This document shows, piece after piece, positions 1 through 64,000 of a DNA stretch of 64,000 nucleotides. The stretch lies in NCBI RefSeq assembly GCF_963675165.1, contig NC_087377.1, forward strand, positions 16,968,518-17,032,517. The letters are read 5' to 3'. The translations under genes and the position numbers were made by a program. Within the stretch, counting starts at the first letter, position 1, and each line of letters opens with the position of its first letter. The notes below the pieces were generated by a model, which ran no database searches, was not told the DNA's origin, and saw nothing but the letters and a program-made list of their open reading frames with translations. Origin of the DNA: Halichondria panicea (lineage: Eukaryota; Porifera; Demospongiae; Suberitida; Halichondriidae).

Positions 1-1623
1 CATTCAAACTGGTGGTGTGATGAAGGGTCTGGTACACGTACTGTACAATGTCATGTACAAATATTATGAGCTAGTGTTCTCAATTGACACACGTTTCCCT
101 GTACACACCTAAACTGCATACATTAAGCATACCTTGTATACAAGTGCATGTACATACAGACTAGTAAGCACGCTAGGTTCCCATTCTTTGTACTGTACAT
201 TTAATAGTACACAGTCGACTCATTGCACTGCATAACTACACATTATACACATGCACATACCTTGTTCTTGATAAAGGTTCATCATCAGCACAGTTTCATG
301 TCCAGTAGCTAATGGTTAGCGCATGCGCAAGCAGTCTACACTACCAGGCCAACTTTCTAGGAAGTGCGGCTTGAGATGGAGGCTAGGCTGCACATAATTA
401 TAATGGGCGTAGCTATGTTCACAACATTTTTTTTCTAAATTTATTATGCTCGGGTTCAATAACACAAATATCATGTATAAAACTATGTATACATAATAAT
501 ACTGACAATGTAGCTATAGTAAGTGAAGGGGAGATTCTGGCCAGAGGAGAGTTTAGAAGTTGCTGGTTAGGTTGCTTCTGACCAGAGGAGGCAGCTCCAT
601 CGATTCCGAATTGGATAATCTGTGCTCGAAGAAATGCGTTCTCTTTCTCTAGGACTAGGATTTGGTTCAAAGCTTTGGTTGATTTCTCTGCGATTTTGGC
701 ACTGGCTGTGAGTTGTTCGTTTTGAAACACGAGCTCTTTCAAGTAGTCCACTGTCTTGTCCAGTACCGTTCCCTTGCTGTACACATACTGCAGTCAGGGA
801 AACATGACGTGAGGGTGAGACATGTACGTGGAGATAACAAAAAACATGCCTAGTTGCTGCTAAAATATAGCAATTTTATTTTATGTGCAACTAACTACAT
901 GTGTTATATACGATGGCCTCTGCTGGATTCTATGCTACTACTAACATAACACTGGGCTCTACACTAATGCATGCTTAAAAAAGCTTAGCAATAATATTAA
1001 AAAATTTAGGCTTAAAAAAAACCAAGTTAGTAGTTATTTCGATGGCTTTCAATAGTACTTTAGTATACACATGAACAGACACACACACTCACCCCGACAA
1101 TGGAACCAGTAGTTGCGTCTTTCTTCTGACAAGCAGGCACTATCTCAGAGCCAGTATCTTGATGAGCTAGTTGATCCTGTCCCGACGCCGACGCTCAACT
1201 GGGCGTGGGAAGAACAACAACAACTGGTAATTATCGTGTTTAGGGCATGTACAATGAAGCTGAGCCAATTGGTAAAATGAATGAACCTTGACCTCACACA
1301 CACACACGTACACCTACTGTACAGTCAAGGCATACTTAATTATTAAGACGTTACAGCATGGATAGATAGCCTCCACACAACAAATAAGTCATTAGTTTTA
1401 GAAGTGGCAGATTTGATGTTAAAGCTTCGTAACTGTACTTTGTGGGAAATGCTTCTATTTGATTATGACCACGTAAGTACATGTACATCTGTTGTATACT
1501 CTAACTTTCGATATGGAATATATTTCACCTTCATTGTGTGTAGCCTTTCTCTGAGCTTCCCTGTTGGCGGCCATATCCCCAGACCTGCAAACCAACCACC
1601 ATAATAACAACACTCATCACAGT

Positions 1624-1833
1624 TACCGTATTACTAAAAATGTTTGCGAGCATTATGCGAATTTTGAGAGGGTTGACCAATTCGCAGCAATAAAATCGCA
1701 AAACCTAAAGTATGACTATAAATACACACGATTATTGCCAGAACGCAATAGTTAGCACAATCGCAAAAGATCAACTTTGCTGCTGATTGGCAAAGGTTTT
1801 TCACCAACAGCAAAGTATTCTAGTAATACGGTA
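1624..1833. mobile_element. MITE with TACCGTATTACT inverted ends, in a USF intron
   Basis: The left end reads TACCGTATTACT and the right end AGTAATACGGTA, giving a 12-base terminal inverted repeat around about 210 bases of AT-rich non-coding DNA. It lies between the USF-region and basic-region exons. A shortened copy sits at the same place in the second USF gene, so the insertion predates the duplication. Confidence 0.7.
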
Positions 1834-2997
1834 TGTAGCAAGAATGATGCTTTCCCTAACATACTGTCATACATGTTATGCAGAGGTAGGCAATCACATG
1901 AACTGTGTACTCACAACTGCATTTGAACGATGGGGTCGGCCGTGTGATAATCCATAGTTGATATCCCGCTCATCTTGGGTGCTATAGGTCGACCCATTGC
2001 CTGCAGTATCTCAGCACTACTGGATGGTGGGATCATCACATACAGAGGACCTCAACACACACAACAACATAGTAAAAACTGACTATTTTTCAACACCACT
2101 TCCAAGAAACCTTATTTTATAATTATTTTATATCAAACATTAGCAATAATACTCATGGTTCTACATGTAATTAGTATGTACAAGCACTTGGATAACTTAT
2201 CGAGGCCTATAACTTTTGGATTTGGCCAAAAAGCACACTGATAAATATGGTCTTCTTTATTCACCATTAATTTTTGGCCAGACTCTGAACCAGATGATGT
2301 GCTCCTAGTGATGAGGAACTGAGATGAGGGGGTGGTCTGTCCACCTAGCTGCATCTGGATGAGGGCGTGGCCTATAGCGTTGAGGGTGGAGCCATCCTCA
2401 GAGGTCATGTCAGAGGGCAAACCATCATCGCTAGTGAGTGTGTGGAACTCCTGTGTGAGTGGGCAGGAACAACAAGTGTGTGTGTGTGTGTGTGTGTTCG
2501 TTATTTGGGAGGTAGTTACCAACATGCAAATTCTAACCATGTAATACGAAAGCGAAAATAATACGAAAACGAAACGTCTTAGAAGCCGGATACCTTTAAA
2601 AAAACGTTTTTAAGTGCTAGTTTTTATATGTTACTTGGTGTGAACTGTGTGTGTGTGTGTTACCTGGGTATCATGCACAAGGCCAAAGTTAGGGCCCAAG
2701 TCACTGGCCTGTAGCTGCTCCACACTCTCCCCATCATCACTCTGACTTATCTCTATCTCAAACTGTGAACTGGGTACCACCTCTTCAGTAGCGATAGTAA
2801 CTGTCTCCACGTCGGTCGGCTCTGTCCCTACGTGTAGTATCTCTGTATTAAAACAGTTTTTAAGTGTTTGCTTTTATGTTACTTGGTGTGAACTCTGTGT
2901 GGGTACATACCTGGGTATCATGCACAAGACCAAAGTTAGAGTCCACATTATAACCAACTACACATTATACACAAGTACCGTACTTGTTCAAATTAAG

Positions 2998-3250
2998 GCG
3001 ACCCTCCAAATATGCGACACCCTCGATCTTAGGTAATTTTCTGACCTCTAAAAGTAGCGACTGCTGCGTGTGACAATTATTTTTTTTATGTGGCGTCCTA
3101 AATAGAGGTCAAACCACAGCCTCGATTCCAGGTCGCTAGAAACAATATAATTTTAAGCATCCTATAATCGAGGATAGTAGAGTAACCTCCAATTAGATGC
3201 GACCCTCTAAATATGCGACACCAGGAATTTTTCTAAACCTCCAAAAGAAA
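2998..3250. repeat. Direct repeat in USF intron 1
   Basis: Two similar segments (about 2998-3060 and 3201-3250) share CGACCCTC followed by AAATATGCGACACC, with a CCTCGATTCCAGG-type motif between them. The same arrangement is found at 17,770-18,030 in the second block. It looks like a degenerate short mobile element. No coding potential is seen. Confidence 0.45.
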
Positions 3251-3453
3251 TGACCTCTCGCTTTGTAATTTAATATTTATGAATAACTGTACCTTGTTAA
3301 TGTTCTTGATGAAGGTTCCTCAGTAGTCCCTGTCCATGGACTCATGTCTTCAGCCTCCACCAATACAGACAAATAGTTTGACCACTTGCTCAGAGCTTCA
3401 AAACTGACTGCACAATTTCTTCTTCTCTCTAGCTATGGAAGTGAAAGACCAGC

Positions 3454-3482
3454 CACGTGGTTTAGCAATGTTATCGCACGTG
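3454..3482. promoter_or_regulatory. Paired CACGTG E-boxes in bidirectional promoter
   Basis: CACGTG occurs at 3454-3459 and 3477-3482, 23 bases apart. They lie between the divergent USF copy 1 start (3345) and the 5' untranslated exon of gene A (donor near 3608). CACGTG is the canonical USF site. Feedback control of the factor and its neighbour by USF-family proteins is an inference. The spacing is identical at 18,235-18,263. Confidence 0.6.
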
Positions 3483-3745
3483 ACAGCTATTGTTTATTCT
3501 GCAGAGAAAGAGGGAGGGTCTCGTTGTAGCTGAGCTAGCTGTTGTCCTGTATTTCTGTATCGTGCCTGGTATCAAGCTGTGAAGATACTGTAGCTCTGGA
3601 TTATTATCAGTAAGTACAGACAGCACTGTTTCATTTTCTGCATATAGATCTACGACTACGGTACATGGTTTTACACCAAATATTTATACATAATTACATG
3701 TACCTTCATATCATTGCTTATCTTATTCCACACTCTACAGAGAAG

Positions 3746-6551
3746 ATGTCTGACTATCTCACAATAGCAGATCTAGGAGATCTATACATAGCTACGTTTG
3801 ATGCTCGAATCAAGTTGAGAAACTTCTTGCTAGTTCTTAAAATACCCTCGGATATCATTGACAGAATTGGGAAAGATTGGAGCAACAATCCTGATGACTG
3901 CTATCGTGAGGGTTTGAAAGAATGGCTGAAGGGTGAAGAGAGAAGCTGGGAAGATGTTATCAAAGCTTTGTCAAGTCCTATCGTAGGCCATGTTCACTTA
4001 GCCAAGACCATCGAGAAAGATCATCTACAGTCTACTGGTCCAAGCAATCCTACTGATGTGAAGTCAGAGGGTGAGCACACACACACACACACACAATGTT
4101 TTTACAGTTGACGAAAATCACCAGAAGATCAACGATGATTTGACTGTTTTCCTAGACGAGCTACTAGGTAAAGGTGCATTTGGAGCAGTCTTCAATGGTA
4201 GCTACAAGGGCGAGATTTGTGCAGTCAAACTTCTAATTTACGAGGCTGTAGAAATGCAGACAGGTTTCCCAACAGGAAAAAGTGAAGAAGCCAGCAAAGC
4301 ATTTGATCGTGAGTGTGAGTATCTCCAGTCACTCCAGCACCCAAACGTTGTTCTGTATTTATCGACTGCCAAGCATCCCAAATCAGGTGGTACAATCCTC
4401 GTTGTTGAGCTGATGGATTGCAATCTGAGATCCTATTTCTCTAGCCTTGATGAAGAGTCTCTCACTAGCAAATAGGAAATTAGCCTCTCCAAAGACATGG
4501 CTTGTGGTCTGGCCTACATTCACAGCAAGAAGATTATCCACCGTGACCTCTGTGGTGATAAGGTCTTGCTGAAGCTTACACGACCAGTGCCTGTTGCAAA
4601 GATATCCGACTTTGGAATGTCACGGCTATACGATCCCTCCAAGTTTAGCCACACCCTCACAGCCATTGGTCACCGTATGGGGTATCTACCTCTCGAGGCT
4701 ATTCGATTGGGCAAGGAGAATTACGATAATAGCGTCGATGTTTTTTCCCTTGGGGTGATTATGGTACAGATTGTTTGCAAGCTGAAGACGATCAAATCTG
4801 TGGAAGATCGATCATTCCATGTTGCCCAGATACCTCACACACACAGGTTGAGGAAGCTTATCGACAGTTGTTTGCAAGAAGACATGAGGAGGAGACCATC
4901 TGCCAGGGACATCTGTGAGTCAATGATAAGTATAATATTATTATGTGTTTTACGTTTCAGCTATCTGTAACCCTAACGAAAAAATCATGTCCGTCTATTA
5001 ATGTTGGTATCGATTTTAGATACTTACCTGACAACAAGCTCGGACCCAGTGGAGGCAACAAAGAAGGAGTCAAAGGACACTGAACAAGTCAAGAAGGTGC
5101 GTACATGTAGTGTGATAATGAGATTCCCACAGCAACAATAGTATTGTACCTTAACATGCATGGATGCTGTCTCATGTGTTAAGCCGTAATTACACATCCG
5201 TTTGAGTGTGCCTATAATTATGTATACTTCCTTTAGTGAAGACTGTCTCGTTCTGTTATAGAATTTTCTCTAATGTTATTCATGTCTGTGTTTGATTTCC
5301 ACCAACGTTCCCCTGTACAGGCACACAGGGAACAAATTGGGCACAAAATTGGGCACAAAGATGCTGAGCTGGTCAGGAGAGACGCCATCATTCAACAGCA
5401 GAGACAGGTGAGACAAAATGCACCATTATATTATTGCAGAGCTATAGTAGAAGCTTTGATCTCTTATAATCATACTGTACATTCTATTAGACTGGTGGGC
5501 GTGGCTTCTTAAGCTAATTAGAGAAAGTGATTTAGTGTGCATGCAATTATTGCTACAAGTAACACTCGCTTGTTAGTAGACACTATCCTAATTACACTCA
5601 TTCATTATTCAGGGTCCCCCTCCCAGAGAGTTGAGACCTCCACTCACTCTGAAATGGAGAAGAGGAAAAGACATGCCAATCAAGATGGGTGACTCGGTAC
5701 AGAGTGTTGTTATCGGTGACACGGTGTATGTTGGTGGAGGGTTTGCAGTCAATGATCGTGACAAGTGTACGGTGATGAAGCTCGAGCAAGATCAATGGAC
5801 CAAACTACCAGAGTACACTGCCAAGCGCTTCGCTATGACATCACTCGCTAATCGACTAGTGTTGGTGGGAGGAAATAATCCAAGAAACAAAAAACGCACC
5901 AATCAGCTTGCAGTGTTTGAATCAGGGGAATGGACTCACCCGTACCCACCAATGAACATTGCTCGTGATTTCTCAACCGCTGTCTCCTTCAACAACCACA
6001 TCATTGTAGCTGGTGGGGATGATGATAAACGACGTGCCCTCTCCTCTGTGGAGGTGTTGGACGTGGCATCAAGAAGATGGTACATTGCTCAGTCACTACC
6101 TAACCCACGATCAGAACTGAAATCGACTCTCATAGGAAACACCCTCTACCTAATGGGAGGATACGATCACACTCTGAGTGCAACCAAGACAGTGTACCAC
6201 GTCGACCTCACTGAACTCGTCGCAAAGGCCCATTCGAACCTGGACACACCCACTCTCTGGCAGACCTTACAGGAAGTACCACTCGTGTTGTCAGCTCCTC
6301 TCAGTATTGGGAGGTCACTATTAGCCGTTGGTGGATGGGACGGAGACAACTCAAGTTCATCGATCCACCTCTACCAGCCTGACACCAGGAGGTGGGTGAA
6401 AGTGGGAGACCTGCCTACTGCACGATACCGCTGCACATGCTCAGTACTTCCTAGTGGAGAGGTCATTGTAGCCGGAGGAGATAGACAGACAGCAAGTAAT
6501 TATAATATTATTATTCAAACTGTTGATTTCTTCACTATAAGTGCTAATTAG
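3746..6551 (+). pseudogene. Gene A: Death domain-TKL-like kinase-Kelch fusion, with a nonsense codon
   Basis: Five exons: 3746-4070, 4108-4914, 5020-5096, 5321-5407, 5613-6551. They sum to 2235 bases (745 codons) in one frame. A non-coding 5' exon ends near 3608. Domains in order: Death domain (about residues 5-100, ending in a WEDVIKALSSPIVGH-type helix), kinase (about 128-375), short charged linker (about 404-432), six Kelch repeats (about 445-744). Kinase motifs are GKGAFGAV, the AVK lysine, HRDL and DFG. Lesions: TAG at 4473-4475 (codon 231), where paralogues read Glu-Cys, and the Asn of HRDLCGDN replaced by Lys, removing a metal-binding residue. Death plus kinase is the IRAK/Pelle arrangement; adding Kelch is unusual. 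It may still yield a Death-domain fragment. Confidence 0.85.
4076..4096. repeat. CA microsatellite beside gene A splice acceptor
   Basis: A CA run fills most of the 37-base intron between exons 1 and 2 and lies about 10 bases from the acceptor at 4107. Longer CA runs hold the same position in genes C and E. Confidence 0.8.
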
Positions 6552-6750
6552 TTATTTTGTTATATTAATTGTTTCTCTTTAATTGTGCGATGAGTTTATA
6601 ACGATATTTTTTTTATCATGTTGAGAAAATTAAGTTGCAACAGAATTTTATCGCATATAATTATAGTTATTATGATGACATGAAGTGGTACATACATAAT
6701 TACATTGCCAGAAAATAGTACAAAAACAGACAAAATAATATTTAACAGTC

Positions 6751-9720
6751 TCATAACAAGTTCAGGTCCTTGATTGGGGTCTTGTCCGAGGGTGGGGTGG
6801 ACGCCTTCTCCCAGAATCCAAAGTCTATCTCCTCTTCCGAGTCAGACAGTGAGGGGTGGGGCTCGGGAACTGAGGGGTTAAAGAGTCACATGATCATAGT
6901 CACACTGCATGAGTGGAAGTTTGAGGGCTTAGGAAGTAAGGGGTGAGAAAATCACATGATAACAGTAGCTATAATTTATACTGGCTAAATGCAAAATGGC
7001 TCAACTATGATAAAGGGACACCACACAACACATGTACTGGTATACAATATGTACGTACTTACATGCTGAAGTGCCTACCCACACAAATAATCAAAGTGTT
7101 ATACAATAGTAAGCAGTAGTGTACAATAGTATGTATGATCTGGCTAAGCAAGTAACGGGAGTAATAAAATAAAACTAGACTATAGGCTGAAACTTTTGAG
7201 AAAAGAGTTTTAGTAGAATCATAGACACGTACTTTATTGCACTACATAATTATACTTCCAGTGAAACAGTAAAACTACTACTGTACTCTATAATTTATAG
7301 AACCCCTATAGAGTGACAAGATTAAGTAGGCAATTGCAAGAAAACGTATGTACAGGTATCGATCACTGCAACTCTACACACTAACTGACGTGACACAACT
7401 CACTAGTCGAGCCACTTTGATTTCTTGCTCTTGGACTTAAACAGAGCCGAGTCAGCACTCATCCTGTGCAACAGAGAACAGTTAGCTACTTAACTTCTTG
7501 GGAGACAATAAAAAGAGTGATTGTGCTTTATCTGCATTCAAGTGGTTGTATAGTGGTAACAGTGTTAGCATGTACCGTAGCAGGTGAGGTGCAACATTTC
7601 ACGTTTTTCGGGGCAGAGCAGCTAACGTGAACATTAAAACTGGGATAAAGCTATTGATGGGTGTGGTTTCCTAACATTGATACGTGAATATTAGACCCCA
7701 TGAACATTTCTGATAGCCCAAGAGCCGCTATACAGCAAAACTAAGGATTATGATGACTGTTTTACAAAACACTACACGATGACCTTTACCTAGTATGCTC
7801 CAATATAATACTAAGATCTTACCTAACATAACACGTTATAATAACAGTAAGTAAATAACAGGACCTTTACCTAATAGCGAGAGGTGCTTCTCTTTGTACT
7901 CATTTTTCCGCTCCTTCTCAAAGTCCTTACATAAACTTTTACCTCCAGTTTGGTGAAACAAGCAAAAACGGAATTATTTTGCTCCTGTAGGGTAGAGGCT
8001 GAGGACTCTATAGTCGCCTTGTCTCTGTGGCAGGGGTGAGTGAGGGGGCGTGTGTTTGCGTGTGTGCAGAGAAACGAGGGTAACTAGTAAAATCAATAAT
8101 TCAATTATGATATGAGAGAATACAGATGACCTTAATCAAAACTTGCAGTTAAGCATGGGCTTATAATCGAGTAAGCGCTAATAATCCAGTTTCTACAGGT
8201 ACAATAACCAATACTCTAGCCTTTATAGGAGTACTAAAACAGGGCCCACACTAGTTGGTGGCAACATTCCTGTCCTATGAATTGCATTTTATGACGTGTT
8301 CAAATAGTTATTCATGGACACAGGCACGTAAACCACAAATTAGAACTAACAATTAACTAACGCATATAAATAAGCATAATCACAATTTGCAGAACGGAGC
8401 TTTGGCTCCAACATGGTCTCAGACAAGGCCCAAGGCTACGGCCCAAAGGCCCCGTCAGGCAGAAATATGACTTGTGCATAAACAAATGGCTCTGGCCAAA
8501 CACAAAAAGTGTGAAAACTCCTAATATTGATTCCAGTAGGACACTTCTAGGAGAGTTGTCCTTTTGGGTACTACAGAGCATTTATAAAGTCCACTGCTAA
8601 GCAACAATTATACAACCAACTGAAAATGCATTCTCAATATGCAATAATAAATAGATGTCCTTTTTGCCAGCTAGTTTCGTAGTTCTGGATGGGGATCAAT
8701 CCCGTACATGTACAATGCTAATACTAAGATCATCATGGCAGATTGTTCATGCATGCACGAGCTCAAAGACAGATTATTATGGCCTGGGGGTATGCACATT
8801 TTGACATTCGAAATTTGGGAAAAGCTATTTCACAATTATAATATGATTGCATTTACCGGAGAGGTGTGGAGGAGGCAGTGACCACTGGAGAGAAGCTTGC
8901 TCTCGGAGGTTTGAACTCTTGGGCATTCAGGTTGAACTTGACGTCTTTGCATTGGGGTTCAGCTTGAACATAGCCCTGAGGAATTGCAAACTCAGTACAC
9001 GTACACGTACATGTACTAAACTATGCGTGTTATTTAAATATTGTCTACGCTTATTTTCCACAATTTGGGCATGAATTTCATACTGATTTAAGCACACTAT
9101 GCACTATAAAGAAGCTACCGTATATAGCGGGTATATTTCGAGGGTATTAAAAAGGTAGACTGGCGCGTAGCGCGAGCGACTGGCCAACTGCTTATCAGTC
9201 ACTCGTCTCAGCGGAATATATGGATCATAATTATGACACTACCAAACATGAATATCATTATAGATAATGTGGTTATATTTTGCTATGAGATTTAGCTACT
9301 ATGGAATGTACTGAATCCCCTGAAGTGTAAGTGTGGTTAAAATTACAGAGCTAATATGACGTTGAGCAATCTGATAGGCTGCAATGCTCGTTGCAGCTGA
9401 GACGAGTGACTGATAGGCAGTTTGCTAGTCCCTCGCGTGCGTAGGCTCCTCAACATAGATGTACTATTTACTAGTTTACAACAGTTTTTCCGGACCATCC
9501 AAATACAATACTTGGGTACAGTGAACATGAAAATGTTGGCAGTAGGTATATCCTGATAGGATATTAAATAACAACACTATCACTCACTCATCATCCTGAG
9601 TTTGTAATCAGACTTGCATCTTTATGAGCAGCTTCGTCATGTAGGATCATCTGATTGGCCAGGAACTTGCCATTCCCACCTCCTCAGCAATGGTCTCTCT
9701 CCATGGTCCTGGTTATGTCA
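6751..9720 (-). CDS. PAM2-motif gene, copy 1 (exons partly resolved)
   Basis: Several minus-strand exons are conserved in three block copies. A likely last exon runs from about 6859 or 6869 down to the stop at 6751 and reads SLSDSEEEIDFGFWEKAS, ending DLNLL. An exon at about 7405-7465 reads SADSALFKSKSKKSKW. Coil-like exons at about 7870-8030 contain DKATIESSASTLQEQNN and KDFEKERKNEYKEK. Exon 8858-8975 carries NLNAQEFKPPRASFSP, matching the PAM2 consensus (LNxxAxEFxP) used to bind the MLLE domain of poly(A)-binding protein. A short exon at about 9600-9690 may belong. A PABP-linked role in RNA metabolism is inferred. Exon phases do not all join, and I cannot name the family. It is convergent with gene A. 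Confidence 0.42.
8858..8975 (-). CDS. PAM2-like exon (intact in this copy)
   Basis: Flanked by an acceptor (CCTCAG) and a donor (GGTAAATG) on the minus strand, this 118-base exon is open throughout. Its core reads KFNLNAQEFKPPRA. The Leu, Ala, Glu-Phe and Pro positions fit the PAM2 motif seen in ataxin-2, PAIP and eRF3 proteins. In the copies near 33.4 and 47.35 kb the Gln codon of the motif is TAA. Confidence 0.5.
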
Positions 9721-9755
9721 CTGTGGTCTACAAATTATAGGACTGGACACAAAGC

Positions 9756-10374
9756 TAGTCTCGAATACCCGCCTCAACCTAAAAGCTTGAGTCTGGTCCA
9801 ACTCACATATGAACTTTGTTCTGCACAGTCAGCAAAGTCAAGTGGACTACACGCCCACAAGCATAGTGATAAACCCACAAGCCCCCGCATGTTAGGGACA
9901 GAACATACACAGAGGGCTATATCAGACAGTGTATCAATTAAGGCTAGGAGTTGAAAGCCTACGAGAAAAACACTGAGCTTGAAGCCATCATTGCACAGAG
10001 CTAGAGGGCCATGAAACCATGGTCGACGGTCACATTCACATAAATGAGCATTTAGGCTGTTAATTTCGACAAGGTGTTCCAAAGGTCCTGTTGCTAGTCT
10101 GGAGAGTTCTAGTATCATATCCTTACAACTCTCTCCATGAATTTTCCTACGTCGCCTTCTGCATGTCTGGGGCTAATTCTTTCTACTAGTAACAATCCAT
10201 GCTGCCGTGGCGGTTAGCTATAATGATATTCATGTAGAGTATAATTTTATTCATGTTCCACACCCACTTGTGGCCAATTAAATGTCCAAGAAATTCCTGG
10301 ACACACTTGAACCAAACCACAATGTGAGTTTGACCAGACTCAAGCTTTTAGGTTGAGGCGGGTATTCGAGACTA
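9756..10374. mobile_element. TIR transposon with 9-base target duplication
   Basis: Inverted ends of about 58 bases begin TAGTCTCGAATACCCGCC. Direct repeats ACACAAAGC lie at 9747-9755 and 10375-10383. The equivalent site upstream of gene D (about 34,225) and at 42,370 lacks the element. Long TIRs with a 9-base duplication are typical of Mutator-like elements. No transposase is recognisable in the 619 bases, so it is non-autonomous. Confidence 0.85.
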
Positions 10375-10449
10375 ACACAAAGCCTCCACCTAACACTGAC
10401 ACAATAGTTAGCCACTTGTTCCATGTTCTATCCAAGGGTGCTGGGTGAC

Positions 10450-10455
10450 CACGTG
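10450..10455. promoter_or_regulatory. CACGTG E-box upstream of gene B
   Basis: A CACGTG site lies 107 bases before the gene B start and is followed by an inverted CCAAT box (TGATTGG). The same pair is at 34,298 upstream of gene D. Confidence 0.5.
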
Positions 10456-10561
10456 GTTTGCTGATTCAGCTGTTATTGCATATCGCATGTGATTGGACAT
10501 TGGAATAGGAAAAAGGGCGTATCTTGTACATCTTGTAGCTAGCTAGCTGAGTCAACTAGCA

Positions 10562-13500
10562 ATGTTTTCTTTGCGAGATGATGCTGACTTGAGGGAGTTT
10601 GTGCTGGAGAATGTGGAGCACTTTGGAGAGGAGAGAGTTCTAGGAACTGGCTCCTATGGCTCTGTTCAAGAAGTCAGTCACTAGCACTGCAGGCTCTGTT
10701 TCTGTGCACTGTCTCTAGTGTATATATCTGCTAGCTATTCTAGTGTGACTGCCTCCATGCACAGGTGATGATCAATGGTGAGGTGTATGCAGCCAAGAAG
10801 ATCCACGAGGTTCTCCTGGAGACGGACGAGCGTGGTGGAGTGGCCAACCTAGCTGGGAACTACCGCCGAGAGTGTCGACTCATGGCTCGCATCCGTCACC
10901 CCAACATCACCCAGTTTATTGGGCTGTGTTTCGTTACTGGCTCTCGACTGCCCCTCCTGGTCATGGAGAGGCTAGACTCAAGTCTGGACGATCTCCTGGA
11001 GTCCACCCCCAACATCCCCCTCTCTGTCACCCAGTACATTCTGGTCTGTGTGGCTCGAGGGCTGCTCCACCTGCATCGTGAATCCGTGGTCCATCGTGAC
11101 CTCACTGCCAGGAACGTCCTACTGACGGCATCTCTGAGAGCCAAGATCACAGACTTTGGTAACTCTCGTATCGTGAATCTGGAGCCTGGTCGACTGGCCA
11201 GGACTCTGATGAGGTTTCCTGGGACACTGGTGTACATGCCGCCCGAGGCCCTCTCTGACAGAGGTCACAGTGTGTACGGACCCAGTCTGGACGTCTTCTC
11301 TTTCGGAGTGCTACAACTGTTTGCACTCACACAAGTATGTGTGTAGTTAATGATATTCATAGGTTAGATTCCTGGTGACCTTTCATGCAGTGAATTACCT
11401 TATAAGTATTGTGGTTGTATGTGTTGGGGAGATCCCCCTTTAATATTGTTGACCTTCAGCAAATGCATTTTGTATGTGTATGATTGTGAATATACGTGCA
11501 CTCATTTTCTCCAGACATACATAAAAACAATCATGACAGTCAGTATTCACATGTTCTTTCACTCGTGTCATTGGACTAGGTGTTTCCAGGAGATCTCCTT
11601 GCCCCCACGTACAGCGACCCCAACAACCCAGACCACCTCCTGGCTCGCTCAGAGTTTGAGCGTCGAGGTCCCTACACGGCTCTCCTTGAGAGGAGTCTGG
11701 CGGGTGGACGTGAGCACCCTCTGTTTGGTCTGGTGAGGGAGTGTCTGGCCAACACCCCAGAGAGAAGACCGACCACCGCTGAGCTCCTCTCGTCTCTGGA
11801 GGAGGTGGAGAGGGAGATGGACGGAGGACTGCTCCTGCTGGACATTGGACGAGTGAAGACTGCCAGGACCCTCAGGGCAAAGGAGAAGAGGATAGAGGCT
11901 CTACAGGTGAGTCCAGTCCAGTGAGCTAGTAGGTGCAAGGGTCTGACACTGCATGCTGTACTCTGTTTTCAGAGAGAGGTGGTCCAGAAGGACAGGATAC
12001 TGGAGAGGAAAGATGAGCAAATAGTACAGAAAGATGAACAACTTACTGAGAAAGATGAGCAACTTACTGAGAAAGATGTACTTCTTGTGCAAAAAGACGA
12101 TCAACTAGATCAAAAAGACAGACTTCTGGCACAAAAAGATGAGCTACTTGTTCAAAAAGATGAGGAAGTAGCGGACAAAGATACTCAGCTGGCTAGACTG
12201 CAACAGGTCAGCAGAACCATCGTTTATTTCGTTTATTATAAGCTATTTTGTTCCACGAGCTAACATGTTGATAACCTTTTTTCATACAGGTATTGAATAG
12301 TGTCCGTGCTAATGCTGCCACCAAAGATGGTATGATTGCTGACAAGGACAGACAACTCAGTGAACAAGAGTCAAGGATCACTGATCTCATTTCTCAGAGA
12401 GAGGCTGCTCTAGTTGAGAGGGCCGCTCTCTTACAGGTATTATAGTAGTCACCAAATGCACACACTCTTATACGCTAGTATTATACTACAATAATGATAT
12501 TTGTTTGCGTACATGTAGCTAAGTGTGTCAATGAGATTCCAACAATAGTAGTATACCTCAACAATTGATGCTATTGTATAAATCATGTTAAGCCGCTAAC
12601 TACACATCCGTTTGAGTGTGCCTATAATTATGTACTTCCTTTAGCGGAAATTGTCTCGTTCTGTTGTAGAATTTCCACTAATGATATTCACGTCTGTGTT
12701 TTAGATTTCCACCAACGTTCCCCTGTACAGGCACACAGGGAACAAATTGGGCACAAAGATGCTGAGCTGGTCAGGAGAGACGCCATCATTCAACAGCAGA
12801 GACAGGTGAGACAAAATGCACCATTATATTATTGCAGAGCTATAGTAGAAGCTTTGATCTCTTATAATCGTACTGTACATTCTATTAGACTGGTGGGCGT
12901 GGCCTCTTAAGCTAATTAGAGAAAGTGATTTAGTGTGCATGCAATTATTGCTACAAGTAACACTCGCTTGTTAGTAGACACTATCCTAATTACACTCATT
13001 CATTATTCAGGGTCCCCCTCCCAGAGAGTTGAGACCTCCACTCACTCTGAAATGGAGAAGAGGAAAAGACATGCCAATCAAGATGGGTGACTCGGTACAG
13101 AGTGTTGTTATCGGTGACACGGTGTATGTTGGTGGAAGGTTTGCAGTCAATGATCGTGACAGGTGTACAGTGATGAAGCTCGAGCAAGATCAATGGACCA
13201 AACTACCAGAGTACACTGCCATGTACTTTGCTATGACATCACTCACTAATCGACTAGTGCTAGTGGGAGGAATTGATCCAAAAAACAACAAACGTACCAA
13301 TCAGCTTGCAGTGTTTGAGTCAGGGGAATGGACTCACCCGTACTCACCAATGAACATTGCTCGTAATTCCTCAACAGCTGTCTCCTTCAACAACCACATC
13401 ATTGTAGCTGGTGGGCGTCATGATAAAGGACGTACCTCCTCTGTGGAGGTGTTGGACGTGGCATCAAGAAGATGGTACATTGCTCAGTCACTACCTAACC

Positions 13501-13937
13501 CACGATCAAAACTGTTATCAGCTCTCATAGGAAACATCCTCTACCTAATGGGAGGGTACGATCACACTATGGTGGCAATCAAGACAGTGCACCACGTCGA
13601 CCTCAATGAACTCATTGCAAAAGCCCTTTCCAACCTGGACACACCCACTCTCTGGCAGACCTTACAGGAAGTACCATTCGTGCATTCAGCTTCTCTCAGT
13701 ATTGGGAGGTCACTATTAGCCGTTGGTGGAGCGGACAACAGACGCAACCCAAGTTCATCGATCCACCTCTACCAGCCTGACACCAGGAGGTGGGTGAAAG
13801 TGGGAGACCTGCCTACTGCACGACACAGCTGCACATGCTCAGTACTTCCTAGTGGAGAGGTCATTGTAGCCGGAGGACAGACAAAACCATTGGGTAATTA
13901 TGTTCAAACAGTTGAATTCTTTTGTATAAGCGATTAA
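10562..13937 (+). CDS. Gene B: kinase-coiled-coil-Kelch protein, intact
   Basis: Seven exons: 10562-10672, 10765-11334, 11580-11906, 11973-12206, 12290-12436, 12731-12805, 13011-13937. All are phase 0 and total 2391 bases (796 aa). The first ATG opens MFSLRDDADLREFVLENVEH. The kinase domain (about residues 25-310) has GTGSYGSV, the AAKK lysine, HRDLTARN and DFGNSR, and all key catalytic residues are present. Residues 337-463 are a coiled coil with a KD-centred heptad repeat (QKDEQL, EKDVLL and similar). A linker (AHREQIGHKDAELV) and six Kelch repeats (about 489-796) follow. There is no Death domain, and the kinase differs clearly from that of A, C and E, while linker and Kelch are nearly identical. 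No signal peptide or membrane segment is seen, so it is probably cytosolic. The Kelch domain is the likely ligand- or substrate-recognition part. Confidence 0.9.
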
Positions 13938-14052
13938 TTAGTTATTGTAATATGTTGTGCATTGTTAACAATCTTTTTGAAAAAAGTTTTCTAATTAAGT
14001 TCGCATATTTCGTTTATTTTTATTCGAACTGTTGATCTATAAGTGCTAAATA

Positions 14053-14180
14053 CCGTATAGCGCGAAATTTTTGAGGCATTTATATTTTGTGGATAGGCCT
14101 CTTTTCGTTGCACAATGTTCGCGGAATGACTGCTTACCGGAAGCCACGCCTTAAATATTTGCACGTTATAGCAGGTAAGA
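14053..14180. mobile_element. Truncated MITE, one end only
   Basis: It starts after TA with CCGTATAGCGCGAAA. It matches the reverse complement of the right half of the complete element at 39,108-39,331 and breaks off near 14,180, where the usual 3' flank of the Kelch genes resumes. Confidence 0.75.
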
Positions 14181-14295
14181 GAAAATTAAGTTGCAACAGA
14201 ATTTTATCGCATATAAAGTTATTATGATGACATGAAGTGGTACATACATAATTACATTGCCAGAAAATAGTACAAAAACAGACAAAATAATAGTC

Positions 14296-14910
14296 TCATA
14301 ACAAGTTCAGGTCCTTGGTTGGGGTCTTGTCCGAGGGTAGAGTGGACGCCTTCTCCCAGAATACAAAGTCTATCTCCTCTTCCGAGTCAGACAGTGAGGG
14401 GTGGGGCTCGGGAACTGAGGGGTTAAAGAGTCACATGATCATAGTCACACTGAGTGGCCAGTTTACGTGAGCCCAGTTATCCTAATGGAACTGAGGGGTT
14501 AAAGAGTCACACGGTCATAGTCACACTGAGTGGCCTTCTTAGCAGCATAGTACGCCTAAAGGTGTGTGTGTGTGTGTGTGTGGGGGGGGGGGTCGTACAT
14601 GATTGTACATTGCACACCTCAAATAGGACACACTATAGCTGACCTTGAATGACTTTAAGGGACTCTACAAAGTATGACACAAATGCATTTTCCAGCTAAT
14701 GTACTCTGTACCTCTACCTCCATTCTCAGTGCCTCTTCTTGTCTCCTCAACACTTGGCCGGGCTGAAAAATGGCCGCATAGCTGGGGGCCGGAAAAGATG
14801 AGGGGCGGAAAAATCAAACAATAGTACAGAAGACAAATCGATCAGTCAATCTACAATTAGAACTAGAGCACTGAAGTGCTACCCTCGGCAGTGTCCTGTA
14901 GCCAGGATAA
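14296..14910 (-). pseudogene. 3' fragment of the PAM2-motif gene
   Basis: The minus strand repeats the terminal exon (EEEIDF...FWEKAS, stop at 14296) and, near 14,700-14,765, an exon reading QVLRRQEEALRME between plausible splice sites. Upstream exons are missing, because the block ends here and the next USF copy begins. The QVLRRQEEALRME exon is absent at the matching place in copies 1-3 but recurs near 39,790. A (TG)n/(G)n tract lies at 14,562-14,592. Confidence 0.5.
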
Positions 14911-15531
14911 ACAACACATGGACACATTCAAACTGGTAGTGTGATGAAGGGTTTGGTACACGTACTGTACAATGTCATGTACAAATATTGTGAGCTAGTG
15001 TTCTCAATTGACACACGTTTCCCTGTACACACCTAAACTGCATACATTGAAGCATACCTTGTATACAAGTGCATGTACATACAGACTAGTAAGCATGCTA
15101 GGTTCCCATTCTTTGTACTGTACATTCAATAGTACACAGTCAACTCATTGCACTGCATAACTACACATTATACACACGTACCTTAATTGTTCTTGATGAA
15201 GGTTCTTCTCAATGCCAGCTAATGGTTAGCTCATGCACAAGCAGTCGATTACCAGGCCAACTTTCGAGGAAGTGCGGCTTGAGATGGAGGCTAGGCTGCA
15301 CATAATTATAATGGGCGTGGTTTATATATAAATGGGCTTGGCTATGTTCACAACAAATTTTATTTTATGTTCACTGAATAAGACACAAATATCATGTATA
15401 AAAACTATGTATACATAATAATACTGACAATGTAGCTATAGTAAGTGAAGGAGAGATTACTAAAAAACACACGTTAAAACTAGAACAGTATAAACAGTCC
15501 ACAATTATAATATACTGTACACTACTGTTGA

Positions 15532-18121
15532 GAGGATTGGTCCACCGTTTCCATAGACATTGAATCTTGCCCGGGGCTACCAGCACTTGAGTTGCTTGTG
15601 AGCACATTCTGAGCCAGAATCAGAGTGTTGAGCAGACTAGCAGCAGCCGCGGCAGAGAGACCACTGTCTTGTCCAGTACCGTTCCCTTGCTGTACACATA
15701 CTGCAGTCAGGGAAACATGACGTGAGGGTGAGACATGAACGTGGAGATAACAAAAAAACATGCTTAGTTGCTGTTAAAAAATAGCAATTTTATTTTATGT
15801 GCAACTAACTACATGTGTTATATACGATGGCCTCTGCTGGATTCTATGCTACTAGTAGTAACTAACATAACACTGTGCTCTGCACTAAATGCATGCTTAG
15901 CAATAATAGTAATTTTACTCTTAAAAAAAAAACCAAGTTAGTGATATTTCGATGGCTTTTCCAATAGTACTTTAGTACACACACTCACAGAAACACACAC
16001 TCACCCCGACAATGGAACCAGTAGTTGCGTCTTTCTTCTGACAAGCAGGCACTATCTGAGCCAGCACCTTGATGAGCTCGTTGATCCTGTCCCAACGCTC
16101 AACTGGGCGTGGGAAGAACAACAACAACTGGTAATTATCGTGTTTAGGGCATGTACAATGAAGCTGAGCCAATTGGCAAAATGAATGAACCTTGACCTCA
16201 CACACACACGTACACCTACTGTACAGTCAAGGCATACTTAATTATTAAGACGTTACAGCATGGATGGATAGCCTCCATACAACAAATAATGTTTTAGAAG
16301 TGGCAAATTCGATGTTAAAGTTTCGTAACTGTACTTTGTGGGAAATGCTTCTATTTGATTATGACCACGTAAGTACATGTACATCTGTTGTTCACTATAA
16401 CTTTCAGTATTGAATTTGCAGCACCTTCATTGTGTGTAGCCTTCCTCTGAGCTTCCCTGTTGGCAGCCATATCCCCAGACCTGCAAACCAACCACCATAA
16501 TAACAACACTCCTCACAGTTACCGTATTACTAAAATGTTTTACGAGCATATGCACATTTTGCGAGGGTTGATCAATTCGCAACAATAAAATCGCAAAACC
16601 TAAAGTATGACTATAAATACACACGATTATTGCCAGAACGCAATAGTTAACAGCAAAATATTCTAGCAATACGGTATGTAGCAAGAATGATGCTTTCCCT
16701 AACATACTGTCATACATGTTATGCAGAGGTAGGCAATCACATGAACTGTGTACTCACAACTGCATTTGAACGATGGGGTCGGCCGTGTGATAATCCATAG
16801 TTGATATCCCGCTCATCTTGGGTGCTATAGGTCGACCCATTGCATGCAGTATCTCAGCACTACTGGATGGTGGGATCATCACATACAGAGGACCTGAACA
16901 CACACAACAACATAGTAAAAACTCAACACCACTTCCAAGAAACCTCAAACATTAGCAATAATACTCATGGTTCTACATGTAATTAGTATGTACAAGCACT
17001 TGGATAACTTATCGAGGACTATAACTTCTGGATTTGGCAAAAAAGCAATCGTCACACTGATAAATTTGGCCTTCTTTATTCACCATTAATTTTTGGCCAG
17101 ACTCTGAAAGGGGGTGGTCTGTCCACCATGCTGCATTTGGATGAGGGCGTGGCATATAGCGTTGAGGGTGGAGCCATCCTCAGAGGTCATGTCAGAGGGC
17201 AAACCATCATCGCTAGTTAGCGTGTGGACCTCCTGTGTGAGTGGGCAGGAACAACAAGTGTGTGTGTGTGTGTTCGTTATTTGGGAGGTAGTTACCATCA
17301 TGCAAATTCTAACCATGTAATAAGAAAGGGAAAATAATACGAAAACGAAACGTCTTAGAAGCCGGATACCTTTAAAAAAGCGTTTTTAAGTGCTAGTTTT
17401 TATATGTTACTTGGTGTGAAGTGTGTGTGTGTGTATTACCTGGGTATCATGCACAAGGCCAAAGTTAGGGCCCAAGTCACTGGCCTGTAGCTGCTCCACA
17501 CTCTCCCCATCATCACTCTGACTTATCTCTATCTCAAACTGTGAACTGGGTACCACCTCTTCAGTAGCGATAGTAACCGTCTCCACGTCGGTCGGCTCTG
17601 TTCCTACGTGTAGTATCTCTGTATTAAAACAGTTTTTAAGTGTTTGCTTTTATGTTACTTGGTGTGAACTCTGTGTGGGTACATACCTGGGTATCATGCA
17701 CAAGACCAAAGTTAGGGTCCACATTATAACCAACTACACATTATACACAAGTACCGTACTTGTTCAATTTAAGGCCACCCTCCAAATATGCGACACCCTC
17801 GATCTTAGGTAATATTCTGACCTCTAAAAGTAGCGACTGCTGTGTGTGACAATTATTTTTTTATGTTGCATCCTAAATAGAGGTCAGACCACAGCCTCGA
17901 TTCCAGGCCGCTAGAAACAATATAATTTTAAGCATCCTATAATCGAGGATAGTAGAATAACCTCCAATTAGATACGACCCTCTAAATATTCAACACCAGG
18001 AATTTTTCTAAACCTCCAAAAAGAAATGACCTCTCGCTTTGTAATTTAATATTTATGAATAACTGTACCTTGTTAATGTTCTTGATGAAGGTTCCTCAGT
18101 AGTCCCTGTCCATGGACTCAT
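15532..18121 (-). pseudogene. USF-like bHLH-zipper transcription factor, copy 2 (damaged)
   Basis: The exon series matches copy 1 (ATG 18121; acidic exon about 17,450-17,620; USF region about 16,750-16,895; basic region about 16,435-16,485; helix 1 about 16,005-16,110). Helix 1 is open here and reads DRINELIKVLAQIVPACQKK, followed by DATTGSIVG. Six bases are missing, so ERRRRD becomes ERWD and the DNA-contacting arginines are lost. After SKGTVLDKTV the zipper exon is replaced. The in-frame reading stops within about 15 codons, while another frame gives an Ala- and Ser-rich tail ending METVDQSSQQ. Helix 2 and the zipper are absent. It could only act as a non-DNA-binding fragment, if expressed at all. 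Confidence 0.78.
16520..16676. mobile_element. MITE, second copy of the 1,624 element
   Basis: TACCGTATTACT at the left and GCAATACGGTA at the right, with an internal deletion of about 50 bases relative to the copy in block 1. Same intron position. Confidence 0.65.
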
Positions 18122-18234
18122 GTCTTCAGCCTCCACCAATACAGACAAATAGTTTGACCACTTGCTCAGAGTTTCAAAATTGACAGCATAATTTCTTCTT
18201 CTCTCTAGCTAGTATAGTGCAGTGAAAGACCAGC

Positions 18235-18263
18235 CACGTGGTTTAGCAATGTTATCGCACGTG
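18235..18263. promoter_or_regulatory. Paired CACGTG E-boxes, promoter of USF copy 2
   Basis: CACGTG at 18235-18240 and 18258-18263, in the same spacing as at 3454-3482. The divergent partner gene is now 10 kb away because the KDZ element inserted just beyond, at about 18,313. Confidence 0.55.
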
Positions 18264-18920
18264 ACAGCTATTGTTTATTCCTGCAGAGAAAGAGGGCGGG
18301 TCTCATTGTAGCCACCCCATTCGCATGGGTCAGCACTGGTTAATAGTAGTCTTATGGTCAGCATTGGCACTGCATGTAGTCAAGGCTGGTTATAGTCAGA
18401 TCACTTGACCTATGAACTCAAGATATACCACATGCACACGGTTTGCACTGCACTGCACTAGACTGGACAACACAGCTGCAGGGGCGGATCCAGGATTTAA
18501 GGAAGGGGGGTTCTTATAGTAATTCTTGTCCGCGCGCGGGCAAAAAGTTCACTCGGCGCACAGCGCCGAAATTTTTGTGACCACGCCCACTAATTAACCC
18601 TCATGTTCTCCCTCATGATTTATAAACTTTTTTTTTTTTTTTTTTTCTTTATAATGTTTGATGCAGAGGAAGCATACAGGATATGACAAGGTAGCTAAAT
18701 GAAGCTAATAATGAAGTCAGTCCATAACCGAAAAGTAAAGGTGCAGGTGCAGGTGTACTTAAGTGAAAAAAAGAAAAAAGGAAAAATTTTAACTTATTGC
18801 TATAGTTTTGACAGGGATAATTTAAAAGCAGATGGGCTAGGGCTACTGATAACATTTAGGGGAAGGGAATTCCAAATGGGGATTACGCTTACAAAAAAGG
18901 AATGTCTATGGGCTAGGGTT

Positions 18921-19712
18921 TTAACATGGTTTAAAAATAATTTGATTATGAGGGTGACGGGGGGAAGGGCGAGGATGGAGGGTGAAAACATTGGGAGATA
19001 TTATAGATAAATTATTAAGTATATTAAAGCAGACTTTCAGTTTTTGGTTTTTCCTTCGAGATGACAGAGGTTTCCAGTTTAAGGAGGCAAGCAGGTCAGG
19101 GTATTCTGCCCTCCACTGCTTCGTTACAATTTTCCCTGCAAATTTTTGGACGCTTTCCAGTTTTTTTATATCTGTGTGGTGATGAGGGTCCCAGACTGCA
19201 CCGCAATAGTCTAACTTAGGCAGAACAGCCGTGCGGTAGATCTGGTTCCTGATCTGAGGTGGTGATTTATGGAACTTGCGATGGATGAAGCCAAGATGTT
19301 GTTTGGCCTTCTTGCAGGTGTTGTGTATGTGACATGCCCATTTTAGATCATTATTGACAGTAACACCAAGGTACTTTACAGTATCACATGGGGAGATCCG
19401 ATGGTTGTTTATATCTATATTCATTGGGATAGTGCGTGTAGAGCGAGTTATTGTAAGCAGTTTGGTCTTGGAGTGGTTTGCTGTGAGGCCGTGAGATTGC
19501 ATCCAGGAGTTTATTTCATTGACGTCTCCCTGTAGGTCCTGAGTAAACACAGGAGAGATGGTTGTGACTGGAGGAGAGATAGTAGTGGTCCCCAGTGGAA
19601 AGACAGACGGTGGTGGCTGGTGAAGAGGAGACTTGGCTATAGACTTGTAGAACTTGACCATCAATATATTAATGATTTTATAGCAATTATACATGTAAGT
19701 ATGCAGTGTCAT
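18921..19712 (-). pseudogene. Non-LTR retrotransposon reverse transcriptase, C-terminal fragment
   Basis: A 263-codon open frame reads NEINSWMQSHGLTANHSKTK, then YLGVTVNNDLKWACHI, KKAKQHLGFIHRKF, and YRTAVLPKLDYCGAVWDPH. This is the palm-end and thumb region of jockey/CR1-like reverse transcriptases. The FADD catalytic box and the endonuclease are missing, so it is 5'-truncated. The minus-strand poly(A) lies about 270 bases downstream, as expected for a LINE 3' end. Any start codon is incidental. Confidence 0.8.
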
Positions 19713-19841
19713 TCAATATGCAGTGTCATGCACTCTCCCTTACCTGAAACTTTCCTCTTCTTACACCAGGAGTCAAGGATGGATTCATGGCTAGATATAA
19801 TAATCACTTGACCACGGTGCAAATCAATGTGGCTGCAGTAG

Positions 19842-19935
19842 CCAGCCCCACCCTCTTGTTATGTAGAGAGAACCAGCCCCACCCTTTTATTATGCAAAGA
19901 GAACCAGCCCCACCCTTTTATTAAGCAGAGAGGAC
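19842..19935. repeat. Three tandem ~33-base units
   Basis: The unit CCAGCCCCACCCTTTTATTA plus AGCAAAGAGAA-like sequence is repeated three times with small changes. It lies in the right part of the nested TIR element. Confidence 0.75.
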
Positions 19936-20089
19936 GTACGTACTTTGTCACGACAGTAGTACAGTTAGCTAGCTAACTAATATATACTAGCTGGAAGGGT
20001 AGTTCGTACGAACCCAACGAACTACCTCTGGATCCGCCCCTGAGCTGGTTGGTACAAGGTGGAGAGTAGTGCTAGTGATCAGTAGAATC

Positions 20090-22869
<2,780 letters not shown>

Positions 22870-23365
22870 CCAGCTGACTATAAAACTACTATGATAATTG
22901 TTATAATTATTGTATATACAATTGTAATAGGAATGGTAAAGGTTTCCTTCCATTTTATTCGCGATTCTATATTCTCTCTATCTTGTGTACTGTATACGTA
23001 AGTAAGATTACGTTATTATTGTTTGTACGTACGTATATAATTATGTATGTACAATTGTATGTATGACATAGATAATAATTTATGTCCGAGTTTAGGACTA
23101 TATATATAATTGTCAAAACTATATGCAGTTCATATTCATATAATGTTTAATTATGCATGCGCGCAGTTGACTTATAATAGCCTTGACTTCAATTTATAAA
23201 AGGCATTGATGTTTAAGAAATAATGACTGCCTATAGCTATAAGTGTGATTAATAAATTATTAATTAAAGTACATAAAAAAGATAAGTGTTCAATTGTCCA
23301 CGTCAGAATCATCATCACTACTACTGTCTGTACACATAATATCAGTAACGGAAGGGTAATCATGT

Positions 23366-26300
23366 TCATGAATTAATTTGACAATTGTAAAAAAATGAAC
23401 CATCTGGACCTAATAAGCTCGTATCAGGTAGCTCTACAGTATGATACTGGTTAACTGTTCTGGAAAACGTAATTAAATAAGATTCGCAAAGTAATAATCT
23501 TCGATGCAAAAGGTTAAGGCAACCTTTCTGAAACAGAGACAGACTATCAGATGTGGCGATATCCTGTATATGACGACTTATTACGGAATGCTCGTATTTC
23601 AGGTTGTTGGCAACAGTATTAATTTCTTCCATTATCATCTTCACTTCTTCCGTTGCCCTTTCCTTCATATTACACGCTCTCACAACTTTTATCCACAAAT
23701 GAATGGGAATGGTACAATTTCCAGCCGACGCGACCTCCAACGTAGACAATTCTTCCAAATTGGAAACTGTCTCCCAATTCAAATTGGCTGGCAGATGGTA
23801 TGCTACTCCTTCAAATTGATCATGACGCATACCATTAAATCTGCTCACTGTTCGTTTCAGCGTACTCGTACTTGATGATATCTTCTTTGCAAGGCGTGCA
23901 GCAATCGATTGACCATCTGTAACATAGTACATAGATCATGTTAGCATGCATACATACTACAATCTGATTGACTAAAGGTAGTGTTCTATCCAACTTAGAA
24001 AATCATGTAGATCAAAATCTGATTGGCTAGAGAATCATGGTTGCTATAATAAAAATAAAATTAATGCTTAGACACTAGCTGTTTAGGAAGTTTCCACATA
24101 ATTTAGAAGCCCTTAGGGCTAGTAGAACCCTCACTACGTTTGGGATACTGCTCTTTGGGCTTCTAAATCATAATTATTACTTAACTATTATTTATATAAT
24201 TACATGATTGTGCTGACTAACATTCTTACCAGCGTATCTCGCTTTGGCGCTCGCGAGCAATATGAAGGATGTTCTGAAAGGTTTTGTGACGTTGCCCGAA
24301 ACCTGTCAAAGTTTCATCACGATTTTGATACAATCATCTGATAATTAATGTTCACTCAGATCAGTTTGACTCCTTGCGAACAGCCCGTGTTGTTGTTTCT
24401 GCAATTGTTCAGCTGATGACTCCGTCAGTGTACCTGAAGGTGCAATATAAAAGTGCACAAAATTCACAAACTTTATTCTTGGCTACGTCTAACCATTTGA
24501 CTCATTGATTAGCTTTGATAAGTCCTCTGTTGCACTATGTTGAGTGTTTTGGGCGTTCTTCAGCCTTTTGACTAACGATGCCCCTACGTATACAAGAGTT
24601 AGCACTTTTTTTCCCTTTATGCAAAGCATACATAGGTGCATACCAACTAGTGCTGAGAGCTAATATTAAGGTAGCCCTAACAAAAAACAAACCTAGATTA
24701 AGACGTACTCTTGATATAATGTAATAGAGCTGAGGTAAGGACATCAATGCGATGAGATGGTCGCATTTCTTTGGTGGATTTAGCAAATCTTCTTAGACAT
24801 GACCACAGTCTCTCCATAGCTTCACCATCAGTAAGTCCGCATCCAGTTAGGACTCTAGGTGAATATGTCAGCTACATGTATAATACAACAGTAAGTTATT
24901 AACACACAGCTTTGGCATCTTTCTTCTTACCTGACAGAATGCACAATGCCCATAGACATGAAAAATTGGCACTCCTAATGTTGTCTTTTCTAACATGTCA
25001 AGATGTCCACGATTCTGGAGAAGTAATCAAATATAAGTGCGTACTAATTAAGATTAGATCTGACTATTGAGACACAAACCTTCAGATGAGTTTCGAGTAA
25101 GCAGGCAATATCATACAGTAACAACAGACACTTGTCACCCTTGTTTTGGTGTGCCTTCTTTAGCAGGTACACAGGATATGCTAGTCTAGATAATTAAGAT
25201 ACAGAATACCTTAATTTTTAACAATGCACCATGTATGCTCTTTTTGAAAACCTTAATGTTACGTACATACCTTTCTCCATGCTTCATATTCAGAAATCTT
25301 TGGGGAAACTCATGACGACACATGCTTCCAAACACGGCAGTTTCATCTAGAGCTGCGTACCTTGATTTAGAAAATGCTTGTAGTAATACTGCAATCTGAT
25401 AGGTCACTGAGAGGTCCATTATTTCACTTATGGACCTGAGGTCTTCTAAGTAGGTCTATTATACTGATTATGCCTACAGGCAAGATGATGTCAAGATTAA
25501 CTTGTATTGAACATGGCAACATCACACAGTTTATGTTGAAGTCATAGTAACGATGATACAGTGCATCATTAAAAATTAATTTTTTTTAAAGTTTTGCGTT
25601 CTGCAGTGCCGCTTTGCAGCTTTTATCTCTCTCTTACAGCTACAATAGCTAGTGCTCTAGTGCAGAGCTAACTACTATGACAATAGCAACTTTTTATTTG
25701 CAATGCGTGATTCTCAAGAAACAGAAACTGCCTTCATCAATGTGAGTTTTTTTATGTAGACTAGCCAGAGCAAAGCTTTAACGTTGCTTGAGGCTTGTAG
25801 AAACTCTTGGTTTCAGAGTCTTCTTTGTGTTAATATAGCCTAGCTTGCTTAGCACTATTCTAAACCAGTTATAGGCCTCGTCAACGGTCACTATGGAGTT
25901 TTGAGACCCTCAGGCCCTTAGTAGCACCCTCGCTACGCTCGAGATGCTACAGCCTCGGGCCTTCAGGTCTCAAAACCCCATAGAGACCTTGGACTCAGTC
26001 TATAACTATTATTTGGAGCGCAAAGTGTCTCCAGCGAGGAACTCATGACACCCCTAATGCCAGGATAAAATTAACTGAGTGAAATGTGCTAAAAGTCTAT
26101 TTAAACGATTACATCCAAATTGTATAGCGCAGGTTTTCACACTTGACCAATTAAGTATAACGCTAAAACCTTACCTTGTCGATTATCTGGCCAAATGTAT
26201 CATAATCAGCAACAAACTCATCTACTGCTTGCTGTTCCTCAAAGAATACACCAGAGAAGAGTGGTGGTCGAACACTAACACCAGCAGACTTTTTCCGACA

Positions 26301-27743
26301 TAGTCCAAATACACCATCCATGGATATAATTTGAGTTCCATTGCTCTGCACGTAAAAGGTAAGTATAGGCTGCCAGAGTCTAATTGCTATAACAAAACCA
26401 CAAACCTGAGGACAGGCAGGGCAGATAGCTGTAGTGTTCAAGTCAGGAGACAAAAATAGAAGACAGTCGAGTTGATATCTGTTGAACCTGAATGTTAATG
26501 TGAATATGTCGTATTATGTTCTTTCACAATTAATATACCCTACCTATATTCTTCAAACGCATCAATCATGACAGGATAGATCTTCCGGAGCTATAGAAGA
26601 ATAAACAGATTAAAACAACTGACAATTAAAAGTGTGTACCTCAAGCGATTGCTGACGCATGCAACATGTACACCTCATCAGTGCGCAACAATTAATGTAT
26701 AAGTATAACCGACATCAAATTCACATACTTGTTTGCTGATATCTCTTCCAATTTTGTATTCAAGAGAACGACAAAAAGCATCGACACCAATACACCCTTC
26801 CAGCAAAAGTGACTCCATCCATAGTAGCAGATCCTGATGAAATGCTAGGGTGGGAGTTGCTGGTGTCGCTGGCCACATGTTATGCCGCACAAGAGTAACA
26901 GCCTCAGGCTCACACTTGCAGAAGGTTACGCACACACAATGCTGGAAACCTGTAAGTCATTGGATTCTTAGACACAGGCTATATCAGTGTAGTTAAACAA
27001 ATACCTTTAGGGTCAAGACAAACAACTTCTTTTATGTAAGTTGTACAGCAACAGTGAAGTGCTGGAAAGGTTCTCGACTGCTTGAAATAGTATGGGTGAA
27101 GCATTCCATTCTGTAAAATCAGATTGCATGCATTTAATAATCACAAAAATGTACAGCAGTATGTTTGATTAGTGCATACTTTCCAGAGAAAAGGTCGATG
27201 AAAAATATTTGTCAGAGAGTGTACTGAGTCCACATGGTTGGCACAGTAGTATGCCTGTGGTCCACAATCCCGGCAAATTGCAACAGCGGGTTCTTCACAC
27301 TCGGCACACACAGAACAAGGGGAAGGAATTCCGGTTTCTACACTGGCACGTAGCAACTGGACACGCACTTCAGCCCAGTTGTCAGCAGCCTTCTGCTGTC
27401 GCTTCTCATAAGCACTTGAGCTCACTGTGTCTGGAAAAGTGGTGTCATCCTGCCCCGAGCTCTCTGGATCATGATCATGCCACTCACTACTGATTAATAC
27501 ATCTGGAGAGTCGCCACTGATAACATCAGTAGGCCTGCTCGCTCCATGTACATCTACTTCTTCAGCTTCATTTTTATCACTGGAGAGGAGCCTAGTACTG
27601 CTGGAAGAATTAACAGAAGAGGATTCTGGCACAGCAGACAAAGAGAGAGATTTTTTATGCACAGCACGACGTTTTGAAGGAGATACTTCAAAGTAGGAGA
27701 TAGATTGAGACTTAGGCTTCACACTTATCCTTCTCTTGCTCAT
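23366..27743 (-). CDS. KDZ-family transposase, 11 exons, intact
   Basis: Minus-strand exons: 27743-27180, 27110-27005, 26949-26729, 26590-26544, 26487-26406, 26345-26175, 25395-25271, 25185-25080, 25014-24931, 24871-24709, 23916-23366. They sum to 2220 bases (739 aa plus stop) with every phase matching. A nuclear-type Ser/Lys-rich N-terminus is followed by a CxC cysteine cluster (about residues 140-185: CSVCAECEEPAVAICRDCG, YYCANH). Then come CPACPQ, SMDGVFGLCRKKSAG, CRHEFPQRFLNMKHGER, LLYDIACLLETHLK, FHVYGHCAFCQ and GCGLTDGEAMERLW. These are the Kyakuja-Dileera-Zisupton core motifs, with candidate acidic residues in MDG, YDIAC and the GEAMERLW helix. It catalyses DNA transposition of the surrounding element. 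Intact frame plus 10 introns fits a recently active element or domestication. Confidence 0.85.
25889..25990. repeat. Imperfect inverted repeat inside a transposase intron
   Basis: CTATGGAGTTTTGAGACCCT at the left pairs with AGGTCTCAAAACCCCATAG at the right. The centre holds GGCCCTTAGTAGC. It is a small hairpin MITE; a related but weaker one lies at 24,105-24,170. Confidence 0.6.
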
Positions 27744-28251
27744 GGCCGGCCAGCTAGCTATAGAATATAGATCTAGATCTACCTGATTCTGCAGAGCTAG
27801 CTCAGTGCACCCATAGATAAAAGAGCTCGCTACTTTAGATTAAACTCGGTATAGACTATAGTCAATAGTCACTGCAGCTTACATGCTGACCTTAAGACTA
27901 CTCTAACCATGCGAACCCCCTGAGCTTGCGCATGTACACATGTAGCCTCGATTCGAGGCCGGCCTGAAATCGAGGCTACACGTGTACGTACATTGCATTG
28001 TAATTGTAGTGCTAGTAAAATCTTAGCCTCGATCCCAGGCCGAGTTTAGTAAAATCTGTGCATCAGTTCATATCATGTTGTGAAAATACTGTGGCCTCTG
28101 GATTATTATCAGTGAGTGCAGACAGCTGACAATGAGCTGTTTAACTGTACATGATTTATAGATGTGCCTTGATACAAATTGCACTGCACCGGCCAGAGAG
28201 ATTGCACACATCTATTAAAGAATTTCATTGCTTCCAAACTCTACAGAGAAG

Positions 28252-28651
28252 ATGTCTGACTATCTCACAATAGAAGATCTAGGTGATCTATACATAGCTA
28301 CGTTTGATGCTCGAATCAAGTGGCGAAATTTCTTGCTGGTTCTTAAAATATCCTTGGATACTATCGACAGCATTGGTACGAAATGGAGAGACGATCCTGA
28401 TGACTGCTACTGTGAGGGTTTGAAAGAATGGCTGAAAGGTGGTGAGAGACGCTGGGAAGATGTTGTCAAAGCTTTGTCAAGTCCTATTGTGGGCCACGTT
28501 CACATAGCCAAGACCATCGAGAAAGATCATCTACAGTCTACTGATGCAAGCAATCCTACTGATGTGAAGTCAGAGGGTAAGCACTAGTTCAGCACAGGAA
28601 TGCATATCTCATACATGATGTTAGCTACTATATATTCACCCCCCCCCCCCC

Positions 28652-28694
<43 letters not shown>

Positions 28695-31078
28695 ACACAC
28701 ACAATGTTTTACAGTTGACCAAAATCACCAGAAGATCAATGATGATTTGACTGTTTTCCTAGACGAGCGTCTCGGTAAAGGTGCATTTGGAGCAGTCTTC
28801 AAAGGCAGCTACAAGGGCGAGATATGTGCAGTCAAAGTGCTGCTTCACGATGCTATGGAGATGCAGGCAAGTATTCCTGTCGGCAAAAACGAAGAAGCTA
28901 GCAATGCAATTGATCGTGAGAGTGATTTTCTCAAGTCGTTCCAGCACCCAAACGTTGTTCAGTTTTTGTCGACTGCCAAGCACCCAAAATCAGGGAGTAC
29001 AATCCTCGTTGTTGAGCTAATGGATTACAATCTGAGATCCTATTTCTCTGGCCTTGATGAAGAGTCCCTCACTAGCGAATGTGAAATTAGCCTCATCAAA
29101 GACATGGCTTGTGGTCTGGCCTACATTCACAGCAAGCAGATTATCCACCGTGACCTCTGTGGCGATAACGTCTTGCTGAAGCTAACACGATCAGTGCCTG
29201 TTGCAAAGATTTCTGACTTTGGCATGTCACGGCTATATGATTCCTCCAAGCTTAGCCACACCCTCACAGCCATTGGTCACCGTATGGGGTATCTACCTCT
29301 CGAGGCTATTCGATTCGAAGAGGAGAAATACGATAGCAGCTTGGATGTGTTTTCCTATGGGGCGATTGTGACGCAGATTGTTTGCAGGCTGGGGACGATC
29401 AAATCAGCCAAGGATCGATCATTCCATGTTGCCCAGATCCCTCTCACACACAGGTTGAGGAAGCTTATCGACAATTGCTTACAAGAAGACATGAGGAGGA
29501 GACCATCTGCCAGGGACATCTGTGAGTCAATTATAATTATGTGTTTACGTTGTAACTATAATGATATTCGCTGTATAATGTTGGTTGTTTACTTTAGATG
29601 CTTACCTGACAAGAGGCTCGGACACAGTGGAGGCAACAAAGAGGGAGTCAAAACACACTGGACCAGTCAAGAAGGTGCGTACATGTAGTGTGATAATGAG
29701 ATTCCCACAGCAACAATAGTATTGTACCTTAACATGCATGGATGCTGTCTCATGTTTTAATCACATCCATTTGAGTGTTATGTACTTCCTTGTGAAAATT
29801 GTTGCTTGTTCTTGTTCTGTAGAATTTCCACTAATGATATTCATGTCTGTGTTTTTTAATTCCCTTGTACAGGCACACAGGGAACAAATCGAGCACAAAG
29901 ATGCTGAGCTGGTCAGGAGAGACGCCATCATTCTGAATAACAGCAGAGACAAGTGAGACAAAATACACAATTATTATTATTATTACAGAGCTATAGTAGA
30001 AGCTTTGATCTTATGATCGTACTATACATTCTATTAGACTGGTGGGCGTGTCCTCTTAAGCTAATTAGAGAAAGTGATTTAGTGTGCATGCAATTATTGC
30101 TACAAGTAACACTCGCTTGTTAGTAGACACTATCCTAAATTACACTCATTCATTATTCAGGGTCCCCCTTCCAGAGAGTTGAGACCTCCACTCACTCTGA
30201 AATGGAGGAGAGGAAAAGACATGCCAATCAAGATGAGCTTCTCGGTACAGAGTGTTGTTATCGGTGACACGGTGCATGTTGGTGGAGGTGATGCAGGCTA
30301 TGATCGTGACATGTGTACAGTGATGAAGCTCGAGCAAGATCAATGGACCGAACTACCAGAGTACACTGCCAAGTACTCCACTATGACATCACTCGCTAAT
30401 CGACTAGTGCTGGTGGGAGGACAGGATCCAAGAAACAACAAACGCACCAATCAGCTTGCAGTGTTTGAATCAGGGGAATGGACTCACCCGTACCCACCAA
30501 TGAACATTGCTCGTGATTCCTTAACAGCTGTCTCTTTCAACAACCACATCATTGTAGCTGGTGGGCGTGATGATGAAGTACGTACCTCCTCTGTGGAGGT
30601 GTTGGACGTGGCATCAAAAAGATGGTACATTGCTCAGTCACTACCTAACCCACGATCAGTACTGAAATCGACTCTCATAGGAAACACACTCTACCTAATG
30701 GGAGGGTTCGATCACATTGGGGCAACCAATACAGTGCATCACGTCGACCTCAATGAACTCATTGCAAAGGCCCTTTCCAACCTGGACACACCCACTCTCT
30801 GGCAGACCTTACAGGAAGTACCATTCAAGTGGTCAGCTCCTCTCAGTATTGGGAGGTCACTATTAGCCGTTGGTGGACAGGTCGACAGATTCCACCTAAG
30901 TTCATCGATCCTCCTCTACCAGCCTGACACCAGGAGGTGGGTGGAAGTGGGAGACCTGCCTACTGCACAACTCAGCTGCACATGCTCAGTACTTCCTAGT
31001 GGAGAGGTCATTGTAGCCGGAGGAGAGACAGGTGTATACACTCCAACTGTTGATTTCTTCTCTATAAGTGCTAATTAG
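28252..31078 (+). pseudogene. Gene C: Death-kinase-Kelch fusion with a 5-base frameshift
   Basis: Exons: 28252-28576, 28715-29521, 29598-29674, 29873-29952, 30161-31078. Death domain and kinase are complete: GKGAFGAV, AVKVL, HRDLCGDN and DFGMSR are all present. The short linker exon is 80 bases instead of 75, because TGAAT is inserted after GCCATCATTC. The frame is then lost and meets TGA just inside the Kelch exon. Skipping this phase-0 exon would restore the frame and give a Death-kinase-Kelch protein with a shorter linker. A truncated Death-kinase protein is the alternative. The Kelch exon itself is open (306 codons). The upstream promoter was separated from the USF partner by the KDZ insertion and has no CACGTG pair nearby. 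Confidence 0.83.
28639..28703. repeat. (C)n(CA)n tract beside gene C exon 2 acceptor
   Basis: Sixteen C residues are followed by about 24 CA units ending 11 bases before the acceptor AG at 28713-28714. Confidence 0.9.
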
Positions 31079-31265
31079 TTATTTTGTTAATTGTTTCTCT
31101 TTAATTGTGTGATGAGTTTATAACGATATTGATATTTTTATCATGTTGAGTAATTGCAACAGAATTTTATTGCATATAATTATAGTTATTATGATGACAT
31201 GAAGTGGTACATACATAATTACATTGCCAGAAAATAGTACAAAAACAGAATAATATTTAACGGTC

Positions 31266-34190
31266 TCATAACAAGTTCAGGTCCTTGGTTGGGGTCTTGT
31301 CCGAGGGTAGGGTGGACGCCTTCTCCCAGAATCCAAGGTCTATCTCCTCTTCCGAGTCAGACAGTGAGGGGTGGGGCTCGGGAACTGAGGGGTTAAAGAG
31401 TCACATGATCATAGTCGTAATGAGTGGAAGTTTGAGGGCTTAGGAAGTAAGGGGTGAGAAAATCACATGATAACAGTAGCTATAATTTATACTGGCTAAA
31501 TGCAAAATGGCTCAACTATGATAAAAGGGACACCACACACACACCACATGAAGTGCCTACCCACACAGTGTTATACAATAGTAAGTAGTGTACAATAGTA
31601 TGGCTAAGCAAGTAATAAAATAAAACTAGACTATAGGCTGAAACTTTTGAGAAAGGAGTTTTAGTAGAATCATAGACACGTACTTTATTGCACTACATAA
31701 TTATACTTCCAGTGAAACAGTAAAACAGTAGCTGTACTCTATAATTTATAAAACCCCTATAGAGTGACAAGATTAAGTAGGCAATTACAAGAAAACGTAT
31801 GTACAGGTGTATCGATCACTGCAACTCTACACACTAACTGACGTGACACAACTCACTAGTCGAGCCACTTTGATTTCTTGCTCTTGGACTTAAACAGAGC
31901 CGAGTCAGCACTCATCCTGTGCAACAGAGAACAGCTAGCTACTTAAGTTCTTGGGAGACAATAAAGAGAGTGATACTTTATCTGATACTTTATCTGCATT
32001 CAAGTGGTTGTATAGTGATATACAGTGTTAGCATGTACCGTAGCAGGTGAGGTGCAACATTTCACGTTTTTCGGGGCAGAGCAGCTAACGTGAACATTAA
32101 AACTGGGATAAAGCTATTGATGGGTGTGGTTTTCTAACATTGATACGTGAATATTAGACCCCATGAACATTTCTGATAGCCCAAGAGCCGCTATACAGCA
32201 AAACTAAGGATTATGATGACTGTTTTACAAAACACTACACGATGACCTTTACCTAGTATGCTCCAATATAATACTAAGATCTTACCTAACATAACACGAT
32301 ATAATAACTGTAAGTAAATAACAGGACCTTTACCTAATAGCGAGAGGTACTTCTCTTTGTACTCATTTTTCCGCTCCTTCTCAAAGTCCTTACGTAAACT
32401 TTTACCTCCAGTTTGGTGACACAAGCAGAAACGGAATTATTTTGCTCCTGTAGGGCAGAGGCTGAGGACTCGATAGTCGCCTTGTCTCTGTGGCAGGGGT
32501 GAGTGAGGGGGCGGGTGTGTGTGTGTGTGTGTGTGTGTGTGCAGAGAAATAAGGGTAACTAGTAAAATCATAAATTCAATAATAATTATGACATGAAATT
32601 ATAGAGAGAAATGGAAGGAATACAGATGACCTTAATCAAAAACTTGCAGTTAAGCATGGGCTTATAATCGAGTAAGCGCTAATAATACAGTTTCTACAGG
32701 TACAATAACCAATACTCTAGCCTTTATAGGAGTACTAAAACAGAGCACTGGTTTGGTGGCAACATTCCTGTCCTATGAATTGCATTTTATGATGTGTTCA
32801 AATAGTTATTCATGGACATAGGCACGTAAACCACAAATTAGAACTAACAATTAACAAACGCATATAAATAAGCATAATCACAATTTGCAGAACGGAGCTT
32901 TGACTCCAACATGGTCTCAGACAAGGCCCAAGGCTACGGCCCAAAGGCCCTGTCAGGCAGAAATATGACTTGTGCATAAACAAATGGCTCTGGCCAAACA
33001 CAAAAAGTGTGAAAACTCCTAATATTGATTCCAGTAGGACACTTCTAGGGGAGTTGTCCTTTTGGGTACTACAGAGCATTTATGAAGTCCACTGCTAAGC
33101 AACAATTATACAACCAACTGAAAATGCATTCTCAATATGCAATAATAATTAGATGTCCTTTTTGCCAGCTAGTTTCGTAGTTCTGGATGGGGATCAATCC
33201 CGTACATGTACAATGCTAATACTAAGATCATCATGGCAGATTGTTCATGCATGCACGAGCTCAAAGACAGATTATTATGGCCTGGGGTATGCACATTTTG
33301 ACATTCGAAATTCGGGAAAAGCTATTTCACAATTATAATATGATTGCATTTACCGGAGGTGTGGAGGAGGCAGTGACCACTGGAGAGAAGCTTGCTCTCG
33401 GAGGTTTGAACTCTTAGGCATTCAGCTTGAACTTGACGTCTTTGCATTGGGGTTCAGCTTGAACATGGCCCTGAGGAATTGCAAACTCAGTACATGTACA
33501 CGTGCATGTACTAAACTATGCGTGTTATTTAAATATTGTCCACGCTTATTTTCCACAATTTGGGCATGAATTTCATATTGATTTAAGCACACTATGCACT
33601 ATAAAGAAGCTACCGTATATAGCGGGTATATTTCGAGGGTATTAAAAAGGTAAACTGGCGCGTAGCCAACTGCTTATCAGTCACTCGTCTCAGCGGAATA
33701 TACGGATCATAATTATGACACTACCAAACATGAATATCATTATAGATAATGTGGTTAAATTTTGCTACGAGATTTAGCTACTATGGAATGTATTGAATCC
33801 CCTGAAGTGTAAGTGCGGTTACAATTACAGGGATAATATGACGTTGAGCAATCTGATAGGCTGCAATGCTCGTTGCAGCTGAGACGAGTGACTGATAGGC
33901 AGTTTGCCAGTCCCTCGCATGCGTAGGCTCCTCAACATACATATACTATTTACTAGTTTACAACAGTTTTTCCGGACCATCCAAATACAATATTTGGGTA
34001 CAGTGAACATGACAATGTTGGCAGTAGGTATATCCTATCAGGCTATTAAATAACAACACTATCACTCACTCATCATCCTGAGTTTGTCATCAGACTTGCA
34101 TCTTTACAAGCAGCTTCGTCATGTAGGATCATCTGATTGGCCAGGAACTTGCCATTCCCACCTCCTCAGCAATGGTCTCTCTCCATAGTT
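31266..34190 (-). pseudogene. PAM2-motif gene, copy 2, with stop in the motif
   Basis: Same exon series as copy 1: terminal exon 31266 to about 31,385, the SADSALFKSK exon near 31,860-31,920, coil exons near 32,335-32,490 (KDFEKERKNEYKEKYLSLL), PAM2 exon about 33,355-33,470, and a short exon near 34,080-34,165. In the PAM2 exon the codon after LNA is TAA, where copy 1 has CAA. Unless this exon is skipped, the product is truncated. A TG run lies at 32,514-32,540. Confidence 0.45.
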
Positions 34191-34297
34191 CTGGCTATGT
34201 CACTGTGGTCTACAAATTATAGGACTGGACAAAGCCTTCACCTAACACTGAGACAATAGTTAGCCACTTGCTCTATGTTCCATGGGTGCTGGGTGAC

Positions 34298-34303
34298 CAC
34301 GTG
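34298..34303. promoter_or_regulatory. CACGTG E-box upstream of gene D
   Basis: The same E-box plus inverted CCAAT arrangement as before gene B, but a 290-base MITE now lies between it and the start codon. Confidence 0.5.
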
Positions 34304-34389
34304 GTTGGCTGATTCAGCTGTTATTGCATGTGATTGGACATTGGAATAGGAAAAAGGGCGTATCTTGTACATCTTGTAGCTAGCTGGAG

Positions 34390-34679
34390 TAGTCTCGTGG
34401 ACCAGCCGATATAATTATTATCGTCTGGCAAATACAATGAGCTACTTGTGCAGCGGTCTAAGTAGCTGTTTGCATTGATAAGTGGTTAGTGGTTGGAGGA
34501 CAGATGTGTGAAACCACATAATTAAATCTACTTTTAGCTAGTAATGCAGCTGTGTGGTTTCACAACTTACTACAAACACTTATCAGCCACTTAGAGCGCC
34601 ATGATATTTGTGGCATGGTCAACACAACTTTCTACGGTGAAATTGGCCAGACCTCTTTCAGGCTGGGTCCGCGAGACTA
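34390..34679. mobile_element. MITE with 8-base target duplication just upstream of gene D
   Basis: Inverted ends TAGTCTCGTGGACCAGCC and TAGTCTCGCGGACCCAGCC (read inward from each side). Flanking AGCTGGAG occurs at 34382-34389 and 34680-34687. Gene B has no insertion at the matching place (about 10,540). It ends 42 bases before the gene D ATG, so it is in the promoter or 5' untranslated region. Confidence 0.88.
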
Positions 34680-34721
34680 AGCTGGAGTGAGTCGCTAGCT
34701 AGCTAGCTGAGTCAACTAGCA

Positions 34722-37700
34722 ATGTTTTCTTTGCGAGATGATGCTAACTTGAGGGAGTTTGTGCTGGAGAATGTGGAGCACTTTGGAGAGGAGAGAGTTC
34801 TAGGAAGTGGCTCCTATGGCTCTGTTCAAGAGGTCAGTCACTGCATGCTCTGTTTTTGTGCACTGTCTCTAGTGTATCTGCTAGCTATTCAAGTGTGACT
34901 GCCTCCATGCACAGGTGATGATCAATGGTGAAGTGTATGCAGCCAAGAAGATCCACGAGGTTCTCCTGGAGACGGACGAGCGTGGTGGAGTGGCCAACCT
35001 AGCTGGGAACTACCGCCGAGAGTGTCGACTCATGGCTCGCATCCGTCACCCCAACATCACCCAGTTTATTGGGCTGTGTTTCGTTACTGGCTCTCGACTG
35101 CCCCTTCTGGTCATGGAGAGGCTAGACTCAAGTCTGGACGATCTCCTGGAGTCCACCCCCAACATCCCCCTCTCTGTCACCCAGTACATTCTGGTCTGTG
35201 TGGCTCGAGGGCTGCTCCACCTGCATCGTGAATCCGTGGTCCATCGTGACCTCACTGCCAGGAACGTCCCACTGACAGCATCTCTGAGAGCCAAGATCAC
35301 AGACTTTGGTAACTCTCGTATCGTGAATCTGGAGCCTGGTCGACTGGCCAGGACTCTGACGAGGTTTCCTGGGACACTGGTGTACATGCCGCCCGAGGCC
35401 CTCTCTGACAGAGGCCACAGTGTGTACGGACCCAGTCTGGACGTCTTCTCTTTCGGAGTGCTGCAACTGTTTGCACTCACACAAGTATGTGTGTAGTTAA
35501 TGATATTCATAGGTTAGATTCCTGGTGACCTTTTATGCAGTGAATTACCTTATAAGTAGTGTGGTTGTATGTGTTGGGGAGATCCCCCTTTAATATTGTT
35601 GACCTTCAGCAAATGCATTTTATATGTATGATTGTGAATATACGTGCACTCCTTTTCTCCATACATACAGACATACATAAAAACAATCATGACAGTCAGT
35701 ATTCACATGTTCTTCCACTCGTGTCATTGGACTAGGTGTTTCCAGGAGATCTCCTTGCCCCCACGTACAGCGACCCCAACAACCCAGACCACCTCCTGGC
35801 TCGCTCAGAGTTTGAGCGTCGAGGTCCCTACACGGCTCTCCTTGAGAGGAGTCTGGCGGGTGGACGTGAGCACCCTCTGTTTGGTCTGGTGAGGGAGTGT
35901 CTGGCCAACACCCTAGAGAGAAGACCGACCACCGCTGAGCTCCTCTCGTCTCTGGAGGAGGTGGGGAGGGAGATGGACGGAGGACTGCTCCAGCTGGACA
36001 TTGCACGAGTGAAGACTGCCAGGACCCTCAGGGCAAAGGAGAAGAGGATAGAGGCTCTACAGGTGAGTCCAGTCTAGTGAGCTAGTGGGTGCAAGGGTCT
36101 GACACTGCATGCTGTACTCTGTTCTCAGAGAGAGGTGGTCCAGAAGGACAGGATACTGGAGAGGAAAGATGAGCAAATAGTACAGAAAGATGAACAACTT
36201 ACTGAGAAAGATGAGCAACTTACTGAGAAAGATGTACTTCTTGTGCAAAAAGACGATCAACTAGATCAAAAAGACGGACTTCTGACACAAAAAGATGAGC
36301 TACTTGTTCAAAAAGATGAGGAAGTAGCAGACAAATATACTCAGCTGGCTAGACTGCAACAGGTCAGCAGAACCAGTTTATTTCGTTTATTATAAGCTAT
36401 TTTGTTCCACGAGCTAGCATGTTAATAACCTTTTTTTATACAGATATTGAATAGTGTCCGTGCTAATGCTGCCACCAAAGATGGTGTGATTGCTGACAAG
36501 GACAGACAACTCAATGAACAAGAGTCAAGGATCACTGATTTCATTTCCCAGAGAGAGGCTGCTCTAGTTGAGAGGGCCGCTCTCTTACAGGTATTATAGT
36601 AGTCACCAAATGCACACACTCTTATACGCTAGTATTATACTACAATAATGATATTTGTTTGCGTACATGTAGCTAAGTGTGTCGATGAGATTCCAACAAT
36701 AGTAGTATACCTCAACAATTGATGCTATTGTATAAATCATGTTAAGCTGCTAAATACACATCCGTTTGAGTGTGCCTATAATTATGTACTTCCTTTAGCG
36801 GAAATTGTTGTTCTCGTTCTGTTGTAGAATTTCCACAATGTTATTCACGTCTGTGTTTTAATTCAAAGATTTCCACCAACGTTCCCCTGTACAGGCACAC
36901 AGGGAACAGACTGAGCACAAAGATGCTGAGCTGGTCAGGAGAGACGCCATCATTCAACAGCAGAGACTGGTGACACAAAATGCACCATTATATTATTGCA
37001 GAGCTATAGTAGAAGCTTTGATCTCTTATAATCGTACTGTACATTCTATTAGACTGATGGGCGTGGCCTCTTAAGCTAATTAGAGAAAGTGATTTAGTGT
37101 GCATGCAATTATTGCTACAAGTAACACTCGCTTGTTAGTAGACACTATCCTAATTACACTCATTCATTATTCAGGGTCCCCCTCCCAGAGAGTTGAGACC
37201 TCCACTCACTCTGAAATGGAGAAGAAGAAAATACATGCCAATCAAGATGGGTACCTCGGTACAGAGTGTTGTTATCGGTGACACGGTGTATGTTGGTGGA
37301 GGTAGTGCAGACAATGATCGTGACAGGTGTACAGTGATAAAGCTCGAGCAAGATCAATGGACCAAACTACCAGGGTACACCACCAAGTGGTTTGCTATGA
37401 CATCACTCGCTAATCGACTAGTGCTGGTGGGAGGACATGATCCAAGAAACAACAAACGCACCAATCAGCTTGCAGTGTTTGAATCAGGGAAATGGACTCA
37501 CCCGTACCTACCAATGAACATTGCTCGTTCTTCCTCAACAGTTGTCTCCTTCAACAACCACATCATTGTAGCTGGTGGGCGTAATGAAGAACCTACCTCC
37601 TCTGTGGAGGTGTTGGACGTGGCATCGAGAAGATGGTACATTGCTCAGTCACTACCTAACCCACGATCAGGACTTAAATCGACTCTCATAGGAAACACCC

Positions 37701-38101
37701 TCTACCTAATGGGAGGGTGGGATCACACTGGGTGTGCAACCAAGACAGTGCACCACGTCGACCTCAATGAACTGATTGCAAAGGCCCATTCGAACCTGGA
37801 CACACCCACTCTCTGGCAGACCTTACAGGAAGTACCACTCATGTGGTCAGCTCCTCTCAGTATTGGGAGGTCACTATTAGCCGTTGGTGGACGAGACGAC
37901 AGACGCAACCCAAGATCATCGATCCACCTCTACCAGCCTGACACCAGGAGGTGGGTGAAAGTGGGAGACCTGCCTACTGCACGATACTGCTGCACATGCT
38001 CAGTAGTTCCTAGTGGAGAGGTCATTGTAGCCGGAGGACAGACAAAACTGTTTACTGCATATACTCCAACTGTTGATTTCTTCTCTATAAGTGCTAATTA
38101 G
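34722..38101 (+). CDS. Gene D: kinase-coiled-coil-Kelch protein, intact
   Basis: Exons: 34722-34832, 34915-35484, 35736-36062, 36129-36362, 36444-36590, 36895-36969, 37175-38101. All are phase 0, with the same lengths as gene B (2391 bases, 796 aa). Kinase motifs GSGSYGSV, AAKK, HRDLTARN and DFGNSR are conserved. One change in the catalytic segment (NVLL to NVPL) could weaken activity. The KD-heptad coiled coil and six-blade Kelch follow. Kinase and coil are almost identical to B, while the Kelch differs at the loop positions described in the findings. It is the only other uninterrupted member of the array. Confidence 0.9.
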
Positions 38102-38348
38102 TTAATTTGTTAAAAATTGCTTCTCTTTGATATTGTGCGTTAACGATAATTATGAATTTTTTTATTATGTTCTAAAGTTGCAACAGAATTTCATCGTACA
38201 TAGTTAATACGATGGCATGAAGTGGTACGTACAAGAACAAACAAAGTAATATTTAACAGTTGGTTTCTCTTTGCAATCTTGATATTATTATCTTGCATGT
38301 CGGAAAAAAAACTTTTTTATTAAGTCCAACAAAAATATGACATAAGAC

Positions 38349-38999
38349 ATTCCAAGAAACAACAAACGCACCAATCAGCTTGCAGTGTTTGAATCAGGGA
38401 AATGGACTCACCCGTACCTACCAATGAACATTGCTCGTTCTTCCTCAACAGTTGTCTCCTTCAACAACCACATCATTGTAGCTGGTGGGCGTAATGAAGA
38501 ACCTACCTCCTCTGTGGAGGTGTTGGACGTGGCATCAAGAAGATGGTACATTGCTCAGTCACTACCTAACCCACGATCAGTACTGAAATCGACTCTCATT
38601 GGAAACATCCTCTACCTAATGGGAGGGTACGATCACACTGGGTGGGCAACCAAGACAGTGCACCACGTCAACCTCAATGAACTCATTGCAAAGGTCCTTT
38701 CCAACCTGGACACACCCACTCTCTGGCAGACCTTACAGGAAGTACCACTCGTGTGGTCAGCTCCTCTCAGTATTGGGAGGTCACTATTAGCCATTGGTGG
38801 GCGGGAAGACAGAGCCAACCCAAGTTCATCGATCCACCTCTACCAGCCTGACACCAGGAGGTGGGTGAAAGTGGGAGACCTGCCTACTACACGATATTGC
38901 TGCACATGCTCAGTACTTCCTAGTGGAGAGGTCATTGTAGCCGGAGGACGGACAGATTCATTTGAAACTGTTGATTTTTTCTCTATAAGTGCTAATTAG
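38349..38999 (+). pseudogene. 5'-truncated Kelch exon, tandem duplicate behind gene D
   Basis: From CCAAGAAACAACAAACGC onward it copies the gene D Kelch exon starting in blade 2. It has no first blade, linker, kinase or acceptor, and runs open to the usual stop. The first half is almost identical to gene D, while the later blades differ at the variable positions, suggesting duplication followed by conversion. It is preceded by a second copy of the Kelch-gene 3' flank (38,102-38,260). Confidence 0.85.
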
Positions 39000-39107
39000 T
39001 TATTTTATTATTGTTTCTCTTTAATTGTGCGATGAGTTTATAACGATATTGATATTCATTTATAATAATGTTGAAGTTGCAACAGAATTTTATCGCATAT
39101 AATTATA

Positions 39108-39331
39108 CCGTATAGCGCGAAATTTTCGAGGGGCTTAATTTTCGCGGATTTCGTGGGTTAGAATCCTACACGAAAATTAAGTCCACGAAAATTGAATTAC
39201 CTACTATAGCATGCATAGATTTAAAGGCGTGGCTTCCGGTAAGCAGTCATTCCGCGAACATTGTGCAACGAAATAGCTTTTAGAGGCTAATCCACGAAAT
39301 ATAAGTGCCTCGAAAATTTCGCGCTATACGG
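39108..39331. mobile_element. Complete MITE at a TA site, with empty sites in three paralogues
   Basis: Inverted ends CCGTATAGCGCGAAATTTTC with TA on both sides (39106-39107, 39332-39333). The matching sequence AATTATAGTTATTATGATG is uninterrupted near 6,665, 31,180 and 45,640. TA duplication indicates a Tc1/mariner-type mobiliser. Confidence 0.92.
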
Positions 39332-39418
39332 TAGTTATTATGATGACATGAAGTGGTACATACATAATTACATTGCCAGAAAATAGTACAAAAACAGACA
39401 AAATAATATTTAACAGTC

Positions 39419-40600
39419 TCATAACAAGTTCAAGTCCTTAGTTGGGGTCTTGTCCGAGGGTAGGGTGGACGCCTTCTCCCAGAATACAAAGTCTATCTCC
39501 TCTTCCGAGTCAGACAGTGAGGGGTGGGGCTCGGGAACTGAGGGGTTAAAGAGTCACATGGTCATAGTCACACTGAGTGGCCAGTTTACGTGAGGCCCCT
39601 CTCTTTCTTAGCAGCATAGTAGGCCTAAAGGTGTGTGTGGGGGGGGGTCGTACATGATTGTACATTGCACACCTAGCCTTCAAATAGGACACACTATAGC
39701 TGACCTTGAATGACTTTAAGGGACTCTACAAAGTATGACACAAATGCATTTTCCAGCTAATGTACTCTGTACCTCTACCTCCATTCTCAGTGCCTCTTCT
39801 TGTCTCCTCAACACTTGGCCGGGCTGAAAAATGACTGCATAACTGGGGGCCGGAAAAGATGAGGGGTGGAAAAATCAAACAATAGTACAGAAGACAAATC
39901 GATCAGTCAATCTACAATTAGAACTAGAGCACTGAAGTGCTACCCTCGGCTGTTGACATAAATAATAAGAAACCAGAGGAGTGTTATACCGTATAGCGGG
40001 TAATTTCAGGGGACAAAATATTCGTGGTTCAGCAATATTAAGACATTTCGTGGGTAATATTTTCGTGGTTGCTGCTTGCACTGCAGGTAAAGTGTAGGCA
40101 AGGTCGCTTCATACGTGGGTAAAATATTCGTGGTCAGACCTCCAACCACAAAAACCACAAATATTTTACCCCACGAAAATTACACGCTATACGGTACAAT
40201 AGTATGATCTGGCTAAGCAGCAAGTAACGGGAGCAATAAAATAAAACTAGACTATAGGCTGAAACTTTTGAGAACGAGTTTTAGTAGAATCATAACACTA
40301 ATAGTATCTTATTGCACTAGATTATAATCTTACTTCAAGATATACAGTGAAACAGTATAGCTGTACTCTAGAGGTGGCATAGGTCCGCTATGAAGTCCAT
40401 TAATTAACCTGACTGTATTCTATAATAATCTCTATAGAGTGACTAGAATAAGAAAAGCTTCACTACAACTCTACACACTAACTGACGTGACACAACTCAC
40501 TAGTCGAGCCACTTTGATTTCTTGCTCTTGGACTTAAACAGAGCCGAGTCAGCACTCGTTGGGGTCAAAGTCCAGCTCACCTGGTTGGTACTAATCCTCA
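39419..40600 (-). pseudogene. 3' part of a PAM2-motif gene copy, interrupted by a MITE
   Basis: Terminal exon (stop 39,419), the QVLRRQEEALRME exon near 39,780-39,825, and the SADSALFKSKSKKSKW exon near 40,495-40,560 are present. Here the last of these is extended upstream without the usual acceptor. A MITE (39,989-40,194) lies between. The PAM2 and coil exons are missing. Confidence 0.5.
39989..40194. mobile_element. MITE with CCGTATAGCG ends at a TA site
   Basis: Left CCGTATAGCGGGTAATTT and right complement of CCGTATAGCGTGTAATTTTC, with TA at both borders. Internal ATATTCGTGGT and similar motifs differ from the 39,108 element, so it is a second subfamily. A fragment of the same sequence is near 59,070-59,140. 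Confidence 0.85.
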
Positions 40601-40691
40601 GGTCTATAGTAGAGAGAAAACACGTGAACAGTACTTACTACGAATTATGGTCAAACAATAATAACTGTACACACACAAGCACGTCTTAAAA

Positions 40692-41820
40692 CGATTGCCT
40701 CACACGAGATCAACTCCCACGAGATCAATTCTTACCAGATCAACTTTGCATGAGATCAATTGTTAGTAGATCAACTCTCATAGAATCAACTTTTCATAGG
40801 ATCAACTCAACTCCTGAAATCAACTCAAATCAACTCTAATCTTGTTATCCAGAGATTAACTTTTTAAAGGTGTTGGCCTCACTTTTTTAGCTAATTACTA
40901 TTGTGCATGTGCGCCCATACCAGAGATTGGCAGGTATTGAGTAATAAGCCCCTATAGATTTAGCACAATGCACGCTCATTCACAATGGCTCAATCATCAA
41001 GAATTCCAGAAGAGCTATAGGAAAGACTTTGAGAGGTATATCTACACGAAAATAAGACGTACATTTTATGGTATCTGTGGCATTTTATGCACTGACATTT
41101 GTTAACAGCCTGGCTTGCCATCCAACAAACAGTGACGAGCTAGTGGACTATTTCATGCACTTACATGTAGTACAACCTGGACCAATGGAAACATTCACTT
41201 TCAATCACATCAGAGAGCTTAGAGCTAGGATGATGTTACTGCGTTCTATCGTGATAAGCGCCACTGAACTGATCAACCTGTTAAACTACTATATATGGTA
41301 TGTAATCCTATAGGCCCTCTAATAACCAACACCCACTCAAGTCAATGGCCCACACTTTAAAGGTGCTGTTTCAAATTCTTACCCATCCAGCCGTACAGCC
41401 TGTAGTAGTACTGAACAGTATAATGGCAGCTGCAAAAATTCATCCAACAGGCATCCGATTAATATGGCATCCAACCAAAACAAAGATTCAGAGCTACATG
41501 CATGCATGTTTGTAGCTACATCTCGGCCATAGAGACGCAAAATAAAAGAGAAGAATCCATACAAAGACTGTTTGACTGCTTCAATACATGAGGCATGACC
41601 CTGGAGAGTATATTTATTTTACCAGCCATCAAGCATCTTAATTGTAAAAATTGGAAGTGTAGCGGTTTTTTGTAAAACTGAGTTGATCACATGAAGTTGA
41701 TCCTATGAAAAGTTGATTCTATGAGAGTTGATCTACTAACAATTGACCTCGTGCAAAGTTGCTCTGGTAAGAATTGATCTCGTGGGAGTTGATCTCATGA
41801 AAGTTGATCTCGTGTGCACA
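40692..41820. mobile_element. TIR element with GATCAA-array ends
   Basis: Both ends are inverted arrays of about seven units of 15-18 bases built around GATCAACT (40,692-40,805; complement at 41,683-41,820). Between them are about 870 bases with a 81-codon open frame at 41,068-41,313 that I do not recognise. Outside lies a direct repeat of about 98 bases (40,590-40,690 and 41,828-41,925), far longer than a normal target duplication. Confidence 0.7.
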
Positions 41821-42189
41821 CATTAAATCCTCAGGTCTAGTAGGGAGAAAACACGTGAATAGTACTTACTACGAATTAGGGCCTAACAATAATAACTGTA
41901 CACACACAAGCACGTCTTCAAACACTGCACATGTAACCAAGGCAATGGCTATAATAGTCTCAAGCAACTTCACCATAACACGACCCCTGGCTATATAAGG
42001 TCAAATACTTGTGTCATTAGAGCCCTTGTCAGAGCTTGCTACATGACGGTAGTCTACTGGCGCACTCTTCAACATACTATTTAAAAGTTTCAAACAGCTT
42101 TCCGGACAATCTAAACAAAATCAAATGCGTCCTATAGGAATAGTGTACATGAAAATGTTGGCAGTAGGTATATCCTATCAGGCTATTAA

Positions 42190-42460
42190 ATAACAACACT
42201 ATCACTCACTCATCATCCTGAGTTTGTCATCAGACTTGCATCTTTACGAGCAGCTTCGTCATGTAGGATCATCTGATTGGACAGGAACTTGCCATTCCCA
42301 CCTCCTCAGCAATGGTCTCTCTCCAGGCTATGGTCCTGGCTATGTCACTGTGGCTCACAATAGGACTGGACAAAGCCTCCAGCCCCTCGCTCCATCCCAG
42401 GCAATAGATTTTGGTCATGCTTCAAAACGTGATTTGCTGATTCATCATTGTTATTGCAGA
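42190..42460 (-). pseudogene. 5' fragment of the PAM2-motif gene
   Basis: It repeats the sequence found at 9,580-9,745 and 34,060-34,240 (CATCATCCTGAGTTTGTCAT and onward), directly upstream of gene E. Other exons are absent. It carries the degenerate equivalent of the B/D promoter but no CACGTG. Confidence 0.4.
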
Positions 42461-42617
42461 TCTGGTAGACGACAAGTATTGTTTTTTCTACTTGCTGCGA
42501 TCTGAATAAAGTCTCTGGATTTAATCAGTGAGTAGTGCAGACAGCACTGATTACAATGTACATGATTCAGATGCAATTTTTGGCTCTATACATTCATACT
42601 TATCTTTTACAGAGAAG

Positions 42618-43034
42618 ATGTCTGACTATCTCACAATAGCAGATCTAGGAAAACTATACATAGCTACGTTTGATGCTCGAATCAAGTGGCGAAACTTCTT
42701 GCTGGTTCTTGAGATATCCTCGGATACCATCGACAGCATTGGTACGAAATGGCGAGATGATCCTGATGACTGCTATCGGGAGGGTTTGAAAGAATGGCTG
42801 AAAGATGGGGAGAGACGCTGGGAAGATGTTGTCAAAGCTTTGTCCAGTCCCATCGTGGGCCACAGTGACATAGCTAATACCATCGAGAGAGATCATCTAC
42901 AGTCTACTGATGCAAGCAATCCTACTGATGTGAAGTCAGAGGGTAAGCACTAGTTCAGCACAGGAATGCATATCTCATACATGATGCTTAGTTTATTAGC
43001 TAGCTACTATAATATTCACCCGGGTCCCTCTCAT

Positions 43035-43069
<35 letters not shown>

Positions 43070-45532
43070 GTTTTTACAGTTGACGAAAATCACCAGAAGA
43101 TCAACGATGATTTAACTGTTTTCCTAGACGAGCTACTTGGTAAAGGTGCATTTGGAGCAGTCTTCAAAGGCAGCTACAAGGGCGAGATTTGTGCAGTCAA
43201 ACTTCTAATTTACGAGGCTGTAGAAATGCAGACAGGTTTCCCAACCAGCAAAAGTGAAGAAGCCAGCAAAGCATTTGATCGTGAGTGTGAGTATCTCCAG
43301 TCACTCCAGCACCCAAACGTTGTTCTGTATTTGTCGACTACTAAGCACCCCAAATCAGGTGGTACAATCCTCGTTGTTGAGCTGATGGATTGCAATCTGA
43401 GATCCTATTTCTCCGGCCTTGATGAAGAGTCTATCACTAGCGAATGTGAAATTAGCCTGTCCAAAGACATGGCTTGTGGTCTGGCCTACATTCACAGCAA
43501 GAAGATTATCCACCGTGACCTCTGTGGTGATAACGTCTTGCTGAAGCTAACACGACCAGTGCCTGTTGCAAAGATTTCCGACTTTGGCATGTCACGGCTA
43601 TATGATCCCTCCAAGCTTAGCCACACCCTCACGGCCGTTGGTCACCGTATGGGGTATCTACCTCTCGAGGCTATTCGATTGGACAAGGAGACTTACGATA
43701 ATAGCGTGGATGTGTTTTCCCTTGGGGCGATTATGGTACAGATCGTTTGCAAGCTGAAGACAGTCAAATCTGTGGAAGATTGATTAGACCATGTTGCCCA
43801 GGTCCCTCACACACACAGGTTGAGGAAGCTTATCGACAGTTGTTTGCAAGAAGACATGAGGAGGAGACCATCTGCCAGGGACATCTGTAAGTCAATTAGT
43901 GTTGTACATTTTACCGCAAATAATTTGTAAGTCAATTTGTGTGTTGTACGATTCCGAAATTTTATTCGGAAAAAGTTCCTTATTGAAGATTTAACTTTTA
44001 CTTTAGATGCTTCACTGACAAGCGACTCTGACACAGTGGAGGCAACAAAGAGGGAGTAGTATTATACTACAATGATGATATTTGTTTGCGTACATGTAGC
44101 TAAGTGTGTCGATGAGATTCCAACAATAGTAGTATACCTCAACAATTGATGCTATTGTATAAATCATGTTAAGCTGCTAAATACACATCCGTTTGAGTGT
44201 GCCTATAATTATGTACTTCCTTTAGCAGAAATTGTTGTTTGTTCTCGTTCTGTTGTAGAATTTTCTCTAATGTTATTCATGTCTGTGTTTGATTTCCACC
44301 AACGTTCCCCTGTACAGGCACACAGGGAACAAATTGGGCACAAAGATGCTGAGCTGGTCAGGAGAGACGCCATCATTCAACAGCAGAGACAAGTGAGACA
44401 AAATGCACCATTATATTATTGCAGAGCTATAGTAGAAGCTTTGATCTCTTATAATCGTACTGTACATTCTATTAGACTGGTGGGCGTGGCCTCTTAAGCT
44501 AATTAGAGAAAGTGATTTAGTGTGCATGCAATTATTGCTACAAGTAACACTCGCTTGTTAGTAGACACTATCCTAATTACACTCATTCATTATTCAGGGT
44601 CCCCCTCCCAGAGAGTTGAGACCTCCACTCACTCTGAAATGGAGAAGAGGAAAAGATATGCCAATCAAGATGGGTACCTCGGTACAGAGTGTTGTTATCG
44701 GTGACACGGTGTATGTTGGTGGAGGGTTTGCAGTCAATGATCGTGACATAATTTATGTACAGTGATGAAGCTCGAGCAAGATCAATGGACCAAACTACCA
44801 GAGTACACTGCCAAGTTTTTCGCTATGACATCACTCGCTAATCGACTAGTGCTGGTGGGAGGACGTCATCCAAGTATCAACAAACGCACCAATCAGCTTG
44901 CAGTGTTTGAATCAGGGGAATGGACTCACCCGTACCCACCAATGAACATTGCTCGTTGTTCCTCAACAGCTGTCTCCTTCAACAACCACATCATTGTAGC
45001 TGGTGGGTATGATGATAAAGGACGTACCCTCTCCTCTGTGGAGGTGTTGGACGTGGCATCAAGAAGATGGTACATTGCTCAGTCACTACCTAACCCACGA
45101 TCAAAACTGAAATCGACTCTCATAGGAAACACCCTCTACCTAATGGGAGGGTGGTATCACACTGTGATGCCAACCAAGACAGTGCACCACGTCGACCTCA
45201 ATGAACTGATTGCAAAGGCCCTTCCCAACCTGGACACACCCACTCTCTGGCAGACCTTACAGGAAGTACCACTCGTGCGGTCAGCTCCTCTCAGTATTGG
45301 GAGGTCACTATTAGCCGTTGGTGGACGGGACGACAGTGTCAACCCAAGTTCATCGATCCACCTCTACCAGCCTGACACCAGGAGGTGGGTGAAAGTGGGA
45401 GACCTGCCTACTGCACGAGACTGCTGCACATGCTCAGTACTTCCTAGTGGAGAGGTCATTGTAGCCGGAGGACTGACAGATTCATTTCTTTATATTCAAA
45501 CTGTTCATTTCTTCTCTATAAGCACTAATTAG
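42618..45532 (+). pseudogene. Gene E: Death-kinase-Kelch fusion, recombinant and broken
   Basis: Exons equivalent to A: 42618-42942, 43080-43886, 43994-44056 (truncated), 44318-44392, 44598-45532. Death domain and most of the kinase are present with all catalytic motifs. Lesions: CGA to TGA at 43781-43783 (codon 343); exon 3 cut at AAAGAGGGAG and followed directly by TAG, with its donor gone; and a net 5-base change in Kelch blade 1 (ACATAATTTATGTACAG), causing a stop. Sequence after 44,056 matches the intron of B and D (12,475 and 36,630) rather than that of A and C, so the gene is a crossover product. The rest of the Kelch exon is open from 44,762. Confidence 0.87.
43038..43067. repeat. CA microsatellite beside gene E exon 2 acceptor
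   Basis: About 15 CA units end 12 bases before the acceptor AG at 43078-43079. Confidence 0.9.
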
Positions 45533-45732
45533 TTATTTTGTTAATTGCTTCTCTTTAATTGTGCGATGAGTTTATAACGATATTGATGTTCTTTTTATCA
45601 TGTTGAGAAAATTAAGTTGCAACAGAATTTTATCGCATATAATTATAGTTATTATGATGACATGAAGTGGTACATACATAATTACATTGCCAGAAAATAG
45701 TACAAAAACAGACAAAATAATATTTAACAGTC

Positions 45733-48300
45733 TCATAACAAGTTCAGGTCCTTGGTTGGGGTCTTGTCCGAGGGTAGGGTGGACGCCTTCTCCCAGAATA
45801 CAAAGTGTATCTACTCTTCCGAGTCAGACAGTGAGGGGTGGGGCTCGGGAACTGAGGGGTTAAAGAGTCACATGGTCATAGTCATACTGAGTGGAAGTTT
45901 GAGGGCTTAGGAAGTAAGGGGTGAGAAAATCACATGATAACAGTAGCTATAATTTATACTGGCTAAATGCAAAATGGCTCAACTATGATAAAGGGACACC
46001 ACACAACACATGTACTGGTATACAATATGTACGTACTTACATACTGAAGTGCCTACCCACACAAATAATCAAGTGTTAGTGTACAATAGTATGTATAATC
46101 TGGCTAAGCAAGTAACGGGAGTAATAAAATAAAACTAGACTATAGGCTGAAACTTTTGAGAAAAGAGTTTTAGTAGAATCATAGACACGTACTTTATTGC
46201 ACTACATAATTATACTTCCAGTGAAACAGTGAAACTACTACTGTACTCTATAATTTATAGAACCCCTATAGAGTGACAAGATTAAGTAGGCACTTGCAAG
46301 AAAACGTATGTACAGGTGTATCGATCACTACAACTCTACACACTAACTGACGCGACACAACTCATTAGTCGAGCCACTTTGATTTCTTGCTCTTGGACTT
46401 AAACAAAGCCGAGTCAGCACTCATCCTGTGCAACAGAGAACAGTTAGCTACTTAACTTCTAGGGAGACAATAAAAAGAGTGATTGTGCTTTATCTGCATT
46501 CAAGTGGTTGTATAGTGATATACAGTGTTAGCATGTACCGTAGCAGGTGAGGTGCAACATTTCACGTTTTTCGGGGCAGAGCAGCAAACGTGAACATTAA
46601 AACTGGGATAAAGCTATTGATGGGTGTACATTGAAACGTACAATAACCAATACTCTAGCCTTTATAGGAGTACTAAAACAGGGCCCACATTAGTTGGTGG
46701 CAACATTCCTGTCCTATGAATTGCATTTTATGACATGTTCAAATATTTATTCATGGACACAGACACGTAAACCACAAATTAGAACTAACAATTAACAAAC
46801 GCATATAAATAAGCATAATCACAATTTGCAGAACGGAGCTTTGACTCCAACATGGTTTCAGACAAGGCCCAAGGCTACGGCCCAAAGGCCCTGTCAGGCA
46901 GAAATATGACTTGTGCATAAACAAATGGCTCTGGCCAAACACAAAAAGTGTGAAAACTCCTAATATTGATTCCAGTAGGACACTTCTAGGGGAGTTGTCC
47001 TTTTGAGTACTACAGAGCATTTATAAAGTCCACTGCTAAGTAACAATTATACAACCAACTGAAAATGCATTCTCAATATGCAATAATAATTAGATGTCCT
47101 TTTTGCCAGCTAGTTTCGTAGTTCTGGATGGGGATGAATCCCGTACATGTACAATGATAATACTAAGATCATCATGGCAGATTGTTCATGCATGCACGAG
47201 CTCAAAGACAGATTATTATGGCCGGGGTATGCATATTTTGATATTCGAAATTCGGGAAAAGCTATTTCACAATTATAATAATTATGATTGCATTTACCAG
47301 AGAGGTGTGGAGGAGGCAGTGACCACTGGAGAGAAGCTTGCTCTCGGAGGTTTGAACTCTTAGGCATTCAGCTTGAACTTGACGTCTTTGCATTGGGGTT
47401 CAGCTTGAACATGGCCCTGAGGAATCGCAAACTCAGTACACGTACACGCGCATGTACTAAACTATGCGTGTTATTTATGCGTGTTATTTAAATATTGTCC
47501 ACGCTTATTTTCCACAATTTGGGCATGAATTTCATATTGATTTAAGCACACTATGCACTATAAAGAAGCTACCGTAGATAGCGGGTATATTTCGAGGGTA
47601 TAAAAAAGGTAGACTGGCGCGTAGCGTGAGCGACTGGCCAACTGCTTATCAGTCACTCGTCTCAGCGGAATATATGGATCATAATAATGACATTACCAAA
47701 CATGAATATCGTTATAGATAATGTGGTTAAATTTTGCTTTAGCTACTATGGAATATAATGTACTCAATCCCTGAAGTGTAAGTGCGGTTACAATTACAGG
47801 GCTAATATGACATTGAGCAATCTGATAGGCTGCAATGCTCGTTGTGATAACACGACCCCTGGCTATAAGGTCAAATACTCGTGTCATTAGAGCCCTTGTC
47901 AGAGCTTGCTACATGATGGTAGTCTACTGGCGCACTCTTCAACACACAGTTTCAAACAGCTTTCCGGACCATCCAAACAAAATCAAATGCGTCCTATAGG
48001 AACAGTGTACATGAAAATGTTGACAGTAGGTATATCCTATCAGGCTATTAAATAACAACACTATCACTCACTCATCATCCTGAGTTTGTCATCAGACTTG
48101 CATCTTTACGAGCAGCTTCGTCATGTAGGATCATCTGATTGGTCAGGAACTTGCCATTCCCACCTCCTCAGCAATGGTCTCTCTCCATGGTCCTGGCTAT
48201 GTCACTGTGACTCACAATAGGACTGGACAAAGCCTCCAGCCGCTCCAGCCCAGGCAATAGATTTTGGCCATCTTCAAAACGTGATTTGCTGATTCAGCAT
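45733..48300 (-). pseudogene. PAM2-motif gene, copy 3, deleted and interrupted
   Basis: Terminal exon (stop 45,733), SADSALFKSK exon near 46,365-46,425, PAM2 exon near 47,300-47,415 with the same TAA as copy 2, and a short exon near 48,060-48,150. About 550 bases holding the coil exons are missing at 46,630 compared with 7,680-8,205. At 47,840 the sequence switches to that seen at 41,976-42,060. Confidence 0.45.
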
Positions 48301-48352
48301 TTTTATTACAGAAAGTATGAGGGGTGAGTAGTGCCAAAAGGAGGGTGTTTGT

Positions 48353-48445
48353 TTGGTGGCGGCGGCTTAACTTCGAAGGTGGCGGCGGCTTAACCTCGAA
48401 TGTGGCGGAGGCTGTTTCCTTCTTCTATCTATGGCGGCTGGTGTT
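48353..48445. repeat. GGTGGCGGCGGCTTAAC imperfect tandem repeat
   Basis: Three to four degenerate units of GTGGCGGCGGCTTAACTTCG at the border of the duplicated block. The high GC is unlike the surroundings. Confidence 0.7.
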
Positions 48446-48504
48446 TTTTGGTGGCAGTAGTATGGCAAGCGGTTTGTAACATAAGTATTATTATGACGTT
48501 GACA

Positions 48505-48558
48505 TGCTTTACAGCATGACGTGAGGGCCTTACGGCCCTCACGTCATGCTGTAAAGCA
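48505..48558. repeat. Perfect 25-base hairpin with 4-base loop
   Basis: Arm 48505-48529 begins TGCTTTACAGCATGACGTGA. It pairs fully with 48534-48558, leaving TTAC as loop. Contains ACGTCA motifs also found in the tandem repeat at the other end of the putative transposon. Confidence 0.95.
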
Positions 48559-48576
48559 CGTCACGTAATGTAGGAT

Positions 48577-49569
48577 GTGCAAGGAACCGCGCATGCGCAA
48601 AGTGGAAAAGGTATGGCACCCTTGGTTGAAGGACTCCTAGGTCGCCCTCCTCCCCCTTCGATCTTCTTAGATGAAACAGTGTCAGCCATTGCCTCCTCCT
48701 CTGCTCGTCCTGACTGGCAGACTCTGAACGACATCGACATTCCCCTCAGACAGGGAGCCCTCTCTGCTGCTATTGATGAATCCGTTATGAAGAGCCTGTT
48801 AGCCTCGGCCCCCACCACTAGGTCACGAGCACTGGCCCTCTCCACTGGTCTCCCTCACGCTCACGACTGGCTGAACGTAATCCCTTCTCCCTCACTCGGG
48901 CTTCACCTCCAAGATAGGGAGTTTCGCTCTTGCCTGTGTTACTGGCTAGGGGTCCCGCTGCACAATGACCAGTTCACCTGCCCTGAGTGTCATGGTGTTG
49001 CTGACTCCCTTGGTGACCACCAGGTGGGATGTGGAGGCAACAGTGACCGTATCAGCCGTCACAACGCCGTCCGTGACGTTGTTTTTAAAGCGGCTCAGTC
49101 TGCTGCTCTGGGCCCCTCAAGAGAAACTACAGGGCTTGTTCCTGACTCGGCTTCTCGCCCTGCAGACGTCCTCCTCCCCAACTGGATCAATGGTCGTCCA
49201 GCGGCTCTTGACGTCCATGTCATTTCTCCTCTCCAGTCTCTCACACTGTCTGAGGCTGCAAGGACCCAGGGCCACGCTCTCCAAGTGGGGGTCCAGCGTA
49301 AGCTGGCTTCCAATCTCCCCAGCTGCAGGTCTGTGGGTATGACATGCATTCCCCTTGTGGCCGAAACCCTGGGAGGCTTAGCAGAGGACTTCATCTCAAC
49401 CATCCGTGATATCGGCCGGTCAATTTGTCTCCGCTCAGGCGCGGACCGAGACTCAGTCACCATTAAACACCTCTTTGGGAGAGTCAGCATAGCCCTTTGG
49501 CGAGGGAATGCTTCCATGCTCATTCACAGGTCACCAACTCTATCACCTGTGCTTGATGGGCATACCTAA
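48577..49569 (+). CDS. Retroelement C-terminal region: zinc knuckle plus PD-(D/E)XK-like endonuclease
   Basis: A 330-codon frame of GC-rich sequence, unlike its surroundings. Motifs: WLNVIPSPSLGLHL, then CPECHGVADSLGDHQVGC (C-x2-C...H...C), RHNAVRDVVFKAAQSAAL, RPADVLLPNW, AALDVHVISPL, GHALQVGVQRKLA and SIALWRGNASM. The order of zinc cluster, Pro-Asp strand and Asp-containing strand resembles the restriction-like endonuclease end of R2-type non-LTR reverse transcriptases. No reverse transcriptase core lies upstream, so it is 5'-truncated. A poly(A) tract follows at 50,530. The upstream start at 48,577 is only the first available codon. Confidence 0.6.
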   Translation: MQGTAHAQSGKGMAPLVEGLLGRPPPPSIFLDETVSAIASSSARPDWQTLNDIDIPLRQGALSAAIDESVMKSLLASAPTTRSRALALSTGLPHAHDWLNVIPSPSLGLHLQDREFRSCLCYWLGVPLHNDQFTCPECHGVADSLGDHQVGCGGNSDRISRHNAVRDVVFKAAQSAALGPSRETTGLVPDSASRPADVLLPNWINGRPAALDVHVISPLQSLTLSEAARTQGHALQVGVQRKLASNLPSCRSVGMTCIPLVAETLGGLAEDFISTIRDIGRSICLRSGADRDSVTIKHLFGRVSIALWRGNASMLIHRSPTLSPVLDGHT

Positions 49570-49673
49570 ACTTACTATATGTTTGTTCTTCATATCTTTA
49601 CCTTACTTAGATTTCGATTTATATCTGTCTACCCGTTTGTACTTACCTTATATCCCGTTGCTACGTTGTTGCC

Positions 49674-49755
49674 AAGTGCAATATGAAGCATATTGCACTG
49701 CTGAAAGTCATATTGCACTGACCGCAAAGTCATATTGCACTGACCGCAAAACGCC
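49674..49755. repeat. Tandem CATATTGCACTGACCGCAAA units
   Basis: Two perfect 21-base units plus two degenerate ones lie in the presumed 3' region of the retroelement. The same TTGCACT/AGTGCAATAT motifs recur at 50,410-50,465. Confidence 0.8.
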
Positions 49756-50527
49756 CCTCTGGCAATTAGACAGACAATTAAATTAAAATTAAATTAATAC
49801 GCATGAGAAATAACAAGTATCAAAGTATGTCCAGCCATGCAGGAATGAATGTTCAGCACTGCTGGAGTTTCTTCTTGCAACCGTGCAGGTTTTAAAATTG
49901 TCCAAGATTTATTTTGTGGAAGATTCTGTGTTCCTAGATCGACCTAGTCCTCGACATCGTGATGCATGTCAATTCTGCTTCACCGTAGCACTAGAAGTGG
50001 CTCTTTTTGCTGGGGGCATGAGCTGTTTTGCAGCAGTGTAGAAGCGAGCTTTCTTGGCTTGGTTATGAGGCCGAGCGTAGACCAGCAGCTAGTATTCACT
50101 GAGTAGTGGGGTGGGGCTGTTTCTTTGCAGCAGTAAGTGGGGCGGGGCTGTTTTGCAGCACCAGAAGTGGGGTGGGGCTGTTTTGCAGATTTCAGTTAAA
50201 ACTCCAACAATTTTGTGTCAAGCCATTCGTCGGTCATGCCAATCTTATACGCTGCAGATACTGGCGTCTAGAAGAGAGAAGAGATGGAGCTGTGTCTAGA
50301 GTTGTCTCTGTCTTTTTTTGTGCTGTTTATATTGTGTTACTAGGACAGTGTTATGTTGCTATGCCCTCGGGATATAAACTAGTTATAACACGTGCACTCG
50401 GGCTGCATGGCATATTATTGCACTCAGCCCTCGGGGCTGGCGCCCTCGTGCTTCAGTGCAATATATTCCATACATCCCTCGTGCCCGTGTTATAACTATA
50501 ACTTAACTACTCGTTTCGCCATAAAGG

Positions 50528-50529
<2 letters not shown>

Positions 50530-50572
<43 letters not shown>
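50530..50572 (+). repeat. A43 tract, probable retroelement poly(A) tail
   Basis: Forty-three consecutive A residues, about 960 bases after the endonuclease-like frame, in the same orientation. Confidence 0.85.
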
Positions 50573-50574
<2 letters not shown>

Positions 50575-52965
50575 TATGTGGACCTCCTTGGAGCACGAGT
50601 GCTACTGCAGTTATACATGGTGGCTGGATGTCCCTCTATATCAGAGACTGTTAACTCTCTTTCCTGATGTCATGGTGTTGTGATGATGCAAAAGGTGTAA
50701 GCGGCTCAACTTTAAATCATAAGGGTTGATGTACAAACAGACAGTGGAAGCCTTACTCTCAACTCTTCACAAGTGCAGTGCAGTTTATTTTTCCCCTCAA
50801 TCATCACAACACTGATGTATATACTAGCATTGGTGAATGTGCTATTTGGCTGGTTATTAATCTCCTTGTGGAGGAAATGCAAGTGCCCTGTGAAGAAACC
50901 TTTTACAGTAGCTTTCTCAACTGAAGGCAGAGCCTCTAAAATCGGCTCCCTCTCTGACTACACAAGACTGTGGTGATCTGAATGATCCACAGAGGAGAAC
51001 ACTATCATGAGGTGGGTATAAAGTATATTATGTGTGTACAGTATCATCGACTCTCGCTATTCTGGCTCTCTGAAGTACGGCCACCTCAATATACCCGCCA
51101 TTTGGTTTGGCACGGATTGCTAGCTATAGTTGTTTATACCACACACTTGCCTTGAAATGTATACCTGCCAGTTCTGGCTGCCCCTAACTATATGTGATAT
51201 ATACGTTTTTATTTTTATTACGGCCGGATGTGACGTTTTGGGTGTAGTTTGGCAGACAAGAGCATTATCTTTGCACCGCAAAATCATGCAGTCATTAGAT
51301 TCGAGGTAGGGTCGTTTTAGCCGCGGCTATTTTCTGAAATGTGGCTACCTCGCTATTCTTGCCAAGCTCCACTGTCTAAGTGTGGCTGGATTAACAATGT
51401 ATGTGCATGGTATTGCATGCATGTGTGTGTGCAAATTAATAAAGTGTGTTTTATCGTTGTGTTTTCCATTCAGGTTTTTGAGTTGATTGAATCATAGATT
51501 GAAGAGTTAGAGGGATAGGAAGCGGAGTGGTGCACGTGATGATTTTACATTGAATCTGCAGTGGAGCCTCGAAAATTATCCGCGTTACTCCCTATGAATG
51601 AGGCTATTAAGCACATTTTTGCCGGGTAACTCCCAAAGCTGTGTTTCCCCGAGAAATCATCTCTTTCAGCAACTTATAACACGCCTAGTCCATGAGCCAC
51701 ATGTAGTACTTGCTAATGACTGACCACACCCAGTAAAAAGAGACTTTCCAATAAAGTTATATATGTTCCCAAGGCTGTTTTAGAGCTATTGGAACATGTA
51801 ACGTGTAAGCGTGCTGGTTATGACTACTACAATAGGTATAGACCTTGAAATATAAGTGAGTTGCACGGACTAAGCACAGTTACTTGTAGTTTATTATGCA
51901 CTGCATGGGTGTAGAAATAGATATTGTTGTGGTGGCCTCGATTAAACTGCAGCGTATATAGCGCAGATGTTACTCGAGATACCAACCGTTTCCTATCCCT
52001 ATAACTCTTCAATCTATGATTGAATTAAGCTGTTGAGATGCATGGTAGTGCATGTGCGGCCATTTATAATAATAATGCTGTATCCAGCGTGAGTTTTTAA
52101 GCCTTGGCTATTTTCTGAAATAGCAGCTTGCCTGATATAGAGTGGACATGGTCACTATAGGTAAATTGTTGTGTTAAGATCTGTACGCTTATATATAATT
52201 ATAATTATGCTTCGATCAAGTCCAGCTCATGCAGTAACGATTGGTCTATAGATACAATAATTATATTTAATCTGCTATAATTTATTTATACCTTTTACAG
52301 GAAGCTAGAATTATATTAGCTGTTCCTGGTATAACTGCATTGATCACCTAAAAAAAGCTTGCTGAATGGAACCTCATGCACAGACTGTCAGAGCTCACTT
52401 CACTTTGCATGGTCCAGTGATAGCTATGCATACACGAGCTGATAGCACCAGATTCTGTGATGGCAGTCCTAAATTTAACTTGGCCATTTTGGTCCACTGC
52501 GCATGCACTGTGTAAAAGCTCATAGCCATGGCAGCAGAACCTAATTTCATATACGCACCAGATTCTAAATTGAAGTTGGCCACTTTGGTCCACTGATCCA
52601 TCAGCAATTATGTATACCAGGTCTAAGATTTGTTGATTCACCTTATAGCTGCTACAATACCATGCATATGCACCCTCAATAGCCTTCACTCCTTATCCAA
52701 TATGCAACAAGTATCCAATATGAATGGAAGTGTTAGAACTAACGGTTCTTAAGAATTCCAGGTAATAAAGATAGAGAAAGAAAGCAAAGCAAATCTGAGT
52801 ACCTGAGTTTCTTTAAAGTGGTTTGTCAGATATTATGATACTGTTGCAATTGGTGTATAGGACACTACCAACAAGAAACGATAATCTGTCGTTTAATGCA
52901 ATTATATATATACACAAGGATAATAATAATCGGCAACTACTAAAGCCGCTATATATAGAAATCCT
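50573..52965. other. No supported gene; one inverted-repeat element
   Basis: Short open frames here lack motifs and splice signals. An inverted pair of about 40 bases (TTGATTGAATCATAGATTGA at 51,483 and its complement ending near 52,026) suggests a MITE of about 540 bases. A duplicated segment containing TTGGCCATTTTGGTCCACTG lies near 52,480 and 52,575. Confidence 0.5.
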
Positions 52966-53449
52966 GGTAAGACTGCAATGTTATGCTATATTTTTAGCTC
53001 ATAAAATTAATGTTCACTCTGGAATAATAAACTGTATATAGTAACTGAACTCTAAACTCGTTGAACCTATTTACTTATAAATCTTATAAATTATTATTAT
53101 GTATATTTTATCCTCACGTGATTTTTGTGTTTATGCCATGCTAGCCTCGTTGTTTGCCTAACTGTTATAAAAGCGAAAACTCGGCCTGGGATCGAGGCTA
53201 ATGCCATGGTAAGACTGCAATGTTATATATTTTTAGCTCATAAAATTAATGTTCACTCTGGAATAATAAACTGTATATAGTAACTGAACTCTAAACTCAT
53301 TGAACCTATTTACTTATAAATCTTATAAATTATTATTATGTATATTTTATCCTCACGTGATTTTTGTGTTTATGCCATGCTAGCCTTGTTGTTCGCCTAA
53401 CTGTTATAAAAGCGAAAACTCGGCCTGGGATCGAGGCTATAATGCCATG
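52966..53449. repeat. 242-base direct tandem duplication
   Basis: GGTAAGACTGCAATGTTAT starts both units (52966 and 53208). They differ at only a few bases. Each ends with AAAACTCGGCCTGGGATCGA, a motif dispersed elsewhere in the window (54,672; complement at 28,020 and 63,110). Confidence 0.93.
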
Positions 53450-53601
53450 CATGTGTTTTCTGAAATAAGATTTAATTTGTCACTGGTGTCTCAGAACTAA
53501 CTATGGTCCTATATAGTTGTCAGCGCATGCTTAAAATTTTCATTGTATTTGTGTCGGCTAATTAACCAATAATACATTGTATTATAGAAAATTCACAGAT
53601 A

Positions 53602-53780
53602 CCGTATGCCGGTGGAAAATTTCGAGGTGTTTTTTAATTTCGCGTTTTTTGTGGGTGGCTGCATGCAGAACACGAAAATTAGAACCCGTGGAAGGCTTCA
53701 TATGCGCATGCAAGATAGGTGCCACAACACCCTACTACCCGCGAAATGTTCTAAATATTGAAAATTTTCCACCCGTATGG
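53602..53780. mobile_element. MITE with CCGTATGCCGG end at a TA site
   Basis: Left CCGTATGCCGGTGGAAAATTT and right complement of CCATACGGGTGGAAAATTTT, with TA on both sides. Related to the 39,108 and 39,989 elements by its first bases only. Confidence 0.75.
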
Positions 53781-53799
53781 TACATATAGTATACACATT

Positions 53800-56650
53800 A
53801 TAGAGAGCTGCTTCACAAGGAGAGTTGCCATGCAGTTGTGCTGCAGCATGATTATAGTGACCCAGCTAGGGCATGTAACTTCATGGATGATGATTGAATG
53901 CCTCAAATTATGAAGGTTTAGCAGGCTGCTGGACCTCTCTGATATTCTAGACCTCTATTTGTAACTCATAATTTATGTTTGAGAAAGGTAGATTCTCTTC
54001 ATGGCTCTGAGCTGCCAGAAACAACACTCGAATGAACAGGTATACATATACACTCCAGTCCTGTGAGTATAGGAAAGATTACCAAAGACAAAAAGAGGGT
54101 TTCAACCTTACCTCACACTATCCAGTCTCCTCCCTTAGTAGAAAAGAGGAGCACTGTTGGGATAGCTGGATATTATCATTGCTCTTGTGCAGAGAAGTAT
54201 AGACATTCTATAATAATATATGTGTACATGCGATGTAAATTAAATGTGTCGTATTAAACAGGTCATTGTCAATCCCCCTGATGATGGCACCACCAAGTCC
54301 TCTAGCTCACATGCACTCTTCACTTCATCCACCATAAGATAATTATACCAATGATGGATCTAGATCTTTCCAAACAAAAATGACTTGATATGATAGAACC
54401 ACACAACAAATCTGACCTTGACGAGCTTTAATTGTCAAGATTTGTAGCCTCCTCACTTGTTCTTCTGTCTTCAGAATAATGTTTTCTAAATAATTAAGAG
54501 CCATTCCAATCGATTAATGATAAACGGGATACTGACTGCTAGTACGATAGTACACGAATATAAATGTGAACAAAAATATCCATTAGTCTAATTTTTAATC
54601 TACTTGAATGACTGGCGCATGCATGCGCAGACAACTAGTGCAGGCCTATAGTTGTTCACCTAAACGTTATAAAAGCGAAAACTCGGCCTGGGATCGAGGC
54701 TAGCTATAATATAAAGCTACGACAATTCAGATGTAGATTAAATTTGGAATGTACCTTGCCATGTCTTGAACATGCACACGCATACATTGCATGCAAAAAT
54801 AGTTTTTTTATGCATGAGTCTAATCTATAGCTACACAATTGTATTGGCCGCATCTCCTTTAACACGCAGGAAGAAACATCAATGATCATTAACTCTATCT
54901 GCTGCCATTGACTATAAGTTGGACTTACTATTCCTCACGAATACTAAACTATTAATTTTTATCTTTACACTATATACTTGTAATAGTTTATACACTTGTA
55001 CACCTATCCCTGGTGGTGTGTTAATTGTTATTATTGTTGTAACATGCATGATATTACTACATGTTTTACTTCATTGAAAGATATTTTCCCCGCCTATATA
55101 GCATGCAGTATGCAAGGATATCGGGTACACTTACCAGTACTATAGGTTTTGCGTTATTGTTGAGAATTGATTATTTAATAAACTGATTAAATTTGCTGAT
55201 TATATAAGCATGTACCGCGAACATTTATATGCAAGATTAACGCATGCATGCATGTATGCTGCAGAAAGGCTGCGCTATTCTGCGAAAATTAAATCTGCGA
55301 AAACCTTTTTATTAAACAGTCATCGTGCGAAGTTTATGTATACCCACTATATACAATGCTCGTAAAAAATTCATTTTTGGTACATGTATATTGAACTGTA
55401 ATATGCATGCTAGCTATTCTTTTATGCTCAAGTTAACAGCCTATATTATAATTGCCTCCAAAACACGGCATATAGGCCCCATGTCGTTGCACAAGTAACA
55501 CAAACTAATAATGGCCATAATTTATGCATATGACCTCTATCTATTAATTCTACAATATATAGGAGATAATATTACCTACCATGCAGTACTTCCGGGCCTA
55601 CAAAATATGTTTATACTATAATTATGACTCGTATATTGACCTGTACGTATTTCAAAACCTCCCTATTATTCTAGCTCATAAATGTAATAAAAGTGCCTAT
55701 TATCAGTGCAATCTGTTGAAGGTGTACATGCATGTGCTCCATTTATAGGATGCTTATATACGGTCTCACCAAAGAAAGTTTGGCATTATCAAACTGCCCG
55801 TGTTGGTGAATCCTGCTGAGGAGCGTGTTGGTGGCTATCTTGTAGATATTGATTGGCAATATGTCGACTAATCTGCTTCAGCGATTTCTTCACTTCACAA
55901 CTGGGAGCAGTGTATTGTCTGTCAGCAGTATCATCGTACAATTCAATCGTCTGAGTGGGCCAGGAGGCCCTGTGCGCACAACACATGTGATGCTTTGCTA
56001 AAGCTACCAATCTCGTATGCCAATTATAGCGAATTTCACGGAAAGTGGATGGCAATCCTCAACGACAATGACCTTTGTTGCATGGGTAATGAACTGTTTG
56101 TAACTTCTTTCTGAATGGACCATGAACTTCTTAATTAAGTATCGTCATTATCATTATGTTACTATTCCCTGAATGGACCTTGAACTTCTTAAGTTTAATT
56201 ATTTGTGCTGATCACGTCATAATTGTTTTGGCTATATACACAGTAAAAACAGATAATTATGTTATAATAACATAAAACATCTCAAATAAAATGCATCATT
56301 TGAAATTATTTTAATGTAGAAATGACATAAATTTCTGTCATTTTAACACTAAAATACGATGATGCATCCCATATAACATATGTGTTTTTGCTGTGCTATA
56401 CTTAGCTTACTCTCAGTGTCATCCTTCATTTCAATCAATCACCTTCATGGATGTTCATAATAATTATATGATTATCGTCAATTCTAACAATAACTCCCTT
56501 TCATTATATAGGTAGTATTGTTTTGGCTTATAGCTATGTACTGCATGCATACTCTCATTAATCATTTTTCATGTTGATAATTATGAGCTTTGTTTACTGA
56601 GCATCACAATGGCATGCATCAAAATAATAATTATGTAAGAATAACATCAA
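53800..56650. other. AT-rich stretch without a supported gene
   Basis: I see no family match. A minus-strand frame of 88 codons at 55,789-56,055 has no recognisable motif. A 22-base segment (CTGAATGGACC then TGAACTTCTTAA) is repeated at 56,114 and 56,171. On the putative transposon map this is downstream of the integrase. Confidence 0.5.
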
Positions 56651-56673
56651 AATTGAGTCATCATGGTCATGTT

Positions 56674-59600
56674 TTATACCGTAATCGTTGACATAAACTG
56701 CAAAACTTGTTCATACAAATCAATGCCAAACTCATCAGAAGGTGCTAACGGATTAACAGCTTGCTGTAGGAGAGCAAAATTCTCTGAACTTAGCCTTATT
56801 GGCACCTCAGGCACAACTATAGAACGTCCCTGAGACGGGATGGGGCCTTCCATATCAATTCCATATTCTTCCTCCACATTCTCAAAAAAATCCAAAGCTG
56901 CGAGTCGTGCTGCAAAAGTAGTGCCCCTGTTGTAAACAACTGGTGTGGAGACTTACGGTGTGCAGTTTGGATTGAGTGATGGTTCCATCCACCAATGAAC
57001 AGTGCAAGTGCCTGATTAATACGTGGAATGAACACATAATGAAGGGAATACAGATGCGTCTCATTCAAACAGTCTAATAGATCCACTTGTTCCATAAAGT
57101 AAAACAGCTTGTAAAAGAGAATAGTCACAGCGGTGCATGTCCCTCCATATAGTCGCTCTATGCGTTGATTATGGACCGAGGCTCCTACAATCACACTCCT
57201 CATATCATGTCCTAACATGTGACGTGCGACCAATACATTTTCCCCACCTTGGTCCATTCTTATAATTATACGAGATGGCAGCTGATGCTTTTGAACTGCA
57301 CACAAAAATAATTCGTACACGGTTGACGATTTATTATTGCCACAACACTTCAAGAAAGTCACCAGCCTACTGCAGCCGTCAATGCAGCCACGAGTGACGA
57401 TTCTCCATCTAATAAGCTTATGATGTGAATCTGAAACAAGATAATTCAACCATAATTAATTTTAATGTGATGAAAATTAGTCAATACTATAATGAAAGCA
57501 CCGCAGGTGCTGACGCCTCGATGGAGATGCCAAAGCTACATAACATAAAGCTACTAATAGCTTTTATACACATGATAAACATTTTTGATTTTGCTGCATG
57601 CAAACTTAGAGTGGGTAATGATTGACCATGATTATTTAAACAATAAAACAATCGATGCCAAAAGTTCAAGTCTAAAATTAATGGCTGCATCAGCAGAGCC
57701 TTGCAGCTCTCTTCTCACTCTTGTAATGCAGCTACCAATAGCTAGCATTCTAGTGCAGAGCTAACTACTAAGTAGAGTAGCAACACTCGGTAAATAAGTT
57801 TGGCTACGTGCCCGGCTTCTGAAAAGACTGCAATGGCATTCCAAGTAAGCAAAACTAGGCGTAACTCGAGAACGAAGCATTATTTTGCAAATCCACGAAT
57901 TAAAATCCAAGTAAACATGACTATAGAAGCCTATAGAAACTCTTACTTGCACTTGATTGCAGTCTACACACACATAGACACACAAACGTATACCTCGCTT
58001 GCGCATGCGCACCGAGGCATAATAATGGTCTAACTGGTTTGGGTTTACGGGGCTGCCCAGGGTAATTAAAAGCGTATCACATACGGATCAGTAATTGCAC
58101 AGGATTCAAACAACAGCTGCGGCTAAAAATATTATTAAAATTGCTGAGAACGGCATCATAAACGATTAGGTTACTCGTATAAGGGATTAAGAACACTCAT
58201 AACAAACACAGGCAAGGGCCAATTAGAAGCCTTGCCATTGCTTGTTACTCGTACTACTTGATCAGAGGCTGCAGCTATATACGATATTTTGCTAGCAATT
58301 AGAATTCGAGAGACCAGAAAGGTGTTCATTTACGTCTACTAACGCTCCAGTAAAATGAGACCGCTTCCTTTTTTGCCTTTGGAAAGGGCTACTTTTAACC
58401 GTGCGTAAAGAATCTCACGCACGGAATAACTCTTCTTTGATAAGAATACACAAGTCACAAATTAATACTCGCGCTTATTTATTAATGTTACCATGCAGAC
58501 TCAATTACAAACACATCTATGGCTGCTTGTCGCGGCTAAATGTTTGGCATCCATCCACGCATTATGTAATTTGTGGTTAGTTCTACGCTGGGACAACTCT
58601 TTGATAAGTAGCATACCAGTTCAACAGGAAGTGGTTTAGCAGGTAAGTTCTTTTCACCTGCACAAACTCAAAGTCTACCATGTGAAAGTCTACACTAAAA
58701 AGCTGCTACTTAGCTAGCAGCTACTGTAGATACCAGTATCAATATGACTCAGAGGTGATTACGGTTAAAGTTTATTGAGGCTACTATTTGAGAGCGGCTT
58801 TTATCGCACTGAAGATGGGGATTAATTTTAGAGGCTACTACTATTTGAGTGTGGGCTTTATACAAGGGCAGATTTTGACGAATATCAAAAGGATGATACC
58901 GTATATTTATTCGATCTAAGGTGACACTTTTAAAGCCTAATTTTGGAGGTTGAAAAATTATGTTGAAGTCTTGGTGTTGCATATTTGATCGTTGTTTCTC
59001 TATAGAGGCTATATAGTTTGACCTCTATTTAGAATGTGACATACAAAAATATTGTTAACACAGCAGTCGCTACAGTATAGCCGGACCACGAATATTTTAC
59101 CCAGCGACCTTGACTACCTTTACCTGCAGTGCAAGCAGAAAATAAGATCCACGAATGGACTTCCTCCCGCTCCCCCCCTAAACATCTGCATTCAGGAATA
59201 TGGAAAGGCAATCTCAAAACCCACTAGAATTTATCCTAGATCGACCTTCGAATGAACACCAGTCATGTCTCTGTTATTAATTATTAAACAGGGTGTTGAA
59301 ATAATTATGGTGACTTTTAGACCCCCCTTATTTCCACTCGCTACTTCAAAGTCCTGTAAATGACACCCTGCTGACTAAATAACCCGAAATAACCTGCTAT
59401 ACAGTACTTTTAGAGGTTACAAAATTGCATATTATGGAGGGCCGTGCATGTCCCATATTTGGAGGGCTGCTTTACATGGATACCTTTAGCTATTTTCCAA
59501 CAATCAACATCAAGCTTTTGGGAGACTTAAAGAAGGCCTGTAAGGCCTTAAAGTTATTGCGGGGGACAAGATAATCCCTCTTTCCTATTTTTCCTATAAT

Positions 59601-60464
59601 TATATCTACATGTATATGGTTCCAGTTTTCAATATGCATTTACAAAAACTTGTACAAATAATAATTATACCCACCAATATGCCAGAGGGAGTTTGGACCA
59701 GCAACTGAGTAAGGCTGTCGTCGACTAAGACCACCCATCAATCTTGAAGCTGCACTTAATGGGTCAGATGACCTTAGAGAACATCGGACTCTATCCCTTG
59801 ACATTAATCCCATTCTTCTCAGCCTTCCACATACCATCATAATGACTCTTAACGTCGGGGATTCTGAATGAATTTCCTTGACAATTCTGTTGAGCTCATC
59901 ATTTGATAAAGTTGTTGCAGAGTCATCCAGCAATTCAAACTCAACTCGTCTTCTGTATACACTAGTAAAACATGTATTACTTATGTTTATCAGTCAAAAA
60001 CTTAATTATATATGGTCATACAAGACACACCCAGCAGGGCCGCAATTTCAGTCCAGTTAAAATTTAGTGATGATAGGTACACTAGTTGTTCCTTTTCAAT
60101 TTCAAACTTAGGTCTTCCTCTTCCCAAGATTCTTCTAGCAGCTTGATACTGGAATTTGCTGGTTTCTACATCCAACATCTCTTCATATTGCACCCACTGT
60201 CTGTGTACACTTCTCAGGCACTCTAGTAGATGAACCAAATTCGATTGATTACTAGCTCATCTTCTTCTCCAACTTCAGAACCCCCTTGCAGCATTTGATC
60301 AGATAGTTGCATGCAAGTACTCAGACAAACTTCTAGTCTTGACAAAACATAGTCACAAAATTCTCGATTCGCTATTCATGTTGATGTTCTGTGTTCTCTA
60401 GGAATCTACTGACATCAATAAAGTATTGACTCCATGCTCCAAACAATTCATCCTGCTCAGCCAT
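56674..60464 (-). CDS. DDE integrase-type transposase gene, N-terminus decayed
   Basis: The minus-strand family resembles the animal integrase-core proteins with a GRP-(K/R)-FEI N-terminal HTH. N-terminal pieces in three frames run from an ATG at 60464 ([14 protein letters not shown]) to [16 protein letters not shown] and [16 protein letters not shown] near 60,015. The middle exon (about 59,960-59,672) reads [14 protein letters not shown] to NSLWHI. After a 2.2 kb intron, the exon from 57,430 reads [46 protein letters not shown] and [12 protein letters not shown]. The last part is [17 protein letters not shown], ending at 56,674. The first catalytic Asp is split by the intron (G|AT); the second Asp (MDQGGEN) and the Glu (RIER) are visible. 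Frameshifts in the N-terminal third suggest it is no longer functional. Confidence 0.72.
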
Positions 60465-60532
60465 TCTAGCTAGCTAGCTTGTTATGAAAGCTAAGGCAGC
60501 AAGGTTGCTTATGCGCATGCGCATATGAAAAG

Positions 60533-60640
60533 GTTATAAGGTCACGTACGTCATGCTATAAGGTTACGTACGCCACGTTATAAGGTCACGTACGTCATGC
60601 TGTATGCCACGTTATAAGGTCACGTACGTCATGTTATAAC
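60533..60640. repeat. Tandem TTATAAGGTCACGTACGTCATG units
   Basis: Four degenerate units of about 22 bases, each with the core GTCACGTACGTCATG, lie just inside the right TIR and upstream of the integrase start. They are likely subterminal binding sites or promoter elements. Confidence 0.8.
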
Positions 60641-60800
60641 ATTCAAACGTCATAACGCCATCATTTCTTTATGTTACAAACCGCTTGCCATAAGCCCGAC
60701 CGTCCCTAACGAGGTTTCAAACCTACGTCAGGATCAGAGGAGGCTGGAACCACTTGACCTTAGCTAATTAAGGTCACTAATTGGATTTATCCAAACTTCT

Positions 60801-61098
60801 CTTGCAGACTACTTCAAGCCTAGTTTTTAGTGTCTATCAGTTTAAAACGTTATTTTTCAGGGGGGGTCAAATTTTATTTTCGCCAATTTGGCTCAGAAGC
60901 AGAGATACAATCAAAAGTATTGCTCTTGCACTAGCCTCGATAGCAGGAGCGGTTTGTTCTCTAGGTCACTGCATAGCGGGCTTTGAGACTTGTATTTCTG
61001 CTTCTGAGCAAAATTGGTGAAAGTAAATTTGACCCCCCCTGAAAAATAACGTTTTAAACTGATAGACACTAAAAACTAGGCTTGAAGTAGTCTGCAAG
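60801..61098. mobile_element. MITE with ~105-base inverted ends
   Basis: CTTGCAGACTACTTCAAGCC and onward is repeated in inverse at 61,098. The arms include TTAGTGTCTATCAGTTTAAA and a CCCCCC/GGGGGG stretch. The central 90 bases are unique. Confidence 0.9.
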
Positions 61099-61099
61099 T

Positions 61100-63100
61100 A
61101 GCCTCTATCCCAGCACCTCTCACTAGAGGGCCTGGTAACCACTGTTTGCGCGTGGGTGGATTCAATAGTAAATTTGTTAGTAAAACTCTTTGTAATTTAT
61201 CAATTAACCTTTTGTACTATGGTCACCCACGTGGTTGATTAAACTATTTAGTGTCAAGAGAGAGAAATCAAACCCATCAAGGATACTAGCAGTCAAACCG
61301 CAATGGTTCCAGCGCATGCTCCTACGTGGAGTTTTATTTTCTCATGAATATATTAATGAGCTATTCGCAATTGCTTGCGCAAAAGTAGCATTTTTTTTAT
61401 AACCCTCTTCCCTTTGCAGTTTGTTTCCTGCTTCCTGCACCAATCGATTACACATGGCAGGAACTAAATATAGCCACAAAGCAGTCACGTGGCTTAGAAA
61501 CTTCAACACAAACAAATTTAGACAAATTTACATGCCACAGCAAACTGAACTGACAAATTGTTGCAAAAGTATATAAGATGAATTTGAACATGTTCAGTGC
61601 TATCTTATAGGATTGTTGAACATTTATATGTAATTGTTTTTCGTGTCGATCCATTGAGAGTCGAGAAATGCATCGTTGAAAATGCTGTATAAAAAACCAC
61701 AAAATAGTACTAGTTGGAGAGATGTGAGCACACAATAAGCCACATTTTGTGTATTACATCCAACAGATGTCCTCCTCAATACATTCTAAGCATCGTCCAA
61801 ATCAGTCGTACTTGTATTCTGTGGTACGAAAAATATGCTATTATTACAGGTCAAATATTTTTTAATCAGGAATTGCCTAAACAGACCACTGTATATGCTT
61901 ACCCCACTGTAGAGAAGCTCAGCTAACCTACCCAGCTTATTTAGTATACCTAGCAAGTGAAATAAACCTGTAATGTTACTCATAAATTATTCCTGAACAT
62001 CCAACATTAACGAGCAACAGGTTAATTAATCTCACCGTTATTTGCCACGTAACAGCGAGTTTTTAAATGTTAGCAGCAGTGGGATACAGCCATTATTACT
62101 GTGGCTGTGGACCAGGGTGTACTTCTGGTCCATTTGCAGAGAGATTGCTGAAACGAAAGAGCCGGAAATTGAATTGGACTCAGACAGTGAAGACCAGTGA
62201 CAGTGACAAGGAGAATATAGAGACAAAAGTCATCAATGGCCTGGAGTAAAAGACGAATTGATAGATATGCAAACATGACTGAACATTTAACCATAGATAG
62301 TGTTTTAACTATGCTCTTTGTATTGTTTACACACTATTTATGATATATTCACATGTAGTGCCATCTACAAAAGTCAACTGACAAATTGTTGCAAAGAGAA
62401 TACACTTACAAAACTCTGCATACACTTAGCTTAATAACATTGGAACAGACTTATATAGTTAGAAGTTGTGTCCCACCCGTAACAGACTAGCTACTCCATG
62501 TAAAAGCCCAAAATCATGTTTACAGGAATGGCAATTTTGGCTACATTACTCAACAAAACTTGCTTCAACTTGAAGTATACGCCTAATTTCAAACATATAC
62601 TACAAAACCAACTTCTGTACTTACCTTCTGAGCTTTGAACAGCTTCTAACAGTGGTCTGGGTCTATGCTACACAGCTCTAACTACAGGCAGCTACTCACA
62701 CAATGGCACCAGCTATTTGCTTCCGGACACTCCCACTTCCTGGAAAATAAACTTCTCGCATTTATTCCAGTTGCTGTTCGACTGCTAGTACCTAGCTAGC
62801 TATGAGATGTTCATCTAGCCTTGTTTTTGAAGCTTGATCTTGGCATCTTCAAACATACTATACTATCTACGAGGGGTCCGACACTCTGTGAAATCTTGTA
62901 CACCTACTTTTGAAATCTTTTGAAATCTCATAAAATCTCATGAAATCCCGAAATCTTGAAATCTCTGAAATCCCACCTTTGACCTCATTTTCCGTAATCT
63001 TATTGTAATCTCAGTGTCATGCTTGACTAGATGGGCGTGGCCTGCCTACAAAAAGGGGACGGGCACGCCCATCTATGCCTTCATGACCGAGGTGCATGAC
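61100..63100. other. No firmly supported gene
   Basis: A plus-strand frame at 62,067-62,249 ends ERLLKRKSRKLNWTQT...KENIETKVINGLE and could be a last exon, but nothing nearby confirms it. At 62,905-62,975 GAAATCT-type units are repeated about eight times. CCCACGTGGTTG at 61,226 contains another E-box. Confidence 0.4.
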
Positions 63101-63114
63101 TAACTATAGCCTCG

Positions 63115-63287
63115 ATCCCAGGCCGATCCGTCTCTAATTGAACGCTAGGTCGCCTCGAGGAGGCGACCTAGCGTTCAATTAGAGACGGATCGGCCTGGGA
63201 TGGAGCCTTGAGCTGAGAAGGAGGCTAGCCTTACAGTAGCCTTGACCCCAGGCCGATCTGTCTCCAATTGAACGCTAGGTCGCCTAC
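63115..63287. repeat. 42-base-arm palindrome plus a third direct copy
   Basis: Arm 63115-63156 (ATCCCAGGCCGATCCGTCTC and onward to GGTCGCCTC) pairs perfectly with 63160-63201 across a 3-base loop. A slightly diverged copy of the left arm lies at 63,237-63,287. The outer motif CCTCGATCCCAGGCC is dispersed in the window. Confidence 0.93.
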
Positions 63288-63339
63288 TAGGCCTGGTATT
63301 GATTGTATTTGGGCGTGATCTGGGCGTGGTTTTTTAATA

Positions 63340-63798
63340 CATTGACTTGTGGTACAACAAAAAATGAATCCTCCAACAGTGGTCTTCAACAACAGCCTCT
63401 GGGGCAGTATACAGCAGGAAATACTTCCCAGAAGACACTTCTTTGGCAGTGGCAACCAAATCTTTGTCAATTCCTTTATTGCTACTGAGGATGGCAGCAG
63501 AAACACCTCTATTGTTTAGACTCCTGATCTGGTCAATCGTGAGTCTCATGATGAGAGATACAAGGGAAGAGACAATTAACAAGAACAACACTTTTGTCAA
63601 CAGGAGGAGCCTTGGTCCTACCTAGCTTGTAGTCCATTAAAAAGGGTAGCAACTGATATAGCAGAGAGACTTGCCATACCCCGTTGGGAACCAGATAAAC
63701 ACGTCCTTTCCCTCAAACAGGAGCTTGAGAGCCTGGGCCTGTTCTGCCATGAGAGTGAGGCCATCTTGCTTCAAACAAGACAACGCGTTGCATGCCAT
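63340..63798 (-). pseudogene. RecQ-type DNA helicase fragment, frameshifted
   Basis: On the minus strand from ATG at 63798: QAQALKLLFEGKDVFIWFPT then GYGKSLCY (Walker A), a frame change, KSVVLVN, another frame change, then QIRSLNNRGVSAAILSSNKG and FLLYTAPEAV. This is the first part of a RecQ helicase core (motifs 0, I and Ia). The DEAH box and everything after are missing. At least two frameshifts separate the pieces, so it is a degraded copy. Such helicase copies are common in invertebrate repeats. Confidence 0.75.
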
Positions 63799-64000
63799 AG
63801 CTAGCTAGCTATAAATTGAGAACATGACACGGAGCTAAATTACTGTAACTTTTACGGGAGTAAAATGCCTCTACGTACACCTTTAGTATTACAGAAAAAA
63901 AGCAGGAAACAAAATGTAAAGAATAATCTCTGCTTTTGTTTCCTGTTCCTGCCACGCCCAGATACAATCAATACCAGGCCGTATTTTTCAACTTCGTTCT

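Follow-up and report, generated by a model that had tools for sequence, protein, structure and literature searches.

The window analysed here, a 64,000-nucleotide stretch of Halichondria panicea contig NC_087377.1, holds five genes (A–E), each with a Kelch exon, and a further Kelch fragment, copy F (Table 1). Gene D is intact, and its seven exons encode 796 aa in the order N-terminus, two kinase exons, two exons of coiled-coil-like repeats, a short coil, and Kelch; joined together, they translate into a protein that matches its annotated H. panicea counterpart, P0121, at 99% identity. Gene C has the order death-domain-like exon, kinase, short coil exons, and Kelch. Pfam identifies the Kelch exon of gene A (PF01344, 105.7 bits; cut-off 20.1) and the kinase of gene C (PF00069, 130.4 bits), and, by eye, the HRD and DFG motifs and the glycine loop are retained in the kinases. 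Rfam gave no match over the whole window at gathering thresholds.

Reading frames are open in genes B and D. Genes A, C, and E look damaged, by a TAG in the kinase, a coil exon off frame, and a Kelch frameshift, respectively; in gene E, the frameshift near 44747 puts the first 57 Kelch residues in a different frame. The short coil exon pattern was matched in 15 of 34 copies, and the 14 other than that of gene C are 75 or 87 nt long and in frame. Copy F agrees with gene D at some variable sites and has variants of its own at others. The blade-specific motifs that the first-pass annotation gave for Kelch copies A–E are readable in the stop-to-stop translations.

Table 1. Exons and related features of the Kelch genes in the window, in window coordinates
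Feature	Coordinates	Strand	Basis
Gene A (type I), death-domain-like exon	3746..4069	+	tblastn with annotated type I N-terminus, 80% over 108 aa
Gene A, kinase exon region (ORF bounds), in-frame TAG at 4473-4475	4076..4970	+	ORFs, Pfam kinase
Gene A, Kelch exon, variable cassette, open	5613..6551	+	ORF, Pfam; splice acceptor TTCAG/GGTCCC
Gene B (type II), exon 1, N-terminus	10562..10672	+	Aligned to gene D
Gene B, exon 2, kinase	10765..11334	+	Pfam and alignment to gene D
Gene B, exon 3, kinase C-lobe	11580..11906	+	Alignment
Gene B, exon 4, coiled-coil-like repeats	11973..12206	+	Alignment
Gene B, exon 5, coiled-coil-like	12290..12436	+	Alignment
Gene B, exon 6, short coil; also precedes Kelch exons in type I genes	12731..12805	+	Alignment
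Gene B, Kelch exon, variable cassette, open	13011..13937	+	ORF and alignment
Gene C (type I), exon 1, death-domain-like; FADD-like by profile	28252..28576	+	
Gene C, exon 2, kinase, HRD and DFG by eye	28715..29521	+	Pfam
Gene C, short coil exon, 80 nt, out of frame with assumed donor	29873..29952	+	Pattern match
Gene C, Kelch exon, variable cassette, open	30161..31078	+	ORF
Gene D (type II), exon 1, N-terminus	34722..34832	+	
Gene D, exon 2, kinase, HRD and DFG by eye	34915..35484	+	
Gene D, exon 3, kinase C-lobe	35736..36062	+	
Gene D, exon 4, KDEQL-like coiled-coil repeats	36129..36362	+	
Gene D, exon 5, coiled-coil-like	36444..36590	+	
Gene D, exon 6, short coil	36895..36969	+	
Gene D, intron preceding Kelch exon, nearly invariant over 32 genes	36970..37174	+	
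Gene D, Kelch exon, variable cassette, open	37175..38101	+	
Copy F, 3' fragment of Kelch exon	38346..38999	+	ORF
Gene E (type I), death-domain-like exon	42618..42941	+	
Gene E, kinase exon region	43073..43978	+	tblastn, 75%
Gene E, Kelch exon, frameshift near 44747	44598..45532	+	

These genes belong to a large family. A genome-wide protein search with the gene A Kelch exon as query collected 125 Kelch exons, 118 of them distinct; they are the scored portion of 457 first-look candidates, and copy numbers are lower bounds. Because the best candidates alone were scored, both the Kelch count and the intact fraction are skewed to good copies. Most of the exons (104 of 125) lie in two blocks on the same contig as the window, one on the minus strand (15.48–16.14 Mb) and one on the plus strand (16.71–17.39 Mb); the remainder comprise 4 at 10.98–11.03 Mb, 13 on contig C6, 3 on C28, and 1 on C12. 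A stop interrupts 3 of the 125 scored exons, in a search that favours intact copies. Window copies A–D are included in this set, with E (frameshift) and F (fragment) left out. For the 10 annotated H. panicea proteins that were checked, the Kelch ends correspond to genome exons with 0 mismatches.

The Kelch cassette occurs behind at least three kinds of N-terminal module. Type I pairs a death-domain-like exon with a kinase, type II a kinase with a long coil, and type III (annotated proteins P0160, P0161, P0163, and P0164) lacks a kinase. Assigning each exon to the nearest kinase match upstream, within 6 kb, gave 70 type I, 40 type II, and 15 of neither type, with five distances above 5 kb and possibly wrong. 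The death-domain likeness of the type I N-terminus is weak: all 11 profile matches are FADD (best E 0.0035), Pfam Death appears sub-threshold in three of eight members (best E 0.009) and at E ≤ 10 in neither of two single sequences searched, and the AlphaFold model of the exon has a pLDDT of 44. The type III module gave no usable Pfam match or PDB sequence match; it gives a CARD-like impression. By eye, the kinase-Kelch proteins show no signal peptide or membrane span. BTB, BACK, and NACHT are absent from the Pfam results at E ≤ 0.001 for the ten proteins scanned and from the Pfam list of P0121.

Variation within the cassette is concentrated at recurring positions. In an alignment of the 118 distinct coding sequences from the 125 copies of one genome, median entropy is 0.25 bits over 315 columns, and every blade shows peaks at offsets −15/−14 and +1 from Gly-Gly plus some of +3 to +8. 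Local departures occur in blade 4, where −15 is low (0.7 bits), and in blade 6, where −14 is low (0.3 bits) and −16 raised (1.3 bits). In all six blades, these hotspots correspond to the D-A loop, before inner strand A, and the B-C loop, after Gly-Gly. The 18 core sites have a mean entropy of 2.23 bits, whereas random 18-site sets average 0.53 and none of 20,000 reaches 2.23; shifting the core sites by one residue lowers their mean to 1.02 or 0.84. Offsets and loop windows were chosen after the entropy had been seen, and were retested on six unused protein groups (see below). Some positions near the C-terminal end of the Kelch exon, outside the propeller core, also vary, in a region of uncertain alignment. 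Two hotspots per blade, as the first-pass annotation had listed them for blades 2–6, were thus recovered, and blade 1 behaves likewise (winA residues 34–35, 51, and 53).

The AlphaFold model of the Kelch domain is a confident, closed, multi-bladed propeller that is Keap1-like by structural match. With loops assigned by hand on the DSSP string of this predicted model, sites above 1.5 bits comprise 28 of 117 D-A/B-C loop residues, against 0 of 44 in the A-B/C-D loops and 2 of 124 elsewhere. Mapped on the predicted propeller, the variable sites cluster in the D-A and B-C loops instead of being scattered. Keap1 binds its substrate through its D-A and B-C loops, and related BTB-Kelch ligases select different endogenous substrates with the same propeller face, according to passages of PMC4668279 and PMC6720452. 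This literature and the structural match together back the proposal that the hotspots are equivalents of the Keap1 ligand face. A face of 24 residues takes 106 distinct forms among the 118 sequences, with a mean difference of 14.7 positions, and S, R, Y, C, W, and F are enriched at the core sites relative to the rest.

All dN/dS comparisons were made between paralogues of a single genome. By Nei–Gojobori counting over all pairs, pN/pS is 1.94 in the D-A/B-C windows (codon bootstrap 1.47–2.67; 66 codons) and 0.49 in the rest (239 codons). The loop windows exceed the remainder about sevenfold in pN (0.278 vs. 0.040) and less than twofold in pS (0.14 vs. 0.08). Codon models on a fixed tree gave omega of 3.14–3.51 in the loops (62 codons) and 0.47–0.58 elsewhere, and setting omega to 1 in the loops under MG cost 156 log-likelihood units; a tree built on framework codons only returned 3.42 and 0.49. 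These tree-based values are approximate, because recombination is strong (PHI test on 85 main-cluster sequences, 0 of 500 permutations). Across whole DSSP-based loops, pN/pS is 1.60 for B-C, 1.19 for D-A, and 0.57 for C-D, with the 1.24 for A-B arising from few changes and a very small pS. Variation at codon positions 1, 2, and 3 is 0.282, 0.298, and 0.165 in the loops and 0.038, 0.031, and 0.058 elsewhere. Four-fold-site diversity is 0.095 in loops vs. 0.055 elsewhere, so that synonymous and four-fold diversity are 1.7–1.8 times higher in the loops; the raised synonymous diversity speaks against selection as the whole explanation and means that a locally higher mutation rate or an older coalescence adds to the effect. 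The loops also carry A at second codon positions at a frequency of 0.39, vs. 0.24. The suggestion of dN/dS above 1 at the variable sites was borne out among these paralogues by pairwise counting and codon models alike, which give about 0.5 in the framework, and the sequence comparisons support diversifying selection at the D-A and B-C loops. Two outcomes had been set beforehand as speaking against such selection, scattered variable sites and dN/dS not above 1; neither was found.

Between genes B and D, which are recent duplicates, 20 of 970 positions differ in the six introns and 27 of 1464 nt in the N-terminal exons; of the latter, 18 fall in nonsynonymous and 9 in synonymous codons. The Kelch exon differs at 75 of 923 positions in a nucleotide alignment, and at 85 in a codon alignment that places gaps differently near the end. 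Differences in nonsynonymous and synonymous codons number 48 and 1 in the loops vs. 24 and 12 elsewhere (Fisher P = 9e-5), or 40 and 1 vs. 18 and 9 over the well-aligned residues 8–295. Among 32 genes, the intron before the Kelch exon differs by 0.5–2.8% per 50-bp bin (1.7% overall), whereas divergence in the 250 bp downstream of that exon averages 11% in 31 genes (16% in the first 200 bp). With a uniform upstream intron but a diverged downstream flank, neither flank is a safe neutral yardstick; the contrast between loops and framework inside the B/D exon holds because it needs no flank for calibration.

Gene types I and II draw on a single mixed pool of Kelch frameworks, with recombination. 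A nearest-neighbour test took in 106 distinct sequences of assigned type, of which 66 were type I and 40 were type II. The types did not separate by framework codons (862 of 1,000 shuffles reached the value), and the same held within the main cluster of 85 (892 of 1,000), in which mean codon difference is 0.103 within and 0.099 between types. Loop codons showed some same-type affinity (0.626 vs. 0.524; 1 of 1,000 shuffles, and 41 of 1,000 in the main cluster). This affinity counts against complete mixing of types, and it is probably due to recent duplicates. Among 33 annotated proteins, which as 90% cluster representatives under-represent similar pairs, the N-terminal modules differ by 5–7% (types II and III) or 16% (type I) and the Kelch framework by about 8% (about 92% identical), and the core Kelch sites differ by 62–68% (C1 and type III proteins) or 40% (C6 set). 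To judge from these sequences, the design is one of constant signalling and variable recognition.

Sharing of cassettes and modules is also predicted within a single locus. NCBI-predicted isoforms of LOC135352306 include P0155 (type I) and P0165 (type III), which have the same Kelch exon, L045; near-identical copies may have misled this annotation. P0159 and P0165 have an identical 471-residue module and different Kelch exons (L004 and L045), about 16 kb apart. One can imagine a combinatorial system in which a pool of Kelch faces, bordered by a near-invariant 200-bp intron, is swapped among at least three modules by DNA conversion or recombination and perhaps at the RNA level too, a scheme that we regard as possible but doubtful. 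If it were true, each individual, and possibly each cell, would have its own set of faces. Sorted by contig, database proteins that match one of the 125 exons exactly number 21 of 21 (955651), 20 of 20 (848138), 10 of 16 (1115423), 3 of 14 (246388), and 0 of 4 (631535), with 1 of 36 on small contigs and 2 of 3 among named H. panicea records; the grouping covered 120 proteins and left P0055, P0060, P0085, P0100, P0106, and P0111 ungrouped. Contigs 955651 and 848138 look to come from the same individual. As the database proteins are clustered at 90% identity, dissimilar representatives are expected, and the comparison is not informative on differences between individuals.

Related proteins occur beyond H. 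panicea. With the complete type II protein as query, further kinase-Kelch proteins were listed, mostly at 26–34% identity, including P0170, P0172, and P0173 named from Geodia barretti and one with the EukProt label Em0016g262a, which by its prefix we take to be Ephydatia muelleri. Among matches of at least 55% identity to the type I N-terminal half, all those with a name are H. panicea; P0245, P0249, and P0250 (69–86%) are without name. Six other groups of three to six mutually similar kinase-Kelch proteins each, drawn from the type II search (25 in total, about 30% identical), show mean pairwise differences of 0.46–0.77 at the core sites vs. 0.11–0.28 in the rest of the domain, and random site sets reached the core value in 0, 0, 0, 18, 0, and 3 of 5,000 draws. 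These groups constitute an out-of-sample test of the hotspot register, and the core sites are higher in six of six. The recurrence suggests, from protein sequences whose groups may overlap in species, that a kinase joined to a variable Kelch domain is an old design in sponges.

We consider it likely that these genes form a large tandem family of intracellular signalling proteins in which the Kelch exons supply the variable recognition domains, under diversifying selection. The demonstrated features comprise the site pattern, selection among paralogues, the predicted fold, gene structure, framework mixing of types I and II, recombination, and recurrence elsewhere. In the proposed mechanism, a constant six-bladed propeller would present the D-A and B-C loops of all blades on one face, and diversifying selection would push the face residues apart, giving most genes a distinct binding face. 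The coiled-coil exon would couple this face to the N-terminal signalling module of type I, II, or III; a ligand at the face would cause release or clustering, with the signal relayed by the kinase or death-fold module. We infer from this arrangement that the proteins bind ligands, are activated by clustering, and serve in immunity or self-recognition, and from the by-eye absence of a signal peptide or membrane span that they are intracellular. As a guess, the ligands would be microbial in the first place and markers of self in the second, with specialisation on endogenous partners also possible.

Processes other than selection for recognition account less well for the loops. Relaxed constraint on surface loops, or pseudogene decay, could draw on the stop or frame changes in genes A, C, and E; it predicts omega near 1 where the loops exceed 3, and with invariable loops on the opposite face and a stop in so few of the scored exons (in a search favouring intact copies), it is scarcely credible. 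Targeted hypermutation or retro-mutagenesis at loop codons with little selection would explain the elevated synonymous and four-fold diversity and the enrichment of A at second positions. It is nonetheless very improbable, given that second codon positions vary above third (0.30 vs. 0.17), that omega is above 3, that pN rises far more than pS, and that the same sites recur in other protein groups.

The remaining rivals accept the face and dispute its ligand. Allorecognition loci usually comprise few genes with many alleles. The presence of at least 125 copies in one genome contrasts with such loci and makes it unlikely that the propellers recognise self and non-self between sponge individuals after fusion, rather than microbes, even though many distinct faces in one genome would suit that role, as would a selection signature like that described for the Podospora het-d/het-e propellers in parts of PMC1805685. 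The face could also be a docking surface of ordinary, non-immune paralogous kinases specialised on endogenous partners, much as BTB-Kelch ligases choose endogenous substrates by the same face. An omega above 3 in loops on a framework about 92% identical, together with cassette exchange between gene types, is easier to reconcile with an ongoing arms race than with settled specialisation, so we give this docking reading a low probability too.

The family bears on the question of how sponges discriminate microbes, symbionts, and kin. To our knowledge, vertebrate-type adaptive immunity is not known in sponges. With at least 125 Kelch cassettes, mostly preceded by kinase exons, and with diversifying selection confined to the binding face, the family would be a large and unexpected set of candidate animal recognition receptors; the hypervariable residues are already defined, so that ligand searches and population tests can begin. 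We found no description of this kinase-Kelch family among the open-licence papers listed, nor any paper there that combines "Halichondria panicea" with "kelch". In two other sponges, one Kelch-motif gene each is down-regulated upon exposure to microbial molecules, according to parts of PMC6208332; in H. panicea, parts of PMC8242945 describe kinase genes, some with DEATH domains, that respond to LPS and receptor expression that is largely individual-specific. Both sets of expression results are compatible with the receptor reading of the present genes.

Among known systems, the IRAK and RIP kinases combine a death domain with a kinase. The type I order, death-domain-like then kinase, is similar, and IRAK4 chains are among the best PDB sequence matches of the type II kinase; the C-terminal Kelch recognition domain sets the H. 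panicea proteins apart. For the type I kinase, the 60 matches listed include CTR1, LIMK1, Eph receptors, and B-raf, and no IRAK4. Unlike the BTB-Kelch (KLHL) adaptors Keap1 and KLHL20, the relatives scanned show no BTB or BACK, and we know of no hypervariable tandem array among KLHL genes. Sponge NLRs and scavenger receptors are likewise large immune families, with NLRs that group mainly by species, as described in parts of PMC12909245 and PMC8242945; they differ in their recognition and signalling domains, and the available text of PMC12909245 contains 0 occurrences of Kelch. The closest working parallel, by analogy, is the ten-member HNWD/NWD family of Podospora anserina, which includes allorecognition genes: in the portions of PMC1805685 available, exchange homogenises the propeller framework, and in the WD40 unit positive selection falls on four codons, located on the interaction platform in the d-a loop and the b-c turn. 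The H. panicea family appears to work alike without being a member, as a multigene family with positive selection at the same two places of the propeller. HNWD proteins differ in being fungal and in having WD40, NACHT, and near-identical repeats within a gene, against Kelch and kinase or death-fold-like modules in H. panicea; the likeness is convergent, not homologous, and on the receptor reading the sponge Kelch propellers would clearly have converged on the WD40 propellers with which fungi recognise non-self.

The intron immediately upstream of the Kelch exon (36970–37174 in gene D of the window, with counterparts in 31 other genes) is nearly invariant, with a diversity of 0.005–0.028 per 50-bp bin across the 200 bp preceding the exon. 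This near-invariance holds between genes whose N-terminal modules differ, and intron diversity lies below that at synonymous sites of the Kelch exon itself. Judged by sequence comparison, the pre-Kelch intron is a border of the variable cassette, either conserved or homogenised.

Joins between modules and cassettes also vary among NCBI-predicted isoforms of LOC135352306. Two of these, P0155 and P0165, carry different N-terminal modules on one common Kelch exon (L045), and P0159 and P0165 share an identical type III module (lacking a kinase) with two different Kelch exons (L004 and L045), which lie ~16 kb apart. These joins may reflect combinatorial splicing or an annotation artefact arising from near-identical copies.

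On the contig carrying the window (C1), the Kelch gene array is mirrored: one block (15.48–16.14 Mb) is encoded on the minus strand, the other (16.71–17.39 Mb) on the plus strand. Some Kelch exons are identical between both blocks; L038, for example, matches L119 and L120.

Within the window, all three type I genes (death-domain-like, kinase, Kelch) contain a stop or apparent frame change (4473–4475; 29873–29952; near 44747); both type II genes (kinase, coiled coil, Kelch) have open frames. Three further stretches are, from their sequence, probably transposon remnants.

Probable transposon remnants in the window
Position	Strand	Feature
18921–19712	−	weak reverse transcriptase match
48574–49569	+	long open frame; without Pfam match
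56817–57455	−	rva_4 integrase core

Elsewhere in the genome, additional dense kinase arrays occupy C3:0.87–2.46 Mb and C11:4.4–6.5 Mb, with 45–51% identity to the type II kinase. On contig C6 (7,592,338 bp), P0147 is a type II kinase–coil protein in which a truncated Kelch start is followed by an AIG1/IIGP-like GTPase domain. This layout suggests that the C-terminal portion, whether it serves recognition or acts as effector, has been exchanged.
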